Shown piece after piece: positions 1-64,000 of a DNA stretch of 64,000 nucleotides (position 1 is the stretch's first letter; each line of letters opens with the position of its first letter). A program made the translations under genes and the position numbers. The DNA is from Klenkia soli (GTDB lineage: Bacteria; Actinomycetota; Actinomycetes; Mycobacteriales; Geodermatophilaceae): contig NZ_FNIR01000014.1 of assembly GCF_900103975.1 (NCBI RefSeq), positions 62,001-126,000 on the forward strand, given 5' to 3'. The notes beneath the pieces were generated by a model. The model worked only from the letters and a program-made list of their open reading frames with translations, did not search any database and was not told the DNA's origin.

Positions 1-417
1 CCAGGCGATGACGTCCGGGGAGAGCGGCAGGCCGGTGAAGACCGGGTCGGTCTCGGCGGCGTCGCGGCGGGCGACCAGGGTGGCGCCCACCTCGGGGCCG
101 TCCGGGCGGACCCGGGTGGACCCGCCGGCGGCCTGGGCCAGCAGCTGGGCGCCCAGGCAGATCGCCAGCGTGGGCACGTCGTCGGCGGTGGCCCGGGCGA
201 GCAGCTCGCGCACCGGCCCGAGCTCGGCGGCGGTGTCGTCCAGCGAGGACTGCGGACCACCCAGCACCAGCAGCCCGTCGTGCGCGGACAGGTCGGCCGG
301 CACCGGGTCGCCGGCGTCGAGGTGCCGCTCGTCGAGCTCCAGCCCGGCCGCCGTCAGCCACTCCCCCAGCCGCGCCGGCGGGTCGGTGTCGGACGGGACG
401 ACGACGAGCAGGCGCAT
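1..417 (-). CDS. Class I glutamine amidotransferase-like protein (3' part missing)
   Basis: This gene reads off the left edge, leaving 139 N-terminal residues. It opens with MRLLVVVPSD, a flavodoxin-like beta strand, and carries LLVLGGPQSS and AICLGAQLLAQAAGG. The cysteine in AICLGAQ sits at the nucleophile position of class I glutamine amidotransferases. The catalytic His and Glu would lie in the missing part. Stand-alone members of this family resemble GMP-synthase amidotransferase domains and often have unknown substrates. It lies just downstream of glnA2 on the same strand with a 10-nt gap, so co-transcription is likely, and both are glutamine-related. Confidence 0.75.
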   Translation of the reverse strand, partial: MRLLVVVPSDTDPPARLGEWLTAAGLELDERHLDAGDPVPADLSAHDGLLVLGGPQSSLDDTAAELGPVRELLARATADDVPTLAICLGAQLLAQAAGGSTRVRPDGPEVGATLVARRDAAETDPVFTGLPLSPDVIAW

Positions 418-427
418 GGCCGCAAGG

Positions 428-1777
428 TTAGAGGCCGGGGAGGTAGCGCCTGAGCTCGAAGGGGGTCACGTTCTGCCGGTAGGAGTTGAACTCCTCCCAC
501 TTGTTGCGCAGGAAGAACTCGAACACGTGCTCGCCCAGGGTCTCGGCGACCAGCTCGCTGCCCTCCATCGCGGTCAGCGCCTCGCCCAGGCTGACCGGCA
601 GGTCGACGTAGCCGGCGGCGCGGCGCTCGGTGTCGGTGAGCGACCAGACGTCGTCCTCGGCCTCGGGCGGGAGCTCGTAGCCCTCCTCGATGCCCTTGAG
701 CCCGGCGGCCAGCAGCACCGCGAAGGTCAGGTAGGGGTTGCACGCGCTGTCGGGCGACCGGACCTCGACCCGGGCCGAGTTGGCCTTCGACGGCTTGTAG
801 GAGGGCAGCCGCACCAGCGCCGAGCGGTTGGCCTTGCCCCAGGTCGCCGCGGTCGGCGCCTCGGTGCCGGCGAGCAGGCGGCGGTAGGAGTTCACCGTCT
901 GGTTGGTGACGGCGGTGACCTCGCGGGCGTGGGTGAGCAGCCCGGCGATGAACTGCTTGCCGGTGGTCGACAGCCGCATCGGGTCGTTGGCGTCGTGGAA
1001 GGCGTTGCGGTCGCCCTCGAACAGCGACAGGTGGGTGTGCATCGCCGAGCCGGCCAGGTCGGTGAACGGCTTGGGCATGAAGGTGGCGTGCACGCCCTGG
1101 GCCAGCGCGACCTCCCGGACCACGTGCCGCAGCGTCATGATGTTGTCGGCCATGCTCAGCGCGTCGGCGTAGCGGAGGTCGATCTCCTGCTGGCCGGGCG
1201 CGACCTCGTGGTGGCTGAACTCGACCGAGATGCCCATGGCCTCGAGCGCGAAGACGGCCTCGCGGCGGAAGTCGTGGGCCACGTTGTGCGTGGAGAGGTC
1301 GAAGTAGCCGCCGGTGTCGGCCGGGGTGGGCGGCGTGCCGTCGTCGGGGAGGTCCTTGAGCAGGAAGAACTCGATCTCGGGGTGGGTGTAGAAGGTGAAC
1401 CCCATGTCGGCGGCCTTGCCCAGCGCCCGGCGCAGCACGTGCCGCGGGTCGGCCCACGCCGGCGAGCCGTCGGGCAGCGTGATGTCGCAGAACATGCGGG
1501 CGGTCTCGCTGGTGCCGCCCTTGGCCGACGGCATCACCTGGAAGGTGCCCGGGTCGGGCTTGGCGAGCATGTCGGACTCGTAGACCCGGGCGAAGCCCTC
1601 GATCGCCGAGCCGTCGAACCCGATGCCCTCGGCGAACGCCGCCTCGATCTCGGCCGGGGCCACCGCGACGGCCTTGAGGTAGCCCGAGACGTCGGTGAAC
1701 CAGAGCCGGACGAACCGGATGTCGCGCTCTTCCAGGGTGCGCAGGACGAACTCCTGCTGGCGGTCCATGCTCGGCAT
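428..1777 (-). CDS. glnA2: Glutamine synthetase, GlnA2-type
   Basis: A class I glutamine synthetase fold of about 449 residues. The start region (MDRQQEFVLRTLEERDIRF) closely matches mycobacterial and Streptomyces GlnA2 as I recall them. GSAIEGFARVYESD lies in the beta-grasp domain. MHTHLSL, the NRSALVRLP region and the RSPDSACNPYL segment belong to the catalytic barrel. The family condenses ammonium and glutamate using ATP. GlnA2 paralogs are generally not the main assimilatory enzyme, so substrate preference is uncertain. I chose the ATG at 1777 because GGAGG lies 5 nt upstream; an ATG at 1768 gives the conventional N-terminus and is possible. Confidence 0.9.
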   Translation of the reverse strand: MPSMDRQQEFVLRTLEERDIRFVRLWFTDVSGYLKAVAVAPAEIEAAFAEGIGFDGSAIEGFARVYESDMLAKPDPGTFQVMPSAKGGTSETARMFCDITLPDGSPAWADPRHVLRRALGKAADMGFTFYTHPEIEFFLLKDLPDDGTPPTPADTGGYFDLSTHNVAHDFRREAVFALEAMGISVEFSHHEVAPGQQEIDLRYADALSMADNIMTLRHVVREVALAQGVHATFMPKPFTDLAGSAMHTHLSLFEGDRNAFHDANDPMRLSTTGKQFIAGLLTHAREVTAVTNQTVNSYRRLLAGTEAPTAATWGKANRSALVRLPSYKPSKANSARVEVRSPDSACNPYLTFAVLLAAGLKGIEEGYELPPEAEDDVWSLTDTERRAAGYVDLPVSLGEALTAMEGSELVAETLGEHVFEFFLRNKWEEFNSYRQNVTPFELRRYLPGL

Positions 1778-1841
1778 CCTGTCCTCCACGCGTGTCCGGT
1801 TCGTTACGACCCGCCCAGAGCCTGCCCGAGCGGGTCGGCGG

Positions 1842-3044
1842 CTACGCGCCGGGGTGCAGCGCCGAGCCGGCCACCCACTGGTCCCAGCTGACGTTCCAGT
1901 CGCCGAAGCCGTCGGTCTCGGCCAGCGTCGCCCCGGCGTTGCTCACCTCGACGACGTCGCCGCGGCCGAAGTTCTCGTAGAACCAGCCCGCGTTCGCCGT
2001 CGAGACGTTCAGGCAGCCGTGGGAGACGTTGCGATACCCCTGCTGGCCGACCGACCAGGGCGCCGCGTGCACGAAGATCCCCGAGTTCGACAGCCGGGAG
2101 GCGTACTCGACCTCGGAGCGGTAGCCGCCCGGGGCGTCGATCGGGACACCGTAGGTCGAGGAGTCCATCGTGTAGCGCCGGGACTGCTGCATCACCACGT
2201 AGGTGCCCGAGGGCGTGGGGGTGGAGTCCTTGCCCAGCGAGGTCGGCATCGTCTGCACCAGCTGGTCGTCGACGTAGAGCCGCAGCACCAGCTCGGTGGC
2301 GTCCACCACGCCCACCTTCTTCGGGCCGATGTCGAACTCGACGTGCTTGCCGGCCTGCCCGCTGATGCCGTCGCCGACGTCGACGCCGTAGGTGTCCACA
2401 TCCACGGCGACGTGGGTGTGCGCCGGCCAGAAGTCCGCCGGGCGGTAGTGCACGGTGCGGTCGGACAGCCACGACCACGAGCCGTCCACGTGCGGCGTCG
2501 TCACCACCGACAGGTGGCTCTCGACCGCGGCGCGGTCGGTGATGTCCTCGTCGAAGGTGATCGAGATCGGCTGGCCCACGCCGACGACCGGGGTGTCGGC
2601 GTTCGGGAAGACCGTGGGCATGGTGAAGGTGCGCGGGGTGACCGTGGCCACCGTGCCCGTGGTGGTGGACGTCCGCCCCGCGGCGTCGGCGGCCGTGGCC
2701 GTCACCGTGTAGGTGGTGCCGAAGTCCAGGTCCGCGGACGCCGTCCAGGTCGTGCCGGTCGCGTCCAGCCCGCCGGGCAGGGCCGTGCCGTCGGCGGCGG
2801 TGACCCGGACGACGCCCAGGGAGCCGTGGTCGGCGAGCACCTCCAGCGGGGCCACCGGGTCGACGTCCACCGAACCCAGCGGCGGGTCGGCGGTGACCAC
2901 CGCGGCCGGGACCGGCGGGGTGGTCGGCGCCGCCGAGGTCGCCGCGGCGTCCGGTGCCGGGTCGCCGTCGACGCCGTTCTGGCACCCGGCCAGCAGCACG
3001 ACCAGCAGGAGGAACGGGGCGCAGCGGCGGCGGACCACGGACAT
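1842..3044 (-). CDS. L,D-transpeptidase lipoprotein with Ig-like domain
   Basis: A 400-residue exported enzyme. The start at 3044 yields [20 protein letters not shown] followed by a cysteine, a lipoprotein signal with lipobox LLAGC. An Ig-like segment rich in Thr and Val follows, then a YkuD domain with the motif SHGCLNVS near residue 355, where the cysteine is the catalytic nucleophile. Such enzymes make 3-3 crosslinks in peptidoglycan outside the membrane and resist most penicillins. The arrangement resembles mycobacterial Ldt proteins. It is divergent from panB across a 152-bp gap that should hold both promoters. Confidence 0.88.
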
Positions 3045-3196
3045 GGGGACCTCGGGCTCGGGAGCAGGACTGGTGGAGCGGATCCAACCAGTGCCCGGGG
3101 CGTGCGGGAACCGTGTCGCGCCGTCCAGGAACGACGACGTCCGGGTCCGCATCTGTCAGGTGTCACCCGCCGGGCCCGCAGGGCAGGATGGACGCC

Positions 3197-4048
3197 GTGA
3201 CCACGCCGTCGTCGTCCTCCCCCGAATCCGTGCTCTACGGCGGTGGCTCGCCCACCGCCCGGGTGCGCATTCACCACCTGCAGCAGGCCAAGGCCGCCGG
3301 CGACAAGTGGGCCATGCTCACCGCCTACGACACCTACGCGGCGCGGGTGTTCGAGGAGGCCGGCATCCCGGTGCTGCTCGTCGGCGACTCCGCCGGCAAC
3401 GTGGTGCTGGGCCACTCGTCGACGGTGCCGGTGACGGTCGAGGACCTGCTGCTGTTCACCAAGGCGGTCACCCGGTCGACGTCGCGGGCGCTGATCGTGG
3501 CCGACCTGCCCTTCGGCTCGTACGAGGCCTCGCCCGAGCAGGCCTTCGCCACGGCGGTGCGGATGATGAAGGAGGGCGGCGCGCAGGCGGTGAAGCTCGA
3601 GGGCGGCGCCCGGGTCGCGCCGCAGGTGCGGCTGCTGGCCGAGAACGGCATCCCGGTGATGGGCCACGTCGGCTTCACCCCGCAGTCCGAGCACGCGCTG
3701 GGCGGGTTCCGGGTGCAGGGGCGGGGCGAGGGCGGTGACCAGGTGCTGGCCGATGCCCGCGCCGTGGCCGACGCGGGCGCGTTCGCCGTCGTCCTCGAGA
3801 TGGTCCCCGCCGACGTCGCCGCCCGGGTCACCGCCGAGCTCGCCGTGCCCACCATCGGCATCGGCGCCGGCGTCGACTGCGACGCCCAGGTGCTGGTGTG
3901 GCCGGACATGGCCGGGCTCAACGGCGGCCGGGTGCCGAAGTTCGTCAAGAAGTACGCCGACCTGCGGGGTGAGCTGCTGCGGGCGGCCCAGGAGTACGCC
4001 GCCGAGGTCCGCGGAGGTCAGTTCCCCGGCCCGGAGCACAGTTTCTGA
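3197..4048 (+). CDS. panB: 3-methyl-2-oxobutanoate hydroxymethyltransferase
   Basis: PanB transfers a hydroxymethyl group from methylene-tetrahydrofolate to alpha-ketoisovalerate, the first committed step of pantothenate synthesis. The 283-residue protein has the expected length and landmarks: [56 protein letters not shown] and [14 protein letters not shown]. The GTG at 3197 is preferred because CAGGAT (3184-3189) makes a -10 element 7 nt upstream, suggesting a leaderless message. An in-frame ATG at 3188 overlaps that element and is the alternative. No panC lies beside it. Confidence 0.93.
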
Positions 4049-4138
4049 ACCCGTCCGGGTGAAAAGTGCCGAATTGAACTGAACTGGATCGTCCGTATTG
4101 CCGATCTCCGTGGCAACCACCCCCGGAGAGGATCGACC

Positions 4139-4708
4139 ATGAAGTTCGACCGCACTGCTGTGATCGGCGTCGCCTCGGGCGTCGTCTTCCTGGCCGCCGT
4201 GATCGGCGGGGTGGCGGCCAACGCCGCCCCCGGCGACCCCGGCACCGCTCCCGCGGCCGAGACGGCGGCGGTCGCGGCGACCGCCCCGACCGCGGCTGCT
4301 GCCCCCACCGCTGCGGCGGCCCCCACCGCCGACGTGGGCAACGCCGCACCGGTCGCACCGGTCGCCGGGACCGCTGCCGTCGCCGGCACCGCCCCCACGG
4401 CCTCGCCGGCACCCACGGCCGGTCAGGGCACCGTCGGGGTCACCGCCGGGGTCGGCTCCACCGCCGGCCTCGGGGCGACGGCCGGGGTCGGCGCGGCAGC
4501 ACCCACCGCCACCACCGGCACGATCGGCGTCACCGGCACCGTCGGGGTCGCCGCACCCACCGGCAGCGTCGGTGTCACGGGCACCGTCGGGGTCGCCGCA
4601 CCCACCGCGGCCGTGGCCGCCATCGCCATGCCGGCGAGCGGGACCTGCCCCACCGGCACCACCGCCGGCATCGGTCTCGGCGGCCTCGCCGTCTGCATCA
4701 AGCTCTGA
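4139..4708 (+). CDS. Exported Ala/Thr/Val/Gly-rich repeat protein
   Basis: No family recognised. The 189-residue product begins MKFDRTAVIGVASGVVFLAA, a signal peptide or membrane anchor, with a possible AxA cleavage site near residue 30. Residues 30-90 are Ala/Thr/Pro-rich with repeated AAPTA units. Residues 95-155 contain Gly-Val-Thr repeats including two 15-residue units (see 4523-4606). The tail has two cysteines (GTCPTGTTAG and LAVCIKL) that could form one disulfide. GGAGAGG lies 10 nt upstream of the ATG, and a weak promoter may be TTGAAC (4074-4079) with TATTGC (4096-4101). A wall or surface role is a guess; low complexity prevents assignment. Confidence 0.7.
   Translation: MKFDRTAVIGVASGVVFLAAVIGGVAANAAPGDPGTAPAAETAAVAATAPTAAAAPTAAAAPTADVGNAAPVAPVAGTAAVAGTAPTASPAPTAGQGTVGVTAGVGSTAGLGATAGVGAAAPTATTGTIGVTGTVGVAAPTGSVGVTGTVGVAAPTAAVAAIAMPASGTCPTGTTAGIGLGGLAVCIKL
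4523..4606 (+). repeat. Tandem 45-nt coding repeat
   Basis: Two copies with 45-nt period, starting at 4523 and 4568. The compared 39-nt cores differ at three positions. Each copy encodes a 15-residue unit of the form (I/V)GVTGTVGVAAPT plus two residues. Near-identity at DNA level suggests recent duplication or slippage, so copy number may vary between strains. Confidence 0.8.
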
Positions 4709-4710
4709 CC

Positions 4711-4748
4711 CCGGTGACCGGCCGCCCACCCGGGCGGCCGGTCACCGG
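4711..4748. terminator. Bidirectional stem-loop terminator
   Basis: A perfect 17-bp stem (CCGGTGACCGGCCGCCC at 4711-4727 paired with 4732-4748) with a 4-nt loop. It sits between the convergent repeat-protein gene and DivIVA-motif gene and overlaps the latter's stop codon. There is no U-tract, as is usual in high-GC actinomycetes. Confidence 0.75.
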
Positions 4749-5059
4749 TCCAGCGGAGCGCCGTTCAGCTCGATGCCCGTCGTGCCCCCTGCCCCGGGCA
4801 TCGACGCGGCCAGCTGGTCCAGGAAGTCGTCCACCGCCGCCTCGGCGTAGCCCCGCTTGCCGATGGGCGGCTTGCGGAACACCACCTGCTGCACGTCTGC
4901 GGCGTCCATCCCCGGCGGGTGCCCCGCGGCCAGCGCGTCCAGCGCCGCCGCCGCGCGGTCGAGGAACGCGTCGACCTCATCCGGGGCGTAGCCCCGCTTC
5001 CCCCAGCCGGGCTGGCCGAAGGCCACCGCACGCACGTCGTCCCCGGTGAGCCGCGCCAT
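4742..5059 (-). CDS. Small protein with two DivIVA-type motifs
   Basis: A 105-residue soluble protein made of two copies of the DivIVA N-terminal motif. Residues about 8-43 contain VAFGQPGWGKRGYAPDEVDA then FLD. Residues about 57-90 contain VVFRKPPIGKRGYAEAAVDD then FLD. In DivIVA/Wag31 this segment recognises membrane curvature and is followed by a long coiled coil, which is absent here. The start codon overlaps the preceding gene's stop by one base (TGATG), so translation is coupled to the NADP reductase gene. A role at membranes or the pole is inferred only from the motif. Confidence 0.8.
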   Translation of the reverse strand: MARLTGDDVRAVAFGQPGWGKRGYAPDEVDAFLDRAAAALDALAAGHPPGMDAADVQQVVFRKPPIGKRGYAEAAVDDFLDQLAASMPGAGGTTGIELNGAPLDR

Positions 5060-5772
5060 CAGACGCCGGTCACCCGCACGCCGGCGTGCGCCTTGTACCG
5101 GCGGTTGACCGACACCAGGTTGATGGTGAGCGCCTCGACCTGGCGGGCGTTGCGCAGCCGGCCGGCATAGACCCCGCGCAGCCCCGGCAGCTGGCCGGCC
5201 AGCGCCTGCACCAGGTCCATCGCGGCCCGGTCGTCGCCCACCACCAGCACGTCGCCGTCCAGCGTGGGCTGCGAGAGGTCCTCGAGGGTCACCGCGGACA
5301 GGTGGTGGAACGCGCCGACCACCCAGCTGTCGGGGAGCAGCGCGGCGGCCTGCTGCGCGACGCTGCCCTCCTCGACGTCCAGCACGTACGCGCCCAGCTC
5401 GTCCCAGCCCATCGGCACGACGCAGTCGACGACGACCTTGCCGGCCAGCGCCGGTGCCAGCTCGGCCAGCAGCTCGGCGTGCCCGGCGAAGGGGACGGCG
5501 ACGACGACCAGGTCGGCCGCACCGGCGACGTCGGCGTTCGAGCCGCCCTGCACCGAGACCTCCTCGCCGCCGGCCGCGGCGGTCGCCCGGGCAGCCACGG
5601 CGGCGGCGACCTCACCGGCCCGGTCGGCGTCCCGGGAACCCAGCAGCACCCGCTGCCCGGCCGCCGCCCAGCGGACGGCCAGCCCGCGCCCCTGCGGCCC
5701 GGTGCCGCCGAGGATCCCGACCACGAGCTCGCCCACCGGCCGGCCCCCGGCCGGCGCACCGCTCTCGCTCAC
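5059..5772 (-). CDS. npdG: NADPH-dependent F420 reductase-like protein
   Basis: A 237-residue Rossmann protein. GILGGTGPQGRGLAVRWAAA is the dinucleotide-binding motif and GSRD follows strand 2, where basic residues favour NADP. Later segments DLVVVAVPF, KVVVDCVVPMG and VVGAFHHLSA match the F420H2:NADP oxidoreductase (NpdG) family, which passes hydride between F420 and NADP. The GTG at 5772 is chosen because it forms a GTGA overlap with the upstream SPOR-like gene. An F420 link is by family; a general NADP-binding reductase is the alternative. Confidence 0.8.
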   Translation of the reverse strand: MSESGAPAGGRPVGELVVGILGGTGPQGRGLAVRWAAAGQRVLLGSRDADRAGEVAAAVAARATAAAGGEEVSVQGGSNADVAGAADLVVVAVPFAGHAELLAELAPALAGKVVVDCVVPMGWDELGAYVLDVEEGSVAQQAAALLPDSWVVGAFHHLSAVTLEDLSQPTLDGDVLVVGDDRAAMDLVQALAGQLPGLRGVYAGRLRNARQVEALTINLVSVNRRYKAHAGVRVTGV

Positions 5773-5960
5773 GTGCGGTCGCCCTGCTCCCACGCCCGGT
5801 CCGCGGCGTCGGCCTGCTCGTTGCGCTCGGCCACCTTGTCCAGCGCGGCGGCCGCCTCCTCCTGGGTGGCGAAGGGGCCCAGGCGATGGCGCTCGGCACA
5901 CCCGTCGGGTCCTTCCACGGTGTGGTGCTTGAGGCAGAAGAACCACGGTCCCTGGCTCAT
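5769..5960 (-). CDS. Small SPOR-like domain protein
   Basis: A 63-residue soluble protein starting MSQGPWFFCLKHHTVEG. It contains GPDGC and LGPFATQEEAAAALDKVAER, resembling short actinobacterial proteins annotated as SPOR-domain. SPOR domains bind denuded peptidoglycan, but this protein has no signal peptide and is little more than the domain. GAGGAGG lies about 9 nt upstream. It is first of three overlapping genes (GTGA then TGATG overlaps), so this protein, the NADP reductase and the DivIVA-motif protein are probably made together. Confidence 0.75.
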   Translation of the reverse strand: MSQGPWFFCLKHHTVEGPDGCAERHRLGPFATQEEAAAALDKVAERNEQADAADRAWEQGDRT

Positions 5961-6095
5961 GTCGGCGTCCTCCTCGTCGTGGCGTGCAGGCGTGCGCACG
6001 ACAGCCTGGCACCCCGGACCGACGGTCGCCCGCCGACCGACCACGGCGGGACGGCGACCGGCCACGGATGGTCCGTCGTGCGGCACACTTCCGGG

Positions 6096-7217
6096 GTGCC
6101 CGCGGACCGGAGTGCCCCGACCGACGCTGCCGGGGGTCCGCCGGCGGCCACCGACGAGGTCGTCGGCGGGGTGGTCGCCGCCCGGGTGCTCGCCGTGCTC
6201 ATCACCGTCGGGGCCGGCCTGGGCTCGCTGAACCTGCTGGTCGACGGGGTCCTGCGCCCGGGCGCGCCGCGCGGTGTGTACGCCGGCACCATGCTGCTGC
6301 TGGTGGCGCTGGCCGTGCTGCTGCTGGTCACCCGGCGGATCAGCCTGCCGGCCATCGCCGGCCTGGTGGCCGTCGGCGACCTGGTCTACGTGGTGGTCGC
6401 GCTGTCGATCACCGACCCGATGCTCTACTCGCCGCCGCTGATGATGCTGTTCGCGGCCTTCACCGCGGCGTGGTTCCTCGACGGCTGGATGCTGGGCCTG
6501 CACATGCTGGCGGTGCCGGTGGCCTGCTGGATCGCCCTCATGGGCAGCTTCGAGGACCCCGCGGCCCTCGGCGTCCAGGTCGTGGTGCAGTCCGTCGTCC
6601 TGGACGTCGCGTCGGCCGGGGTGTACGTGCTGCGTCGCCGGGTGCAGCGGCTGCTGGCGGCCACCGAGCGGCTGTCGTCCACCGACCCCCTCACCGGCCT
6701 GGCCAACCGCCGGTCCATGACGGCCGCCGCCGAGCGGCTGTGGCGCCAGGCCCAGCGCGAGGGCGGGTCCGTGGCGGCCTTCCTGCTCGACCTCGACCGG
6801 TTCAAGCAGCTCAACGACGAGCACGGGCACGCCGCCGGCGACGCCGTCCTGCTGGCGGTCGCCGGGTCGTTGGCCCGCACCGTGCGCCCCACCGACGTGC
6901 TGGCCCGCACGGGCGGCGAGGAGCTGGTCGTGCTCGGCCTGGTCGACGACCACCACGACGCCCGGCAGCTCGGCGAGCGGTTGCGCACCGCCGTGCACCA
7001 GGCCGGCCACCAGCGGCACGCGGTGACCGCCTCGGTCGGGGTCGCCCTGACGTCCCCGGTCCTCGGCGAGAACCCGCAGGACGCCGTCTGGCGGCTGATC
7101 GACCGGGCCGACCTGGCCATGTACGCCGCCAAGGAGGGGGGCCGCGACCGGGTCGAGGTCGCCGTCCCCGTCGTCCCGCGACCTCGCGTGGGCGGCACCC
7201 CCGCGGGCGCCGGCTGA
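6096..7217 (+). CDS. Membrane-bound diguanylate cyclase (GGDEF)
   Basis: A 373-residue protein with about six hydrophobic helices in residues 20-180, then a GGDEF domain. DPLTGLANRRSM opens the catalytic domain, DLDRFKQLND supplies metal ligands, and the active loop is GGEEL. A product-inhibition I-site, RPTD, lies exactly five residues before GGEEL. TASVGVAL and ADLAMYAAKEGGRDRV complete the fold. It should make cyclic di-GMP with feedback inhibition; the membrane sensor ligand is unknown. The GTG at 6096 is chosen because CACACT (6084-6089) lies 6 nt upstream like other leaderless genes here. No EAL partner is nearby. Confidence 0.88.
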   Translation: MPADRSAPTDAAGGPPAATDEVVGGVVAARVLAVLITVGAGLGSLNLLVDGVLRPGAPRGVYAGTMLLLVALAVLLLVTRRISLPAIAGLVAVGDLVYVVVALSITDPMLYSPPLMMLFAAFTAAWFLDGWMLGLHMLAVPVACWIALMGSFEDPAALGVQVVVQSVVLDVASAGVYVLRRRVQRLLAATERLSSTDPLTGLANRRSMTAAAERLWRQAQREGGSVAAFLLDLDRFKQLNDEHGHAAGDAVLLAVAGSLARTVRPTDVLARTGGEELVVLGLVDDHHDARQLGERLRTAVHQAGHQRHAVTASVGVALTSPVLGENPQDAVWRLIDRADLAMYAAKEGGRDRVEVAVPVVPRPRVGGTPAGAG

Positions 7218-7240
7218 CCCGGGCTGGTCTGATCGGGGGC

Positions 7241-8500
7241 ATGACGACCACCGTGCCCCTCCCGCTGCGCGAGCAGGCCGCCGTGCGGGACCACTGGCTG
7301 GACCGTCGCATCGACGACCTGCTGCCGGGGTTCATGGACGAGGCCGGCATCGACCTCTGGGTGGTCGTCGGCCGGGAGTACCACGAGGACCCGGTGCTGC
7401 CCACGATGCTGCCGGCGACCTGGCTGTCGGCCCGGCGCCGCACGGTGCTGCTGCTGCAGCGCACGGCCGAGGGCGTCCTCCCCCAGGCCGTAGCCCGGTA
7501 CCCGGTGGGTCGTTTCGCCCAGGCCTGGCAGCCCGAGGACGACGACCCGGCCGCTGCGCAGGAGGCCGCGCAGTGGGCCGCCGTGCGGCGAGCCGTCGAC
7601 CGCGCGCAGCCGCGGCGGATCGGCGTCGACGTGTCCGCGACGTTCGCCCACGCCGACGGGCTGGCGCACACCGACCACGGGGCCCTGCTGGCCGCGCTCG
7701 GCCCCTGGGCGGACCGGGTGGTGCCCGCCGAGCAACTCGCGGTGCGCTGGCTGGAGACCCGGCTGCCCGAGGAGATCGCGGCGCAGGACGCGATGAACGG
7801 CCTGGTGCACCGGGTGGTCGACGAGGCCTACTCCCCCGCCGTGATCACCCCGGGCAGCACCACGGCCCTCGACGTCGCGTGGTGGATCCGGCAGCGTTTC
7901 CACGACCTCGGCGTCGACCCGTGGTTCCAGCCCACCGTCGGCCTGCAGCGCGCCGGCACCCCCTTCGGCGGGGTCCCCGACGACGCCGTGGTCGAGCCCG
8001 GCGACCTGGTGCACTGCGACGTCGGGCTGCGCACGCTCGGCCTGACCACCGACACCCAGCGCAACGCCTACGTGCTGCGCCCGGGCGAGACGGCTCCGCC
8101 GGCCGGGCTGGTGGCGGCCCTGGCGACCGGGAACCGCATGCAGGACCTGGTGACCGCGGCGATGGTGCCCGGCCGCACCGGGAACGAGGTGCTGGCCGCC
8201 GCCCGGGCCGGCGCGGCCGCCGAGGGCATCGACGGCGACGTGTACTCCCACCCCGTCGGCAACCACGGGCACGGGGCCGGCCCGGCGATCGGCATGTGGG
8301 ACGCGCAGGACGGCGTCCCCGGCACCGGTGACGCGGTGGTGCGCACCGACACGGTGTGGGCCCTCGAGCTGTGCGTGCGGGTGCCGGTGGCCGAGTGGGG
8401 CGGCCAGGTGGTGCGCATGGCGCTGGAGCAGGGCATCGCGCTGACCGCCGACGGCGTCTCCTACCTGGCCGGCCGGCAGACCACCCTGATCACGATCTAG
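7241..8500 (+). CDS. M24 family metallopeptidase (Xaa-Pro peptidase-like)
   Basis: A 419-residue cytosolic protein with an N-terminal creatinase-like domain (about 1-190) and a C-terminal pita-bread domain. Candidate metal ligands appear in order: HCDVG, TTDTQR, SHPVGNHGHG, ALELCV and MALEQG, giving Asp, Asp, His, Glu, Glu. The family removes N-terminal residues before proline, though many members have diverged. The start at 7241 follows a G-rich stretch without a strong ribosome site. Its end overlaps the convergent ChaB gene by 11 nt. Confidence 0.85.
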   Translation: MTTTVPLPLREQAAVRDHWLDRRIDDLLPGFMDEAGIDLWVVVGREYHEDPVLPTMLPATWLSARRRTVLLLQRTAEGVLPQAVARYPVGRFAQAWQPEDDDPAAAQEAAQWAAVRRAVDRAQPRRIGVDVSATFAHADGLAHTDHGALLAALGPWADRVVPAEQLAVRWLETRLPEEIAAQDAMNGLVHRVVDEAYSPAVITPGSTTALDVAWWIRQRFHDLGVDPWFQPTVGLQRAGTPFGGVPDDAVVEPGDLVHCDVGLRTLGLTTDTQRNAYVLRPGETAPPAGLVAALATGNRMQDLVTAAMVPGRTGNEVLAAARAGAAAEGIDGDVYSHPVGNHGHGAGPAIGMWDAQDGVPGTGDAVVRTDTVWALELCVRVPVAEWGGQVVRMALEQGIALTADGVSYLAGRQTTLITI

Positions 8501-8915
8501 CCTCGCGCGTCGCCCGGTCGTTGGCCTTCTCGAGGGCCTCGACCAGTTCGTCCTTGGTCATGGTCGAGCGGCCCTCGACGTCGAGCTGCTGGGCGCGCTC
8601 GTAGAGGTGGGCCTTGCTGGCGTTCGCGTCGACGCCGCCGGCGGTGCCCAGGTCGGTGTCCCGGTCCCCTTGCGCCGACTGCTCGTCGGAGGGCCCCTTC
8701 TCCTCCTTGGGCTCCCAGTGGTCGCCGACCTTCTCGTGGGTGTGCTTGACCGCCGACCAGGCCACCCGGGCCGCGGCCTGCTCGTCGCCGTCGTAGGTGT
8801 CCAGCGCGCTGTCGTGGGCCTGGGCGAAGGTGTCCTTGGCCTTCTCGTCGGACCGCTGCAGCGTGCTGGGCAGCTCGTCCTCGATGGGCGTCCCGCTCTT
8901 CGTGGTCTTCGGCAT
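8490..8915 (-). CDS. ChaB/Rho_N domain protein
   Basis: A 141-residue acidic, soluble protein. Residues about 9-65 (DELPSTLQRSDEKAKDTF, AWSAVKHTHEKVGDHW) match ChaB, a small protein first linked to calcium/proton transport regulation. Residues about 100-135 (SKAHLYERAQQLDVEGRSTM then TKDELVEAL) form a Rho_N/SAP-like helical motif that often contacts nucleic acid. This fusion is frequent in actinobacteria and its function is unknown. TAGGAG upstream provides a ribosome site. Confidence 0.8.
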   Translation of the reverse strand: MPKTTKSGTPIEDELPSTLQRSDEKAKDTFAQAHDSALDTYDGDEQAAARVAWSAVKHTHEKVGDHWEPKEEKGPSDEQSAQGDRDTDLGTAGGVDANASKAHLYERAQQLDVEGRSTMTKDELVEALEKANDRATREARS

Positions 8916-8925
8916 GGCGCGGCTC

Positions 8926-9324
8926 CTACCCGGCCGGCTCCTCGAGGAACGTCGTCCACCAGGCCCGCTCGGCGTCGGTCAGCGGCCGCGACGCGTCGCC
9001 GTCGACAACCACGAGCACCGCGACGACCGAGATGGCCACGGCGCCGTCCTGGTGCAGGTCCTGCCGGGTGGTGATCGAGCTGCGGCCCAGCCGGGTCACC
9101 CAGCTCTCGACCCGCACCTGCTCACCGGGCCGGTAGAACAGCTGGCGCCGGTAGTCGACCTCGAGCCGGGCCAGGATCACCGGCGGGGCCGCCCCGCCGT
9201 CCCCGGCCTCGGACGCCATCGTCAGCCGGGCGTCCTCGAGCAGGCTCAGCGCCCGGGCGTGGTTGACGTGGCCGTAGACGTCGGGGTCGGACCACCGCAG
9301 CTGGACGGCGTGCTGGTGCCGCAC
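8926..9324 (-). CDS. Acyl-CoA thioesterase, 4HBT hot-dog family
   Basis: A protein of about 132 residues. LRWSDPDVYGHVNHARALSL is the 4-hydroxybenzoyl-CoA thioesterase signature, with Asp in DPDVYGHVN at the catalytic position. DYRRQLFYRPGEQVRVESWV follows as in other hot-dog folds. The acyl-CoA substrate cannot be read from sequence. The GTG at 9324 lies 4 nt past the preceding gene's stop and gives the usual family N-terminus. An ATG at 9372 would add 16 unconserved residues and overlap that gene. Confidence 0.82.
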   Translation of the reverse strand: MRHQHAVQLRWSDPDVYGHVNHARALSLLEDARLTMASEAGDGGAAPPVILARLEVDYRRQLFYRPGEQVRVESWVTRLGRSSITTRQDLHQDGAVAISVVAVLVVVDGDASRPLTDAERAWWTTFLEEPAG

Positions 9325-9328
9325 CCGC

Positions 9329-9544
9329 TCAGACGGTCTGGTCGGAGGTGCGGTGGCCGCCCTCGTCGGCATCCGGGTGCAGGGTGCGCTCCTCGGACTC
9401 GGCGAGGATGGCCGCGGCCTGGGCCTCGGGGTCCGCGCTGCCGCCGGCGGCGTCCTCCTCCGGCAGCAGCTCGGCGCGGGTCTCGACGTTGTGGTCGGTG
9501 ACGTTGTCGCGCGCCTCGGGGCTGGGGTCCTGGGTGGAGGTCAT
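9329..9544 (-). CDS. Small acidic hypothetical protein
   Basis: A 71-residue, very acidic, Ala/Glu-rich protein (MTSTQDPSPEARDNVTDHNV, then EDAAGGSADPEAQAAAILAE). No domain is recognised and it looks largely disordered apart from a short helix. It is credible because TAGGTT (9551-9556 on the minus strand) lies 6 nt before the ATG, the leaderless pattern seen throughout the window. It is followed within 5 nt by the thioesterase gene. Confidence 0.65.
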   Translation of the reverse strand: MTSTQDPSPEARDNVTDHNVETRAELLPEEDAAGGSADPEAQAAAILAESEERTLHPDADEGGHRTSDQTV

Positions 9545-9560
9545 GCCCCCAACCTAGGAG

Positions 9561-10448
9561 TCAGCCCATCAGGTCGCCCAGGTTCATGAAGGCCGGACCC
9601 AGCACGACGACCAGCAGCGCGGGCAGGATGCAGACCATGAGCGGGAAGGAGACCTTCACGGGGACCTTCATCGCCCGCTCCTCCGCCCGCTGCCGCCGCT
9701 TCATGCGCATCTCGGCCGCCTGCACGCGCAGCACGTCCGCCATGGCGATGCCGTAGCTGTCGGCCTGGTTGACCGCCGCGACGAACCGACGGAGGTCGTC
9801 GATCTTGGCGCGGGCGACCAGGGCCTCGTAGGCGGCCCGCCGCGGCCGACCGACGTTGATGTCGGCGAGGGTGCGCCTGAACTCCTCGGCCAGCACCCCC
9901 GTGCCGTGGTTGGCGACCCAGGCGAGGGCGGCCTCGAAGCCGAGGCCGGCCTCGACGGCGATGGTCATCTCGTCCAGGACGTCGGGCAGCTCCTGGGTCA
10001 GCTTCGCCTGCCGCTCCTTGCCGCGTCCGTCGAGGATCGCGTCGGGCAGCCAGTAGGAGCCCACGGTGGCCGCCAGGCCCAGCAGCACGACCAGCGGGCC
10101 GGGGTAGGCGTCCACCACGGCGAGGGCGAGCAGCCCCACGACGACCACGAGGAGCGGCTTGGCCGCGAGCACCCGGGTCATCGTCATGCCGGCCGGGTAG
10201 CCGGCCGCCTGCAGGAGGCGGCGGGCCCGGCGGGCCTCCCGCTCCGGGGTGATGGTGCGGAGGAACGCCGTCGCGCCGTTGCCCCGCGACTCCAGGGACC
10301 CACCGGTCGGGGTGCTCGTGCTCAACCCGCGGGTGAGGTTGCGGTGAGCGATCGCCAGCGGGCGACGCGAGGTCCCGGCGAGCAGGTACACCGCCGCCGC
10401 GAACGGCAGCGCGACGGCGAACGAGGCACCGAGGAGCAGGGGGGACAT
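9561..10448 (-). CDS. tadC: Tad pilus inner-membrane platform protein TadC
   Basis: A 295-residue protein with N-terminal and C-terminal hydrophobic helices around a T2SSF/GspF domain. Characteristic segments are ELPDVLDEMTIAVEAGLGFE and FRRTLADINVGRPRRAAYEA, then the C-terminal anchor PLMVCILPALLVVVLGP. With TadB it should form the membrane platform turned by the TadA ATPase during Flp pilus assembly. Its ATG overlaps the tadB stop by one base. It is the last gene of the locus. Confidence 0.92.
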   Translation of the reverse strand: MSPLLLGASFAVALPFAAAVYLLAGTSRRPLAIAHRNLTRGLSTSTPTGGSLESRGNGATAFLRTITPEREARRARRLLQAAGYPAGMTMTRVLAAKPLLVVVVGLLALAVVDAYPGPLVVLLGLAATVGSYWLPDAILDGRGKERQAKLTQELPDVLDEMTIAVEAGLGFEAALAWVANHGTGVLAEEFRRTLADINVGRPRRAAYEALVARAKIDDLRRFVAAVNQADSYGIAMADVLRVQAAEMRMKRRQRAEERAMKVPVKVSFPLMVCILPALLVVVLGPAFMNLGDLMG

Positions 10449-11383
10449 CAGAACCTCAGCTTCACGATCGAGCGGAGCCAGAAGGCGCCGACGGCCATCA
10501 ACCCCAGGGCGACGAGCAGGAGCAACCAGCCGGTCCCGGTGCTGAACAGGGGGGTCAGGTAGGCGGGCGCGCTGAGCGACATGAGCAGCACGACGCCGAA
10601 CGGCAGGGCCAGCAGCACGATGCCCGAGGTGCGGCCCTCCGCGGAGAGCGCGCGCGCCTGGCGGAACAGCTGGGCGCGGTCGCGGAGGGTCTCCCCCACG
10701 CGGTCGAGGACCTCGGCGAGGTTGCCGCCGACCTCGCGGTGCACCCCGATGGCCTGCACCAGCCAGCGGAAGTCGTCGCTGCCGGTGCGCTCGGCGACCT
10801 CGGCCAGCGCCTCGGTCACGTCCCGGCCGACCCGCACCTCGTTGACCACCCGGGAGAACTCCTCGGACATCGGTGCCGGGGTGTCCTTGGACACCGCGTC
10901 GATGGCGCGGAGCAGGCTCAGCCCCGCGCGCAGGCTGCTGGCCATGAGCTGGAGGGCGTCGTCCAGCTGCTCGGCGAAGGCCTTGCGCCGGCGGCCGGCC
11001 CGCACGGACAGGAAGCCCCACGCACCGATCGGCACACCGACCAGGAGCAGGGCGGCCAGCGCCGGACCGCCCAGCACGCCACCGAGCAGCAGCCCGGTCA
11101 GCGACCCGACGGCCACGACGACCAGCAGGTCGGCCGCGGCGATGCCGAGGCCCGCCAGCTCGATCGCGGCGCCCAACCGGCTCTGCGGGTCGAGGCGGCG
11201 GAGCAGCCGTTCGGCGACGGCGACGGTCTCGTCGGCCGTCGTCGGCTTGCGCGTGGACGTGGCCTCCCCGCCGACCTGCAGCCGGGTGATGTCCACCCGG
11301 GGCGGGCGGGTCAGCAGGACGCCGACGCCGACGGCCAGGGCGAGGGCCAGCGCGGCGACGGCTCCCCAGACGGCGGCGGGCAT
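10448..11383 (-). CDS. tadB: Tad pilus inner-membrane platform protein TadB
   Basis: A 311-residue protein. An N-terminal helix (residues 1-25) precedes a cytoplasmic linker, then two helices and a T2SSF domain with QLDDALQLMASSLRAGLSLL and VNEVRVGRDVTEALAEVAER. Two C-terminal helices end the chain. It is the partner of TadC in the pilus platform. Start and stop overlap neighbouring genes by one base (TGATG), indicating coupled translation from tadA through tadC. Confidence 0.92.
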   Translation of the reverse strand: MPAAVWGAVAALALALAVGVGVLLTRPPRVDITRLQVGGEATSTRKPTTADETVAVAERLLRRLDPQSRLGAAIELAGLGIAAADLLVVVAVGSLTGLLLGGVLGGPALAALLLVGVPIGAWGFLSVRAGRRRKAFAEQLDDALQLMASSLRAGLSLLRAIDAVSKDTPAPMSEEFSRVVNEVRVGRDVTEALAEVAERTGSDDFRWLVQAIGVHREVGGNLAEVLDRVGETLRDRAQLFRQARALSAEGRTSGIVLLALPFGVVLLMSLSAPAYLTPLFSTGTGWLLLLVALGLMAVGAFWLRSIVKLRF

Positions 11384-12876
11384 CAGGCGCGCCCAGCCGT
11401 GAGCGGACGACGTCCGGGGGCGGTCGGCGGTGCGGCGAACACCCGCGACGAGACCGAGACGCCGAGATCGGCGAAGCGGTCGACGAAGCGCGGGCGCACC
11501 CCGGTGGGCACGGCCTTGCCGAGAAGCCGGCCGTTGAGGTCGGCCCCCGCGGAGTGGTCGAAGAGGAACGCGTCCTGGAGGGTGACGGTGTCGCCCTCCA
11601 TGCCCTGCACCTCGGTGACGTGGGTGATCCGGCGCGTGCCGTCCCGGAGCCGGGAGATCTGCACCACCAGGTCGACCGCCGACGTGACCTGCTCGCGGAC
11701 GGCCCGCAGGGGCAGGTCCATGCCGGCCATGAGCACGAGGGTCTCGAGCCGGGCGATGGCGTCGCGCGGGGTGTTGGCGTGCACCGTGGACAGCGAGCCG
11801 TCGTGGCCGGTGTTCATCGCCTGCAGCATGTCCAGGCTCTCGCCGCCGCGGACCTCCCCGACCACGATGCGGTCCGGGCGCATGCGGAGCGAGTTGCGCA
11901 CCAGCTCGCGGATGGAGATCTCGCCCCGCCCCTCGATGTTCCGGGGCCGGGACTCCAACCGGACGACGTGCTCCTGCTGCAGCTGCAGCTCGACGGCGTC
12001 CTCGATGGTGATGATCCGCTCGGACTCCGGGATGAAGGAGGACAGCACGTTGAGCAACGTGGTCTTCCCGGTGCCGGTGCCCCCGGAGACGATGATGTTC
12101 AGCCGTGCCTCCACGCAGGCGCGCAGCAGCTCGGCCATCTCCGGGCTCAGCGTCCCGTAGGAGATGAGGTCGCCGATGCCCAGCGGGGTGCGGGCGAACT
12201 TGCGGATGGTCAGCGACGACCCGCCGAAGGCCAGCGGCGGGATGATCGCGTTGACGCGCGAGCCGTCCGCGAGCCGGGCGTCCACCATCGGCGAGGACTC
12301 GTCGATGCGGCGGCCGACCCGGGAGACGATGCGCTCGATGACGCGGCGCAGGTGCTCCTCCGAGGTGAAGGTGGAGGCGGTGCGCACCAGCCGGCCGTTG
12401 CGCTCGACGTAGACCGACTCCGGCCCGTTGACCATGATCTCGCTGACGTCGGGGTTGTCCAGGTGCGGCTGCAGCGGCCCGTAGCCCAGCACCTCGTCGG
12501 TGACCTCGGTGATCAACCGGCGGCGGTCGGCGTCCGAGAGCGGCGTGGGGTCGTTGGCGACCACGCGCTGCAGCTCGGAGTTGACCAACCGGTGCAGCTG
12601 GTCCTCGGGGACCTCGGAGCTCGACAGCTTGCTGCCGAGCCGGTCGAACAGGGCCTGGGTGGCCCTGGCCCGCAGCTGCGCCAGACCGTCGCCCAGGATG
12701 ACCGGGGCCTCGGGCTGCGCGTGCCGGCTCAGCGGGTCGACCTCGACCGGCGCGTGGGAGGCCCGGGCCGAGAGCGAGACGTGCTCCTCCGCGGGTGCGG
12801 TGCGGGCGGCCCGGACCGGGTCGGGGCCGAAGGCCTCGTCGCCGCGGGCCGTGGCCAGCCGCTCGCCGAGCCTCAT
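11383..12876 (-). CDS. tadA: Tad pilus assembly ATPase TadA (CpaF family)
   Basis: A 497-residue secretion ATPase. The N-terminal domain (to about 240) contains GYGPLQPHLDNPDVSEIMVN. The Walker A motif GGTGTGKT is at 265-272, followed by IITIEDAVELQL, an Asp box in RPDRIVVGEVRGGE and a His box in TGHDGSLSTVHANTPRDA. It powers extension, and perhaps retraction, of Flp pili from the cytoplasmic face. The poorly conserved first 55 residues may be a linker. It overlaps the tadZ-like gene by 4 nt. Confidence 0.95.
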   Translation of the reverse strand: MRLGERLATARGDEAFGPDPVRAARTAPAEEHVSLSARASHAPVEVDPLSRHAQPEAPVILGDGLAQLRARATQALFDRLGSKLSSSEVPEDQLHRLVNSELQRVVANDPTPLSDADRRRLITEVTDEVLGYGPLQPHLDNPDVSEIMVNGPESVYVERNGRLVRTASTFTSEEHLRRVIERIVSRVGRRIDESSPMVDARLADGSRVNAIIPPLAFGGSSLTIRKFARTPLGIGDLISYGTLSPEMAELLRACVEARLNIIVSGGTGTGKTTLLNVLSSFIPESERIITIEDAVELQLQQEHVVRLESRPRNIEGRGEISIRELVRNSLRMRPDRIVVGEVRGGESLDMLQAMNTGHDGSLSTVHANTPRDAIARLETLVLMAGMDLPLRAVREQVTSAVDLVVQISRLRDGTRRITHVTEVQGMEGDTVTLQDAFLFDHSAGADLNGRLLGKAVPTGVRPRFVDRFADLGVSVSSRVFAAPPTAPGRRPLTAGRA

Positions 12877-14063
12877 CGGGCACCGCTCCGGAGCCGGCCG
12901 AGGACACCGCGGGGAGCGGCGGCCGGCTCGGGCAGGAAGCGGTCGACCAGCGACTGCAGCCCACGCACGACCTGGTCGCGGCCGCCGCCGGACAGCAGCA
13001 TCGGCACCCCGGTGTTGGTGGACAGCGGGACGGCCGAGCTGCGCGGCAGGACGACGTCCAGGGGGAAGCCCAGGGTGGACTCGACGTCGGCCAGGCTGAG
13101 CCCGCCGGAGGTGTCCGAGCCGTTGAGCAGGAGGTGGCGCCCCTTCGGCACCAGGTTCAGCTCCGTCAGGACGTCGAGCTCCTTGCGCATGCCGCGGACG
13201 CCGGGGACGTCCATGCTGCTCATGAGCACCAGGTCGGTGGCCCGCTCCAGGGTGGTCAGCGTGTGGTCGGACAGACCGGGGGCGGTGTCCACCACGACGT
13301 AGCGGAACTCCTGCCGCAGGGTGTCGACCAGGCGGGCGACCTGCTGCGCGGTGACGGCGTCGCCGGCGGCCGGCGACTCGCTGCCCGCGACGACGTAGAG
13401 ACCGCTCTCGTGCCGGCTGAGGAAGCTCTTGAGCACCAGCGGGTCGGTCGACGCCGCGCCGTGCACGGTGTCGGGGAGCGTGTACTCGGGGACCAGAGCC
13501 AGGGCGCTGGCGACATCGCCGAACTGCACGTCCAGGTCGACCAGCACGGTGGACCCGGTGCCCGAGCGGGCGAGCCCGACGGCCAGGTTGGTGGACACGG
13601 TGGTCTTGCCGACCCCGCCCTTGGCCGAGCCCACCACGACGACGCGGTGGCCGCGGTCGCCGGTGGTCTCCCGGAGGGCCTCGCGGCGGGCCTCGGCCCA
13701 CTCGGCCCCGCGGGCCACGACGCCGTCCACGTGGTCCTGGTGCGCGTCGGAGGTCAGCAGGTCGCGGACGCCCGCGTGCATGGCCCGCATCCACAGGTCC
13801 GGGTCGGTCGAGCTGGTCGCCATGACGATGCACGTCGGGGCGGCCAGCACGTCCGCGCGGGTGGCCAGGGCCAGCGCGCGCTCCTCGGGGACGTCGGGCC
13901 CCAGGACGGTCACGCCGGGCGAGCCGGCCTCGGCGACGCGGGCGAACAGGCCGCCGTCCGCGTCCAGCGCCTCCACACCGAGGGCGACGACGTCGCCGTC
14001 GCAGGCCAGCGCGAAGCGTGCGACGAGCTCGGCTCCGACGCCGACGGTCAGGACGGTGCTCAC
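12873..14063 (-). CDS. tadZ: TadZ/CpaE-like pilus localisation ATPase
   Basis: A 396-residue MinD/ParA-family protein. Residues 1-140 form a receiver-like domain lacking a clear phosphoacceptor. VVVGSAKGGVGKTTVSTNLA near residue 150 is the deviant Walker A. VLVDLDVQFGDVASAL and YVVVDTAPGLSDHTL are the switch regions. TadZ/CpaE proteins place the Tad machine at its cellular site. The GTG at 14063 overlaps the cpaB-like gene by 4 nt. The C-terminal Arg/Pro tail is not conserved. Confidence 0.9.
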   Translation of the reverse strand: MSTVLTVGVGAELVARFALACDGDVVALGVEALDADGGLFARVAEAGSPGVTVLGPDVPEERALALATRADVLAAPTCIVMATSSTDPDLWMRAMHAGVRDLLTSDAHQDHVDGVVARGAEWAEARREALRETTGDRGHRVVVVGSAKGGVGKTTVSTNLAVGLARSGTGSTVLVDLDVQFGDVASALALVPEYTLPDTVHGAASTDPLVLKSFLSRHESGLYVVAGSESPAAGDAVTAQQVARLVDTLRQEFRYVVVDTAPGLSDHTLTTLERATDLVLMSSMDVPGVRGMRKELDVLTELNLVPKGRHLLLNGSDTSGGLSLADVESTLGFPLDVVLPRSSAVPLSTNTGVPMLLSGGGRDQVVRGLQSLVDRFLPEPAAAPRGVLGRLRSGAR

Positions 14064-14803
14064 GAGTTGCCTCCGGAGGACGAGGTGGTGGTGGACGAGG
14101 AGTCGGACGAGGAGTCGCCCCCGGCCAGCCCGCTGATGTCGCTGGAGTAGCGCGACGCGGCAGCGGTGCCCGCCGCCTGCAGCGAGAGGTAGACGGTGCC
14201 CTTGGACTGCGCCGCCTGGACGACGGTGGACGCCTCGGGGCTCAGGGCGAGGGTGATCGTGTAGATGCCGTCGGGGTCGCTCGGGCTGGCAACCCGGGTC
14301 ACCAGGACGCCGTCGAGCTGGAACGAGACCTCGGGACCGTCGTTGATCGTGTCGGCAGTGCCGAAGACCCCGACCAGGTCGCCGGGGGCGAGGGCTCCGC
14401 CGACCGAGCGCTGGCGGTCGAGGGTCACGCTGATCTCCTCGGTGCCCGCCGGGGCGGGGACCGACCCGTCGGCGCGGGCCGCGGTCGGGTCCCCGAAGCG
14501 GCCGCTCTGCACCATGTCGCCGGGCAGGAGGTCGGTGGTGGTGACCAGACCGGTCACGCTGGCCAGGTCGCTCAGGGTGCCCGAGGTGACCAGACGGGCC
14601 GGCACCTGCTGCAGGGAGACCGCGGTCCCCAGGTCGGCGACCGGGGTGCCGGCCGGCACCTCGGAGGCCACGACGAGGACGGGGGTGAGCTGCTCGGCGG
14701 ACTGGGCGCGGGCGTCGGCGCCGCGGACGTAGCCGAGGATCACCCACGCACCCGCGGCGGCGACGAGCACGGCCACGACGGCGGCCACGAGACGGCGGTT
14801 CAT
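14060..14803 (-). CDS. cpaB: RcpC/CpaB-like Flp pilus assembly protein
   Basis: A 247-residue protein with an N-terminal anchor (MNRRLVAAVVAVLVAAAGAW) and a SAF domain containing LVVASEVPAGTPVADL and TTDLLPGDMVQSGRF, then an RcpC-type region (SVTLDRQRSVGGALAPGDLV). In diderms RcpC acts at the outer-membrane channel; in a monoderm it probably works in the cell wall. The Ser/Thr-rich C-terminus is low complexity. AAGGA lies 5 nt before the ATG. Confidence 0.88.
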   Translation of the reverse strand: MNRRLVAAVVAVLVAAAGAWVILGYVRGADARAQSAEQLTPVLVVASEVPAGTPVADLGTAVSLQQVPARLVTSGTLSDLASVTGLVTTTDLLPGDMVQSGRFGDPTAARADGSVPAPAGTEEISVTLDRQRSVGGALAPGDLVGVFGTADTINDGPEVSFQLDGVLVTRVASPSDPDGIYTITLALSPEASTVVQAAQSKGTVYLSLQAAGTAAASRYSSDISGLAGGDSSSDSSSTTTSSSGGNS

Positions 14804-14849
14804 GGAGTCCTTCTCCTTCGATGGGTGGGGTGGGTGATCGGGGGCGGGG

Positions 14850-15824
14850 TCAGCAGGGGCACCGGGTGCCCTGCCAGTCGTCGGGGTCCCAGAGGAAGAC
14901 GCCGCGTGCGCCGAGGTCCGGCGCGGTGGGCATCGTGCTGGGGGTGTCGATCTGCCGGCCCTCGTAGGTGAACCAGCCGGTCACGCTGGCCGGTGAGCCC
15001 GAGCTCACCGACGTCACCCGCAGGGCGGCGTAGCCGTACACGCGGACCGACGAGGAACCGCTCTGGTCGTAGACCGCGAGCAGGATGTCGGTCCCGATCA
15101 GGCCGTTCAGGTAGGCGGCCGTGCAGACGGCCGGCGCCGAGGTGGCGGTGGTGACCGTGGTCCCCGCCGTCGAGGCCGTGCCGCAGCGCGAACCGGTCGG
15201 CTGCAGGAGGGCGCTGGTCCCGCGGACGGCGGTGCCGTTCGGGGCGTTGCAGGAGGTGGTGGTCACGGTGCTGAGCGACACGGTGGCGGTCGCCCGCGTC
15301 GACCCGACCCCGCCGTTCCCGATGGCCGACTGGTAGGCGCAGTAGGACACCGCGACCGGGAGGTCCGCCGTGGCGGTCTGCAGGCCCGCCCAGCGCGCCA
15401 TGGTCTCGACGGTGAGCTGCACGTCGGGGATGCCCAGCGCCGCTCCGAAGAAGTGCCGGATGGTCCAGGTCCCCTGGCCGCGCGTGGCCCGCTGCCCGGT
15501 GTCGGTCTGCAACCAGCCCGTGCCCGGCTGCAGCGAGGCCAGCTTGGCGCCGGAGTTGTTGGTGATCCCGTAGTGCGAGATCATCGTCTCGCCCTCGGTC
15601 TTGGTCGGGCAGTCCTGCTCGGCGCAGTCCATGGCCGCGGCCAGCGCGAAGGCGTCGACCGACGAGAAGACCTGGGTCCTGGCGTTCCAGACGGCGGCGG
15701 TGTCCACCGCGAGCGCCGCGGCCCCGAAGAGGATCGGGAAGAGCAGGGCGACGGCCACGGCCACCGCGCCGCGCTCCCCCGCAGGTCCGCGCACCCACAG
15801 GCGGCGCCACGGGCGGGTGGTCAT
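14850..15824 (-). CDS. tadG: TadG-like Flp pilus-associated protein
   Basis: A 324-residue protein. The N-terminus has GERGAVAVAVALLFPILFGA, a TadG/TadE-type hydrophobic prepilin-like helix preceded by Gly-Glu-Arg-Gly. The remainder is an extracellular Ser/Thr/Ala-rich region with several cysteines (MDCAEQDCPTKTEG, VSYCAYQSAIG, GTRCPC at the end), suggesting disulfides. Such proteins are minor pilus or adhesin components. The ATG overlaps the tadE stop by 4 nt. The external domain is not recognised beyond family level. Confidence 0.82.
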   Translation of the reverse strand: MTTRPWRRLWVRGPAGERGAVAVAVALLFPILFGAAALAVDTAAVWNARTQVFSSVDAFALAAAMDCAEQDCPTKTEGETMISHYGITNNSGAKLASLQPGTGWLQTDTGQRATRGQGTWTIRHFFGAALGIPDVQLTVETMARWAGLQTATADLPVAVSYCAYQSAIGNGGVGSTRATATVSLSTVTTTSCNAPNGTAVRGTSALLQPTGSRCGTASTAGTTVTTATSAPAVCTAAYLNGLIGTDILLAVYDQSGSSSVRVYGYAALRVTSVSSGSPASVTGWFTYEGRQIDTPSTMPTAPDLGARGVFLWDPDDWQGTRCPC

Positions 15825-16240
15825 CGCCCGCACCGGTACAGGGCCTTGCCCGTGATGGGGAACGCCAGGCCGGCTGCGTAGCTGCCGGTCGGCTGGAAGG
15901 TGTAGGTGATGGTGACCGTGACGTCGGCGCCGGGACCGGCGGTCGCGCACGAGGAGGGGCTGATCGAGATGTTGGCCGTCGACAGGGTGACCGCCGAGGT
16001 GCCGGCGGCGTTCACGGCCCTGGTGCGGGCCGAGGCCACGTCGTCGTTGATGGCGTAGTCGCGGGCCGCCTCCCGGGCGGCGCCGGACAGCGCCGCCTGC
16101 ACCTGGAAGGCGCGGCTGACCGAGACGATGCTGAACAGGAAGAGGAGCAGCAGCGGGACGACGAGGGCGAACTCGACGGCGGACGCGCCGCGCTCACCGC
16201 GTGGTCGGCCGAACCGGCCGGTGCGGCGGGTGCGGGTCAT
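15821..16240 (-). CDS. tadE: TadE family pseudopilin
   Basis: A 139-residue protein beginning with a basic leader, then GERGASAVEFALVVPLLLLF, the TadE signature. The Gly-Ala junction followed by Glu at +5 marks the prepilin peptidase site. An extracellular domain of about 85 residues with two cysteines follows. TadE pseudopilins are processed by the locus peptidase and initiate or prime pilus assembly. GAGGAG precedes the ATG at about 8 nt. Confidence 0.9.
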   Translation of the reverse strand: MTRTRRTGRFGRPRGERGASAVEFALVVPLLLLFLFSIVSVSRAFQVQAALSGAAREAARDYAINDDVASARTRAVNAAGTSAVTLSTANISISPSSCATAGPGADVTVTITYTFQPTGSYAAGLAFPITGKALYRCGR

Positions 16241-16277
16241 GCCGATCTCCTCTGCTGCTGGTGGGGGTGTGCTGATC

Positions 16278-16315
16278 GGGCCGGCGGGCGGGAGGGTCTC
16301 CCGCCCGCCGGGCCC
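16278..16315. terminator. Stem-loop between flp and tadE
   Basis: A very GC-rich hairpin. GGGCCGGCGGGCGGGAG at 16278-16294 pairs with the complementary stretch at 16298-16315 with one bulged base and a 3-nt loop. It lies just after the flp stop in the minus-strand transcript and has no U-tract. It is well placed to reduce read-through or protect flp mRNA, giving more pilin than machinery. Confidence 0.65.
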
Positions 16316-16326
16316 AGCGGGTCACG

Positions 16327-16551
16327 TCAGGGCTTGGTGCCGTTGACGTTGATGTTGGTGAACAGGGCGTTGAGCTTCGGGCCGAAGAGGCCCACGGCGG
16401 CGACGACGGCGAGGGCGATCGCACCGACCAGCAGGGCGTACTCGACGGCGCTGGCACCGGTCTCGCGGGCCTTGAGGGACTTCAGCTGGCCGCCGACGCG
16501 GTCCGCGCTCGTGACCGACAGCGCGAAGAGGGTCTGGAACAGGTGGGTCAT
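16327..16551 (-). CDS. flp: Flp/Fap type IVb major pilin
   Basis: A 74-residue prepilin. A 35-residue basic leader ends ARETG, followed by ASAVEYALLVGAIALAVVAA. The Gly/Ala cut site, Glu at +5 and Tyr at +6 are the Flp hallmark. The short tail ends NVNGTKP. After cleavage by the A24 peptidase the mature subunit of about 36 residues should polymerise into the pilus. AAGGAG is 7 nt upstream of the ATG, one of the strongest ribosome sites in the window. The 147-bp upstream gap must hold the main promoter, but I see no clear hexamers. Confidence 0.93.
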   Translation of the reverse strand: MTHLFQTLFALSVTSADRVGGQLKSLKARETGASAVEYALLVGAIALAVVAAVGLFGPKLNALFTNINVNGTKP

Positions 16552-16698
16552 GTCGTGCTCCTTCAGGTGACCGTCACCCGGAGGGACCACGGTGGTCCCA
16601 GGTGCGGCTGCAGGAGCGACATCGGGTTGCGCCCAACCGGTCATGAGCCCAGTCGGCCGGGTCTCCCCCGGAGGGGTGAACAGGCCGCGACCGCGGTT

Positions 16699-17376
16699 TC
16701 AGGCGGCGAGCAGCCCCACCACGAGGGCGCCGGCCAGCAGCGCCGGGCCGAAGGCCAGCTGGGTGTCCCGGCCGGCACGGCGTGCGGCCAGCAGCACCAT
16801 GGCCACCAGCCCCTGGACGACGAAGCCCAGGAACACGCCGGTGAGCACCGCCGACCAGCTCAGCCAGCCCAGGTAGAGGCCGAGCACGAGGCCCAGCTTG
16901 ACGTCGCCGAGCCCGAGGCCCGACGGGTTGACCGCGGCCAGCGCGAAGAGCCCGGCGGACAGCGACAGGGCGGCCAGCACCCCCCTGACCAGCGCGGACC
17001 AGTCACCGGTGGCCGCGGCGACCACGGCCAGCGCCACCAGCCCGACCACCCCGGTGGGCAGCAGGACCCGGTTGGGCAGCAGGTGGTGCTGCAGGTCGAT
17101 GACCACCAGCACGACGGCGCACCCGGCGAGCCAGAGCCAGGCGGGCAGCAGGGGGACGAGGCCGAACCGGGCGAGCACGAGGGCGGCCAGCGCCGCGGTG
17201 CCGAGCTCCACCCACGGCCCCGGGACGGCGACGCGGCGGGTGGTCGTGGTCCCGGGCAGCAGCTTCGCGGCATCCGGCCGGCGGACGACGACCCGGTGCG
17301 CGAGCACGTTCAGCCCCCGCCCGGCGAGCAGGCCCACGACGGCCCCGACCACACCCAGCAGCACCGGCTCGCCCAC
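16699..17376 (-). CDS. A24 family prepilin peptidase
   Basis: A 225-residue integral membrane aspartic protease with about seven helices. The two catalytic aspartates are in VIDLQHHLLPN and GLGLGDVKLGLVL. The N-terminal cytoplasmic zinc domain of PilD is missing, as in CpaA/TadV-type enzymes. It should cleave Flp, TadE and TadG. It begins with GTG at 17376 and is separated from flp by 147 bp, so it may be a separate unit or lead the locus. Confidence 0.9.
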   Translation of the reverse strand: MGEPVLLGVVGAVVGLLAGRGLNVLAHRVVVRRPDAAKLLPGTTTTRRVAVPGPWVELGTAALAALVLARFGLVPLLPAWLWLAGCAVVLVVIDLQHHLLPNRVLLPTGVVGLVALAVVAAATGDWSALVRGVLAALSLSAGLFALAAVNPSGLGLGDVKLGLVLGLYLGWLSWSAVLTGVFLGFVVQGLVAMVLLAARRAGRDTQLAFGPALLAGALVVGLLAA

Positions 17377-17534
17377 GGCGGGGAGGGTCGCACGGGGGCA
17401 CCCGTCCGGGTGGGAGGCGGCACGGGGATCGTGGTGGTGTGCCGAGCCACCCCTGCGGGTTTCGTCACATGTGTCACCGGATCGACCGTCCGGCAGGCGG
17501 GAGGCCGGGGCGTCGTCCTGCCTACCGTGGATCC

Positions 17535-17747
17535 ATGCCTCGCACCCAACTCTCCCCGGTTGACCGCAGCCTGGCCGCCCGCGTCCGCCAGCTGCACCTC
17601 ATCGCCGCCGCCCGCGTCTCCGCCGCCCGGGCCACCTCCCCGCAGCAGGTGGCCGACATCGTCCGGGTCACGGTGGACGACGAGGTCGACACCCGCACCT
17701 TCGCCGCCATCGTCACCGACTGCTCGGCCGGCCTGCCCCGCCGCTGA
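17535..17747 (+). CDS. Small hypothetical protein
   Basis: A 70-residue protein (MPRTQLSPVDRSLAARVRQL and onward) predicted mostly helical, with an acidic VTVDDEVDTRTF segment. No family recognised. Support for the gene comes from TACCGT (17523-17528) placed 6 nt before the ATG, matching the leaderless pattern of other genes, and from its third-position GC bias. It is divergent from the prepilin peptidase. Confidence 0.5.
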   Translation: MPRTQLSPVDRSLAARVRQLHLIAAARVSAARATSPQQVADIVRVTVDDEVDTRTFAAIVTDCSAGLPRR

Positions 17748-17790
17748 CCCACCCCTGTCGGTCCCGGCCCGGACGGGCCACGATGGACCG

Positions 17791-18606
17791 GTGGCCGAGG
17801 TCGTGGACGAGCACCTCGTCGCGCCGCGACCGCACCGGCACCTGGCGGGCCTGAGCGGCTGGGCCCAGGCCGGCACCACCCCGCAGGTGCACCACGGGCT
17901 GCCCTCGCCCTGGCTCACCTTCATCGTCACGCTGCACGACCCCCTGGTGGTCGCGGCGCACCCCGACCCGGCGCAGCGGCCCGACCACTACGAGGCCCTG
18001 CTCGGCGGCCTGCACACCCGGCCGGCGCTGATCACCCACGGCGGCCGGCAGTCCGGGGTCCAGCTGTCGGTGCACCCGCTCGCCGCCCGCGGACTGCTCG
18101 GTGTGCCCGCCGGCGAGCTGGCCGACCGGGACGAGCACGCCGTCGACGTCCTCGGGCCGTGGGTGCAGGACCTGCAGGACCGTCTGCGCACCGCGGTCGG
18201 GTGGCCCGAGCGGTTCGCGGTGGTCGCCGAGGAGCTGGCCGGCCGCCCCGAGCTGCCGGTCGTCCCCGAGCTGCGCCGGGCCTGGGCACTGCTGACCCGC
18301 ACCCGCGTGCCGGTGGCCGAGGTGGCGGCCGACGTCGGCTGGAGCGCCCGACGGCTGCACACGCGGTGCCGCGCCGAGACCGGGTTGTCGCCCCAGGAGC
18401 TGCGCCGGGTCACGAGGTTCGACCGGGCACGGCGGGCACTGGCCGCGGGCGCCACGCCGTCGAGCGTGGCCGCCGACCACGGCTACACCGACCAACCGCA
18501 CCTGACCCGCGAGTTCAGCCGGTTCGCCGGCCTCCCACCGCGTCGGTGGCTGGCCGCGGAGGGCCGATCCGTGCAAGACACCGTCGCCCCGCCGGACGCA
18601 GGATGA
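17791..18606 (+). CDS. AraC family transcriptional regulator
   Basis: A 271-residue regulator. The N-terminal 170 residues resemble cupin-like sensor domains of AraC proteins (PSPWLTFIVTLHDP). The C-terminal 95 residues contain two helix-turn-helix units, VPVAEVAADVGWSARRLHTR and SSVAADHGYTDQPHLTREFS then RFAGLPPRRW. The GTG at 17791 lies 6 nt after CACGAT (17779-17784). The VOC-family gene follows 4 nt later but has its own -10-like element. The inducer is unknown. Confidence 0.85.
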   Translation: MAEVVDEHLVAPRPHRHLAGLSGWAQAGTTPQVHHGLPSPWLTFIVTLHDPLVVAAHPDPAQRPDHYEALLGGLHTRPALITHGGRQSGVQLSVHPLAARGLLGVPAGELADRDEHAVDVLGPWVQDLQDRLRTAVGWPERFAVVAEELAGRPELPVVPELRRAWALLTRTRVPVAEVAADVGWSARRLHTRCRAETGLSPQELRRVTRFDRARRALAAGATPSSVAADHGYTDQPHLTREFSRFAGLPPRRWLAAEGRSVQDTVAPPDAG

Positions 18607-18610
18607 CCCC

Positions 18611-19012
18611 ATGACTGCTCCCGCACCCCAGGTCTGGCCCACCCTCCGGGCCACGGACGCACCCGCCCTCATCCGGTTCCTCGTCGACGCCTTCGGGTTC
18701 GAGGAGGTGGCGGTGATGGCCGACGGCGACACCGTCCACCACGCGCAGCTGGCCTGGCCGCTGGGCGGCGGCGTGATGCTCGGCTCGGCACGGCAGTCCG
18801 ACGCCGACCGCTGGCCGCTGCGCCCGGGCACCTTCGGCGCCTACGTGGTGTGCGACGACCCCGACGCGCTGTTCACCCGGGCCGTCGTCGCCGGGGCCAC
18901 GGTCGGCCGCGAGCCGGAGGCCACCGGCTACGGCTCGCGGGAGTGCCTGCTGCTGGACCCCGAGGGCAACCACTGGTCCTTCGGCACCTACCGCGGCGAG
19001 CCGCGCCCCTGA
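18611..19012 (+). CDS. VOC superfamily (glyoxalase-like) protein
   Basis: A 133-residue protein with paired beta-alpha-beta-beta-beta modules of the vicinal oxygen chelate fold. DAPALIRFLVDAFGFEEVAV opens the first module, HHAQLAWPLGGGVMLG supplies a possible metal His, and ECLLLDPEGNHWSFGTYRGE is the C-terminal signature with the terminal Glu ligand. Relatives include antibiotic-resistance and dioxygenase-like proteins, so substrate is open. CAGGAT (18599-18604) lies 6 nt before the ATG. Confidence 0.85.
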   Translation: MTAPAPQVWPTLRATDAPALIRFLVDAFGFEEVAVMADGDTVHHAQLAWPLGGGVMLGSARQSDADRWPLRPGTFGAYVVCDDPDALFTRAVVAGATVGREPEATGYGSRECLLLDPEGNHWSFGTYRGEPRP

Positions 19013-19260
19013 TCGACCCGCTCGACGCAGACCGGGCAGGCATCGGGGTCCGCGCCGTCGAACGGCTCGCCACCCATCACCCGCACCGCGTGGTTGCACA
19101 GGGAGGTGGCGGCCTCCAGGTCGGCCAGCCCGGCGGGCACCGCGTGCAGCGGCCCGGTGGCCTGCTCGCCGGCCAGGTCGCCGTCGGGACCCTGGACGAC
19201 GACCGGGGTCGTCTCCCGGCCGATGCCGTGCTGCGCGGAGTGCTCCGTGGTCGGGTCCAT
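18988..19260 (-). CDS. Hypothetical protein with CxxC motif
   Basis: A 90-residue protein, unrecognised. It contains SLCNHAVRVMGGEPFDGADP followed by DACPVCVERV, giving Cys-x-His plus Cys-x-x-Cys that could hold one metal ion. AAGGA lies about 8 nt before the ATG. It runs 29 nt downstream of the TetR gene on the same strand, and its end overlaps the convergent VOC gene by 25 nt. The overlap and short length keep confidence moderate. Confidence 0.5.
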   Translation of the reverse strand: MDPTTEHSAQHGIGRETTPVVVQGPDGDLAGEQATGPLHAVPAGLADLEAATSLCNHAVRVMGGEPFDGADPDACPVCVERVDQGRGSPR

Positions 19261-19289
19261 GCCGGGTCCTTGCCCAGCGCACCGGACCG

Positions 19290-20009
19290 CTACCCGCCGG
19301 CGACCACCCGGTCCAGCCACTCCGCCAGCAGCTGCTGCTCGGCCGAGGTGAGCGCGGTCAGCTCCGCGGCCCCGGCGCGCAGCGCCACGACGGCCGGGAG
19401 GAGTCCGGCCGTCGTGGCGGGCTCCGCGGGGTCGACCAGCACCTGCTGGAGGACGGCGTCCAGCATCGCGGCGGACAGCTCGCCGTCCCGCTCGGCGGGC
19501 GGGACGGCCAGCAGGGCGAGGACGGCGCCGGTCCCGGCGGCGTGCACGAGCTCGGCGGCGTGCCGCTCCCCCACCCGCAGCCGGCCCGCGAGGGCGACCC
19601 GGTGCACGCGGGCGGCCAGCACCTCCCGTCCCGACCGGGCCGCGGCCGAGCGGCCGGCGCGGGCGGGGTCGCTGAGCAGGGCGAACACCGCCGGGTGGGT
19701 CAGGCCGAACTCGACCTGTCGGTGCCAGCCGGCGCGCAGGTCCGCCACCGGGTCGTCGTCGGCGTCGGCGGCCGCCCTGACCTGCGCCGCCTTGCCCGCC
19801 ACGAAGGCGGCCAGCTCGTGCTCCACGACGGCCTCGAGCAGCCCGTCCTTGTCCCCGAACAGGCGGTAGAGGGTCGGCGCCTGCACGCCCGCGGCCTCGG
19901 CGACCGCGCGGGTGGTGACGGCGTCGCCGCCGGCATCCCGCAGCAGCCGGGCGGCGGCCTCGACGAGCGCGGAGCGGGCGACGTCCCGTGGTGGGGCGCT
20001 GGGAGCCAT
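19290..20009 (-). CDS. TetR family transcriptional repressor
   Basis: A 239-residue regulator. The N-terminal helix-turn-helix reads AARLLRDAGGDAVTTRAVAE then AAGVQAPTLYRLFGDKDGLL, a standard TetR domain. The helical C-terminal domain gives no ligand clue. It is divergent from an NAD(P)-binding oxidoreductase-like gene, the usual layout in which the repressor controls itself and its neighbour. TATCGT (20016-20021, minus strand) lies 6 nt before the ATG. Confidence 0.88.
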   Translation of the reverse strand: MAPSAPPRDVARSALVEAAARLLRDAGGDAVTTRAVAEAAGVQAPTLYRLFGDKDGLLEAVVEHELAAFVAGKAAQVRAAADADDDPVADLRAGWHRQVEFGLTHPAVFALLSDPARAGRSAAARSGREVLAARVHRVALAGRLRVGERHAAELVHAAGTGAVLALLAVPPAERDGELSAAMLDAVLQQVLVDPAEPATTAGLLPAVVALRAGAAELTALTSAEQQLLAEWLDRVVAGG

Positions 20010-20040
20010 GCCCCGACGATAGCGCGGATCCGGTCTCGCT

Positions 20041-20055
20041 GTTAGCGTCGTTAAC
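20041..20055. promoter_or_regulatory. Candidate TetR operator
   Basis: GTTAGCGTCGTTAAC carries GTTA/TAAC inverted ends in an otherwise GC-rich gap between the divergent TetR and oxidoreductase genes. It lies 32 nt from each start codon. The position suits autoregulation; the match is short, so this is a suggestion. Confidence 0.45.
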
Positions 20056-20086
20056 ACCACCGGGCTACCAGCGATACGAGGCCAGC

Positions 20087-20944
20087 ATGATCACCGTCAC
20101 CGGCGCCACCGGCGCGCTCAACGGCGCCACCGTCGACCACCTGCTGCAGCACGTCCCGGCCGAGGGCGTGACCGTCGTCGTCCGCGACCCCGCCCGGGCC
20201 CGGCGCTTCGCCGACCAGGGGGTGACGGTCCGCCGGGGCGGCTACGACGACCCGGCGGCGATGCGCGAGGCGTTCGCCGGCGCCGACCAGCTGCTGCTGG
20301 TGTCCTCCAACGACCCGGGGGCCGACGCCGTGGCCCTGCACCGGGCCGCCGTCGAGGCCGCGGTCGCATCCGGGGTCGGCCGGGTGCTCTACACCAGCCA
20401 CCAGGGCGCCGCGGCGGACTCCCCGTTCGCGCCGGCGCGGGTGCACCTGGCCACCGAGGAGCTGCTGGCGGCGTCCGGCCTGCCCTGGACCTCGCTGCGC
20501 AACGGGTTCTACGCGCACAGCCTGGCCTGGTTGGCCGGGCCGTGGCGCGAGACCGGCATGGTCACCGTCCCCGTGGACGGACCGGTCTCCTGGACCGCCC
20601 GGGACGACGCCGCCGAGGCCGCAGCCGCCGTGCTGCTGTCCGACGGGGGACACGACGGCCCGGTCACGCTGACCGCGCCGGCCGCCCCGACCTTCGCCGA
20701 GGTCGCCGAGATAGCCGCGCAGGTATCCGGCCGGCCGGTGGGGATCTCCGTCGTCGGGGAGGAAGCGTGGCTGGCCGGGCAGGAGGCCGCTGGGCGTCCG
20801 GCCCACGTCGCGCGGTTCACCCTCGGCATGTACCAGGCCGCGGAGCAGGGCCTCTTCGCCGGCACCGACCCACGGCTCGCCCAGCTGCTGGGCCGGGAGC
20901 CCTCCGGCGTGCGCGACCAGCTGACCGCACCGCCGGAGCTCTGA
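20087..20944 (+). CDS. NAD(P)H-binding NmrA/QorB-like oxidoreductase
   Basis: A 285-residue atypical short-chain dehydrogenase. MITVTGATGALNGATVDHLL provides the GxxGxxG nucleotide motif, VVVRDPARARRFADQGVTVR fits the second strand, and VLYTSHQGAAADSPFAPARV with LPWTSLRNGFYAHSLAWL resembles NAD(P)H:quinone oxidoreductase type 2 and NmrA proteins. The SDR Tyr-x3-Lys is absent, as in those families. Control by the adjacent TetR is likely. Function could be quinone reduction or redox sensing. Confidence 0.82.
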   Translation: MITVTGATGALNGATVDHLLQHVPAEGVTVVVRDPARARRFADQGVTVRRGGYDDPAAMREAFAGADQLLLVSSNDPGADAVALHRAAVEAAVASGVGRVLYTSHQGAAADSPFAPARVHLATEELLAASGLPWTSLRNGFYAHSLAWLAGPWRETGMVTVPVDGPVSWTARDDAAEAAAAVLLSDGGHDGPVTLTAPAAPTFAEVAEIAAQVSGRPVGISVVGEEAWLAGQEAAGRPAHVARFTLGMYQAAEQGLFAGTDPRLAQLLGREPSGVRDQLTAPPEL

Positions 20945-21027
20945 GACCGAACCGAGACCTCCCGCCTCCCTACGCAGACCGCTCCGTATCGATACCTTCC
21001 CGGTCAACTGCTCACGGGGAGAACACG

Positions 21028-21648
21028 ATGCACGAAGCGACACCCATGCCGACAGGCCAGCAGCCCTTGGCCGCGCCAGCGAGGAGCCGCTCCTGGTACC
21101 AGCGATGGCAGCTGTGGACCGGCGTCGCGGCACTCATCGCCGTCGTGCTGGGGGCCGCAGCCATCGGTGCCGCATCCGTCGACCCGACCGCCAGCGATCA
21201 GTACCGACAGGCGATGTCCGATCTGGGGGACAGCGAGGCAGAGGTGGCGACCTTGCACGAACAGGTCCGACGCCTCGGCGAGCAGGCCGAGGATGCACGA
21301 GCCGAGAGCAGCGCGGCGATCGCCAGCGCCTCCGCGAGGTCGACGGAGCTGGACGCGCAGGCGGCGGACATAGCGGCGCGAGAGGCGGCCGTGTCTGCCA
21401 CCGAAGCCGTCATCGCGGCCAACACGGTCGGACCTGGCACCTACGTGGTCGGCGTCGACATGCAGCCCGGGACCTACCGCAGCGAGTCGGCCGTGTCCTC
21501 CGACTGCTACTGGGCCATCCTCGTCAGCGGCACCAACGGGGACGACATCGTCGAGAACGACCTCCCGGGCGGCGGCTTCCCCACCATCACCGTGTCCGAG
21601 GGACAGGACTTCAAGAGCAACCGGTGCGGGAACTGGGTGCTGCAGTAG
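21028..21648 (+). CDS. Membrane-anchored coiled-coil protein, unknown function
   Basis: A 206-residue protein. A basic stretch and one membrane helix (residues about 28-50, LWTGVAALIAVVLGAAAIGA) precede a coiled coil (about 60-125). A compact C-terminal domain starts VGPGTYVVGVDMQPGTYRSE and contains SDCYWAILVSGTNGDDIVEN and SNRCGNWVLQ, with two cysteines likely disulfide-bonded. This C-terminal module recurs in actinobacterial exported proteins without known role. GGGGAGA lies 7 nt upstream. A type II anchor with the module outside is inferred. Confidence 0.75.
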   Translation: MHEATPMPTGQQPLAAPARSRSWYQRWQLWTGVAALIAVVLGAAAIGAASVDPTASDQYRQAMSDLGDSEAEVATLHEQVRRLGEQAEDARAESSAAIASASARSTELDAQAADIAAREAAVSATEAVIAANTVGPGTYVVGVDMQPGTYRSESAVSSDCYWAILVSGTNGDDIVENDLPGGGFPTITVSEGQDFKSNRCGNWVLQ

Positions 21649-21664
21649 CCCTGACCGGGTGAAC

Positions 21665-21710
21665 GTCGACCTGGCCCCCGTCCTCCGCGGAGGGGCGAGG
21701 CCAGGTCCAC
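21665..21710. terminator. Stem-loop between convergent units
   Basis: GTCGACCTGGCC (21665-21676) pairs with GGCCAGGTCCAC (21699-21710) with one mismatch. An inner CTCCGCGGAG palindrome strengthens the structure. It lies between the coiled-coil protein gene and the 3' end of rnpB and could end both transcripts. Confidence 0.6.
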
Positions 21711-21751
21711 CCAGGACCCTCCCGGGCATCGCCGAGGTCAGATCGGGACGA

Positions 21752-22173
21752 CGGACGAGTCGGCCTGTACGCCGGGTTCTGTCCCCGGGTGCCTCGCGGC
21801 GGTCCCGATGGGCGGTCATCCATCTAGGCCTGCGATTGCTCGCAGGCTCGAGCGGTCTACCCGGAGACTCGGGCGGGCAGCCCTCGAACGCCTCCGCGGG
21901 TCCTCGGCGAACCGAGGGCCCTTCCTGACCTTGCTCCGGGTGGGGTTTACCGAGCCGCACCGGTCACCCGGCACGCTGGTGGTCTCTTGCACCACCGTTT
22001 CACCCTTACCAGCCTGCACCGTCGAGACGGCACCGCTGGCGGTCTGTTCTCTGTGGCACTGTCCCGCGGGTCACCCCGGGTCGCTGTTGGCGACCACCCT
22101 GCCCTGTGGAGCCCGGACGTTCCTCGGCGGCGGGGTCTCCCCCGCCGACGCGACCGCCCAGCCGACTCGTCCG
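21752..22173 (-). ncRNA. rnpB: RNase P RNA (type A)
   Basis: The catalytic RNA of RNase P, which matures tRNA 5' ends. On the minus strand the RNA begins CGGACGAGTCGGCTGGGCGG and ends with the typical CAGAACCCGGCGTACAGGCC segment. The two ends pair through GCCGACTCGTCCG to form helix P1; complementarity extends to 17 bp (21748-21764 with 22161-22177). Conserved core segments are visible in between, including the complement of GGTGAAACGGTGGTGCAAGA. Length near 420 nt suits actinobacteria. Exact ends are approximate. Confidence 0.93.
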
Positions 22174-22187
22174 TCGTGCCCGGGAGC

Positions 22188-23354
22188 CTACCGGCCCGCG
22201 GCGAGCAGCCGCGGCAGGTCCGCGAAGACGGCGTCCAGCGCGGACCGACCGGCGCCGAGCAGACCGGCGCGGGGGCCGGTGCGGCCCACCACGACCTCCA
22301 GGCCGTCGGTGACCAGCGGCGGGCTCTGCGCGTAGACCGCCGAGCGCACACCGGCCACGAACGCCTCGGCCTGGCTCAGCCACCCGGCGAGCACCAGCCG
22401 GTCGGGGTTGACCAGGTTGACGATGGTGGCCAGCACGGTGCCGGTGCGGTACCCGGCCTCGCGCAGCAGACCGGTGGTCTGCGGGTGGGCGTCGCGGGCC
22501 AGGTCGAGCATCGCGTCCACGCCGTCGACCGGCACCCCGTCGTCGCGCAACCGCTGCGCCAGGGCCGCACCGCTGGCGACGGCGTCCAGGCAGCCCACGC
22601 GCCCGCACGAGCACGGCACCGGCTCGGCGTCGGGCACGGTGACGTGGCTGATGTCGCCGGCGAACCCGCGGGCCCCGCGCTGCAGCACCCCGTCGACGAC
22701 CATCCCGCAGCCGATGCCCGACCCGGCCTTGACCAGCACCAGGTGTGCCGCGGTGGGGTCGGTCGCGTGCTCGCCCAGGGCCATGAGGTTGGCGTCGTTG
22801 TCGACCACCACGACCGCGCCCGCGGGCAGGTGCGGGCGGGCCAGCGCCGCGACGTCGGCACCGTTCCAGCCGGGCATGCGGGCCGGGGAGGTGACGGCGC
22901 CCTGCGGGTGGGACACCGGCCCGGGGACGCCGAGGCCCAGCCCCAGCAGTGGCCCGGCGCCGTCCCCCTGCCCGTCGAGCAGCTCGGTCAGCACCCCGGT
23001 GACGACGGCGAGCACCGCCTCGGGCCCGTCGCCGATCTGGACCGGGACCCGGCGCTCCGCCAGCACGACGCCGGTGGCGTCCAGCACCGCGCAGTCGGCG
23101 TGCTGCTCCCCGAGACCGACCGCACCGACGACGCCGAGACCGGCCCGCAGGGCCAGGCGCCTCGGTGGCCGGCCGCTGCCGGTGGCCGGCCCGACCTCCT
23201 CGACCAGCACACCGCTGCGCACCAGCTCCTCCACCCGGGCCGCCACCGTCGTGGGCGACGCGCCGGTGCACCGGGCCAGCTCGGCCCGCGAGGCCGCGGC
23301 CCCGGTGCGCACCAGGGACACCAGGGAGGCGGGCGATCCGGGCCGGACTGTCAT
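22188..23354 (-). CDS. ROK family transcriptional regulator
   Basis: A 388-residue NagC/XylR-type regulator. The N-terminal winged helix contains SRAELARCTGASPTTVAARV. The ROK domain has an ASKHA-like fold with PGPVSHPQGAVT, VVVDNDANLMALGE and the zinc motif CSCGRVGCLDAVASG, where the usual Glu after GCL is Asp. Kinase activity is generally absent in such regulators, which respond to sugars or sugar phosphates. It is divergent from the ABC/asparaginase/CutC/ROK-kinase operon and is its probable repressor. It starts shortly after rnpB. Confidence 0.88.
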   Translation of the reverse strand: MTVRPGSPASLVSLVRTGAAASRAELARCTGASPTTVAARVEELVRSGVLVEEVGPATGSGRPPRRLALRAGLGVVGAVGLGEQHADCAVLDATGVVLAERRVPVQIGDGPEAVLAVVTGVLTELLDGQGDGAGPLLGLGLGVPGPVSHPQGAVTSPARMPGWNGADVAALARPHLPAGAVVVVDNDANLMALGEHATDPTAAHLVLVKAGSGIGCGMVVDGVLQRGARGFAGDISHVTVPDAEPVPCSCGRVGCLDAVASGAALAQRLRDDGVPVDGVDAMLDLARDAHPQTTGLLREAGYRTGTVLATIVNLVNPDRLVLAGWLSQAEAFVAGVRSAVYAQSPPLVTDGLEVVVGRTGPRAGLLGAGRSALDAVFADLPRLLAAGR

Positions 23355-23394
23355 GCCCGGCAGTAGAGCACGCAGGCGTCCGAATGTCCCGCCT

Positions 23395-23455
23395 GTTAAA
23401 ACCTTTCTGGATTAATTCCTACCCCTTTTGCATGGAACACCCGGGTGCTTACTGT
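23395..23455 (+). promoter_or_regulatory. Operon promoter and candidate ROK operator
   Basis: An AT-rich island in the divergent gap. TTGCAT (23428-23433) and TACTGT (23450-23455) form -35 and -10 elements with a 16-nt spacer, giving a leader of about 35 nt before the GTG at 23499. Just upstream, GTTAAAACCTTTC and GGATTAATTC (23394-23418) resemble the AT-rich sites bound by ROK regulators. Confidence 0.55.
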
Positions 23456-23498
23456 TCGCGGCGTCACACCCCCACCGCCCCCGGCCCAGGAGTTCCCC

Positions 23499-24257
23499 GT
23501 GTCCGCAGCTGCTCCGAGCCGGACCCCGATGGTCAGCCTGCAGGCCGTCGACAAGCACTTCGGTGCCCTCCACGTGCTGCAGTCGGTGGACCTGGACGTC
23601 GCCGCGGGCGAGGTGGTCGTGGTCATCGGCCCCTCGGGCTCCGGCAAGTCCACGCTGTGCCGCACCATCAACCGGCTCGAGTCGGTCGACTCGGGCCAGG
23701 TGCTCGTGGACGGCGTCCCGGTGCCCGCCGAGGGCGCCGCCCTGGCCCGGCTGCGGGCCGACGTCGGCATGGTCTTCCAGTCCTTCGACCTGTTCGCGCA
23801 CAAGACCGTGCTGGACAACCTCTGCCTGGCCCCGGTCATGGTCCGCGGTACCCCGAAGGCGCAGGCCCGCCGCGAGGCGATGGAGCTGCTCGAGCGGGTC
23901 GGCATCGCCGACAAGGCAGGCCACCTCCCCGCCCAGCTCTCCGGGGGCCAGCAGCAGCGCGCGGCGATCGCCCGCGCCCTGGCGATGCGGCCCAAGGTGA
24001 TGCTCTTCGACGAGCCCACCTCGGCGCTGGACCCCGAGATGGTCGCCGAGGTGCTGGCGGTCATGACCTCGCTGGCCGACGAGGGCATGACGATGGTCGT
24101 GGTCACCCACGAGATGGGCTTCGCCCGCCGGGCCGCCGACCGCGTGGTCTTCATGGACGCCGGTCGCATCGTCGAGGTCGCCCCGCCCGAGCAGTTCTTC
24201 GCCGGCGGCGGCAGCGAGCGCACGCGCAGCTTCCTGTCCGCGGTGCTCACGCACTGA
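23499..24257 (+). CDS. Polar amino-acid ABC transporter, ATP-binding protein
   Basis: A 252-residue GlnQ-type ATPase. Walker A is GPSGSGKST, followed by the Q-loop VFQSFDLF, signature [15 protein letters not shown], Walker [15 protein letters not shown] and switch His in VVVTHEMGF. It powers an importer with the next three genes. AGGAG lies 7 nt before the GTG at 23499. First gene of a seven-gene operon under the divergent ROK regulator. Confidence 0.92.
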
Positions 24258-24337
24258 TCCCCAGCTCCGGCGCCCGGACCCCCGCGCGCCGGCCCCACCC
24301 CCCGCACCGACCCGCGGGGTTCGTCGAAAGGCAAGGA

Positions 24338-25291
24338 ATGAGCCGCACCCTCCGGCGACGCTCCACGATCGCCGCCTCCCTCGCGCTGGTCGCCTCCCTC
24401 GGGCTCGCCGCCTGCGGGGGCTCCGACTCGGGGTCCTCCGCCGTGCCGCCCTCCGCCTCGGGTGGCGGGGAGGACGCGCTGCAGTCGGTGTACGACGCCG
24501 CCCCGGTCGCCGACGCCGCCGCGCTGCTGTCGGACTCCACGATGGCCGCCATCAAGGAGCGCGGCGTGCTGCGCGTCGCCGCCGCCCTGGACGCCCCGCT
24601 GCTCAGCCAGCAGGACCCCAGCAACCCCGACGACATCCAGGGCTTCGACATCGACCTGGCCAAGATGCTGGCGATCTACATCATCGGCGAGCCCAACATC
24701 GAGGTCGTGCCCCCGGCGTCGGAGACCCGCGAGGCGCTGCTGACCAACGGCACCGTCGACGTCGTGTTCAACACCTACACGATCACCGAGGAGCGGGCGC
24801 AGCAGATCGAGTTCGCCGGCCCCTACTTCGTCTCGGGCCTGGCCGTGGCCGTGCCGTCGGACAACACCGACATCTCCGGCATCGACGACCTGGGCGGCAA
24901 GACCGTCATCGTCGGCGCCAACACCCCCGCGGTGACCGCGGTCCCCGAGCAGCAGCCCACCGCCGAGGTGGTCAGCTTCGCCACCGACCCGCAGTGCGTG
25001 CAGGCCCTCACCCAGGGCCGCGGCGACGCCTACGTGCAGGACTACACCCTGCTGGCCGCCGACGCGCAGTCCAACGCCGGCATCAAGGTCGTCGGGCAGC
25101 CGTTCACCCAGGAGGCCTACGGCATCGGCCTGCCGCCGGACGACCAGGACTTCAAGGACTTCGTGAACGACTGGCTCGAGCAGATCTACGCCGACGGCTC
25201 CTGGGCCGCGGTCTTCGACGCGACGCTGGGCACGGTCGGCGACGGCAGCACGCCCGAGCCGCCGACCATCGGCTCCGTCCCGGGTTCCTGA
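24338..25291 (+). CDS. Amino-acid ABC transporter substrate-binding lipoprotein
   Basis: A 317-residue exported receptor. The signal peptide ends LGLAACGG, a lipobox with Cys near residue 27, followed by a Ser/Gly linker. The periplasmic-binding type II fold (SBP_bac_3) shows GVLRVAAALDAPLLSQQDPS, IQGFDIDLAKMLAIYII and FNTYTITEERAQQIEFAGPY. The ligand is not evident; the neighbourhood suggests an amino acid or glycosylated amino acid. The ribosome site is AAAGG just upstream. Confidence 0.9.
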   Translation: MSRTLRRRSTIAASLALVASLGLAACGGSDSGSSAVPPSASGGGEDALQSVYDAAPVADAAALLSDSTMAAIKERGVLRVAAALDAPLLSQQDPSNPDDIQGFDIDLAKMLAIYIIGEPNIEVVPPASETREALLTNGTVDVVFNTYTITEERAQQIEFAGPYFVSGLAVAVPSDNTDISGIDDLGGKTVIVGANTPAVTAVPEQQPTAEVVSFATDPQCVQALTQGRGDAYVQDYTLLAADAQSNAGIKVVGQPFTQEAYGIGLPPDDQDFKDFVNDWLEQIYADGSWAAVFDATLGTVGDGSTPEPPTIGSVPGS

Positions 25292-25330
25292 CCCACCCGT
25301 GAGCTGCAGCAGCGTCGGCAGGAGGACCCG

Positions 25331-25975
25331 TTGAGCGCCCTCGTCGAGAACTGGCCCGCCCTCCTGGCGGGTCTGGGCACCACCCTGCTCGTCCTCGTCA
25401 CCTCCGCGGTGGGCGCCCTCGTCCTGGGCACCCTCGTGGTGGTGGCGCGGGTCAGCCCCGTCCCCGTCCTGCGGGCCGCCGCGTTCGGGTACGTGCAGGT
25501 GCTGGTCAACGTCCCCCTGCTGGCGCTGCTGCTGCTCGCCGTCTTCGCCCTGCCCGACGCCGGGCTCCTGGCCCCGCTGACGCTGACCGCGATCATCGTG
25601 CTCACCGTCTACGAGGCCGCCTACGTCGCCGAGGCCCTGCGCAGCGGCATCAACACCGTGCCGCGCGGGCAGGTCGAGGCATCCCGCGCGCTGGGCTTCA
25701 CCCTCTCCCAGACCCTGCGGCTGGTCGTCGTCCCGCAGGCCGCCCGGGCCGTCGTCCAGCCGCTGGGCAACGTGCTCATCGCCCTGCTGATGAACACCGC
25801 CCTGGCCGCCACCGTGGGCGTCGTCGAGCTGACCAGCGCCGTCAACAAGGTCAACCTGGTCCAGGCCGAGCCGATCCCGATCTTCGGCGCCGCCGGCCTG
25901 GTCTACATGGCCCTGGCGCTGGTCATCGGGCTGGGCGCCGGCCGCATCGAGAAGAGGGTGGCGATCCGCCGATGA
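25331..25975 (+). CDS. Amino-acid ABC transporter permease 1
   Basis: A 214-residue His/Glu-type permease with about five helices. The cytoplasmic EAA loop reads VEASRALGFTLSQTLRLVVV followed by PQAAR. The start is TTG at 25331, supported by GGAGG 6 nt upstream; no ATG or GTG suits. It pairs with the next permease, which overlaps it by 4 nt. Confidence 0.88.
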   Translation: MSALVENWPALLAGLGTTLLVLVTSAVGALVLGTLVVVARVSPVPVLRAAAFGYVQVLVNVPLLALLLLAVFALPDAGLLAPLTLTAIIVLTVYEAAYVAEALRSGINTVPRGQVEASRALGFTLSQTLRLVVVPQAARAVVQPLGNVLIALLMNTALAATVGVVELTSAVNKVNLVQAEPIPIFGAAGLVYMALALVIGLGAGRIEKRVAIRR

Positions 25976-26847
25976 GGCAGCCCGAGACCGCCTACCTGTA
26001 CGACGAGCCCGGCCCCCGCGGCCGCCGCCGCATCCGCACCGCCTCGGTGGTCAGCCTGCTGGTCCTCGCCGGGCTCCTGGCCCTCATGCTCCGGCAGTTC
26101 GCCTCCCGCGGGCAGCTGGACGCCGACCGCTGGACGCCGTTCCTGTCCTGGCCGATCTGGGAGTACCTGCTCGTCGGCCTGCGCGGCACGCTGCTCGCCG
26201 CCGCCGTCGTCGCCGTCCTCGGGGGTGCCCTCGGCGTGCTGCTGGCGCTGGGTCGGCTGAGCCCGATCCGGCCGCTGCGCTGGGCCTGCACCGGGTTCAT
26301 CGAGGTGTTCCGCACCCTGCCGGTGCTGCTGCTGATCTACCTCATGCTGTTCGGCCTGCCCGCCTACGGCATCAACCTGCCGGTGCTGTGGAAGCTCGCC
26401 GTCCCCCTCACCGTGGCCAACTCGGCCGCGATCGCCGAGATCGTCCGGGCCGGCGTCCTCAGCCTGCCCCGCGGCCAGTCCGAGGCCGCCGCCTCGCTGG
26501 GTCTGCGGCGGCTGCAGGTGATGCGGGCGGTCGTGCTGCCCCAGGCGCTGCGCGCGGTCACTCCGTCGCTGGTCGTCCAGCTGGTCAGCCTGCTCAAGGA
26601 CACCTCGCTGGGCTACGTCGTCGCCTTCACCGAGCTGCTCTACCGGGCCCAGGTGCTCAGCGCCTACAACCGGCTGCTGATCCAGACCTTCCTCGTGGTC
26701 ACCCTCGTCTACCTCGTGGTCAACGGTGCGCTGTCGGCCCTGGCCTCACGGCTGCGCAGCCGCGGGTCGCGGAAGACCGCCGCCCCGATCGCCCCCGCCA
26801 CCCCGGCCCAGCCGGGCGCACCCGCCGTGGAGGCCACCCGTGCCTGA
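25972..26847 (+). CDS. Amino-acid ABC transporter permease 2
   Basis: A 291-residue permease. A basic N-terminal tail (GPRGRRRIR) precedes one extra helix, then the conserved core with EVFRTLPVLLLIYLMLFGLP and the EAA loop SEAAASLGLRRLQVMRAVVL. An Ala/Pro-rich tail ends the chain. The ATG overlaps the previous stop (ATGA), and the next gene's GTG lies within its last codons. Confidence 0.88.
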   Translation: MRQPETAYLYDEPGPRGRRRIRTASVVSLLVLAGLLALMLRQFASRGQLDADRWTPFLSWPIWEYLLVGLRGTLLAAAVVAVLGGALGVLLALGRLSPIRPLRWACTGFIEVFRTLPVLLLIYLMLFGLPAYGINLPVLWKLAVPLTVANSAAIAEIVRAGVLSLPRGQSEAAASLGLRRLQVMRAVVLPQALRAVTPSLVVQLVSLLKDTSLGYVVAFTELLYRAQVLSAYNRLLIQTFLVVTLVYLVVNGALSALASRLRSRGSRKTAAPIAPATPAQPGAPAVEATRA

Positions 26848-27829
26848 CTCACCCGCCGCCGTCCCTGCCCTGGCCGAGCTGGCCGTCGTCGTCCGGTCCG
26901 GGCTCGTCGAGAGCCGGCACCTGGGCAGCCTGGTCGCGCTGCGCGCCGACGGCTCCACCGCCCTGGCGCTCGGCGCCCCCGACGCCGTCGTCCTGCCGCG
27001 GTCGACCACCAAGCCGCTGCAGGCGCTGGCCTGCCTCGAGGCCGGCGCACCGCTGGCCGGCCCGGCGCTGGCCATCGCTGCCGGTTCGCACACCGGCGAG
27101 GACCGGCACGTGGACGTCGTCCGGGCGGTGCTGGCGCAGGCCGGGCTGGACGAGTCCGCGCTGCGCTGCCCGGTCGACCTGCCCGAGGACGAGCCGACCC
27201 GCGTGCGGCTGGTCCGCGACGGCGAGGAGGCCGCCCGGGTGCGGATGAACTGCTCGGGCAAGCACGCCGCGATGCTGCTGGCCTGCACGGTCAACGGCTG
27301 GCCGACGGAGACCTACCTGGACGCCGACCACCCGCTGCAGCGCCTGGTGCACGACGTCGTCGCCCGCGAGACCGGCACGCCGGTCGGCCACACCGCCGTC
27401 GACGGCTGCGGCGCCGCCCTCTTCGGGACGACGGTGCGCGGCCTGGCCACCGCCTTCCGGTCGCTCGCGACCGCGACCCACGGCCCGGCCGCCCGGGTCG
27501 CCGACGCGATGCGCACGCACCCCGAGTTCGTCGGCGGGCGCGGCCACGTCAACACCCGGCTCATGGCCGACCTCCCCGGCGTGGTCGCCAAGGGCGGCGC
27601 CGAGGGCGTCATCGGGGTGGCCACCGCCGACGGCCGGGCCGTGGCGATGAAGGTGGTCGACGGCAGCCCACGGGCCACCACCGTGGTCGCGCTGGCCGTG
27701 CTGCGTGCCCTGGGGGTCGACACCTCGCCGGTCGCGGACCTCGAGACCGTGCCGGTGCTGGGCGGCGGCGTGCCGGTCGGCGAGGTCCGCCCCGGTGCGG
27801 CGCTGGCCACGGACCGGACGACGACGTGA
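26840..27829 (+). CDS. Asparaginase II family (PF06089-type) enzyme
   Basis: A 329-residue cytoplasmic protein. RSGLVESRHLGSLVALRADG, RSTTKPLQALACLEAG, RMNCSGKHAAMLLACTVNGW, VDGCGAALFGTT and VVAKGGAEGVIGVATADG are the landmarks of the Rhizobium-type asparaginase II family, which is unrelated to classic type I/II asparaginases. It would hydrolyse asparagine or an N4-substituted asparagine to aspartate. The GTG at 26840 has GGAGG 6 nt upstream and overlaps the permease gene by 8 nt. Confidence 0.85.
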   Translation: MPDSPAAVPALAELAVVVRSGLVESRHLGSLVALRADGSTALALGAPDAVVLPRSTTKPLQALACLEAGAPLAGPALAIAAGSHTGEDRHVDVVRAVLAQAGLDESALRCPVDLPEDEPTRVRLVRDGEEAARVRMNCSGKHAAMLLACTVNGWPTETYLDADHPLQRLVHDVVARETGTPVGHTAVDGCGAALFGTTVRGLATAFRSLATATHGPAARVADAMRTHPEFVGGRGHVNTRLMADLPGVVAKGGAEGVIGVATADGRAVAMKVVDGSPRATTVVALAVLRALGVDTSPVADLETVPVLGGGVPVGEVRPGAALATDRTTT

Positions 27830-28557
27830 CCGCCGTCGAGATCTGCGTCGACGACGTCGAGGGCGCGCTCGCGGCGGCCTCCGCCGGCGCCGACCGCGTC
27901 GAGCTGTGCGCCGCGCTGGGCGAGGGCGGCGTCACGCCCAGCGCCGGCACGCTCGCCGCCCTGGGCTCCCGGGCCCCGGCGCTGGCCGTCACCGTGCTGG
28001 TGCGCCCCCGCGGCGGGGACTTCGTGCACTCCCCGGTCGAGCTCGAGGTGGTCTGCGCCGACGTCTCGGCGGCCCGCAGCATCCTGCCCGTCGTGGGGGT
28101 CACCGTCGGCCCGCTGTCGCCCCGGGGCACGGTGGACCGCCGCGCCCTGGACGCCGTGGTCGCCGCCGCCGGCACCGCGCCGGTGACCTTCCACCGCGCC
28201 TTCGACACCCTCGCCGACCAGCCGGCCGCCCTGGACGAGCTGGTCGACGCCGGGGTCGCCCGCGTGCTCACCTCCGGCGGGGCGGCGACCGCGCTGGCCG
28301 GGGCCGACGCGCTGCGCGAGCTCGTGCAGCGGGCCGCGGGCCGGATCGAGGTGATGGCCGGCGGCGGGGTGCGGGCCGACCACGTCGCCCAGCTGGTCGC
28401 CACCACCGGCGTCCCGGCCGTGCACCTGCGAGCCGCCCGCACCGTGCGCTCCCCGGGCCACAGCAGCACCACCGCCGTCTCCTACGACGGCGGCACCCGC
28501 ACGATCACCTCCACCGAGCAGGTCGCCGCCGTCGTCGCCGCGCTGGCGCCCCGATGA
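27826..28557 (+). CDS. cutC: CutC family TIM-barrel protein
   Basis: A 243-residue protein. VEICVDDVEGALAAASAGAD then RVELC, followed by GGVTPSAG, and later RPRGGDFVHS, TFHRAFDTL, RVLTSGGA and EVMAGGGVRADHV are standard CutC motifs. CutC was named for copper homeostasis, but that role is doubtful and its TIM-barrel fold suggests an enzyme. Here it lies between an asparaginase-like gene and a ROK kinase with 4-nt overlaps on both sides, arguing for a metabolic role in the same pathway. Confidence 0.9.
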   Translation: MTAVEICVDDVEGALAAASAGADRVELCAALGEGGVTPSAGTLAALGSRAPALAVTVLVRPRGGDFVHSPVELEVVCADVSAARSILPVVGVTVGPLSPRGTVDRRALDAVVAAAGTAPVTFHRAFDTLADQPAALDELVDAGVARVLTSGGAATALAGADALRELVQRAAGRIEVMAGGGVRADHVAQLVATTGVPAVHLRAARTVRSPGHSSTTAVSYDGGTRTITSTEQVAAVVAALAPR

Positions 28558-29516
28558 GCGCCGACCGGGCGGTGCTCGGCCTGGACGTCGGGGGCACCAC
28601 CACCAAGTCGCTGCTGGTCGACGTCGGGGGGCGGGTGCTGCACCAGCAGCACCGGGCCACCGCGCTGGGCACCGACCCGGTGGCCACGCTGGCCGACGAG
28701 GTCGACCGGCTGACCGCGCTGGCCGCGGCGCGGGGGGTCACCGTCGTCGGCGCCGGCGTGGTCACACCCGGGATGATCGACGAGGGCACCGGCACCGTGC
28801 ACTACGCCTCCAACCTGGGCTGGCGGGACCTCCCGCTGCGGGCTGCGCTGGCCGAGCGGCTGGACCTCCCGGTCACCACCGGCCACGACGTCCGGGCGGC
28901 CGGGCTGGCGGAGCGCCTGCTGGGCGCCGCCCGCGGCCTGGACGACGTCCTGCTGGTGACCATCGGCACCGGCATCGCCGCGGCGCTGGTCAGCGCCGGC
29001 CGACCGGTCACCGGCGGCACGGGGGCGGCCGGCGAGTTCGGCCACGCCCCGATCCGGCCCGGCGGCGAGCCCTGCCCGTGCGGGCAGCGGGGCTGCCTGG
29101 AGGTCTACGCCTCGGGCGCCGGGGTCGCCCGCCGCTACGCCGCCCGCACCGGGCAGCAGCGCTCGGCCGCCGGGGTGGTCGGCCGGCTGGACGACGACCC
29201 CGCCGCCCGCGAGGTGTGGGCCGAGGCGACGTCCGCGCTGGCCGACGCCCTGGTCACCGCGACCCTGCTGCTGGACCCGGCCGTCGTCGTGCTGGGGGGC
29301 GGGCTGACCGCCGCCGCCGGGGACCTGCTCGACCCGGTCCGTGCCGGGCTCGCCGCCGGGCTCACCTGGCGCCCCCCGCCCCCGGTGCACCTCACCGCGC
29401 TGGGGTCGTCGGCCGGCTGCCTGGGCGCCGCCGCGCTGGCCGTCCAGCACGCGGGGCTGGGCGACCTGCTGGCCGGCTGGTCGTCCGCGGACCGCTCGGG
29501 GGTCGTCGTCGGCTGA
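28554..29516 (+). CDS. ROK family sugar kinase
   Basis: A 320-residue kinase. LGLDVGGTTTKSLLVDVGGR is the phosphate-binding motif; GVVTPGMIDEGTGTV and TGHDVRAAGLAERLLGAARG follow, with the catalytic Asp expected in GHDVRA. The zinc motif is CPCGQRGCLEVYASG with the canonical Glu. Likely substrates are glucose, N-acetylglucosamine or N-acetylmannosamine. It ends the operon and its product may feed back on the divergent ROK regulator. The ATG overlaps the cutC stop. Confidence 0.88.
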   Translation: MSADRAVLGLDVGGTTTKSLLVDVGGRVLHQQHRATALGTDPVATLADEVDRLTALAAARGVTVVGAGVVTPGMIDEGTGTVHYASNLGWRDLPLRAALAERLDLPVTTGHDVRAAGLAERLLGAARGLDDVLLVTIGTGIAAALVSAGRPVTGGTGAAGEFGHAPIRPGGEPCPCGQRGCLEVYASGAGVARRYAARTGQQRSAAGVVGRLDDDPAAREVWAEATSALADALVTATLLLDPAVVVLGGGLTAAAGDLLDPVRAGLAAGLTWRPPPPVHLTALGSSAGCLGAAALAVQHAGLGDLLAGWSSADRSGVVVG

Positions 29517-29585
29517 CCTCCCGACGGGTCACGATCCGGTGTCGGGCCTGGTCGGGGCGTCGCGGCGGCCCCTAGGGTCCCGGCG

Positions 29586-30440
29586 ATGAAGCGCTCCCCG
29601 TGCGTGCTCACCACCACCCTCGCCGCCGCCCTCGCCGCCGTCCTGGTCGGCGGCTGCTCGGCCTCGGAGGGGACGTCGTCCGACGCCGGCGCGGTTGCCG
29701 TGGCGGAGCCCGGTGTGCAGTCCGTCGCCCCCGGTGAGCCCACGACCGAGCGCCAGGTGGTCACGACGGCGTCCACCTCCCTGGTCGTGGAGGACGCCGC
29801 CGACTCCGCGCAGCGGGTCAGCGAGCTGGCCGAGGGCACCGGGGGCCGGGTCGACGAGCGGTCCGAGCAGCGCCTGCCCGACGGCGGGGGCACCGCCGAC
29901 CTCGTGCTCCGCGTCCCGGCCACGGAGCTCACCGGGCTGCTCGACGACCTCGGCGAGCTCGGCGACGTCCAGGACGTGTCGGTGTCCCGCGACGACGTCA
30001 CCTCGACGGCGGTCGACCTGGACGCCCGCATCTCGGCGCTGCGGACCTCGGCTGCCCGGCTCGAGGCGCTGATGGCCGGGGCGACCACGACCGAGGCGCT
30101 GCTGGCCGCCGAGCAGGCGCTGGCCGACCGGCAGCAGGAGCTGGAGTCCCTGCAGTCGCAGCGCACCGCCCTCGCCGACCAGGTCGACCTGTCGACCCTG
30201 GGCGTGCACCTGGCCGAGGACGCCGCCTCCCCCGACGCCGGCCCGGGCGGGTTCCTCGGAGGTCTCGACCAGGGGTGGCAGGCCCTGCTGTCCACGCTGG
30301 GCGCCGCCGTCGTCGTCCTCGGGGTGCTGCTGCCCTGGCTGGTCGTCGCCGCGCTGGTCGCCGTCGTGGCCGTGCCGCTGGTCCGCCGGGCGCGTCGCCG
30401 CCGGGTCGCCGCGCCCCCGCCCGAGCCCACCGGCGCCTGA
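29586..30440 (+). CDS. DUF4349 lipoprotein
   Basis: A 284-residue membrane protein. The signal ends VLVGGCSASE, a lipobox with Cys near residue 24. The DUF4349 region has RQVVTTASTSLVVEDAADSA and VPATELTGLLDDLGELGDVQ, then a coiled coil (about 150-200) and a C-terminal membrane helix (about 240-265) with a basic tail. TAGGGT (29573-29578) lies 7 nt before the ATG. Function unknown; related proteins are found near envelope genes. Confidence 0.82.
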   Translation: MKRSPCVLTTTLAAALAAVLVGGCSASEGTSSDAGAVAVAEPGVQSVAPGEPTTERQVVTTASTSLVVEDAADSAQRVSELAEGTGGRVDERSEQRLPDGGGTADLVLRVPATELTGLLDDLGELGDVQDVSVSRDDVTSTAVDLDARISALRTSAARLEALMAGATTTEALLAAEQALADRQQELESLQSQRTALADQVDLSTLGVHLAEDAASPDAGPGGFLGGLDQGWQALLSTLGAAVVVLGVLLPWLVVAALVAVVAVPLVRRARRRRVAAPPPEPTGA

Positions 30441-30456
30441 GGGCCGCGGCGGACCC

Positions 30457-31146
30457 TCACCAGGGGACGACGGCGTCCTCGTGGTCGCGGAACTGCAGGC
30501 CCGGCTCGCCCGCGTGCGCCTCGATCGTGCGGGCCAGCCCGGCCACGCTCTGCTCGACGGTCAGCGGCGCGCCGGCGCCGCCCAGCTCGGTCTGCACCCA
30601 GCCGGGGTGCAGGCACAGCAGGGTGCGGCCGGGGTCGGCGCGGGTGGCGTAGCTGCGCATCAGCTGGTTCAGGGCGGACTTGCTGGCCCGGTAGACCTCG
30701 TGGCCGCCCCGGGTGTTCAGCGAGACGCTGCCCTGGCGGGAGGACATCACCGCGACGGTGCCGGTCGGGGTGACCAGCGGGGCGAGCGCCTCGATGGCCA
30801 GCATCGGACCCAGGGCGTTGGTCACCAGCACGCGGGAGAACTCCTCGGCGGTCACCTCGCCCACCGGCACGTCGGCCCCGGTGACCCCGGCGTTGACCAG
30901 GAGCAGGTCCAGCTCGACCCCCGCGAGCCGGTCGCGCAGGGCGGCGAGGTCGGCGGGCACGGTCATGTCCACCCGCTCGACGGTCACCCGGCCGGCGGAG
31001 GCCTCGGCCAGGTCGTGCAGACCGGTCCGGTCGGGCCCGCGGACGGTGCCGGTGACCTGCCAGCCTCCCCCGGCGAGCTCGCGGACCAGACCCAGACCGA
31101 GGGTGCGCGAGGCACCGAGGACGAGCGCGCGCCGTGTCGTCTGCAC
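30457..31146 (-). CDS. Short-chain dehydrogenase/reductase
   Basis: A 229-residue classical SDR. The cofactor motif is LVLGASRTLGLGLVRELAGG, NAG occurs in LLVNAGVTG, and the catalytic set is Ser in VMSSRQGSVS plus YRASK. An Arg after strand 2 (TVRGPDR) hints at NADP(H). The start is GTG at 31146, 6 nt after CATGAT. The substrate cannot be assigned. It converges on the DUF4349 gene. Confidence 0.87.
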   Translation of the reverse strand: MQTTRRALVLGASRTLGLGLVRELAGGGWQVTGTVRGPDRTGLHDLAEASAGRVTVERVDMTVPADLAALRDRLAGVELDLLLVNAGVTGADVPVGEVTAEEFSRVLVTNALGPMLAIEALAPLVTPTGTVAVMSSRQGSVSLNTRGGHEVYRASKSALNQLMRSYATRADPGRTLLCLHPGWVQTELGGAGAPLTVEQSVAGLARTIEAHAGEPGLQFRDHEDAVVPW

Positions 31147-31167
31147 GGCGCCATCATGCGGTGCGGC

Positions 31168-31887
31168 TCAGCCCCAGAACAGCCGGAACCCCACCCGCCG
31201 GTCGCCGTCCTCGGTGAGCGTGGCCTGGTCGACCACCTGGCGGGCCTGGTCCTCGACGGGGACGTCGGGCGACAGCACCTCGAGGTAGCGCCGGTGCTCG
31301 GTGAGCGAGGCGACGGCGGGCTCGACCCCGTCGGTCACGTCGACCGCGTGCGGCGGGTCGCCGATGGTCTGGACGGCGACGTACTGCACGCCCGACCAGG
31401 GTTCGCCGGGCAGGTCCGGGAAGATCCACTCGTTGCCGGCGTCGGCCACCGCGTCGAGCACCGAGCGGGACAGCGCCCGGTGGTCGGCGGAGTTCCACGC
31501 GGCCGGGGTGACGTCGGGGCCGGTCCAGGTGTCACCGCCGTGCAGGGTGACCACCAGGTCGGGACGGTGCCGCCGGATCGCCGCCGCGAGGTCGGCGCGC
31601 AGGGGCGGGCCCTCGACCAGCAGGCCGTCGCGGTGGTAGAGGAAGTCCACCTCGGACACCCCGACGACGGCCGCCGAGCGGCGCTCCTCCTCCTCGCGCA
31701 GCGGGCCGGCCTCGCCCGGCGGCATCCCGGCGATGCCGGCCTCGCCGCGGGTGGCCAGCAGGTAGCGGACCTCCTTGCCGGCCGCGGTCCACACCGCGAC
31801 GGCGGCGGCGACGCCGTACTCGATGTCGTCGGGGTGCGCGGCGACGACCAGCGCGCGGGACCAGTCGGCGGGGAACGGGGCAGGCAT
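31168..31887 (-). CDS. PIG-L family deacetylase
   Basis: A 239-residue zinc hydrolase. LVVAAHPDDIEYG is the family signature, with His and Asp as zinc ligand and catalytic base, and SADHRALSRSVLDAV provides the third ligand. The family includes the MshB mycothiol enzyme and mycothiol conjugate amidase, but segments diagnostic of MshB are not obvious, so another GlcNAc-type substrate is possible. CAGACT lies 7 nt before the ATG. It is 21 nt upstream of the SDR on the same strand. Confidence 0.85.
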   Translation of the reverse strand: MPAPFPADWSRALVVAAHPDDIEYGVAAAVAVWTAAGKEVRYLLATRGEAGIAGMPPGEAGPLREEEERRSAAVVGVSEVDFLYHRDGLLVEGPPLRADLAAAIRRHRPDLVVTLHGGDTWTGPDVTPAAWNSADHRALSRSVLDAVADAGNEWIFPDLPGEPWSGVQYVAVQTIGDPPHAVDVTDGVEPAVASLTEHRRYLEVLSPDVPVEDQARQVVDQATLTEDGDRRVGFRLFWG

Positions 31888-31919
31888 GCCGTCGAGTCTG
31901 CCCCCGATCTGCCTGCTGG

Positions 31920-33569
31920 TCAGCGGGCGGTCGCGGCGTCCGGGTCGGGTGCCCCCGCGGGGACCTCGTGCTCGGGCAGGTGGGCGGCCTCGTGCCGGCC
32001 CGGTCGGTGGTCCTCGGCGGCCTCGTGCTTGCCCACCCCCTGCGCGCCGTCGCCCTCCTGCCGGCGGTCACCGCCGTGCCCCTGCTGCGGGGACGGCCCG
32101 CGGACCATCAGCACCACCAGCAGGGCCCCGACCAGGCCGGCGGCACCGGAGACCAGCAGCACGTCGCGCAGCCCGTCCGCGTAGGCGGCGGCCAGCAGCT
32201 GGGACAACCCGGACCGGTCCTGCTGGGGCACCGAGCCCAGCAGCTGCTGCGCCTGCCCGCTCGACAGCGCCGACTCGGTGCCCGCCGGGTCCGGAGCGCC
32301 GGCGTCGGTCAGTGCTCGCGTGGTGCCCGAGGCGAACACCGATCCCAGGATCGCCACCCCGACGGCGAACCCGAGCTGGCGGGCGGTGTTCACCGCCCCG
32401 GACGCCATCCCGCTGCGCTCGCGCGGCACGGAGGCCAGCGCCGCGGAGGTGACCACCGGGTTGCAGATGCCGACGCCCAGCCCGAGCACCGCGAGGCCGG
32501 GGACGAGGATGCCCCAGCTCGCACCCCCCTCGACGCGGGCCATGAGCAGCGCACCGGCGCCGACGGCCACCAGGCCCAGCGCGAGCACGATGCGCGGCGA
32601 GCGGTCGGTGAGCGTGCGCCCGGCCACCGCGGCCGTCACGAAGCTGACCGCCGAGAGCGGGATGAAGACCAACCCGGCCTGCAGCGGGGTCAACCCGAGG
32701 ATCGACTGCAGCCACAGCGACAGGTAGATGCTGCTGGCGAACGCCGCCAGGTTGAGCAGCAGCGAGCCGATCATGATGCCGCTGAACCGGCTGGTGCGGA
32801 ACAGCCGCAGGTCCAGCATCGGGGCCTCGCGCCGCAGCTCGAGGAACACCCACCCGATCAGGACGACGAACCCCGCCACGATCGGCCCCCACGACCCGAC
32901 CTCGGCCCAGCCGTTCGCCGCGGCCTCGACCAGGCCGAAGACGATCGCCCCGGCCCCGAGGGTGAAGGCGGCGATGCCGGGGACGTCGGGGTGCGGCGCC
33001 CCGCGCTGCTTGGACTCCTCGACCACCTTGAGGGTCAGCAGCACCGCGAAGAGGCTGATCGGCAGGTTGACCAGGAAGATCCACCGCCACGAGAGCTCGG
33101 TGAGCAGGCCGCCGAGGATCGGCCCGGCCGCCGCGGCCGCACCGACCACGGCACCCCAGATGCCGAACGCCGTCCCGCGGTCCTTGCCGCGGTAGATGGC
33201 GTTGAGCAGCGCGATGGTGGTGCTGAACATGGCGGCCGCGCCGATGCCCTGCACGGCCCGCGCGGTGATCAGCAGCCCCGCGTTCGGGGCCAGGCCGCAG
33301 GCCAGCGAGCTGACCGCGAAGAGCACCAGCCCGCCGAGGTAGAGCCGCCGGCGCCCGTAGAGGTCGGCCAGCGACCCGGCCCCCAGCACCAGCGCCGCCA
33401 GGGCGAGGGCGTAGACGTCGACGACCCACTGCAGCTGGTCGAACGACGTCCCCAACGACTCGGCGATGTCCGGCAGCGCGACGTTCACGATCGTGACGTC
33501 GATGAGCAGCATGAACGTGCCGGCACAGACCGCGACGAGCGGCCACCACTTGCGCATGGCGCTCAGCAT
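31920..33569 (-). CDS. DHA2-type MFS drug transporter with His-rich tail
   Basis: A 549-residue proton antiporter with about 14 helices. LLIDVTIVNVALPDIAESLG is the DHA2 motif C region, GSLADLYGRRRLYLGG is motif A and ARAVQGIGAAAMF follows. Closest in style to EmrB/QacA efflux pumps. After the last helix (MVRGPSPQ) a hydrophilic tail of about 60 residues has seven His, including KHEAAEDHRPGRHEAAHLPE. The start at 33569 or 33557 is unresolved. Substrates are unknown. Confidence 0.85.
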   Translation of the reverse strand: MLSAMRKWWPLVAVCAGTFMLLIDVTIVNVALPDIAESLGTSFDQLQWVVDVYALALAALVLGAGSLADLYGRRRLYLGGLVLFAVSSLACGLAPNAGLLITARAVQGIGAAAMFSTTIALLNAIYRGKDRGTAFGIWGAVVGAAAAAGPILGGLLTELSWRWIFLVNLPISLFAVLLTLKVVEESKQRGAPHPDVPGIAAFTLGAGAIVFGLVEAAANGWAEVGSWGPIVAGFVVLIGWVFLELRREAPMLDLRLFRTSRFSGIMIGSLLLNLAAFASSIYLSLWLQSILGLTPLQAGLVFIPLSAVSFVTAAVAGRTLTDRSPRIVLALGLVAVGAGALLMARVEGGASWGILVPGLAVLGLGVGICNPVVTSAALASVPRERSGMASGAVNTARQLGFAVGVAILGSVFASGTTRALTDAGAPDPAGTESALSSGQAQQLLGSVPQQDRSGLSQLLAAAYADGLRDVLLVSGAAGLVGALLVVLMVRGPSPQQGHGGDRRQEGDGAQGVGKHEAAEDHRPGRHEAAHLPEHEVPAGAPDPDAATAR

Positions 33570-33618
33570 GCCCGGTGGTTGCCCACCCCAACCGCAGGGC
33601 CTGCGGAAGCGGCGCTGG

Positions 33619-33972
33619 TCACACCCCCCGGGCGACCTGGAGGGCGGCCGCCACCATCGGCACCTGGAACGGGAGCCGGGCGAGCGCGACCGTGCGCCGT
33701 CGCCCGGACAGCGCACGGACGGTGTGCAGGTGCGCGGGCACGAACGCGGCCAGCAGCCCAGCCGCGGCCCACCCGCCCAGCGAGCGGGTCGCGGGGACGG
33801 CGAGCAGTCCTGCGGTGGCCAGCTCGGCCACCCCGCTGCCGGTCACCCACGGCCGCGCCGGGCCCAGCTCCGGCGGCACCATCCAGTCGAAGGTCCGCGG
33901 CCGGAGGAGGTGCAGCACCCCCGATCCACCCAGCGCCACGGCCAGTCCCGCTGCTCGCACGTCGATTCCCAT
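33619..33972 (-). CDS. DoxX-like membrane protein
   Basis: A 117-residue protein with about four hydrophobic helices. LHLLRPRTFDWMVPPELGPA and GSGVAELATAGLL resemble DoxX/MauE-type small membrane proteins. TACGGT on the minus strand (33979-33984) lies 6 nt before the ATG. It is divergent from the TauE/SafE gene across only 24 bp. Confidence 0.78.
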   Translation of the reverse strand: MGIDVRAAGLAVALGGSGVLHLLRPRTFDWMVPPELGPARPWVTGSGVAELATAGLLAVPATRSLGGWAAAGLLAAFVPAHLHTVRALSGRRRTVALARLPFQVPMVAAALQVARGV

Positions 33973-33978
33973 CCGCTG

Positions 33979-33988
33979 ACCGTAGGCT
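33979..33988. promoter_or_regulatory. Overlapping divergent -10 elements
   Basis: ACCGTAGGCT contains TAGGCT for the plus strand (33983-33988, 8 nt before the GTG at 33997) and TACGGT for the minus strand (33979-33984, 6 nt before the ATG at 33972). They share two bases, so polymerase cannot occupy both at once. Both transcripts would be leaderless. Confidence 0.55.
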
Positions 33989-33996
33989 CGCCGCTC

Positions 33997-34752
33997 GTGT
34001 CCGCCCTCGACCTGCTCATCGCGGCAGGGGTCGCCCTCCTCGCCGGGGGCATCAACTCCATCGCCGGCGGTGGGTCGCTGATCCTCTTCCCCACCCTGGT
34101 CGCCCTCGGCCTGCCCACGGTGGCCGCCAACGTCACCAACTCGGTGGCCCAGTGGCCCGGCTACCTCGGTGCGGTGGTCGGCTTCCGCGACCACTACCGC
34201 GGCCAGCGGACCCGCCTGGTGGCCATGTCCGCGGTCGCCGTCCTCGGCGGGACGGCGGGCAGCATCCTGCTGCTGACCACGCCGTCGGCGGCGTTCGACA
34301 CGGTCGTGCCGGTGCTGGTGCTGCTGGCCAGCTTGCTGATCGGGGCGCAGCCGCTGCTGACGAAGCGGCTGCAGGCCAACGAGACCGACGGCGAGCGACG
34401 CGACCCGCTGTGGCTGTACGTCGTGGTCTTCCTGGCCTGCGTCTACGGCGGCTACTTCGGCGGCGCGCTCGGGGTCATCCTCACCGCCGTGCTCGCCGTG
34501 GGGCTGGGCCGGCTCAAGCTGGCCAACGCGATCAAGAGCCTGCTGGCGCTGGTCACGGCCAGCACGACGGTCGTCGTGTTCGGCATCTTCGGCCCGGTCG
34601 ACTGGCTGCTCGTCGCGGTCTGCGCCCCCGCCTCGCTGGTCGGCGGCTACCTCGGGGCCAAGGTCGCCGACCGCATCCCGAGCACGCCGCTGCGGGTGTT
34701 CATCGTCGTGTTCGGCATCGCCGTCGCGGTCTACCTCTTCGTGCGCCCGTGA
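33997..34752 (+). CDS. TauE/SafE family sulfite or sulfonate exporter
   Basis: A 251-residue membrane protein with about eight helices in two repeats. GGINSIAGGGSLILFPTLVA and VYGGYFGGALGVILTAVLAV are the two paired family motifs. Members move sulfite, sulfoacetate or related anions. It overlaps the next transporter gene by 4 nt (GTGA). No sulfur-metabolism gene is adjacent, so the substrate is open. Confidence 0.87.
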   Translation: MSALDLLIAAGVALLAGGINSIAGGGSLILFPTLVALGLPTVAANVTNSVAQWPGYLGAVVGFRDHYRGQRTRLVAMSAVAVLGGTAGSILLLTTPSAAFDTVVPVLVLLASLLIGAQPLLTKRLQANETDGERRDPLWLYVVVFLACVYGGYFGGALGVILTAVLAVGLGRLKLANAIKSLLALVTASTTVVVFGIFGPVDWLLVAVCAPASLVGGYLGAKVADRIPSTPLRVFIVVFGIAVAVYLFVRP

Positions 34753-36002
34753 CCGTCGACGTGGTCGCCCTCGTGGTGGCGGGGGTGCTGCTGGTCGCGT
34801 CGCTGGTCGCCGCGGTCGTCGACTCCCCCCGCGTGCCGGCGGCGGCGGTCGCCGTCCCCGGTGCGCTCGTGCTCGCCCTCCTGGGCATCGTCGGGTGGGC
34901 GCAGGCCGAGGACACCGTGCGGGAGGTCGCGCCCACCGTCGGGTTCCTCGTGGTGATCCTGCTGCTCAGCGACCTGGCCGACCGCGAGGGCCTGTTCACC
35001 TGGTCCGCGGCGGTCACCGCGCGCCGGGCCGGGCGCTCCCCGCAGGGCCTGCTGGTGCGGGTGGTCGCGCTGTCCGCCGTCGTCACGGCCGTGCTGTCGC
35101 TGGACGCCACCGTCGTCCTGCTGACCCCGGTCGTGCTGGCCACCGCCGCCCGCATGCGGGTGCCGGCCCGCCCGCACGCCTACGCCGCCGGGCACCTGTC
35201 GAACTCGGCGTCGCTGCTGATGCCGGTGTCGAACCTGACCAACCTGCTGGCCTTCGCCGCCACCGGGCTGACCTTCCTGCACTTCACCGCGCTGATGGCC
35301 GCGCCCTGGGTGGTGGCCGTGCTGGTCGAGTACGTGGTGCTCCGCTGGCTGTTCCGCGCCGACCTCCGGGTGCCGGTGGGCGAGCCGGTGGACCACGTGC
35401 CCCCGCCACCCGTGCTGGCGCTGGTCGTCGTCGGGCTGACCGTCGTCGGCTTCGGGGTCGCGTCGCTGACCGACATCGCCCCGGTGTGGCCCGCGCTGGT
35501 CGGCGTCCTGGTGCTGGCCGGCAAGCAGCTGGTCCGCCGCCGCACCCGCCCGGTGGAGCTGGTGGTCGCGGCCAACCTGCCGTTCGCGCTGTTCGTGTTC
35601 GGGCTGGCGGTGATCGTGCTGGCCCTGCAGCTCAACGGGCTGGAGCGACTGCTCACCGCCGTGCTGCCGGCCGGCGACGACCTGCTCGCCCTGCTCGGCG
35701 TCGCGGCGGTCTCGGCGGTGGTGGCCAACGTGCTCAACAACCTGCCGGCCACCCTGGCGCTGCTGCCCGCCGCCGCCGCCGTCGGTGGGCCGCCGACGCT
35801 GCTGGCGGTGCTGATCGGCGTCAACGTCGGGCCGAACCTGACCTACGTCGGGTCGCTGGCCAACCTGCTGTGGCGCCGGGTCTTCGCCGCCACCGGCGAG
35901 GAGTCGCCCAGCGCGGCCAGGTTCAGCCTGGTCGGCCTGGCCACGGTCCCGCTGACCCTGGTGCTGGCCACGGTCGCGCTCTGGGCCGCCCTGCAGATCT
36001 AG
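34749..36002 (+). CDS. ArsB/SLC13-like anion transporter
   Basis: A 417-residue protein with about eleven helices of the ion-transporter superfamily. SLDATVVLLTPVVLATAARM and VVANVLNNLPATLALLPAAA are the two intramembrane hairpin motifs, and GHLSNSASLLMPVSNLTNLL resembles ArsB/NhaD members. Coupling with the TauE/SafE gene suggests related substrates. No arsenic genes are seen nearby. Confidence 0.82.
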   Translation: MTVDVVALVVAGVLLVASLVAAVVDSPRVPAAAVAVPGALVLALLGIVGWAQAEDTVREVAPTVGFLVVILLLSDLADREGLFTWSAAVTARRAGRSPQGLLVRVVALSAVVTAVLSLDATVVLLTPVVLATAARMRVPARPHAYAAGHLSNSASLLMPVSNLTNLLAFAATGLTFLHFTALMAAPWVVAVLVEYVVLRWLFRADLRVPVGEPVDHVPPPPVLALVVVGLTVVGFGVASLTDIAPVWPALVGVLVLAGKQLVRRRTRPVELVVAANLPFALFVFGLAVIVLALQLNGLERLLTAVLPAGDDLLALLGVAAVSAVVANVLNNLPATLALLPAAAAVGGPPTLLAVLIGVNVGPNLTYVGSLANLLWRRVFAATGEESPSAARFSLVGLATVPLTLVLATVALWAALQI

Positions 36003-36022
36003 CCGACCTCCCCGGCCCCCTG

Positions 36023-36082
36023 GGCAAAGGAACCTCCGCACCCCCTTCTGGGGCCAGGAGGGGGTGCAGAGGTTCCTTTGCC
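36023..36082. terminator. 60-nt bidirectional hairpin
   Basis: A 29-nt arm starting GGCAAAGGAACCTC at 36023 pairs with 36054-36082, with two mismatches and a 2-nt loop. It lies between convergent ArsB-like and nadA genes. Its length exceeds a normal terminator and suggests a repeated palindromic element used as one. Confidence 0.7.
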
Positions 36083-36095
36083 TGAGAGGGGGTGG

Positions 36096-37124
36096 TCATT
36101 CGCCGCCGCGGCCGGGTTCGCCGATGGCGATCATGGCCTCGACGGCCCTGCGGGCCTTCGCCGCGGTCTCGTCGGGCACCTCGATCGCGCCGTACCCGGT
36201 CTGCAGCGTGCGCAGCAGCTTGGCCGGCGTGATCATCTTCATGTAGCGGCAGGCCGCGCGGTCGTTCATCGGGATGAACTGCGTGCCCGAGTTCAGCGCC
36301 CGCAGCTGGTGCAGGATTCCGACCTCGGTGGCCACCAGCACCTGCTTCGCGGTGGTCGCCGCGGCGGCCTCGGCCATGCCGCCGGTCGAGAGCACCCGGG
36401 TGCGGTCGGCCGGCAGGTCGCCGTTGCTGACCAGGTCGAGCACCGAGGTGGTGCAGCCGCACTCGGGGTGCACCAGGATCTCGGCGTCGGGGTGCGCGGC
36501 GATCTGCGACCGGACGTCCGACGGCGAGATGCCGGCGTGCACGTGGCACTCCCCCGCCCAGATGCGGATGTTCTCCCGACCGGTGACCCGCTTGACGTGC
36601 GCGCCGAGGAACTGGTCGGGGCAGAAGAGGATCTCGCGGTCCTCGGGGATCGACCGGACGACGTCGGCGGCGTTGGACGACGTGCAGCAGATGTCGGTCT
36701 CGGCCTTCACCGCGGCCGTGGTGTTGACGTAGCTGACCACCACCGCGCCCGGGTGCTCGGCCTTCCACTCGCGCAGCTGCTCGGCGGTGATGGAGTCGGC
36801 CAGCGAGCAGCCGGCGTCGAGGTCGGGCAGCAGCACCGTCTTGGACGGCGAGAGGATCTTGGCGGTCTCGGCCATGAAGTGGACGCCGCAGAACACGATC
36901 TCGCGGGCGTCGGTCTGCGCGGCCACGCGCGAGAGGTAGAGGGAGTCGCCGGTGTGGTGGGCGACGTCCTGGATCTCGGGCACCTGGTAGTTGTGCGCCA
37001 GGACGACGGCCCCGCGCTCGTCGGCGAGCCGGCGGACCTCGGCCGCCCACTCCTCGTACTGCGCGGGGGTCAGGGTGCGCTCGTCACCGGTCACGGCAGG
37101 GGCTGCGGCAGTCACGGTGACCAT
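36096..37124 (-). CDS. nadA: Quinolinate synthase
   Basis: A 342-residue iron-sulfur enzyme that condenses iminoaspartate with dihydroxyacetone phosphate to make quinolinate for NAD synthesis. [58 protein letters not shown] and [16 protein letters not shown] are diagnostic. Cluster cysteines are expected in [14 protein letters not shown] and AACRYM. GGGGGA precedes the ATG. nadB and nadC are not adjacent. Confidence 0.95.
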
Positions 37125-37208
37125 GATCCCCCGTCGCCGTGACCGTGCTGTGACCAGCCTGCCCTTACGATTCTCGGGTTCTGTTGATCAAACCCTCAAG
37201 GACTCCCC

Positions 37209-38075
37209 GTGCGCCGTCGTCCGATCGCCCTCGCCGTGCTCGCCACCGCCGCCCTCGCGGTGACCGCGTGCGCCCCGCAGGAGTCCTCCTCGAGCTCCTC
37301 GGCCTCCGGCAGCGGCGGTGGCTCCTGCACCCCCGAGGACCTCGCCACGGTCGCCGACGGCACCCTGACCGTCGCCACCGACGAGCCGGCCTACGAGCCG
37401 TGGGTGGTCGACGACGACCCGACCAGCGGCCAGGGTTACGAGTCGGCCGTCGCCTACGCCGTGGCCGAGCAGCTGGGGTACTCGGAGGACCAGGTCGAGT
37501 GGACCCGGGTGCCCTTCAACACCGCCATCTCCCCCGGTGACAAGTCCTTCGACTTCGACATCAACCAGTTCACGATCAACGACGAGCGCCGCCAGGCCGT
37601 CGACTTCAGCTCGCCGTACTACACGGCCACCCAGGCGGTCATCACCACCGCCGGCTCCGCGGCCGACGGGGCCACCTCGATCGCCGACCTCCAGGGCCTG
37701 CGGATCGGCGCGCAGGTGGCCACCACCAGCCTCGACGTGCTCACCGACGTCATCGCCCCCTCCAGCGACCCCGTCGTCTTCAACACCAACGACGACGCCA
37801 AGCTGGCCCTGCAGAACGGCCAGGTGGACGCGATCGTCGTCGACCTGCCCACCGCCTTCTACATCACCAGCGCCGAGCTCGACGACGGCGTGATCGTGGG
37901 CCAGGTGGCCGACTCCGGGAACTCCGGCGACCAGTTCGGCCTGCTGCTGGCCAAGGACTCCCCGATCACCGACTGCGTGAGCCAGGCCGTCGACGCCCTC
38001 GACGCCGACGGCACGCTGGCCGACCTGCAGCAGCAGTGGCTCTCCGAGGCCGCCGACGCCCCGGTCCTGAGCTGA
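37209..38075 (+). CDS. Amino-acid ABC transporter substrate-binding lipoprotein
   Basis: A 288-residue receptor with lipobox ALAVTACAPQ, Cys near residue 21, and a Ser/Gly linker. SBP_bac_3 features include LTVATDEPAYEPWVVDDDPT, FDFDINQFTINDERRQAVDF and LAKDSPITDCVSQAVDALDA. Acidic and aromatic residues in the pocket region suit a polar amino acid. AAGGA lies about 8 nt before the GTG. It begins a three-gene importer operon unrelated in position to the 23-27 kb system. Confidence 0.9.
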   Translation: MRRRPIALAVLATAALAVTACAPQESSSSSSASGSGGGSCTPEDLATVADGTLTVATDEPAYEPWVVDDDPTSGQGYESAVAYAVAEQLGYSEDQVEWTRVPFNTAISPGDKSFDFDINQFTINDERRQAVDFSSPYYTATQAVITTAGSAADGATSIADLQGLRIGAQVATTSLDVLTDVIAPSSDPVVFNTNDDAKLALQNGQVDAIVVDLPTAFYITSAELDDGVIVGQVADSGNSGDQFGLLLAKDSPITDCVSQAVDALDADGTLADLQQQWLSEAADAPVLS

Positions 38076-38950
38076 CCGCGTCCCTGACCGGCGGCGCCCC
38101 GGGTCTCCCGGCACCGTCGGAGCTGGAGCTGGGCCGGCGGGCGTACCGCGCCCGCCGGTCCCGGCGCTCCACCGGTGTCGCGCTGGTCTCCACGCTGGTC
38201 TTCGCGGTGGTCGCGTACCTGGTGGTCACCCGGTCGCCGGGCTGGCCGCGGGTGCAGACGACGTTCTTCTCGCTGTCGGTGGGCCGCGACGCGTTCCCGT
38301 CCATCCTGCGCGGGCTCTGGCTGAACCTGCAGGTGCTGCTGATCGGCGGTGCCTGCGTCGTCGTCCTCGGGCTGGGCATCGCGGTGCTGCGCACCCTGCG
38401 CGGGCCGGCGTTCGCCCCGCTGCGGCTGCTGGCCACCGGCTACGTCGACCTCTTCCGCGGCATGCCGCTGATCATCACGCTGTACCTGGTGGGCTTCGGC
38501 CTGCCCGCGCTGCGGCTGCAGGGCGTGCCCAACTCCCCGTTCGTGCTCGGCACGCTGGCGATCGTGCTGACCTACTCGGCCTACGTCGCCGAGGTGTTCC
38601 GCGCCGGCATCGAGTCGGTGCACCCCAGCCAGCGCGCCGCGGCCCGGTCGCTCGGGCTCACCCACCGGCAGACCACCCGGATCGTGGTGCTGCCCCAGGC
38701 CGTGCGGAACGTGACCCCCGCACTGCTCAACGACTTCGTGGCGCTGCAGAAGGACGTCGGGCTGATCTCGGTGCTCGGCGCGGTCGACGCCGTGCGCGCC
38801 GCGCAGATCTACGTCGGGCAGACGTTCAACTTCACCCCGTACGTGGTGGCCGGGCTGCTGTTCGTGCTGCTCGCCGTCCCCTCGGCCCGGATCGCCGACG
38901 GCGTGGCCGCCCGGGCCCGGCGCCGCCAGCAGAGCGGGAGCGTGCTGTGA
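38036..38950 (+). CDS. Amino-acid ABC transporter permease
   Basis: A permease of about 304 residues at most. The core has TGYVDLFRGMPLIITLYLVG and the EAA loop AAARSLGLTHRQTTRIVVLP. The start is uncertain. GTG at 38036 overlaps the receptor gene by 40 nt and lacks a good ribosome site. A CTG at 38072 forms a CTGA overlap with the receptor stop and could be used by coupled re-initiation. Downstream starts would cut the first helix. Confidence 0.85.
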   Translation: MALRGRRRPGPELTASLTGGAPGLPAPSELELGRRAYRARRSRRSTGVALVSTLVFAVVAYLVVTRSPGWPRVQTTFFSLSVGRDAFPSILRGLWLNLQVLLIGGACVVVLGLGIAVLRTLRGPAFAPLRLLATGYVDLFRGMPLIITLYLVGFGLPALRLQGVPNSPFVLGTLAIVLTYSAYVAEVFRAGIESVHPSQRAAARSLGLTHRQTTRIVVLPQAVRNVTPALLNDFVALQKDVGLISVLGAVDAVRAAQIYVGQTFNFTPYVVAGLLFVLLAVPSARIADGVAARARRRQQSGSVL

Positions 38951-39693
38951 GCGCCGTCCTCGACGTCCGCGGGGTCGTCAAGGCCTTCGGCGACAACGTC
39001 GTGCTGCGCGGGGTCGACCTGTCCGTCGACGAGCACCAGGTCGTCGCGCTGATCGGCGGCTCGGGGTCGGGCAAGTCGACCCTGCTGCGCTGCGCCTCGC
39101 TGCTGGAGACGGTGGACGACGGCCAGGTGCTGCTGGACGGCGAGGACATCACCGACCCGCGGGTGGACGCCGACGCCGTCCGCCGGCGGCTGGGTGTGGT
39201 GTTCCAGGCCTACAACCTCTTCCCGCACCTGTCCGTGCTGGACAACGTCGTGCTGGCCCCCACCCGGGTGCACGGCCGTTCCCGGGCCGACGCGCGCGAC
39301 GAGGCGCTCACGCTCCTGGGGCGGATCGGGCTGGCCGACAAGGCCGGCGAGTACCCCGACCGGCTCTCGGGCGGCCAGCAGCAGCGGGTGGCCATCGTCC
39401 GGGCGCTGGCGGTGCACCCCCGGGTGCTGCTGCTGGACGAGATCACCTCGGCCCTGGACCCCGAGCTGGTCGGCGAGGTGCTGCGGGTGGTCCGCGAGGT
39501 CGCCGCACAGGGCATGACCATCGTGATGGCCACCCACGAGATGGGCTTTGCGAAGCAGGTCGCCGACACCGTCTGCTTCCTGGACGCCGGCGTGGTGCTG
39601 GAGTCCGGCCCGCCCGAGCAGGTCCTGGGCGACCCGGTGGAGCCCAGGACCCGCCAGTTCCTCAGCCGCATCATCGACGCCGGCCGGTTGTAG
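38947..39693 (+). CDS. Amino-acid ABC transporter, ATP-binding protein
   Basis: A 248-residue ATPase. Walker A is GGSGSGKST, the Q-loop VFQAYNLFPH, the signature [15 protein letters not shown], and Walker B VLLLDEITSALDPE, with Ile in place of the usual Pro. The switch His is in VMATHEMGFAK. GTGA overlap with the permease. It completes the importer. Confidence 0.92.
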   Translation: MSAVLDVRGVVKAFGDNVVLRGVDLSVDEHQVVALIGGSGSGKSTLLRCASLLETVDDGQVLLDGEDITDPRVDADAVRRRLGVVFQAYNLFPHLSVLDNVVLAPTRVHGRSRADARDEALTLLGRIGLADKAGEYPDRLSGGQQQRVAIVRALAVHPRVLLLDEITSALDPELVGEVLRVVREVAAQGMTIVMATHEMGFAKQVADTVCFLDAGVVLESGPPEQVLGDPVEPRTRQFLSRIIDAGRL

Positions 39694-39702
39694 CCCCCCG
39701 CA

Positions 39703-39765
39703 GTTGATCATCGTCAGGTGGCTGGCGGCGCCGGCGTGGCGACCGACCACTTGCCGATGATCAAC
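39703..39765. repeat. 63-nt palindromic element, copy A
   Basis: The arm GTTGATCATCGTCAGGTGG (39703-39721) pairs with 39747-39765 with two mismatches. It flanks the AbiEi-like gene on the left. Copy B at 40779-40841 has the same length, arms and orientation but a different loop. Confidence 0.8.
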
Positions 39766-39822
39766 CGCGAGGTGTGCCAGGCGGGCTCGTGGAGCACAGT
39801 CGGGCGGGGTGTGCTGGCGGGC

Positions 39823-39898
39823 GTCCACACCGGGTGGTGCCGTCCACAGGTTCCCCGCCCCGGGCCGACTCGTGTCCTTCCCGGGTCACCGTGCCGGC
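39823..39898 (+). promoter_or_regulatory. Promoter with paired GTCCACA boxes
   Basis: GTCCACA occurs at 39823 and 39842, 19 nt apart, and matches 7 of 9 positions of the actinobacterial DnaA box TTGTCCACA. CACCGT (39887-39892) lies 6 nt before the ATG. The same layout occurs at 56643-56719. Confidence 0.55.
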
Positions 39899-40783
39899 AT
39901 GGACGCGCTGCCCCCCACCTTCTCGCTCGCCACCGCCCGCGCGGCCGGGCTCACCCGTGCCCAGCTGCGGGGTGGCCGGTACGTGCGGATCAGCCACGAC
40001 CTGGTGGTCCGTCTCGACGACGCGATCGACAGCCGCGAGCGGTTGCGGGTGCTGGCCACCGCCCTCCCCCACGACGCGGCCTGGAGCCACACCACGGCGG
40101 CCCACCTCCTCGGCGCGCCTGTCGACCTGCCCGCCCGGCCGCACGTCGCACTCACCCCACGCCGGGTGCTGCCCCAACGGTCCGACCTGGTCGTCCACGG
40201 CCGACGGCTGCTCCCGGACGACGTCGTCGAGGTCGACGGGCTGCGCATGACGGGCGGGGCACAGACCTTCCTGGACCTGGCCGCGGTGTTGCCCCCGGCC
40301 GAGCTCGTCGCCGTCGGTGATGCGCTGCTCCGCCGGGGCCACCTCTCGCCCGAGACCCTGCTGGCGCGTCTGTCGAGGGCCGAGCGGGTGCGCGGCGTGG
40401 TGCGCGCGCGCACCTGCGCACCGCTGCTGTCACCCGCGGCGATGTCCCGGCCCGAGAGCCTCGTCCGGTTCTGGCTGACCGACAGCCACCTGCCCGACCC
40501 GGAGGTGCAGGTCCCGGTGCTGGACCGCTGGGGCACCACGGTCGCGCATGCAGACCTCGGCTACCGGCGGTACCGGTTGCTGCTGGAGTACGAGGGCCGC
40601 CAGCACGCGGACTCCGAGCGGTTCGGCGCCGACGTCGACCGGTACTCCCTCATGGCCGCCGAGGGCAACCTCGTCCTGCGGTTCGCCGCCCGCCATCTGA
40701 ACCCGCGCACCGTCGTCGGCAGGACCGAGCGGGCCCTGCTCAGCCGCGGCTGGCGCCCCGGCACCGACCCCCGAGCCCGTTGA
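39899..40783 (+). CDS. AbiEi-like protein with nuclease-like C-terminus
   Basis: A 294-residue protein. Residues 1-110 resemble the winged-helix start of type IV AbiEi antitoxins (ATARAAGLTRAQLRGGRYVR, AWSHTTAAHLLGAPVDLP). Residues about 185-285 resemble DUF559/Vsr-type PD-(D/E)xK nucleases: VAHADLGYRRYRLLLEYEGR carries candidate Asp and Glu residues, followed by QHAD and RYSLMAAEGNLVLRFA. No AbiEii toxin is adjacent. The stop TGA lies inside the 40779-40841 palindrome. Role unknown; a self-contained defence or regulatory protein is possible. Confidence 0.8.
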   Translation: MDALPPTFSLATARAAGLTRAQLRGGRYVRISHDLVVRLDDAIDSRERLRVLATALPHDAAWSHTTAAHLLGAPVDLPARPHVALTPRRVLPQRSDLVVHGRRLLPDDVVEVDGLRMTGGAQTFLDLAAVLPPAELVAVGDALLRRGHLSPETLLARLSRAERVRGVVRARTCAPLLSPAAMSRPESLVRFWLTDSHLPDPEVQVPVLDRWGTTVAHADLGYRRYRLLLEYEGRQHADSERFGADVDRYSLMAAEGNLVLRFAARHLNPRTVVGRTERALLSRGWRPGTDPRAR

Positions 40784-40841
40784 TCATGGTCAGGTGGCTG
40801 GGCGACACGCCGCCGGCGGCAGCCACCCGCCGATGATCAAC
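40779..40841. repeat. 63-nt palindromic element, copy B
   Basis: The arm GTTGATCATGGTCAGGTGG (40779-40797) pairs with 40823-40841. Its GTTGATCA ends supply the stop codons of both convergent genes: TGA at 40781-40783 for the AbiEi-like gene and at 40837-40839 for the RNase H gene. It probably also ends both transcripts. Confidence 0.8.
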
Positions 40842-41928
40842 TCCTGAGGTGCGAGGTGTCGTTGACCAGGCGGACGCTGCTGGACCCGTCGCTGGACCAC
40901 ACCACCTCGCTCAGGCTGGCGGCCTCCAGGAAGACGCGGTGCACGATCTCGTCGCCCACCCCCAGGCCGGCGGCCAGCAGGAGCTTGATCGGGGTCACGT
41001 GGGTGACCAGCAGGACGGTCCTCCCGGCGTGCCGCTCCAGGATCCGGGCCCGTGCGGCGGCCACCCGGGTGGAGACGTCGGCGATCGACTCGCCACCGGG
41101 CGGGCGGACGTCGAGCGCGGCGCGCCAGCGGCGGAAGGCCAGCGGGTTGGCGGCCAGCGCCTCGGCGCCGGTCATGCCCTCCCAGCCACCGAAGTCCAGC
41201 TCCCGCAGGTCGCGGTCGACCTCGATGCCCAGGTCGAGCACCTCGGCGACGGCACCGGCGGTCTGCCGGCAGCGCTTGAGCGGCGAGGAGACGATCGCCT
41301 CGATGCCCCGGCCGACCATGGCCTGCGCGGCCGACGCGGCGTCGGCGCGGCCGAGGTCGGAGAGGTCGAGGTCGCTGCTGCCGCTGAACCGGCGCTCGGG
41401 GGTGTGCGCCGTCCGGCCGTGCCGCAGCAGCAGGGTGCGGGTGGTGACGACGGGGACCGGCTCGGCGGGTGGCGCGTCCTCGATCTCGACCGGGGCGGTG
41501 CCCAGGTCGCGGTGCACCGGCTTGCCGTCCATCGCGGAGTTGGCCAGCGCGTCGGCGGCGGAGTTCTGCGCGCGCGGGATCCAGGTGTAGCGGACCGTGC
41601 CCAGCTGCCGGGCGACGTCCCGGGCCTGGACGGCGAGCTTCTTCATGTCGGGGTGCTTGATCTGCCAGCGACCCGACATCTGCTCGACGACGAGCTTGGA
41701 GTCCATGCGGACCTCGACCGTCGCCTCCGGGTCGATGGACAGCGCGGCCTCGAGGCCGGCGACGAGCCCGCCGTACTCGGCGACGTTGTTCGTCGCCCGG
41801 CCGACCGAGGCGGCCCGCTCGGCCAGCAGGGCGCCGCTGTCGGCGTCCTTCACCAGCGCGCCGTATCCGGCCGGACCCGGGTTGCCCCGCGACCCGCCGT
41901 CGGCCTCCACGACCAGCCGCCGGCTCAC
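40837..41928 (-). CDS. Bifunctional RNase H / acid phosphatase
   Basis: A 363-residue fusion. Residues 1-140 form an RNase HI domain with VVEADGGSRGNPGPAGYGAL, the Glu of NNVAEYGGLVAG, Asp in RMDSKLVVEQ and NSAADALANS. Residues 165-363 form a histidine phosphatase with LLLRHGRTAHT, SSPLKRCRQTA and VTHVTPIKLLL. The M. tuberculosis homolog is Rv2228c, which combines RNase H with a CobC-like alpha-ribazole phosphatase. It overlaps the zinc-ribbon gene by 4 nt. Confidence 0.93.
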   Translation of the reverse strand: MSRRLVVEADGGSRGNPGPAGYGALVKDADSGALLAERAASVGRATNNVAEYGGLVAGLEAALSIDPEATVEVRMDSKLVVEQMSGRWQIKHPDMKKLAVQARDVARQLGTVRYTWIPRAQNSAADALANSAMDGKPVHRDLGTAPVEIEDAPPAEPVPVVTTRTLLLRHGRTAHTPERRFSGSSDLDLSDLGRADAASAAQAMVGRGIEAIVSSPLKRCRQTAGAVAEVLDLGIEVDRDLRELDFGGWEGMTGAEALAANPLAFRRWRAALDVRPPGGESIADVSTRVAAARARILERHAGRTVLLVTHVTPIKLLLAAGLGVGDEIVHRVFLEAASLSEVVWSSDGSSSVRLVNDTSHLRS

Positions 41929-42665
41929 AGCCCCGACTCGGCGGTGCGGACCAGGATCCGGTTGCAGTTCTCGCAGCGCAGCACGGTGTGCGGGTCGGCG
42001 TTGCGGGCGGCGGCCAGCTCGGTGCCGTAGAGCTCGATCCGGCAGCCCTCGCAGCGCCGGGCGTGCAGGGCGGCCGCCCCGGTGGTGCCGGTGGACTTGG
42101 CCACCCGGTCGTAGAGCGCGAGCAGCGGTGCGGTGATCGTGCCGGCGATCTCGGCCCGCTTCGCGGTGTGGGTCTGCTCGCCCTCGGCGATCTCGGCCAG
42201 GGCGGCGTCGCGGGCCTGCTCGGCGGTCGACTGGTCGGCCCGGGCGCCGGCGAGCCCCGCCTGGGCGGTCGCCAGCGTGGCGTCGGCGGCCTCGCGGCGC
42301 TCCATGAGCTCGAGCACCTGGTCCTCGAGGTCGCCCTGCCGGCGGGCCAGGGAGGCCATCTCCTGCTGCAGGCTGGTCATCTCCTTGGGCGTGGCCGCCC
42401 CCGAGTCCAGCCGCTGCTGGTCCTTGTCCGACCGGGCACGGACGGCGTCCACGTCGGTCTCGAGGCGCTTCTGCTCCCGGTCGAGGTCACGCACCTCGGT
42501 CTCGGCCCGGACGACGTCCGCGGTGAACTCCCGCTGGGCGTCCTCGGCCGCCGTGACGGCCGCGTTCTCGGGAAGGGTCCGCCGGCGGTGGGCGAGCTGC
42601 GCTAGCGCGACGTCCTCCGCGGCCAGGGCCAGCAGCTTCTGCTGGTCGAAGTGGTCTGCCTGCAC
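41925..42665 (-). CDS. Coiled-coil zinc-ribbon protein (Rv2229c-like)
   Basis: A 246-residue protein. Residues 20-170 form a long coiled coil (REQKRLETDVDAVRARSDKD and onward). The C-terminus carries CEGCRIELYG and RCENCNRIL, two CxxC pairs binding one zinc. Mycobacterial homologs are known as CdsZ or zf-RING_7 proteins. The start is GTG at 42665, 6 nt after TAGGTT. It is co-transcribed with the RNase H/phosphatase gene, an order conserved in actinobacteria. Confidence 0.9.
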   Translation of the reverse strand: MQADHFDQQKLLALAAEDVALAQLAHRRRTLPENAAVTAAEDAQREFTADVVRAETEVRDLDREQKRLETDVDAVRARSDKDQQRLDSGAATPKEMTSLQQEMASLARRQGDLEDQVLELMERREAADATLATAQAGLAGARADQSTAEQARDAALAEIAEGEQTHTAKRAEIAGTITAPLLALYDRVAKSTGTTGAAALHARRCEGCRIELYGTELAAARNADPHTVLRCENCNRILVRTAESGL

Positions 42666-42674
42666 CCGGTCAAC

Positions 42675-44306
42675 CTACCCGCGCGGCGGACCGTCCCCGG
42701 GCGCCGAGGCCAACGGGTCCGGCAGGTCCCGCACGGAGGGGTCCTCGCGCTCGGCCGTGTAGTCGGTCTCCGCCGTCCCGTCGACGCCGTCGTCGACCTT
42801 CATCGCCCGCAGGACGACCGTGACGACGACGGTCACCAGCAGGTTCACCAGCAGCGCGAGGAAGCCGGCGTAGACGGTCGTGGTGGTGTCGAACCCGAGC
42901 TTGCCCAGCGAGAACGCCGACCCGCCGAAGTGCTCGCGGACGACGACGCCGCCCGGGCCGAGGCGCGGCACCGAGTAGAGCGTCCACAGCGCCGTCAGCA
43001 TGCCGGCGGTCCAGCCGGCGACCAGCGCCCCGCGGTGCAGCCAGCGGGTGTAGAGCCCGATCCCGACCGAGGGCAGCGTCTGCAGGATGATCGCACCGCC
43101 GATGAGCTGCAGGTCGATGGAGAACTGCGGGTCGATGAAGATGATCGCCGCCACCGCGCCGACCTTGACCACCAACGAGGCCAGCTTCGCGACCTTCGCC
43201 TCCTGGGTCGGGGTCGCGTCCTTCTTCAGGTACTCCTTGTAGATGTTGCGGGTGAACAGGTTCGCCGCCGCGATGCTCATGATCGCCGCGGGCACCAGCG
43301 CCCCGATGCCGACGGCGGCGAACGCGACCCCGGCGAACCAGCTGGGGAACATCTGCTGGAACAGCGCCGGGACGATGGTGTTGCCGTCGCCGCCCACCGG
43401 CTCGGTGCCGGCCGCGATGGCCATGAAGCCCAGCAGCGCGATGAAGCCCAGCGCCAGGCTGTAGATCGGCAGCAGGCTCATGTTCTTCTGCAGCGTGCCG
43501 CGGCCCTTGGCGGCCAGCACGCCGGTGATGGAGTGCGGGTAGAGGAACAGGGCCAGCGCCGAGCCCAGCGCGAGGGTGGCGTACTGCACCTGGCCCGTGC
43601 CCGGCAGCAGGAGCCCGCCGGTACCGGCCAGGTCGAACTTCTCCTCGGCGGCGCCGAAGACGACGTCCCACCCGCCGAGCTTGGTCGGGATGACGATGAC
43701 CGCGACGATGATCGTCAGGTAGATCAGGGTGTCCTTGACGAACGCGATCAGCGCCGGCGCCCGCAGGCCCGAGCTGTAGGTGTAGACCGCGAGGATCACG
43801 AACGCCACGATGATCGGCAGCTCACCGGTGACGCCCATCGTCTTGAGCACGGCCTCGATGCCGACCAGCTGCAGCGCGATGTAGGGCATCGTGGCGACGA
43901 TCCCGGTGATGGCCACCAGCAGCGCCATCGTGGGGCTGTCGAACCGGGACCGGACGAAGTCCGCCGGCGTGACGAAGCCGCGCACGTGGCTGACCGACCA
44001 CAGCCGGATGACCACCAGGAAGATCAGCGGGTAGACCACGACGGTGTACGGCACGGCGAAGAACCCGGCCGCGCCGGCCCCGAACACCAGCGCCGGGACG
44101 GCGACGAACGTGTAGGCGGTGTAGATGTCGCCGCCGATGAGGAACCAGGTGATCCAGGTGCCGAAGCTGCGCCCGCCCAGGCCCCACTCGTCCAGGTGCA
44201 TGAGGTTCTCGGCGCGCCGCCAGCGGGCGGCCCCGAACCCCAGCGCGGTGACGACGACGAAGAACGCGATGAAGACCGCGAGCTCGACGGTGTTGATGCC
44301 CGCCAC
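42675..44306 (-). CDS. mctP: Sodium:solute symporter, MctP-like monocarboxylate permease
   Basis: A 543-residue SSS-family transporter with about 13 helices. GGRSFGTWITWFLIGGDIYT, ALVPAAIMSIAAANLFTRNI and TKLGGWDVVFGAAEEKFDL match MctP-type carriers of lactate, pyruvate or alanine. The DUF3311 gene lies 3 nt upstream, the usual small partner of MctP. The start is GTG at 44306. A charged tail ends the protein. Confidence 0.87.
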   Translation of the reverse strand: MAGINTVELAVFIAFFVVVTALGFGAARWRRAENLMHLDEWGLGGRSFGTWITWFLIGGDIYTAYTFVAVPALVFGAGAAGFFAVPYTVVVYPLIFLVVIRLWSVSHVRGFVTPADFVRSRFDSPTMALLVAITGIVATMPYIALQLVGIEAVLKTMGVTGELPIIVAFVILAVYTYSSGLRAPALIAFVKDTLIYLTIIVAVIVIPTKLGGWDVVFGAAEEKFDLAGTGGLLLPGTGQVQYATLALGSALALFLYPHSITGVLAAKGRGTLQKNMSLLPIYSLALGFIALLGFMAIAAGTEPVGGDGNTIVPALFQQMFPSWFAGVAFAAVGIGALVPAAIMSIAAANLFTRNIYKEYLKKDATPTQEAKVAKLASLVVKVGAVAAIIFIDPQFSIDLQLIGGAIILQTLPSVGIGLYTRWLHRGALVAGWTAGMLTALWTLYSVPRLGPGGVVVREHFGGSAFSLGKLGFDTTTTVYAGFLALLVNLLVTVVVTVVLRAMKVDDGVDGTAETDYTAEREDPSVRDLPDPLASAPGDGPPRG

Positions 44307-44309
44307 GCC

Positions 44310-44561
44310 TCAGCCCTGCTTCCGGCGCTGGTGGGCGCGGTACACGAGGGAGGTGGTCACGACGCCGACGACCACGAAGGCCAGCTGCACCCAGTAGAAG
44401 AACGGCCAGCCGAACAGCGCGGGCTCGGCGCGGTTGAACACCGGCACCAGCAGCGGCAGCACGATCGGCAGCAGGAGCAGCCAGTTCCAGGGGTTGCGGT
44501 CGCTGCGGCGGGGGGCCACGTCGGCCGCCCTCCGGCTGGTCGTGGGTGGCTGCTCGCTCAC
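44310..44561 (-). CDS. DUF3311 small membrane protein
   Basis: An 83-residue protein with two helices (WNWLLLLPIVLPLLVPVFNR and FYWVQLAFVVVGVVTTSLVY) and basic ends. DUF3311 proteins occur next to SSS monocarboxylate permeases and are probably accessory subunits. The start is GTG at 44561 with GGAGGGA about 8 nt upstream. Confidence 0.85.
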   Translation of the reverse strand: MSEQPPTTSRRAADVAPRRSDRNPWNWLLLLPIVLPLLVPVFNRAEPALFGWPFFYWVQLAFVVVGVVTTSLVYRAHQRRKQG

Positions 44562-44595
44562 GGGTGGTCCCTCCCGGGCCGCACCCGGGAAGGGG

Positions 44596-45867
44596 TCAGC
44601 CGTGCGTCGTGTCGGTCCGCTCGCCTGCCGCGCGGACGGTGCGGGCGGCCACCGGGTCGGCGATCTCGTCGACCCGCTGGGCCACGTGCATCGTCCACGG
44701 GTCGGTGCTCAGCCGCGAGACCGCGACACCGACCCGTGACCTGAGGTCACGGTGCAGCACGTCGGCGGCCACCGACAACCAGGGCCACTCGCTGGCGAAG
44801 TGTGCCACGTCACAGATGGCCGGGCCGGGCACCTCCCCCGCCTCGACGGCGGGGTGGTGCTTGACGTCGCTGGTCAGCAGGACGTCGGCACCGGCCGCAG
44901 CAGCGCGGTCGTACAGGGAGCTGCCGCTCCCCCCGCACACGGCCACGGTGCGCACGAGCCGATCGGGGTCACCGGCCACCCGGACGCCGGCCGCGGTGCT
45001 CGGCAGCACCGCAGCGGCCCGCTCGGCGAACTCGCGCAGGGTGATCGGGTGGGCCAGCTCGCCGAGCCGGCCGAGACCGGCGCGGCTGGGGGTCTGGGAG
45101 TTCTCGAAGACCGCGTAGCCCGGGTCCTCGTAGGGGTGCCACTCGTGCAGGGCGCGCAGCACCTCGGCCTGCGCCGCCCGGGGCACGACCATCTCCAGCC
45201 GGGTCTCGGGCACGCGCTCGAGCCGGCCGTTGGACCCGATCGAGGGGTTGGCCTCGTCGCCGGGGATGAAGGTGCCGGTGCCCACGGTCTGCCAGGCGCA
45301 CCGGGTGTAGTCACCGATGACGCCGGCGCCGGCTGCGCTGAGGGCGTCGACCAACCGGTCGCTGTCCTCGACCGGGGAGAACACGACCAGGGTGTTGGTG
45401 TGCGGGGCCCCCACGGACTCCAGCGGCACCGTGTTGCCCACCCCGAGCGCCGCGGCCAGGGCGTCGTTGACCCCGTGGTCGGCGGCGCGGTCGGCGTTGG
45501 TGTGGGCGACGAACAGGGCGATCCCGGCGCGGATCAACCGGTGCACGACCCGGCCCTTGGGGTCGTTCGCCGGCACCCCGTGCACCGGGCTCAGCAGCAG
45601 CGGGTGGTGGGTGACCACCAGGTCGACCCCGCGCGCGATGGCCTCGTCGACCACGGCGTCGGTGGGGTCGACGGCGAACAGCACGGCGTGCACCGGCTCG
45701 TCGGGGTCGCCGCAGACCAGGCCGACGGCGTCCCACTCCTCGGCCAGCGCCGGGTCGTAGCGGGCCTCGAGGGCGGCGATGACCTCCGCCAGCGGTGCGC
45801 CGGGGAGCGGGAGCGCGCGGACGTTCCCCTCGCCGGGGTAGCCGCCTTCGTCGATCGGTAGTGCCAC
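44596..45867 (-). CDS. Nif3-like dinuclear metal protein
   Basis: A 423-residue protein. DAVGLVCGDPDEPVHAVLFA, LVVTHHPLLLSPVHGVPAND, FVAHTNADRA and DVKHHPAVEAGE carry the metal-binding His, Asp and Glu of the NIF3/YbgI fold. The middle (about 190-300, ending EWHPYEDPGYAVFE) is the PII-like insert found in longer members. M. tuberculosis Rv2230c sits in the same position. The biochemical role is unsettled, with GTP cyclohydrolase-like and metal-chaperone proposals. The GTG at 45867 follows TAGAGT by 8 nt. Confidence 0.9.
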   Translation of the reverse strand: MALPIDEGGYPGEGNVRALPLPGAPLAEVIAALEARYDPALAEEWDAVGLVCGDPDEPVHAVLFAVDPTDAVVDEAIARGVDLVVTHHPLLLSPVHGVPANDPKGRVVHRLIRAGIALFVAHTNADRAADHGVNDALAAALGVGNTVPLESVGAPHTNTLVVFSPVEDSDRLVDALSAAGAGVIGDYTRCAWQTVGTGTFIPGDEANPSIGSNGRLERVPETRLEMVVPRAAQAEVLRALHEWHPYEDPGYAVFENSQTPSRAGLGRLGELAHPITLREFAERAAAVLPSTAAGVRVAGDPDRLVRTVAVCGGSGSSLYDRAAAAGADVLLTSDVKHHPAVEAGEVPGPAICDVAHFASEWPWLSVAADVLHRDLRSRVGVAVSRLSTDPWTMHVAQRVDEIADPVAARTVRAAGERTDTTHG

Positions 45868-46051
45868 GCCTTCCAACTCTAGGTGGGGTCGCTCCACCCC
45901 GCCCGCCCAGGCGGGAGCACCTCCCCCGTCGGGGACGGGGAGGCGCTCAGCGGGCTCATGGGCAACGGTGGTCATCACCGTGCATTCGCGGGCCGGACAC
46001 CTCCTGGACGGGTCGAGCGGGCTCGGGTGGGGGTGGCGGACCTCACGCCCG

Positions 46052-49000
46052 TCAGTCGACCAGCGCGTCGGCGGCGTAGGCCGACCAGAGGACGGCGTAG
46101 GGGCCCTCGACCCCGATCAGCTCGTCGTGCGGCCCCTGCTGCACCACCCGCCCGTGGTCGAGCACGACCACCCGGTCGGCCCGGGCCGCCGTGGTCAGCC
46201 GGTGGGCCACCACCACGGTGGTGCGCCGACCGGACACCGCGTCGGCGGCCCGGTTCACCGCCGCCTCCGACGCGAGGTCGAGCGAGGCGGTGGCCTCGTC
46301 GAGCAGCAGGACGTCGGGGTCGACCAGCTCGGCCCGTGCCAGGGCCAGCAGCTGCCGTTGACCGGCCGACAGCGAGCGGCCGCGCTCGCCCACCCGCGTG
46401 CGGTAGCCCTCCGGCAGCGCAGCCACCATCTCGTGCGCGCCGACGGCCCGTGCCGCGCGCTCCACCTCGAGGTCCGAGGCGTCCGGGCGGCCGTAGGCGA
46501 CCGCGTCGCGCACGGTGCCGTCGAACAGATGCGCCTCCTGCGGCACGACGCCCAGCCGGGCCCGGTAGGCACCCAGGTCCAACCCGCGCAGGTCGCGACC
46601 GTCGACGCGCACCGCACCCCCGGTCGGGTCGTAGAACCGGGCGATCAGCTTGACCACCGTCGACTTCCCGGCCCCGGTCTCGCCGACCAGGGCCACGGTC
46701 TCACCCGGGGCGATGCGCAGGTCGACGTCGCGCAGGGCCGGGGTCGGCGCACCCCGGTAGGCGAACGTGACGCCGTCGAGCACCACCTCGCCACGCAGCG
46801 GCCCCACCGGCGCAGGATCGGCCGCCGGCGGGGTGGAGGTCGGGGTCTGCAGCAGGTCGCGCAACCGGCGCAGCCCCACCGCGGCCTGCTGGTAGCTGTC
46901 GAACACCTGGGACAGCGACTGCACCGGGGAGAAGAAGGTGCCGACGTACAGCAGGAAGGCCACGAGCACCCCGGCGGTGATCGTGCCGGTGGTCAACCGC
47001 GCGGCGCCGACGACCAGGACGGCGGCGACGGCGAGCTCGGAGAGGAACTCGACGAACGGGAAGTAGGTCGCGATGTACCGCTGGGCCCGCAACCGGACGT
47101 CGCGGTAGGCCTTCGCCTTCTCGCGGAACACCTGCAGCGAGCGCTCGGTGCGCACCGCAGCCTGAGTGACCCGCACCCCGGCGACGTCCTCCTGCAACCG
47201 GGCGTTGACCGCGCTGACCCGCTCGCGCGCCTCGGTGTAGGCCGGCACCGAGCGCCGCCGGAACCACCAGGTGGCCACCGCGAGCAAGGGCAGGAAGGCC
47301 ACCAGCACCAGGGCGAGCTCGCCGTCGAGCAGGCCCAGGGCGACCAGGACCCCGACCAGGGTGAGCAGGCTGACCACCGCGGTCGTGAGGCCGGTCTGCA
47401 GGAACGCCGACAGCGCGTCGACGTCGGTGGTCATGCGGGTCATGATCCGACCGCCGAGCTCGCGCTCGTAGTAGTCCAGCCCCAACCGCTGCAGCTGGGC
47501 GAAGGTCTTCACCCGCAGCGTGTAGAGCAACCGCTCGCCGGTGCGACCCGTCAACCGGGTGGAGCCGATGGTGACCGCCCAGTCGGCGAGCACCACCAGC
47601 AGCGCCAGCCCGCTGATGGCCATGAGCGCCCCGGTCGAGCCGGCCGACACCCCGCGGTCGATGCCGCCGCGGACCAGCGCGGGCACGGCGATCTGGGCGG
47701 CGGCGTCGGCGGCGGTGAGCACCAGCGCGAGGCCCAGCACCCACCGGAAGGGCCGCAGCAGGCCGGCCAGGGTGAACCCGGGGTCGGCCGCCCGGGCCCG
47801 GGCGGCCGGCACGTCGGGCTCGTCGACGGTGGGCGGCAGCGCCGCCACCAGGGCGCGCAGGCCGGGCGTGGGGGCCGCGTTGGCCGTCGCGGACCCCGGC
47901 CCGCCGATCGAGCCGCCCACCCCGCGCAGGGGCTGGTCGTGGTCGGCGGCGGACTCGACCGGCGGCCAGGCGGCCGGGTCGGGCTGCTCCGCGCTCCAGG
48001 GGACGTCGGCGGCCCGGGCCGGGCCTCCGTCCTCGGTGGGCTCGCTGACCCCGGAGACGAGCAGGCGGAACAGCCCGCTGCGCTCGGCCAGCTCGTCGAC
48101 GGTGCCGACGTCGACCACCCGGCCGGCGTCCAGCACCGCCACCCGGTCGGCGAGGGCCAGGGTGGAGGCCCGGTGGGCCACCAGCAGCGTGGTGCGGTCG
48201 GCCCGGCCGTGCTCGCGCAGGCCCTGCTGGATGCGCGCCTCGACGGTGGCGTCGACGGCCGAGGTGGCGTCGTCGAGGACGAGCACGCGCGGGTCGCCGA
48301 GCAGTGCCCGGGCCAGCGCGACCCGTTGCCGCTGCCCACCCGAGAGCGTCAGGCCCTGCTCCCCCACCACGGTGTCGTAGCCGGCGGGCAGGTCGTCGAT
48401 GAACCCGTCGGCCTGCGCGGTGCGGGCGGCGGCCCGCACCTCCTCGTCGGTGGCGTCGGGCCGGGCGAAGGCGATGTTGGCCCGCACCGTGTCGGAGAAC
48501 AGGAAGCTGTCCTCGAACACGACCCCGAGCGCCCCGCGCAGCTGCTGGAGGTCCAGCTCGCGGACGTCGGTGCCGCCGATGCGGACGGTGCCGGCCCCTG
48601 CGTCGTAGAACCGCGGGAGCAGGCCGACGACGGCGGACTTGCCCGACCCCGCGGTGCCGACCAGCGCCAGGGTCTCCCCCGGCCGGACGGCGAGCGAGAC
48701 CCCGTGCAGCGCGGGGCTGCCGCCGGCGAAGGCGAAGGTGACGTCGTCGAGCTGGACCGACAGCGGCCCGTCGGGCACCGGGGTCGACCCGGAGGCCAGG
48801 CCGGGGTCGGTGTCCACGATCTCCAGCACCCGCTCCACCCCGGCCCGGGCCTGCTGGCCGATGACCAGCAGCGCGGCCAGCTGGCGCACCGGGGAGACCA
48901 GGGCGGCCAGGTAGGTGGCGAACGCCAGGAAGGTGCCCAGGGTGATGCTGCCCTGCAGCGCCAGCCACCCGCCCAGGGCCAGCACGCCGACCTGCCCCAG

Positions 49001-49780
49001 GGCCGGCACCGCCTGCAGGGCCGGGTTGTACCGCGCGGTGAACGCGACGACCCGCATGCGGGCTCCGAACAGCCGCCGGGCGCCGCCGTCCAACCGGTCG
49101 AGCTCGCGGGCCTCCTGCCCGAACCCCTTGACCACCCGCACGCCGGTGACGGCGGCCTCGACGTCGCCGACCACGGCGCCGGCCTGCTGCTGGGCCGCCC
49201 AGTTGGCCGGGAACAGGTCGCGGCGCGAGCGCAGCGCCAGCCACCACAGCGCCGGCCCGACGGCGACGGCCACCAGGGTGAGCAGCGGCGAGAGCCACGC
49301 CATCACCGCGATCGAGACGACGAACAGCAGCGCGTTGCCGGCCAGGTTGGGCAGGAACGCCAGCAGACCCTGCACCAGGGTGACGTCGGAGATCGACCGG
49401 CTGACCACCTGGCCGGTCTGCAACCGGTCCTGCCCCGGGCCGTCGAGCCGGGACAGCGCCACCGCGACGTCGTTGCGCAGGTCGTACTGCACGTCGAGGC
49501 TCAGCCGCCCGGCGAGGTAGCGGCGGGTGAAGCCGGCGGCGAACCGGACGACGCCCGCGACCACGAGCAGCCACACGTAGGGCGCGACCGAGCTGGTGCC
49601 GCCGGCCACGACGTCGTCGACCACCGCGCGCACCACCAGCGGGACGCCGGCGGCGATCACCGAGCCGACCAGGGCCGCGGCGAAGGCCCCGACCAGGTCG
49701 CCGCGGTGGCGCAGGCAGTACCCGACGAGGCGGCGCAACCAGCCCCCGCGGTCGACGGTGGAGCTCGAGGGGCGCGGCAC
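46052..49780 (-). CDS. Fused double ABC exporter (TMD-NBD-TMD-NBD)
   Basis: A 1242-residue protein joining two ABC exporter halves. Half 1 (about 1-590) has Walker A GTAGSGKSA, signature LSGGQRQR and Walker B VLVLDDATSAVDA, where Asp replaces the catalytic Glu. Half 2 (about 680-1242) has GETGAGKST, signature LSAGQRQL and VLLLDEATASLDL. This gives one degenerate and one active ATP site, as in heterodimeric exporters. A Pro/Ala linker joins the halves. Rv0194 of M. tuberculosis is a comparable fusion. The GTG at 49780 follows CAGACT by 7 nt. Substrate unknown; lipid or drug export is plausible. Confidence 0.92.
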   Translation of the reverse strand: MPRPSSSTVDRGGWLRRLVGYCLRHRGDLVGAFAAALVGSVIAAGVPLVVRAVVDDVVAGGTSSVAPYVWLLVVAGVVRFAAGFTRRYLAGRLSLDVQYDLRNDVAVALSRLDGPGQDRLQTGQVVSRSISDVTLVQGLLAFLPNLAGNALLFVVSIAVMAWLSPLLTLVAVAVGPALWWLALRSRRDLFPANWAAQQQAGAVVGDVEAAVTGVRVVKGFGQEARELDRLDGGARRLFGARMRVVAFTARYNPALQAVPALGQVGVLALGGWLALQGSITLGTFLAFATYLAALVSPVRQLAALLVIGQQARAGVERVLEIVDTDPGLASGSTPVPDGPLSVQLDDVTFAFAGGSPALHGVSLAVRPGETLALVGTAGSGKSAVVGLLPRFYDAGAGTVRIGGTDVRELDLQQLRGALGVVFEDSFLFSDTVRANIAFARPDATDEEVRAAARTAQADGFIDDLPAGYDTVVGEQGLTLSGGQRQRVALARALLGDPRVLVLDDATSAVDATVEARIQQGLREHGRADRTTLLVAHRASTLALADRVAVLDAGRVVDVGTVDELAERSGLFRLLVSGVSEPTEDGGPARAADVPWSAEQPDPAAWPPVESAADHDQPLRGVGGSIGGPGSATANAAPTPGLRALVAALPPTVDEPDVPAARARAADPGFTLAGLLRPFRWVLGLALVLTAADAAAQIAVPALVRGGIDRGVSAGSTGALMAISGLALLVVLADWAVTIGSTRLTGRTGERLLYTLRVKTFAQLQRLGLDYYERELGGRIMTRMTTDVDALSAFLQTGLTTAVVSLLTLVGVLVALGLLDGELALVLVAFLPLLAVATWWFRRRSVPAYTEARERVSAVNARLQEDVAGVRVTQAAVRTERSLQVFREKAKAYRDVRLRAQRYIATYFPFVEFLSELAVAAVLVVGAARLTTGTITAGVLVAFLLYVGTFFSPVQSLSQVFDSYQQAAVGLRRLRDLLQTPTSTPPAADPAPVGPLRGEVVLDGVTFAYRGAPTPALRDVDLRIAPGETVALVGETGAGKSTVVKLIARFYDPTGGAVRVDGRDLRGLDLGAYRARLGVVPQEAHLFDGTVRDAVAYGRPDASDLEVERAARAVGAHEMVAALPEGYRTRVGERGRSLSAGQRQLLALARAELVDPDVLLLDEATASLDLASEAAVNRAADAVSGRRTTVVVAHRLTTAARADRVVVLDHGRVVQQGPHDELIGVEGPYAVLWSAYAADALVD

Positions 49781-49832
49781 GCCGTCCAGTCTGCGCCCGG
49801 GGTCCGACAACCCGGGTGGGAAGCTGCTGGAC

Positions 49833-51773
49833 GTGGCGGACAGGGGGTTGCGGGCGCCGGCCTGGCTGGAGGAGCTGGTCCGCACCGGGCGCCCCGCCGT
49901 CCCGTGGTCCGACGTCGTCCGGTTCGCCGTCGGCATCACCGGACCACTGGTCCTCGTGGCCCTGCTGGGTCGCCTCGACGAGCCGACCGCCCTGGGCGCC
50001 GGGGTGTTCGGCACGACCGGGGCGCTGGCCGTGACGCTGGCCCCGCAGGGCGGGCCGTTGCGCACCCGGTTGCGCCGGGTCGTGGCCGCGGGCGGGTTCG
50101 GCGCCGTGGGCCTGGTGGCCGGCGAGGCGGCCTCCGGTGCGGGCTGGCAACCGGTGCTGGTGATCGGTCTGCTCTCGGCCCTGGCTGCATTGATCAGCTC
50201 GATCGACGCCGCCCTCTCGCTCGGTGCCCTGCAGCTGCTGGTGTACGCGGCGCTGTCGTCGGGCCTGCAGACCACCCTGCCGCTGCCGGCCGAGATCGGG
50301 TTCTTCCTGGCCGGGGCGCTCTGGGCGGTCCTGCCCGTGCTGGTCCAGGCGGGCACCGAGACCGCCGACCCGGACCGTTCCTCGGTCGGTGCGGTCTTCA
50401 CCGCCATCGGCGACCTGCTCGCCGCGGTCGGCACGCCGCGCACGGACGACGCACGCCGGGCGTTGACCGCCGCGCTGAACACCGGCTACGACCGGGTGAT
50501 CCACAGCCGCAGCACGTCCTCCGGGCGCAGCGCCGAGCTCGCCGAGCTGGCCGGCCTGCTGAACGCCACGGCCCCCCTGGTCGAGGGCGCCGTGGCCACC
50601 GCGCGGGCCGGGGTCACCGCCGACCCGGTCGACGTGACCGCGGCCCACGCCCTGGGTGCCGCGGTGGTCAGCCGCCGTCCGCTGGTCGGCGACCGACCCG
50701 TGGCGCTGGCCGACGGTCCCCCGACGCGCCGGGCGGTGCGGCACGGCGTCCGGCTGGTGTGGAACGTGGTCGGCGACCCGGAGGAACGGGCCTCGGCCGC
50801 CGTCGTCCGCGAGGCCCTGCCGTGGCGGCTGCGGGTGCGCGACCTGCTGGACCGGACGACGGGCAACGCCGATTCCCGGGCCTTCGTCGTCCGGCTGACC
50901 CTGTGCATGGTGATCGCCGAGGTCGCGCGGCAGCGGCTGCCGATCGAGCGGCCCTACTGGGTGCTGCTGACGGTCGCCGTGGTGCTCAAGCCCGACTTCG
51001 GGTCGGTGTTCTCCCGCGCGGTGCAGCGCGGCGCCGGGACCCTGCTGGGCGTGCTGCTGGGCTCGGCGCTGCTGGCCGTGCTGCCGAAGGGCGCGCTCGT
51101 GCTGGTGGCGATGGCGCTGTTCGCGGCGGTGATGCCCTGGGCGCGCAACGCCAACTTCGGGCTGTTCTCGGTCTTCCAGACCCCGCTGGTGATCATGCTG
51201 CTGGACCTCGCCGCGCCCTCGCCGTCGGACCTGGTGGGCCCTCGCCTGGTCGACACCCTGATCGGCTGCGCGATCGTGCTGGTCTTCGGCTACCTGCTGT
51301 GGCCCCAGACCTGGCGGGCCCCGCTGGACGACGCGCTGCGCGGGGCCGCGACCGCGCTGGACCGGTTCGTCGACGCCGCGTTCACGGGGACGCCGGAGGA
51401 GACCCGACGGGCCCGGCGCACCAGCTACCGGGCGCTGACCGAGCTGCAGACCCAGCTGCAGAGACGGCTGGCCGAGCCGCCGCCGATCAGCACCCGGGCC
51501 GCGGCCTGGTACCCGGTGATCATCCAGCTGGAGCGGACGTCGGACGCCGTCACCGAGGCGGTGATCGCGATGCGGGCCGGCGAGGAGATCCCGCCGCGCG
51601 GCCAGGTGGAGGTGCTGCGCCGCTCGATCCGCGGGCTGGACCACGACCTCCGCCTGCACCGCACCCCCGACGACACCGAGATCCACGCCGAGGGCGTGCT
51701 CGCCCCGGTGGCCCGTGAGGTCGACGCTGCGCGGCGCCTCGTCCGCCAAAGAGCCCCAGGCATCCGGGGATGA
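49833..51773 (+). CDS. FUSC family membrane protein
   Basis: A 646-residue protein with two sets of about six helices (about 25-150 and 340-500) and cytoplasmic regions between and after, as in FUSC/aromatic acid exporter proteins. PYWVLLTVAVVLKPDFGSVF is the conserved motif and RAVQRGAGTLLGVLLGSALL follows. Members include fusaric-acid and aromatic-acid exporters. It is divergent from the fused ABC exporter; the 52-bp gap must hold both promoters. The start is uncertain. Confidence 0.85.
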   Translation: MADRGLRAPAWLEELVRTGRPAVPWSDVVRFAVGITGPLVLVALLGRLDEPTALGAGVFGTTGALAVTLAPQGGPLRTRLRRVVAAGGFGAVGLVAGEAASGAGWQPVLVIGLLSALAALISSIDAALSLGALQLLVYAALSSGLQTTLPLPAEIGFFLAGALWAVLPVLVQAGTETADPDRSSVGAVFTAIGDLLAAVGTPRTDDARRALTAALNTGYDRVIHSRSTSSGRSAELAELAGLLNATAPLVEGAVATARAGVTADPVDVTAAHALGAAVVSRRPLVGDRPVALADGPPTRRAVRHGVRLVWNVVGDPEERASAAVVREALPWRLRVRDLLDRTTGNADSRAFVVRLTLCMVIAEVARQRLPIERPYWVLLTVAVVLKPDFGSVFSRAVQRGAGTLLGVLLGSALLAVLPKGALVLVAMALFAAVMPWARNANFGLFSVFQTPLVIMLLDLAAPSPSDLVGPRLVDTLIGCAIVLVFGYLLWPQTWRAPLDDALRGAATALDRFVDAAFTGTPEETRRARRTSYRALTELQTQLQRRLAEPPPISTRAAAWYPVIIQLERTSDAVTEAVIAMRAGEEIPPRGQVEVLRRSIRGLDHDLRLHRTPDDTEIHAEGVLAPVAREVDAARRLVRQRAPGIRG

Positions 51774-51805
51774 CTTCGTAGTAGTCGGTCGTGCAGGCTC
51801 AGGTC

Positions 51806-52489
51806 ATGGACTTGTACGAGATGACCGTCCTTCTAGGGACACTCGATGCCCAGTGCTCAGCATTCGAGACCAACCACCAGCATCGGGACGACGCTTACCG
51901 GCGACTGGTGGATGCCATGGACACAGCTCATTCCAAGACTGCGCCAATATCGGATGAAGGCGACCGCGCGATCAGGCTCGATGAGCTGCGCACCGAATTG
52001 AACGTATCGGCGATTCAGACCGAGGTGTGGGCGTCGAACATCTCAATGTTAAATGCGGCCGCAAACGCCTACAAACTATCGTGGAACAAATCGAAGTATT
52101 CGACCGAGAGAGCCGAGCTGCGATCACTCCTCGAAGAACCGGACGAAGAACCCACAGGTGTTCGAGACGTCCGAAATAGCTTTGAGCACCAAGACGAGCG
52201 AATCTTCAAGCACTTCAAGGACGAAGCAGCTCGGCTGAGAAACGACTCGGACCATGGCCGTATCCATTTGTCCTACCTCATCGTCGATGACCCAGGAGTA
52301 GATCAGGTGGATGCGCTGCCCGACCGAAACCGCATCTACGGGCTGTGGAATGCGTCGTCCGACGTGATGTCATTCTGGGACGACGATGTAGACCTGCGGG
52401 CCGTGGCATCTCATCTAAGGTGCATGAAAGCCAAAATCCCAGCTGCACGTTCGGCAGCCGCGCATGCTTCTGGGGCGCAGATTCTATAG
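51806..52489 (+). CDS. Orphan HEPN-like protein, probably acquired
   Basis: A 227-residue soluble protein without a recognised family. Its base composition is visibly AT-richer than its surroundings and it uses a TTA leucine codon, rare in such genomes. Mostly helical. Near residue 125 it has VRDVRNSFEHQDERIF: RNSFEH fits the Rx4-6H catalytic motif of HEPN ribonucleases, with Asn following Arg. It lies directly beyond the 3' end of tRNA-Val, a common integration spot. No nucleotidyltransferase antitoxin is adjacent. Nuclease activity is inference. The ATG at 51806 is preferred to a GTG at 51791. Confidence 0.7.
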   Translation: MDLYEMTVLLGTLDAQCSAFETNHQHRDDAYRRLVDAMDTAHSKTAPISDEGDRAIRLDELRTELNVSAIQTEVWASNISMLNAAANAYKLSWNKSKYSTERAELRSLLEEPDEEPTGVRDVRNSFEHQDERIFKHFKDEAARLRNDSDHGRIHLSYLIVDDPGVDQVDALPDRNRIYGLWNASSDVMSFWDDDVDLRAVASHLRCMKAKIPAARSAAAHASGAQIL

Positions 52490-52509
52490 CCGTACGGTGC
52501 GGGATCCGG

Positions 52510-52581
52510 TGGGCGCGGCAGGGTTCGAACCTGCGACCGCTCGCTTGTAAGGCGAGAGCTCTACCGCTGAGCTACGCGCCC
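52510..52581 (-). tRNA. tRNA-Val (UAC anticodon)
   Basis: A 72-nt cloverleaf on the minus strand. The acceptor stem is GGGCGCG with CGCGCCC plus discriminator A. The D arm has TAGCTCAGCGGTAGAGC. The anticodon stem CTCGC/GCGAG encloses CTTACAA with anticodon TAC. The T arm contains GGTTCGAACC. CCA is not fully encoded (CC then G). Confidence 0.95.
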
Positions 52582-52587
52582 GGGAGC

Positions 52588-52607
52588 CGCCCCACCGTAG
52601 TGGGGCG
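52588..52607. terminator. Stem-loop after peroxiredoxin gene
   Basis: CGCCCCAC (52588-52595) pairs perfectly with GTGGGGCG (52600-52607) around CGTA. It lies between the peroxiredoxin stop and the tRNA-Val 5' end on the minus strand, and probably insulates the tRNA. Confidence 0.6.
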
Positions 52608-52615
52608 AGCCGGGT

Positions 52616-53077
52616 TCAGGCCGCCAGTGCGGCGACGGCGTCCTTCCAGCCGGTCTGCGCGCGGGCGTCGCCGGGGCCGTTGACCTCGGCGAAGGCGACC
52701 TTGCCCTCGGCGTCGACCAGGAAGGTGCCGCGGTTGGCCATGCCGGCGGTCTCGAAGAACGCGCCGTAGGCCTTCGCCACCTCGCCGTGCGGCCAGAAGT
52801 CGCTGAGCAGGGGGAAGTCGAAGCCCTGCTCGGCCTTCCACGCCTTGAGCGCGGGCGCCGGGTCGCAGGAGACCGCCACGACCTGCACACCGGCGTCGGT
52901 GTAGGTGGCCAGCTCGTCGCGCAGCTGGCACAGCTCACCGGTGCAGATGCCGGAGTAGGCGAACGGGTAGAAGACCACCAGCACCGGCGAGCCGCGGTGC
53001 TCGGACAGCGCCCAGGGCTGCCGGTCGGAGTCGTTCAGCGTGAAGTCGGGCGCGGTGTCACCCACGGAGAGAGTCAT
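52616..53077 (-). CDS. ahpE: Peroxiredoxin, AhpE/BCP-like
   Basis: A 153-residue thiol peroxidase. VLVVFYPFAYSGICTGELCQ contains the peroxidatic Cys45 and a second Cys50. Cys45 is where M. tuberculosis AhpE (Rv2238c), the syntenic homolog, has its single active cysteine. The Cx4C spacing is that of BCP/PrxQ enzymes, so this protein may resolve by an internal disulfide. VAVSCDPAPALKAW and NRGTFLVDAEGKV follow. CACGAT is 6 nt before the ATG. It reduces hydroperoxides or peroxynitrite. Confidence 0.92.
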   Translation of the reverse strand: MTLSVGDTAPDFTLNDSDRQPWALSEHRGSPVLVVFYPFAYSGICTGELCQLRDELATYTDAGVQVVAVSCDPAPALKAWKAEQGFDFPLLSDFWPHGEVAKAYGAFFETAGMANRGTFLVDAEGKVAFAEVNGPGDARAQTGWKDAVAALAA

Positions 53078-53092
53078 GGATGAATCGTGCCG

Positions 53093-53518
53093 TCACCGCT
53101 TGGAGCGGGCCGCCTTGGGGGTGACCAGCCGGATGCCGGCCCACTCCTTGGCCGCGGAGATGCTGCTGGTCTGCTGCAGGCCGGCGGTCGGCGCGGCCTC
53201 GGTGACCTCGCCGGGCTCGACGTGGCCGGGGCGACCGGACTTCGGCGTGAGCAGCCAGACGACGCCGTCGTCGGCCAGGGCGGCGAGGGAGTCGACGAGG
53301 GCGTCGATCAGGTCGCCGTCCTCCTCGCGCCACCACAGCAGGACGACGTCGGCGACCTCGTCGGAGTCCTCGTCCACCATCTCGCCGCCGGAGAGCTCGA
53401 CGACGGAGTCGCGGAGGTCCTCGTCGGCGTCCTCGTCCCAGCCGAGCTCCTGCACGACCATGCCCGGCTTGATCCCCAGCCGGGCCGCCATGCTGGCGCT
53501 GCCCGAGTCGACGCTCAT
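53093..53518 (-). CDS. DUF3052 family protein
   Basis: A 141-residue acidic protein with RLGIKPGMVVQELGWDEDAD, VADVVLLWWREEDGDLIDAL and VVWLLTPKSGRPGHVEPGEV, matching actinobacterial DUF3052 (Rv2239c position, between ahpE and aceE). No catalytic motif is visible. GGAGG occurs about 10 nt before the ATG. The 212-bp gap to aceE is divergent and should contain both promoters; I see no clear hexamers. Confidence 0.88.
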   Translation of the reverse strand: MSVDSGSASMAARLGIKPGMVVQELGWDEDADEDLRDSVVELSGGEMVDEDSDEVADVVLLWWREEDGDLIDALVDSLAALADDGVVWLLTPKSGRPGHVEPGEVTEAAPTAGLQQTSSISAAKEWAGIRLVTPKAARSKR

Positions 53519-53730
53519 CCCCGCTCGTCCTCCATGTCCTAGGTGATCCCGTTGTCGGTGTCCGCTGTGCCGCGGCGCACCCGGGTCGGTGCGTCAGTGT
53601 GTCCGACGCGCGGCCCGAGCGGTAGCCGACCGGTCCGATCCGTGCCCGGAACGTGTCCCGACCGGCCTCGTCGGGGTCCGGAACGCGAGGCGGCGTGACG
53701 TCGGCGGGGGCGGCAGGAGACGATGTGCGC

Positions 53731-56535
<2,805 letters not shown>

Positions 56536-56574
56536 CCCTGCGCCCGGCCCCTCGCAGCGTTGATCAGGGGGGTG

Positions 56575-56623
56575 CACGACAGTCCGTCCCCCTCCACCAG
56601 ATCTGGTGGAGGGGGACGGACTT
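56575..56623. repeat. Palindromic repeat, copy C
   Basis: A 49-nt element. Positions 56581-56622 are a perfect 42-nt palindrome, with half-site beginning AGTCCGTCCCCCTCCACCAG and centred on AGATCT. It shares 42 of 49 positions with copy D (57763-57811) in the same orientation. It may also terminate aceE. Confidence 0.85.
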
Positions 56624-56642
56624 CCGTGCAGGAGGACCCGCC

Positions 56643-56719
56643 GTCCACAGCGTCGGTCGTCGTCCACAGATCCGCCGAAGGCCTCCCGGCCGACCGCGCT
56701 CGGGCCACACCATGCCCTC
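56643..56719 (+). promoter_or_regulatory. Promoter with paired GTCCACA boxes
   Basis: GTCCACA occurs at 56643 and 56662, again exactly 19 nt apart as at 39823/39842. CACCAT (56708-56713) lies 6 nt before the GTG at 56720. Box-to-start distances are 57 and 58 nt in the two modules. Confidence 0.55.
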
Positions 56720-57748
56720 GTGCACCCCGTCATCCGCGCCGCCATGGATGGCCACGGCCAGGTCTTCACCGCCGCCGATGCCCGCCGGGCGGGGGTGGGC
56801 CGCAACGACGTGGCGCCGCTGCTCCGATCCGGCGAGTGGTGGCGCATCCGTCACGGCGTGTACACCACCGGGGCCACGTGGCGCGAGCACGAGGCCAGCG
56901 GTCGGACACATCTGCTGGCGTCCGCCGCCGTGCTGGTCCGCCTGGACGGCCAGGCCGTGCTCAGCCACGCGTCGGCCGCCCGGCTGCACCAGCTCGTCCT
57001 GCCGGCCCGTGTCCCCGACGACGTCCAGCTGACCGATGCCGACAGGTTCCGGGCGGGGCGCGGCTACACGGTCCACGAGGCCGGCCTCACCGACGCCGAC
57101 GTCACCGTGGTGGACGGGCTGCCGGTCACGTCCCTCGCCCGGACGCTGGTCGACGTCGCGCGGGAGTGGGACGTCGTGGATGCCGTGGTGGCCATGGACG
57201 ACGCGCTCGCCGACGGGCGGGTGACGCCAGAGGTGCTGACCGAGACGATCCTGCGCCACACGCACTGGCCGGGCATCGGGCGGGCGTCGTCGGCAGTGCA
57301 GCTGGCTCGGGTGGGCGCGCACTCGCCGCACGAGACCAGGAGCCGGCTCGCCCTGGTCGGCGCCGGCCTGCCCGAACCGCTGCTGCAGGCAGCGGTGTAC
57401 GTGGGGACCAGGCTCGTCGCCGTCCTCGACTGGGTGTGGGACGACGAGGGCGTGTTCGGCGAGGCCGACGGGAAGGCGAAGGTGCTGGATCCCTGGCGCG
57501 GTCGAACCCCAGGGGAAGCGGTGTGGCGCGAGAAGCGGCGGCACGACGAGCTGGTGGACCTCGACCTGCGCGGTGTCCGGTTCGCCCCGGCCGACCTCTT
57601 CGAGGCACTGCCCGGCAAGGTCGACCGGGTGCGCCGGCTGCTGGCCAGCCCGCCGCCGTCCGGCCCGCGGCGTTACCGGATCGAGCAGCGCAACGGGGGC
57701 CTCCGGATCACCCCGCGGGTCGCTCCGCCGTCCTCATCGGCGGCGTGA
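56720..57748 (+). CDS. AbiEi-like type IV antitoxin family protein
   Basis: A 342-residue protein. The N-terminal winged helix reads VFTAADARRAGVGRNDVAPL then LRSGEWWRIRHGVYTTG, a classic AbiEi_4-type start. LSHASAARLHQLVLP and VTSLARTLVDVAREW follow. The C-terminal half has AVLDWVWDDEGVFGEADGK, where Asp, Glu and Lys fit a PD-(D/E)xK-like core. No toxin gene is adjacent, and it shares promoter layout with the 39899 gene. The GTG at 56720 is supported by CACCAT 6 nt upstream; an ATG at 56744 is the alternative. Confidence 0.8.
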   Translation: MHPVIRAAMDGHGQVFTAADARRAGVGRNDVAPLLRSGEWWRIRHGVYTTGATWREHEASGRTHLLASAAVLVRLDGQAVLSHASAARLHQLVLPARVPDDVQLTDADRFRAGRGYTVHEAGLTDADVTVVDGLPVTSLARTLVDVAREWDVVDAVVAMDDALADGRVTPEVLTETILRHTHWPGIGRASSAVQLARVGAHSPHETRSRLALVGAGLPEPLLQAAVYVGTRLVAVLDWVWDDEGVFGEADGKAKVLDPWRGRTPGEAVWREKRRHDELVDLDLRGVRFAPADLFEALPGKVDRVRRLLASPPPSGPRRYRIEQRNGGLRITPRVAPPSSSAA

Positions 57749-57762
57749 CCCGCGTCTTGCTC

Positions 57763-57811
57763 CACGAAAGTCCATCCCCCTTCACCAGATCTCGCCGAGG
57801 GGGAAGGACTT
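57763..57811. repeat. Palindromic repeat, copy D
   Basis: A 49-nt element starting CACGAAAGTCC and ending GGACTT, an imperfect palindrome around AGATCT. Seven differences from copy C. It lies just downstream of the AbiEi-like gene, 9 nt before the right terminal repeat. Confidence 0.8.
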
Positions 57812-57850
57812 CGATCAGGGCCCCTGATCATCGCTGCACCAGCCGGCTCG

Positions 57851-59053
57851 TCAGGGGGCCAGGGCGGCGAGGGCCATGCGGGTGTAGAGGGCCACGCCCG
57901 AGGGCAGCGCGGCCTCGTCGAAGACGACCAGGTTCGAGTGGTTGCCCGGCGACTCCCCCGGCACCAGGTCCGGCGGGCAGGCGCCCAGGAAGGCCATCGC
58001 GCCGGGCACCCGCTCCAGGACGTAGGAGAAGTCCTCGGCGCCCATCAGCGGGTCGACCATGGGCACCGACACCTCGGCACCCAGCAGCGCAGCCGCCCGC
58101 GCCTCCACCTGGCCGGCGACCACCGGGTCGTTGACCGTCACCGGGTAGCCCTCCACGTGCTCGAACTCGGCGACCAGCTCGTGGGCCTCGGCGACCTTCT
58201 CGGCCACCCGCTGCACCCGGGCCAGGACGTCGGCGCGGCGCTCGGCCGACAGCGTGCGGATGGTGCCCTCCATGAACGCGGTCGCGGGGATGACGTTGTT
58301 CGTCGTCCCGGCGCTGATGTGCCCGACGGTGACCACGGCGGGGTCGAACACGTCGACCCGGCGGGTGACCATCGACTGCAGGGCCAGCACGATCTCGGCG
58401 GCCACCGGGACCGGGTCGGCGGTCACGTGCGGGGTGGACGCGTGCCCGCCGGCGCCGTGCAGGGTGATCCGGAAGTGGTCGGCGGCGGCCATGAGCGGGC
58501 CGGGCCGCACGTTGACCGTCCCGGTCGCGAACGCGGTGCTGATGTGGATGGCGAACGCCCCGGCCACCGGCGCCCCGGCCACCACGTGGAGCAGCCCCTC
58601 GTCGAGCATGTACCGGGCGCCGTGGTGGCCCTCCTCGCCGGGCTGGACCATGAACACGACCTGGCCGGCGAGCTCGTCGCGGCGGTCGGCCAGCAGCCGG
58701 GCGGCCCCCAGCAGCATCGCCACGTGGGTGTCGTGCCCGCAGGCGTGCATCGTGCCGGGGATCTCGGAGGCGAAGTCCAGGCCGGTGTCCTCCTGCAAGG
58801 GCAGGGCGTCCATGTCCCCGCGCAGCAGGTAGGTCGGGCCGGGCCGGGAGCCGCGCAGCACGCCGACCACCGAGGACGTCGTCCGCCCCGTGGTCACCTC
58901 GACCGGCAGGTCGGCGAGGGCCTCCAGGACCATCGCCTGCGTCTGCGGGAGCTGCAGCCCGACCTCGGGACGGCGGTGCAGCCGGCGCCGCAGGTCCACC
59001 ACCCACCCGGCGTCGGCACGGGCAGCGGCGAGCAGCGCGGTGTCGTCGGTCAT
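57851..59053 (-). CDS. M20 family amidohydrolase/peptidase
   Basis: A 400-residue metallohydrolase. LRGDMDALPLQEDTG, MHACGHDTHVAMLLGAARLL, VQPGEEGHHGARYMLDEG and GHISAGTTNNVIPATAFMEG are hallmarks of the hippurate hydrolase/IAA-amino-acid hydrolase/AbgB group. Metal ligands are the Cys-Gly-His-Asp region, the paired Glu and later His residues. It cleaves N-acyl amino acids or similar amides. The ATG at 59053 fits a -10-like AAGACT 6 nt upstream. Confidence 0.9.
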   Translation of the reverse strand: MTDDTALLAAARADAGWVVDLRRRLHRRPEVGLQLPQTQAMVLEALADLPVEVTTGRTTSSVVGVLRGSRPGPTYLLRGDMDALPLQEDTGLDFASEIPGTMHACGHDTHVAMLLGAARLLADRRDELAGQVVFMVQPGEEGHHGARYMLDEGLLHVVAGAPVAGAFAIHISTAFATGTVNVRPGPLMAAADHFRITLHGAGGHASTPHVTADPVPVAAEIVLALQSMVTRRVDVFDPAVVTVGHISAGTTNNVIPATAFMEGTIRTLSAERRADVLARVQRVAEKVAEAHELVAEFEHVEGYPVTVNDPVVAGQVEARAAALLGAEVSVPMVDPLMGAEDFSYVLERVPGAMAFLGACPPDLVPGESPGNHSNLVVFDEAALPSGVALYTRMALAALAP

Positions 59054-59085
59054 GGCCCCAGTCTTCAGCAAGGCTCACGATCCGG

Positions 59086-59658
59086 TCAGTCGACCGCCCA
59101 CAGGGGGCGGGCGCGGTCGAGCTGCCAGACGCACACCGTCGCCGGCCCGGTCACCCGGCCTTCCCCCTGGGTGGGCAGCGGACCGGCCCAGACCCGGTCG
59201 CGGGTGGCCACCACCCGCAGCCCCGGGGGGACGGCGACCGTGTCGTCGGCCTGCACGCGGGCCAGCCAGAGCCGGGCGTCGGGTCGGCCGAGGTCCACCC
59301 AGCCGCGGTCGAGGGCGGCGGCCCAGCGGACCACCCGGTGCCCCGGCTCCTGGCCGGCGGTCCGGGTGCGCAGGTAGGTCTGCAGCACGTGCGCGCCGTC
59401 GGCCCCGGCCACCTCGTCGTGCACCAGCCCGGTGCCGGCCCGCAGCACGCCGACGTCCCCGGGGCGCAGGGTCGACCGACCACCCCAGCCGTGCGCCAGC
59501 GAGCCCGACAGGACGACGGCCACCACGTCGACGTCGGCGTGGTGGTGCGCGCCGTAGCCGGCGCCGGGCATCAGCCGGTCCTCGGCGATGCGCAGCAGCG
59601 GGCCGGCCGAGCCGTCGGTGGGCTCGACCAGGTGCCGGGAGATCAGGCCCTCCTCCAC
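59086..59658 (-). CDS. Pirin-like bicupin protein
   Basis: A 190-residue protein. AGYGAHHHADVDVVAVVLSG then LRPGDVGVLRAGTGLVHDEV is the pirin N-terminal cupin, with metal-ligand His and Glu. The C-terminal half is diverged (VPPGLRVVATRDRVWAGPLP). Pirins include quercetinase-like enzymes and redox co-regulators. The GTG at 59658 has GAGGGGG upstream and overlaps the PAP2 gene by 16 nt. Confidence 0.82.
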   Translation of the reverse strand: MEEGLISRHLVEPTDGSAGPLLRIAEDRLMPGAGYGAHHHADVDVVAVVLSGSLAHGWGGRSTLRPGDVGVLRAGTGLVHDEVAGADGAHVLQTYLRTRTAGQEPGHRVVRWAAALDRGWVDLGRPDARLWLARVQADDTVAVPPGLRVVATRDRVWAGPLPTQGEGRVTGPATVCVWQLDRARPLWAVD

Positions 59659-60299
59659 CGCACCCCCTCGACCACCGCGACGACGAGCAGCGTCCAGCCG
59701 ACGCCGAACGCCCAGCCGGCCAGGACGTCGGTGAGGTAGTGCACGCCCAGCAGCATCCGGGTCGTGCCGACCACCGCCACGACCACCACGCCGGTCAGCG
59801 TCCACCACCGGCGGGCCGTGCGGGAGAGGTTCGGCCAGGCCAGCACGAGGGCCGTCGTCACCAGGCAGGCGATGCCCGAGGAGTGCCCGCTCGGGAAGGA
59901 CAGCGAGCCGTACTGCGCCCCGCCCTCGGCGAAGTCCGGCCGCACCCGCCCGACCAGCTCCTTGATCGCGCTGGTGGCCACCCCCACGCCGACCACCGAC
60001 ACGGTCACCCAGACCGCCGTCGCCCACCGACGCGCCCGCAGCAGCAGGACGACGACCGGCAGGAACACCAGGAACCGGGTCACCGACAGCCCCGGCGCGG
60101 TGAGCACCTCGAGCAGCACCGACACCCACCGGGGCCGGTCGTCACCGGTGTAGAGGGCCTGGCTGACCGTCGCGTCCAGCCTCAGCTGGGGCGCCCACCC
60201 GGCCGCCACCCCCACCCCGAGCAGGACGACGACCAGCGCGCAGCCGGCCACGGGCAGCAGCCGGACCCCGATCGGGTGGACCCGCTGCGCCGTCGTCAC
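59643..60299 (-). CDS. PAP2 superfamily membrane phosphatase
   Basis: A 218-residue protein with about six helices. KELVGRVRP, PSGHSSGIACL and RMLLGVHYLTDVLAG provide the three PAP2 motifs, with catalytic His in the second and third. Likely substrates are lipid phosphates such as undecaprenyl or phosphatidate. The GTG at 60299 is chosen because CAGGCT lies 6 nt upstream in mirror image of the fasR promoter; an ATG at 60317 would fall in the palindrome loop. Confidence 0.86.
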   Translation of the reverse strand: MTTAQRVHPIGVRLLPVAGCALVVVLLGVGVAAGWAPQLRLDATVSQALYTGDDRPRWVSVLLEVLTAPGLSVTRFLVFLPVVVLLLRARRWATAVWVTVSVVGVGVATSAIKELVGRVRPDFAEGGAQYGSLSFPSGHSSGIACLVTTALVLAWPNLSRTARRWWTLTGVVVVAVVGTTRMLLGVHYLTDVLAGWAFGVGWTLLVVAVVEGVRWRRA

Positions 60300-60331
60300 C
60301 GGGTCAGCCTGCCCCATGACAGGCTGACCCG
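60300..60331. promoter_or_regulatory. Symmetric divergent promoter palindrome
   Basis: The whole gap is an inverted repeat: CGGGTCAGCCTG (60300-60311), 8 nt, CAGGCTGACCCG (60320-60331). Each arm places CAGGCT exactly 6 nt before a start codon, GTG at 60299 on the minus strand and ATG at 60332 on the plus strand. It is both a two-way leaderless promoter and a likely operator. Confidence 0.6.
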
Positions 60332-61501
60332 ATGACCGCGGCGGGCCCCTCCGAGGCGACGCTCCGGCTACTGGAGCGCGCATCGGGCTCGTTGGCCACC
60401 CAGGCCGTGGCCCGCATGGACGACTCCCTGCCCTGGTTCCGGTCGATGCCGGCCGACCAGCGCTCGTGGGTGACGCTGGTCGCGCAGGCCGGCATCGCGT
60501 CCCTCGTCGAGTGGTGCCGGCACCCCGGTCGCCCGCCCCGGCTGACCGGCGAGGTGTTCGGCGCGGCCCCGCGCGACCTCGTGCGTGCCGTCCCGCTCAA
60601 GCAGACCGTCGACCTGATCAAGGTGACCGTCGAGGTCGTCGAGGACCGGCTGACCCAGGTGGTCGGCCCCGCCGAGGCCGACGTGCTGCGGCTGGCCGTC
60701 CTGCAGTACAGCCGCGAGGTCGCCTTCGCCACGGCCCACGTCTACGCCAGCTACGCGGAGAACCGCGGCGCCTGGGACGCCCGGCTGGAGGCCCTCGTCG
60801 TCGACGCCCTCGTCCGCGGCGAGCGCTCCGAGGAGCTGCCCGGCCGGACGGCGGCACTGGGCTGGGCGACCACCGCGCCGGTGCTGGTGCTGGTCGGGCG
60901 GACCGTGCCCGACGTCGACGACCTGCACTCCACGGTGCGCCGGGCCGCGAGGTCGATGCGCGCCGAGGTCCTGGTCGGGGTGCACGCCGACCAGCTGGTC
61001 GTGGTGCTCGGCGGGTTGCCCGACCTCGGGCCCGTGGTCGAGCGGGTCGCCCGCGAGTTCGGTCCCGGGCCCGTGGTGGTCGGCCCGGCGGTCGACTCCC
61101 TGGCCCTGGCCGGTGACTCCGCGGCCGTCGCGCTGGCCGGCCTGCGGGCCGCCGTCGCGTGGCCCGGGGCACCGCGGCCGGTGACCGCCGACGAACTGCT
61201 GGCCGAGCGTGCGCTGGACGGCGACCCGCTGGCCCGTGCCGCCCTCGCCGAGCGGGTGGCCCAGCCCCTCGAGGCCGCCGGGAGCGGCGTCCCGGACACC
61301 GTGCGGGCGGTGCTGGCCAGCGGGGGCAACCTCGAGGCCAGCGCCCGGGCGTTGTTCGTGCACCCCAACACCGTGCGGTACCGGCTGAAGCGGGCCACCG
61401 AGCTCACCGGTCTGTCGGCCACCGACCCCCGGGGTGCGTGGACCCTCCAGGTCGCGCTCGCCTTGTCGGCTCTGGACGGCGGCCGCTCGCTCTGGTCCTG
61501 A
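60332..61501 (+). CDS. fasR: PucR-type regulator of fatty-acid synthesis (FasR/MabR-like)
   Basis: A 389-residue protein. A helical N-terminal domain (about 1-160), a GGDEF-like degenerate middle, and a C-terminal HTH_30 domain with GNLEASARALFVHPNTVRYR then LKRATELTG. Position directly before fabD matches Streptomyces FasR and mycobacterial MabR (Rv2242), which activate the fatty-acid synthase genes in response to acyl-CoA or acyl-ACP. The ATG follows CAGGCT by 6 nt. Confidence 0.87.
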   Translation: MTAAGPSEATLRLLERASGSLATQAVARMDDSLPWFRSMPADQRSWVTLVAQAGIASLVEWCRHPGRPPRLTGEVFGAAPRDLVRAVPLKQTVDLIKVTVEVVEDRLTQVVGPAEADVLRLAVLQYSREVAFATAHVYASYAENRGAWDARLEALVVDALVRGERSEELPGRTAALGWATTAPVLVLVGRTVPDVDDLHSTVRRAARSMRAEVLVGVHADQLVVVLGGLPDLGPVVERVAREFGPGPVVVGPAVDSLALAGDSAAVALAGLRAAVAWPGAPRPVTADELLAERALDGDPLARAALAERVAQPLEAAGSGVPDTVRAVLASGGNLEASARALFVHPNTVRYRLKRATELTGLSATDPRGAWTLQVALALSALDGGRSLWS

Positions 61502-61502
61502 G

Positions 61503-61530
61503 CTGTGACCGGACGCACCACCGGTCACAG
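61503..61530. promoter_or_regulatory. Inverted repeat upstream of fabD
   Basis: CTGTGACCGG (61503-61512) and CCGGTCACAG (61521-61530) form perfect 10-bp arms with an 8-nt spacer, starting 2 nt after the fasR stop. It could be the FasR operator for the fab operon or a fasR terminator. The fabD -10 element appears to be CACCGT (61605-61610). Confidence 0.55.
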
Positions 61531-61617
61531 ATTTGTGGGAACCCTCCAGAAGTTCACCGGTGTTCTTCGTGGGGCGCGACGGCCCACCGGGCACCGATCA
61601 CTGGCACCGTGATCAGC

Positions 61618-62817
61618 GTGCTCGCCGTCCTCGCCCCCGGCCAGGGGGCCCAGAAGCCCGGGATGCTCACCGACTGGCTGGAGCTCCCCGGCGCCGAGTC
61701 CTTCTTCCGCTGGGCCGGTGCGATCGCCGACGCCGACCTCCTGACCCTCGGCACGACCGGCGACGCGGAGGCGATCAAGGACACCGCGGTCACCCAACCG
61801 CTGGTCGTCGCGATGTCGCTGTTCGTCGCCCGCGAGCTCGGCGGCCTGCCCGGCCCGGTGGCGCACACGCCTCAGGCCGGCCGCGACGTCGTCATCGCCG
61901 GCCACAGCGTCGGCGAGCTGACCGCCGCCGTCCTGGCCGGGGTGCTCTCGGTCGAGGCCGCCATCGCGCTCACCGCCGTCCGCGGCCGGGCCATGGCCCG
62001 GGCCTGCGCGCAGACCCCCACCGGCATGTCCGCCGTCCTGGGCGGCGACCCGGCCGAGGTGCTGGCCGCCATCGAGGCGAACGGGCTGACCCCGGCCAAC
62101 GTCAACGGCGCCGGCCAGGTGGTCGCCGCCGGCTCGCTCGAGGGCCTGGCCGCGCTGAAGGCCGCACCCCCCGCGAAGGCCCGGGTCATGCCGCTGTCGG
62201 TGGCCGGCGCCTTCCACACCGAGTACATGGCCTCGGCCCGCACCGAGCTCGAGGGCCTGGTCGGCGGCATCCGCCCCGCGCAGCCCTCCCGGTTGCTGGT
62301 GTCCAACAAGGACGGCTCCGCGGTCGAGACCGGCGCCGGCGTGCTCAACCGCCTGGTCAGCCAGGTCACCAGCCCGGTGCGCTTCGACGCCTGCCTGGAC
62401 ACCCTGCGCGAGCTCGGGGTCACCGCGGTCATCGAGCTGCCGCCGGCCGGCGCCCTGGCCGGGTTGGCCAAGCGCGACTGGAAGGGCACCCACGACGTCG
62501 AGGTCCTGGCGATCACCAGCCCCGCCGACCTCGACCGGGCCGCCGAGCTGATCGCCGCCGAGCGCGGCCGGGCCGAGGCCGAGCACTCCCCCGACTGGCG
62601 CGTGGTGGTCTCCCCCGCCCGCGGCACCATCTCCCCGGCCGCCGTCGCCGAGGGCACCGCCCTCCCCGCCGGCGCCACGCTGGCCACCATCGCGGGCCGC
62701 CGCGAGACCGTCGAGGTCGCCGCGGGCTACGCCGGACTGCTCGCCGAGTGGCTGGTCGCCGAGGGCGACCTCGTCGACGCCGGTGACCCGATAGCCCGTC
62801 TCTACCCGGAGGTCTGA
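61618..62817 (+). CDS. fabD: Malonyl-CoA:ACP transacylase with biotinyl/lipoyl-like C-terminal domain
   Basis: A 399-residue protein. VLAVLAPGQGAQKPGMLTDW, the nucleophile motif AGHSVGE near residue 97 and the catalytic His in SVAGAFHTEYM near 199 define FabD, which loads malonate on ACP. FabD usually ends near 310. Here residues about 328-399 add SPARGTISPAAVAEGTALPA and later AGYAGLLAEWLVAEGDLVDA, a biotinyl/lipoyl fold. At the modified lysine position the sequence is AGRRETVEV, Arg not Lys. The GTG at 61618 follows CACCGT by 7 nt; GTG at 61609 is the alternative. Confidence 0.93.
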   Translation: MLAVLAPGQGAQKPGMLTDWLELPGAESFFRWAGAIADADLLTLGTTGDAEAIKDTAVTQPLVVAMSLFVARELGGLPGPVAHTPQAGRDVVIAGHSVGELTAAVLAGVLSVEAAIALTAVRGRAMARACAQTPTGMSAVLGGDPAEVLAAIEANGLTPANVNGAGQVVAAGSLEGLAALKAAPPAKARVMPLSVAGAFHTEYMASARTELEGLVGGIRPAQPSRLLVSNKDGSAVETGAGVLNRLVSQVTSPVRFDACLDTLRELGVTAVIELPPAGALAGLAKRDWKGTHDVEVLAITSPADLDRAAELIAAERGRAEAEHSPDWRVVVSPARGTISPAAVAEGTALPAGATLATIAGRRETVEVAAGYAGLLAEWLVAEGDLVDAGDPIARLYPEV

Positions 62818-62820
62818 CGC

Positions 62821-63801
62821 ATGAGCACCATCCAGCTGCCGGCCGGTTCACCCGGCGCGCAGATCCTCGGCGTCGGGGAGTACCGACCCCGCCGTCGGGT
62901 CACCAACGACGAGCTCTCGCAGACCATGGACACCAACGACGAGTGGATCCGCACCCGCGTCGGCATCCAGGAGCGCCGGTGGGCCGACGCCGACGAGACC
63001 GTCGTCGAGATGTCCGTCGCCGCCGGCGGCAAGGCGCTGGCCGCCAGCGGGCTCTCCCCCGAGGACGTCGACCTCGTGGTCGTCGCCAGCTGCAGCCTGC
63101 CCACCCAGATCCCCGGCGCCGGCCCCGAGGTCGCGCACCGGCTGGGCATCCCCCGCCCCGGCGGCTTCGACGTCAACGCCGGCTGCGCCGGGTTCTGCTA
63201 CGCCCTGGCCGCGGCGTCCGACGCCATCCGCGCCGGCTCGGCGCGCAACGCGCTGGTGGTGGGGGTCGAGAAGCTGACCGACGTCGTCGACATGACCGAC
63301 CGCTCGACCGCGGTGATCTTCGCCGACGGCGCCGGCGCGATGGTCATCGGCGCCAGCGACGAGCCCGGCATCGGCCCGGTGGTCTGGGGTTCGGACGGCG
63401 ACCAGCGCGACGCCATCGCCATCCCGGCCCCCGGCCAGCCCGACGCCGGCAACCTGACCATGGCCGGGCAGGCGGTGTACCGGTGGGCCACCACCAAGCT
63501 GACCACCACCCTGCAGGAGGCCATGGACCGCGCCGGCGTCACCGCCGACGACATCGACGTCTTCGCCCCGCACCAGGCCAACCTCCGCATCATCGAGCTG
63601 ATGGCCAAGAAGCTCGGGCTGCCCGAGTCCACCGTGATCGCCCGCGACGTCGCCCAGGCCGGCAACACGTCCTCGGCCTCGGTGCCGCTGGCGCTGTCGG
63701 CGCTGCTCGAGAGCGGCGAGGCCAAGAGCGGCGACCTCGCCCTGCTGCTCGGCTACGGCGCCGGGCTCACCTTCGCCGGACAGGTCGTCCGGCTCCCCTG
63801 A
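62821..63801 (+). CDS. fabH: Beta-ketoacyl-ACP synthase III
   Basis: A 326-residue condensing enzyme that starts fatty-acid chains from acyl-CoA and malonyl-ACP. Catalytic residues are Cys122 in VNAGCAGFCYAL, His251 in FAPHQANLRI and Asn282 in QAGNTSSASVP. WIRTRVGIQERRWA lines the CoA site. In actinomycetes it often uses branched primers. It begins 3 nt after fabD. Confidence 0.95.
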   Translation: MSTIQLPAGSPGAQILGVGEYRPRRRVTNDELSQTMDTNDEWIRTRVGIQERRWADADETVVEMSVAAGGKALAASGLSPEDVDLVVVASCSLPTQIPGAGPEVAHRLGIPRPGGFDVNAGCAGFCYALAAASDAIRAGSARNALVVGVEKLTDVVDMTDRSTAVIFADGAGAMVIGASDEPGIGPVVWGSDGDQRDAIAIPAPGQPDAGNLTMAGQAVYRWATTKLTTTLQEAMDRAGVTADDIDVFAPHQANLRIIELMAKKLGLPESTVIARDVAQAGNTSSASVPLALSALLESGEAKSGDLALLLGYGAGLTFAGQVVRLP

Positions 63802-63804
63802 ACC

Positions 63805-63825
63805 CCGGACGGCCCCGCCGTCCGG
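63805..63825 (+). terminator. Hairpin between fabH and acpP
   Basis: CCGGACGG (63805-63812) pairs perfectly with CCGTCCGG (63818-63825) around CCCCG, starting 3 nt after the fabH stop. Within an operon it may act as a partial terminator or as a 3' stabiliser and processing point that separates abundant acpP mRNA. Confidence 0.5.
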
Positions 63826-63867
63826 CTGCACGAACCCCCTGACCCGAACGACGAAGAGGAGGCCCTC

Positions 63868-64000
63868 GTGGCCAGCACCGCCGAGATCCAGTCCGGCCTC
63901 GCCGAAATCCTGGAGGAGGTCGCCGGGGTCGCCCCCGCCGACGCCACCCCCGAGAAGTCCTTCACCGAGGACCTGGACGTCGACTCCCTGTCCATGGTCG
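63868..64000 (+). CDS. acpP: Acyl carrier protein (3' part missing)
   Basis: Forty-four residues are visible before the window ends. The start VASTAEIQSGLAEILEEVAG and the DVDSLSMV motif identify an ACP; the Ser in DSL receives phosphopantetheine. AGGAGG lies 6 nt before the GTG at 63868, a strong ribosome site suiting an abundant protein. A fabF-type synthase would be expected next. Confidence 0.93.
   Translation, partial: MASTAEIQSGLAEILEEVAGVAPADATPEKSFTEDLDVDSLSMV

Follow-up and report, generated by a model that had tools for sequence, protein, structure and literature searches.

The window analysed here, a stretch of 64,000 nt from Klenkia soli, contains two AbiEi/DUF559-like genes on the forward strand. 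The gene at 39899..40783 encodes a protein of 294 aa with an N-terminal AbiEi-type region and a C-terminal DUF559/Vsr-like region; its sole Pfam match was to DUF559 and was weak (E 0.0033, below the gathering score). The AbiEi_4/DUF559-like gene at 56720..57748 encodes a protein of 342 aa, and its AbiEi_4 match (6.1e-08) was above the gathering score. As the first-pass annotation had described, two copies of GTCCACA were found upstream of each gene, with their starts 19 nt apart in both cases. For the first gene, box 1 (39823..39829, 76 nt upstream of the start codon) is followed by box 2 (GTCCACAG, 39842..39849, 57 nt upstream of the start codon) and by the –10-like hexamer CACCGT (39887..39892), which lies 6 nt upstream of the ATG at 39899 and fits nAnnnT. 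For the second gene, box 1 lies at 56643..56649, box 2 (GTCCACAG, then ATC) at 56662..56669, 58 nt upstream of the start codon, and the hexamer CACCAT at 56708..56713, 6 nt upstream of the GTG at 56720. All these elements are on the forward strand, and the CACCNT form and the two box-2 distances had likewise been described correctly. Because the two promoters have one architecture, a single regulator for both, as had been proposed, is likely.

The heptamer by itself is not enriched, since the window holds 8 copies of GTCCACA compared with 9.9 expected from shuffles. It had been described as occurring elsewhere only in an L,D-transpeptidase gene; this did not hold, and single copies were located at 2394, 21113 (reverse strand), 31787 and 42982. 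The paired geometry, rather than the heptamer, is the non-chance feature. In the whole Klenkia soli genome (4.76 Mb), GTCCACA-N12-GTCCACA was found 19 times and its reversed-pattern control not at all. When the gap was left free from N2 to N30, 21 GTCCACA pairs were obtained (control 3), 19 of them at exactly N12. The 19 exact pairs and eight sites added by a profile made up a set of 27 sites. The start codon was 74–77 nt from box 1 at 23 of these, and the geometry was broken at four (longer leaders at L001 and L007, an inverted pair at L003 and 68 nt at L016); at site L104 the box spacing was 18 nt. The nAnnnT element had A at –11 in 18 of 24 sites and T at –7 in 19 of 24, and no conserved –35 element was found at the Klenkia soli sites.

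Ten of the 27 sites stand ahead of AbiEi-like genes, two of which (L011 and L103) have a broken frame; a further site lies next to an AbiEi-like gene in inverted orientation, and the remaining 16 are followed by genes of other kinds, mainly for competence and the Tad pilus. Conversely, the 19 AbiEi-like loci of Klenkia soli carried the pair with at most one mismatch in 10 cases, inverted in one, and lacked it in eight. The earlier proposal that an orphan antitoxin-like family is the target was not borne out by these counts. The DNA-uptake and recombination genes behind the sites are comEA (SLBB plus HHH), comEC, a comF-like gene (a weak Pfam match), yraN-comM-dprA, ssb and an SSB-like gene; the Tad-pilus genes are a tadZ-like gene with tadA and T2SSF genes, TadE/Tad and cpaB. 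Two DUF4192 genes, an M23 peptidase, FHA-FtsK, a DEAD helicase, DUF2786 and an amine oxidase were also found there; the last three have no evident role in competence.

The N12 pair was present in 52 of 57 genomes of the family, Klenkia soli included, with 418 matches compared with 1 in the control. Across the class, 21 of 60 ComEC-anchored upstream regions contained paired TCCACA copies on the strand of the com genes, compared with none of 60 on the opposite strand (p 1e-7); measured to the best frame's start codon, box 2 lay at 57–60 nt in 16 of these 21 regions. Among the 39 regions without an exact pair, 19 contained one box-2-like site with a –10 element and a start at approximately the right distance, a form that occurred on the opposite strand in 0 of 39. 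Neither form was found in 20 of the 60 regions; therefore, many lineages would be without this code or have a diverged form of it. The box spacing ahead of comEA ranged from 17 to 33 nt across the class and varied within families (f25: 28, 29, 33; f27: 26, 29; f31: 29, 31; f20: 29, 33), and these spacings do not place all boxes on one helical face. Across lineages, box 2 keeps a distance of about 58 nt to the start codon.

In Micrococcus, the form CTGCACA-N22-TCCMC (spacing 28) was found in 9 of 9 genomes, with 108 matches compared with 2 in the control; the genes behind it include flp, tadA, comEA and ssb. In the presumed M. luteus NCTC 2665 genome, the 16 sites stand ahead of flp (77 aa), a gene for a tadA-type ATPase, comEA, ssb, DUF4192, M23, WXG100, dnaG, tag, two unknown genes and five that are AbiEi-like. 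At a spacing of 29, 157 matches were obtained in 57 of 296 class genomes (control 5); this form and the Micrococcus form were each searched at that single spacing. In one family, the 20 spacing-29 regions from two genomes precede comEA, ssb, SSB-like, yraN, comF-like, M23, DUF4192, flp-like, tadZ-like and AbiEi-like genes, and RecA and ComF-like genes were found in other genomes. Just 15 of 30 spacing-29 loci had a convincing frame at the expected distance; therefore, the set includes chance hits and perhaps also oriC-type clusters. The class-wide N12 search gave 76 matches (control 11), and most spacing-19 loci of other families had no convincing frame at the right distance. The element was found upstream of orthologues in distant relatives, and core uptake and processing genes share it in both Klenkia soli and M. 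luteus.

Judged from sequence, the box-pair genes look like the natural-competence regulon of the lineage, and the element looks like a promoter shared by DNA-uptake genes in several actinobacterial groups. It is very probable that the paired boxes are the site of a putative competence activator and that the AbiEi/DUF559-like genes are members of its regulon. The comparisons show two direct repeats of the RTCCACAG type ahead of comEA and of many further genes for DNA uptake, recombination and the Tad pilus. Here box 2 lies ∼58 nt from the start codon, with box 1 further upstream by 19 nt in Klenkia soli, 28 nt in Micrococcus and 29 nt in another family, and an nAnnnT –10 element lies ∼6 nt ahead of the start codon. 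In the proposed mechanism, the putative activator would bind both boxes and bring RNA polymerase to a promoter that is weak on its own, and the transcripts would be mostly leaderless.

ComK of Bacillus subtilis and ComX of Streptococcus pneumoniae each act through a shared promoter element that coordinates uptake, pilus, ssb, dprA and recA-type genes, and ComK boxes are paired sites at variable spacings. The box-pair regulon resembles these systems in its coordinated control of uptake genes through a shared promoter element, and ComK boxes in its variable pair spacing; it differs from them in its boxes, the Tad/Flp pilus, the leaderless-looking promoters and the many AbiEi-like genes. In M. 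luteus, it was reported that transformation is abolished or strongly lowered on loss of comEC, tad-cluster genes or cpaB (Mlut_14650) (PMC4322843, PMC8467076), that comEA/EC, two tad loci, the Flp pilin and cpaB are required for or influence transformation, and that the HTH_17 protein Mlut_14660 affects comEA expression (PMC4322843, PMC6667448, PMC8467076, PMC12849477). Within this competence system, the box pair stands ahead of flp, the tadA-type gene and comEA; no box pair was found in the upstream region of M. luteus cpaB, where published comEA-up mutations map. PMC12849477 (2026) describes M. luteus as lacking ComK, ComX and CSP signalling, and states that its competence regulon is unknown and that the upstream regulators are unidentified. 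Term searches of the same four papers returned neither a promoter element nor a binding site common to com genes. Neither a shared competence promoter nor a bracketed cassette structure, as described below, was found in the literature searched, a scope that excluded most subscription papers and bioRxiv.

A regulon of DNA damage or general stress instead of competence would account for RecA, AidB, Tag and DnaG among the sites of some lineages. We regard it as improbable, because comEA, comEC, the comF-like gene, yraN-comM-dprA, the Flp/Tad-pilus genes and cpaB all belong to DNA uptake, and a subset of these genes recurs across three lineages; RecA, SSB and DprA are late-competence genes in pneumococcus too. 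As to the reader of the boxes, the first-pass annotation had suggested perhaps DnaA or a protein reading its boxes; if DnaA itself read them across the whole regulon, replication status would set competence. The DnaA box consensus is TTGTCCACA, and its core GTCCACA is common to actinobacterial DnaA boxes and to the boxes described here. The exact TTGTCCACA occurs in 3 of the 54 Klenkia soli boxes, and similar 9-mers occur in the dnaA regions of Klenkia soli and a Micrococcus, including the Micrococcus competence-box variants TGCACA and TCCCCA. Nevertheless, the opening TT of the DnaA box was present in only 4 of the 54 boxes, and Micrococcus box 1 is mostly CTCCTGCACAG, with conserved flanks (the flanks being free and CTGCACA fixed by the pattern), so that it departs from the DnaA box at three positions. 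By contrast, TTGTCCACAG boxes are retained in what is presumed to be the oriC of one Micrococcus, a comparison weakened because the Klenkia soli dnaA-dnaN gap has no exact TTGTCCACA. Moreover, exactly one protein with the DnaA C-terminal domain was found in 25 of 26 family genomes (none in the 26th, which is incomplete). Taken with these observations, DnaA itself is a poor candidate.

AbiEi proteins are DNA-binding autorepressors in AbiE systems, and the pair might be specific to AbiEi-like genes autoregulated through their N-terminal wHTH. Ten such genes in Klenkia soli do carry it; the 16 sites ahead of other genes and the eight AbiEi-like loci without the pair make this highly improbable, and its narrow form was rejected on these counts. 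One or more AbiEi-like paralogues could still regulate the whole regulon.

Within the proposed competence regulon, the AbiEi/DUF559-like genes appear to be regular members. The PADLOC AbiEi model matched 9 of 9 members scanned and Pfam AbiEi_4 just 4 of 9, and the AbiEi N-terminal wHTH region was detected. The C-terminal region of the profile matched PDB 3hrl ‘Endonuclease-Like Protein’ (E 1.5e-05) and 3r3p ‘Mobile intron protein’ (E 3.2e-04), which we take to be the Vsr/EDxHD group, and S-x2-E, D and E-x-(D/E)-G are conserved. From these acidic residues and the profile matches, which are weak, we predict wHTH-nucleases. The N-terminal region is shared with the AbiEi antitoxin of the AbiE type IV toxin–antitoxin system, whereas the C-terminal DUF559/Vsr-like part, the competence-type promoter and, in most of these genes, the bracketing repeats are not. 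The predicted Vsr/homing-endonuclease-like fold has in turn an AbiEi-type N-terminus fused to it and repeats around its gene, unlike those endonucleases; no intron or intein context was seen.

These repeats bracket both window genes. The hairpins of the first gene, upstream at 39696..39772 (DNA fold z –4.35) and downstream at 40779..40849 (fold of 40772–40849, z –2.32), match each other both in inverted register (79% over 71 nt) and in direct register (96% over 23 nt). Upstream of the second gene is a near-perfect palindrome (56573..56630, –32 kcal/mol, z –9.65), to which the weaker hairpin downstream (57763..57812; fold of 57757–57816, z –2.54) is 86% identical over 50 nt. Matching flanks were found at 25 of 34 box-bearing AbiEi-like genes compared with 0 of 62 other box-bearing genes (p 7e-16), and 16 of the 25 pairs were clearly palindromic, nine poorly so. 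The match differs between most paralogues and is common to orthologues of 96% and 87% identity. Eight cassette hairpins had no further copies in ∼290 kb of Klenkia soli pieces, some overlapping, except that two paralogues have one hairpin in common. The flanking repeats, often palindromic, are mostly peculiar to their own gene.

Mere bidirectional terminators, with within-gene similarity arising by local duplication, are a somewhat doubtful but serious possibility: several repeats fold strongly directly 3' of the stop codon, whereas matching flanks are absent at the 62 other genes, the match changes among most paralogues while being kept in close orthologues, and the nine poor palindromes are ill-suited to termination. 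The AbiEi-like cassettes resemble REP/RAYT elements in a gene flanked by its own peculiar palindromes. RAYTs, however, are HUH transposases whose REPs are numerous and dispersed, whereas the cassette hairpins had no dispersed copies in the ∼290 kb. Perhaps the AbiEi-like genes form cassettes, either selfish or DNA-processing, whose expression is timed to coincide with transformation. More specifically, and only tentatively, for we think it on balance unlikely, they may be selfish or mobile cassettes exploiting transformation, whose homing-endonuclease-like product would recognise its own bracketing repeats. Expression from the host competence promoter would then provide the nuclease just when hairpin-forming single-stranded DNA enters. 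If true, natural transformation would be the vehicle by which such cassettes are gained, lost and diversified across Actinobacteria.

The box pair provides a testable promoter code with predicted regulon members for M. luteus, the actinobacterial model organism, and for further families of Actinobacteria, as well as DNA that could serve as bait in isolating the putative regulator. It would also give the orphan families AbiEi/DUF559 and DUF4192 a physiological context, namely DNA uptake.

Both AbiEi-like genes of the window (start codons at 39899 and 56720) were preceded by two copies of GTCCACA starting 19 nt apart, with the second copy (box 2) 57 or 58 nt from the start codon and a -10-like hexamer, all as described in the first-pass annotation, which had noticed the heptamer elsewhere only inside the L,D-transpeptidase gene; four more single copies were found. 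The single heptamer was not enriched in the window (8 copies vs 9.9 expected). In the whole Klenkia soli genome, GTCCACA-N12-GTCCACA was found 19 times and the reversed control pattern 0 times. When the gap was left free from 2 to 30 nt, 19 of 21 pairs had exactly N12, and the control gave 3. A 36-nt sequence profile built from the 19 sites retrieved 26 sites at E < 0.005, comprising 18 of the originals and eight more; the missing original (L011) was reported in pieces only. Three weak profile matches (L106-L108), from a search whose first look scored 150 of 12,910 candidates, were judged to be chance.

It had been suggested that one regulator controls an orphan antitoxin-like family through these boxes. 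AbiEi-specific control was ruled out, since 16 of the 27 sites stood before other genes. Each of the 19 exact loci was oriented by its pair, and genes were predicted with a codon model built from the window and then scanned against Pfam. Downstream of the sites were ComEC, SSB, DUF4192, an FHA-FtsK protein, a DEAD helicase, an amine oxidase and AbiEi/DUF559-like proteins, as well as a second SSB-like protein with a score just below the Pfam gathering score. UPF0102/YraN was also there, with ComM (Mg_chelatase) and DprA next behind it. Further members were SAF/RcpC (CpaB), TadE and Tad proteins, and a TadZ-like gene that had no Pfam match itself and was followed by genes for a TadA-type ATPase and for T2SSF. 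The eight profile-added sites included comEA (SLBB, HHH), a second DUF4192 gene, an M23 peptidase, DUF2786, three AbiEi-like genes and a ComF-like protein with a weak phosphoribosyltransferase match. This gene set is the content of a natural-competence regulon, and we regard the assignment of promoter and regulon to natural competence as very probable.

In a broad search for starts, the start codon lay 74–77 nt from the start of box 1 at 23 of the 27 sites; the exceptions were L001 and L007 with longer leaders, L016 at 68 nt, and L003, whose pair was inverted relative to its AbiEi-like gene. Alignment of 24 sites on the start codon revealed A at -11 in 18 and T at -7 in 19, and no conserved -35 element was seen among them. 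From these sequence features we infer that the transcripts would be leaderless and the promoters activator-dependent.

The pair was present in 52 of 57 sampled Geodermatophilaceae genomes (418 matches vs 1 in the control). Across the class, RTCCACA-N12-RTCCACAG gave 76 matches vs 11 for the control, in 35 of 296 genomes, with 19 of the 76 from K. soli itself; therefore, the 19-nt form is largely lacking outside the family and a small number of others. ComEC was found in 106 of 108 genomes of the class, and 60 of the 106 upstream regions were picked for spread over families (one, L142, was shortened by a contig end). A TCCACA pair was observed on the com strand in 21 of the 60 and on the other strand in none. 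Its spacing ranged from 14 to 34 nt, most often 29, and differed inside families f25, f27, f31 and f20. The distance from box 2 to the best-frame start, again from a broad search, was 57–60 nt in 16 of the 21 regions and 47, 63, 70, 105 and 129 nt in the remaining five. Among the 39 regions without a pair, 19 carried one box-2-like site on the com strand, followed by a -10 element and a start codon with roughly the expected spacing, and none did on the other strand, the single-box pattern being a loose one composed after the pair result was in.

The spacing-29 pattern gave 157 matches vs 5 for the control, in 57 of 296 genomes of the class. A convincing frame at 54–61 nt was present in 15 of 30 fetched loci and absent from the remainder; starts about 58 nt past box 2 were sought exclusively or preferentially here, as in the two-genome set and the wider bracket test below, so that these counts are not blind. 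The genes at the 15 loci included RecA, ComF-like, SSB-like, DUF4192, AidB, ComEA and AbiEi-like proteins. The recA gene stood under a spacing-29 pair in two families (L276, L278, L286, L269); in L269, matches to Hint and LAGLIDADG followed on in the recA frame, suggesting an intein. Twenty regions from two genomes of one spacing-29 family, covering 21 of 22 listed matches, carried ssb, SSB-like, DUF4192, comEA, M23, yraN, tadZ-like, comF-like, flp-like and AbiEi-like genes. In 16 of the 20, a script that favoured 56–61 nt placed box 2 58–60 nt before the start.

A further form was found in Micrococcus. TCCACA pairs at the spacings of the other lineages were absent from the nine Micrococcus comEC upstream regions read, and CTGCACA-N22-TCCMC, which had been picked out by eye in these regions and at two additional sites, was present upstream of comEA in 8 of the 9. 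In the nine genomes it gave 108 matches vs 2 for the control, with at least 7 in each genome; the comEA matches are not independent, because the pattern came from regions that were then counted, and most of the others are. The unconstrained flanks of 42 sites read were CTC before and G after CTGCACA, the heptamer itself being imposed by the pattern, and the start codon lay 54–61 nt after box 2 in 33 of them. The genome taken for M. luteus NCTC 2665 had 16 sites, before flp, a TadA-type ATPase gene, comEA, ssb, DUF4192, M23, WXG100, dnaG, a methyladenine glycosylase gene, two unknown genes and five AbiEi-like genes (recognized by similarity to those of K. soli; the one scanned had no Pfam match). 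The flp frame of 77 aa matches the published length of Mlut_18170 (PMC4322843). At 11 of the 16 sites the start was 84–87 nt from box 1, i.e. box 2 was 56–59 nt away, although a competing frame had the better score at two of the 11, and one of these was decided by an SSB match. Genes for comEA, ssb, M23, DUF4192 and AbiEi-like proteins were common to K. soli, Micrococcus and the spacing-29 family. Type VII secretion-like genes also had boxes, WXG100 in M. luteus (L247) and FHA-FtsK/SpoIIIE in K. soli (L010, L114), hinting at a link of an ESX-like system to transformation.

No paper describing a shared element was found in the literature searched, and a term search of the available text of four M. 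luteus competence papers (PMC4322843, PMC6667448, PMC8467076, PMC12849477) retrieved no shared promoter element. The idea that published comEA-up mutations of M. luteus are box mutations was rejected, as the two intergenic changes fell outside any box pair when placed with an inferred 91-nt coordinate offset.

DnaA had been proposed as a possible reader of the boxes. This is disfavoured because the TT of the DnaA box was present in only 4 of 54 boxes of the K. soli sites, because the Micrococcus box 1 differs while one Micrococcus region taken for oriC keeps ordinary DnaA-type boxes, and because no extra DnaA_C protein was detected in the family genomes. Nor was a small paralogue of the DnaA C-terminal domain found that might be the regulator: one Bac_DnaA_C match each was obtained in 25 of 26 family genomes and none in the incomplete 26th. 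Weakening these arguments, the dnaA-dnaN gap of K. soli contains degenerate boxes only, which makes the sequence of its own DnaA box less than certain. The HTH_17 protein Mlut_14660, mutation of which is reported to alter comEA expression (PMC8467076), is a candidate regulator, though nothing in this analysis connects it with the boxes. An XRE-like gene, recognized by eye, itself lay behind a box pair in one genome (L324 in G098, with its start 58 nt past box 2), and could possibly be a regulator or feedback gene there.

A profile of nine AbiEi-like genes, from which L103 (broken frame) and L011 (parts in two frames) were left out, found 19 AbiEi-like loci in K. soli, not counting two fragment matches (L310, L312): 10 with the pair (0–1 mismatches), one with it inverted and 8 without. 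Two of the ten box-bearing genes had broken frames (L011 at C11:107900; L103 at C9:91075). The exact pair of L003 (C6:200687-200712) was the inverted one, and the start of its gene resembles those of the pairless genes. The PADLOC AbiEi model matched 9 of 9 proteins, and Pfam AbiEi_4 and DUF559 each matched 4 of 9.

Matching repeats flanked both window genes, at 39696-39772 and 40779-40849 for the gene at 39899 and at 56573-56630 and 57763-57812 for that at 56720, the upstream copy forming a strong hairpin and the downstream copy a weaker one. Matching flanks were observed in 8 of 9 box-bearing AbiEi-like genes tested in K. soli (L011 left out; L099 modest only), vs 0 of 10 controls drawn from the 16 other regulon genes; L103 had none. 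In M. luteus they were found in 4 of 5 vs 0 of 6 others. Across lineages, 112 genes that began 54–62 nt past box 2 and ended within the locus were entered, one being lost to short flanks; matching flanks were found in 25 of 34 AbiEi-like genes, which are not all independent (six also built the classing profile and many came from Micrococcus species), vs none of the 62 others and none of the 15 weak ORFs. When eight AbiEi-like genes without a forward pair were tested, three were also bracketed, so the brackets go with the gene family and not with the promoter alone.

Among the 25 bracketed genes, the palindrome score was at least 12 in 16 and lower in 9, and the repeats matched better inverted in 15 and direct in 10. 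Orthologues at 96% and 87% identity had repeats in common, and other pairs (at most 67%) did not, so that the repeats are mostly private to their gene; L017 and L099 had part of theirs in common. In ∼290 kb of partly overlapping K. soli pieces, eight cassette repeats occurred otherwise only at their own gene, which argues against dispersed REPs, the hairpin of L304 (an unlinked AbiEi-like gene without a box pair on contig C20) excepted. Two inverted copies of that hairpin were seen in the window at 36024-36083. The hairpins may act as terminators. The C-terminal region of the AbiEi-like proteins matched two endonuclease-like chains of known structure, including that of a mobile intron protein. 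The AbiEi-like cassettes might encode a nuclease that processes or restricts DNA in the competent state, or might be selfish elements timed to that state.
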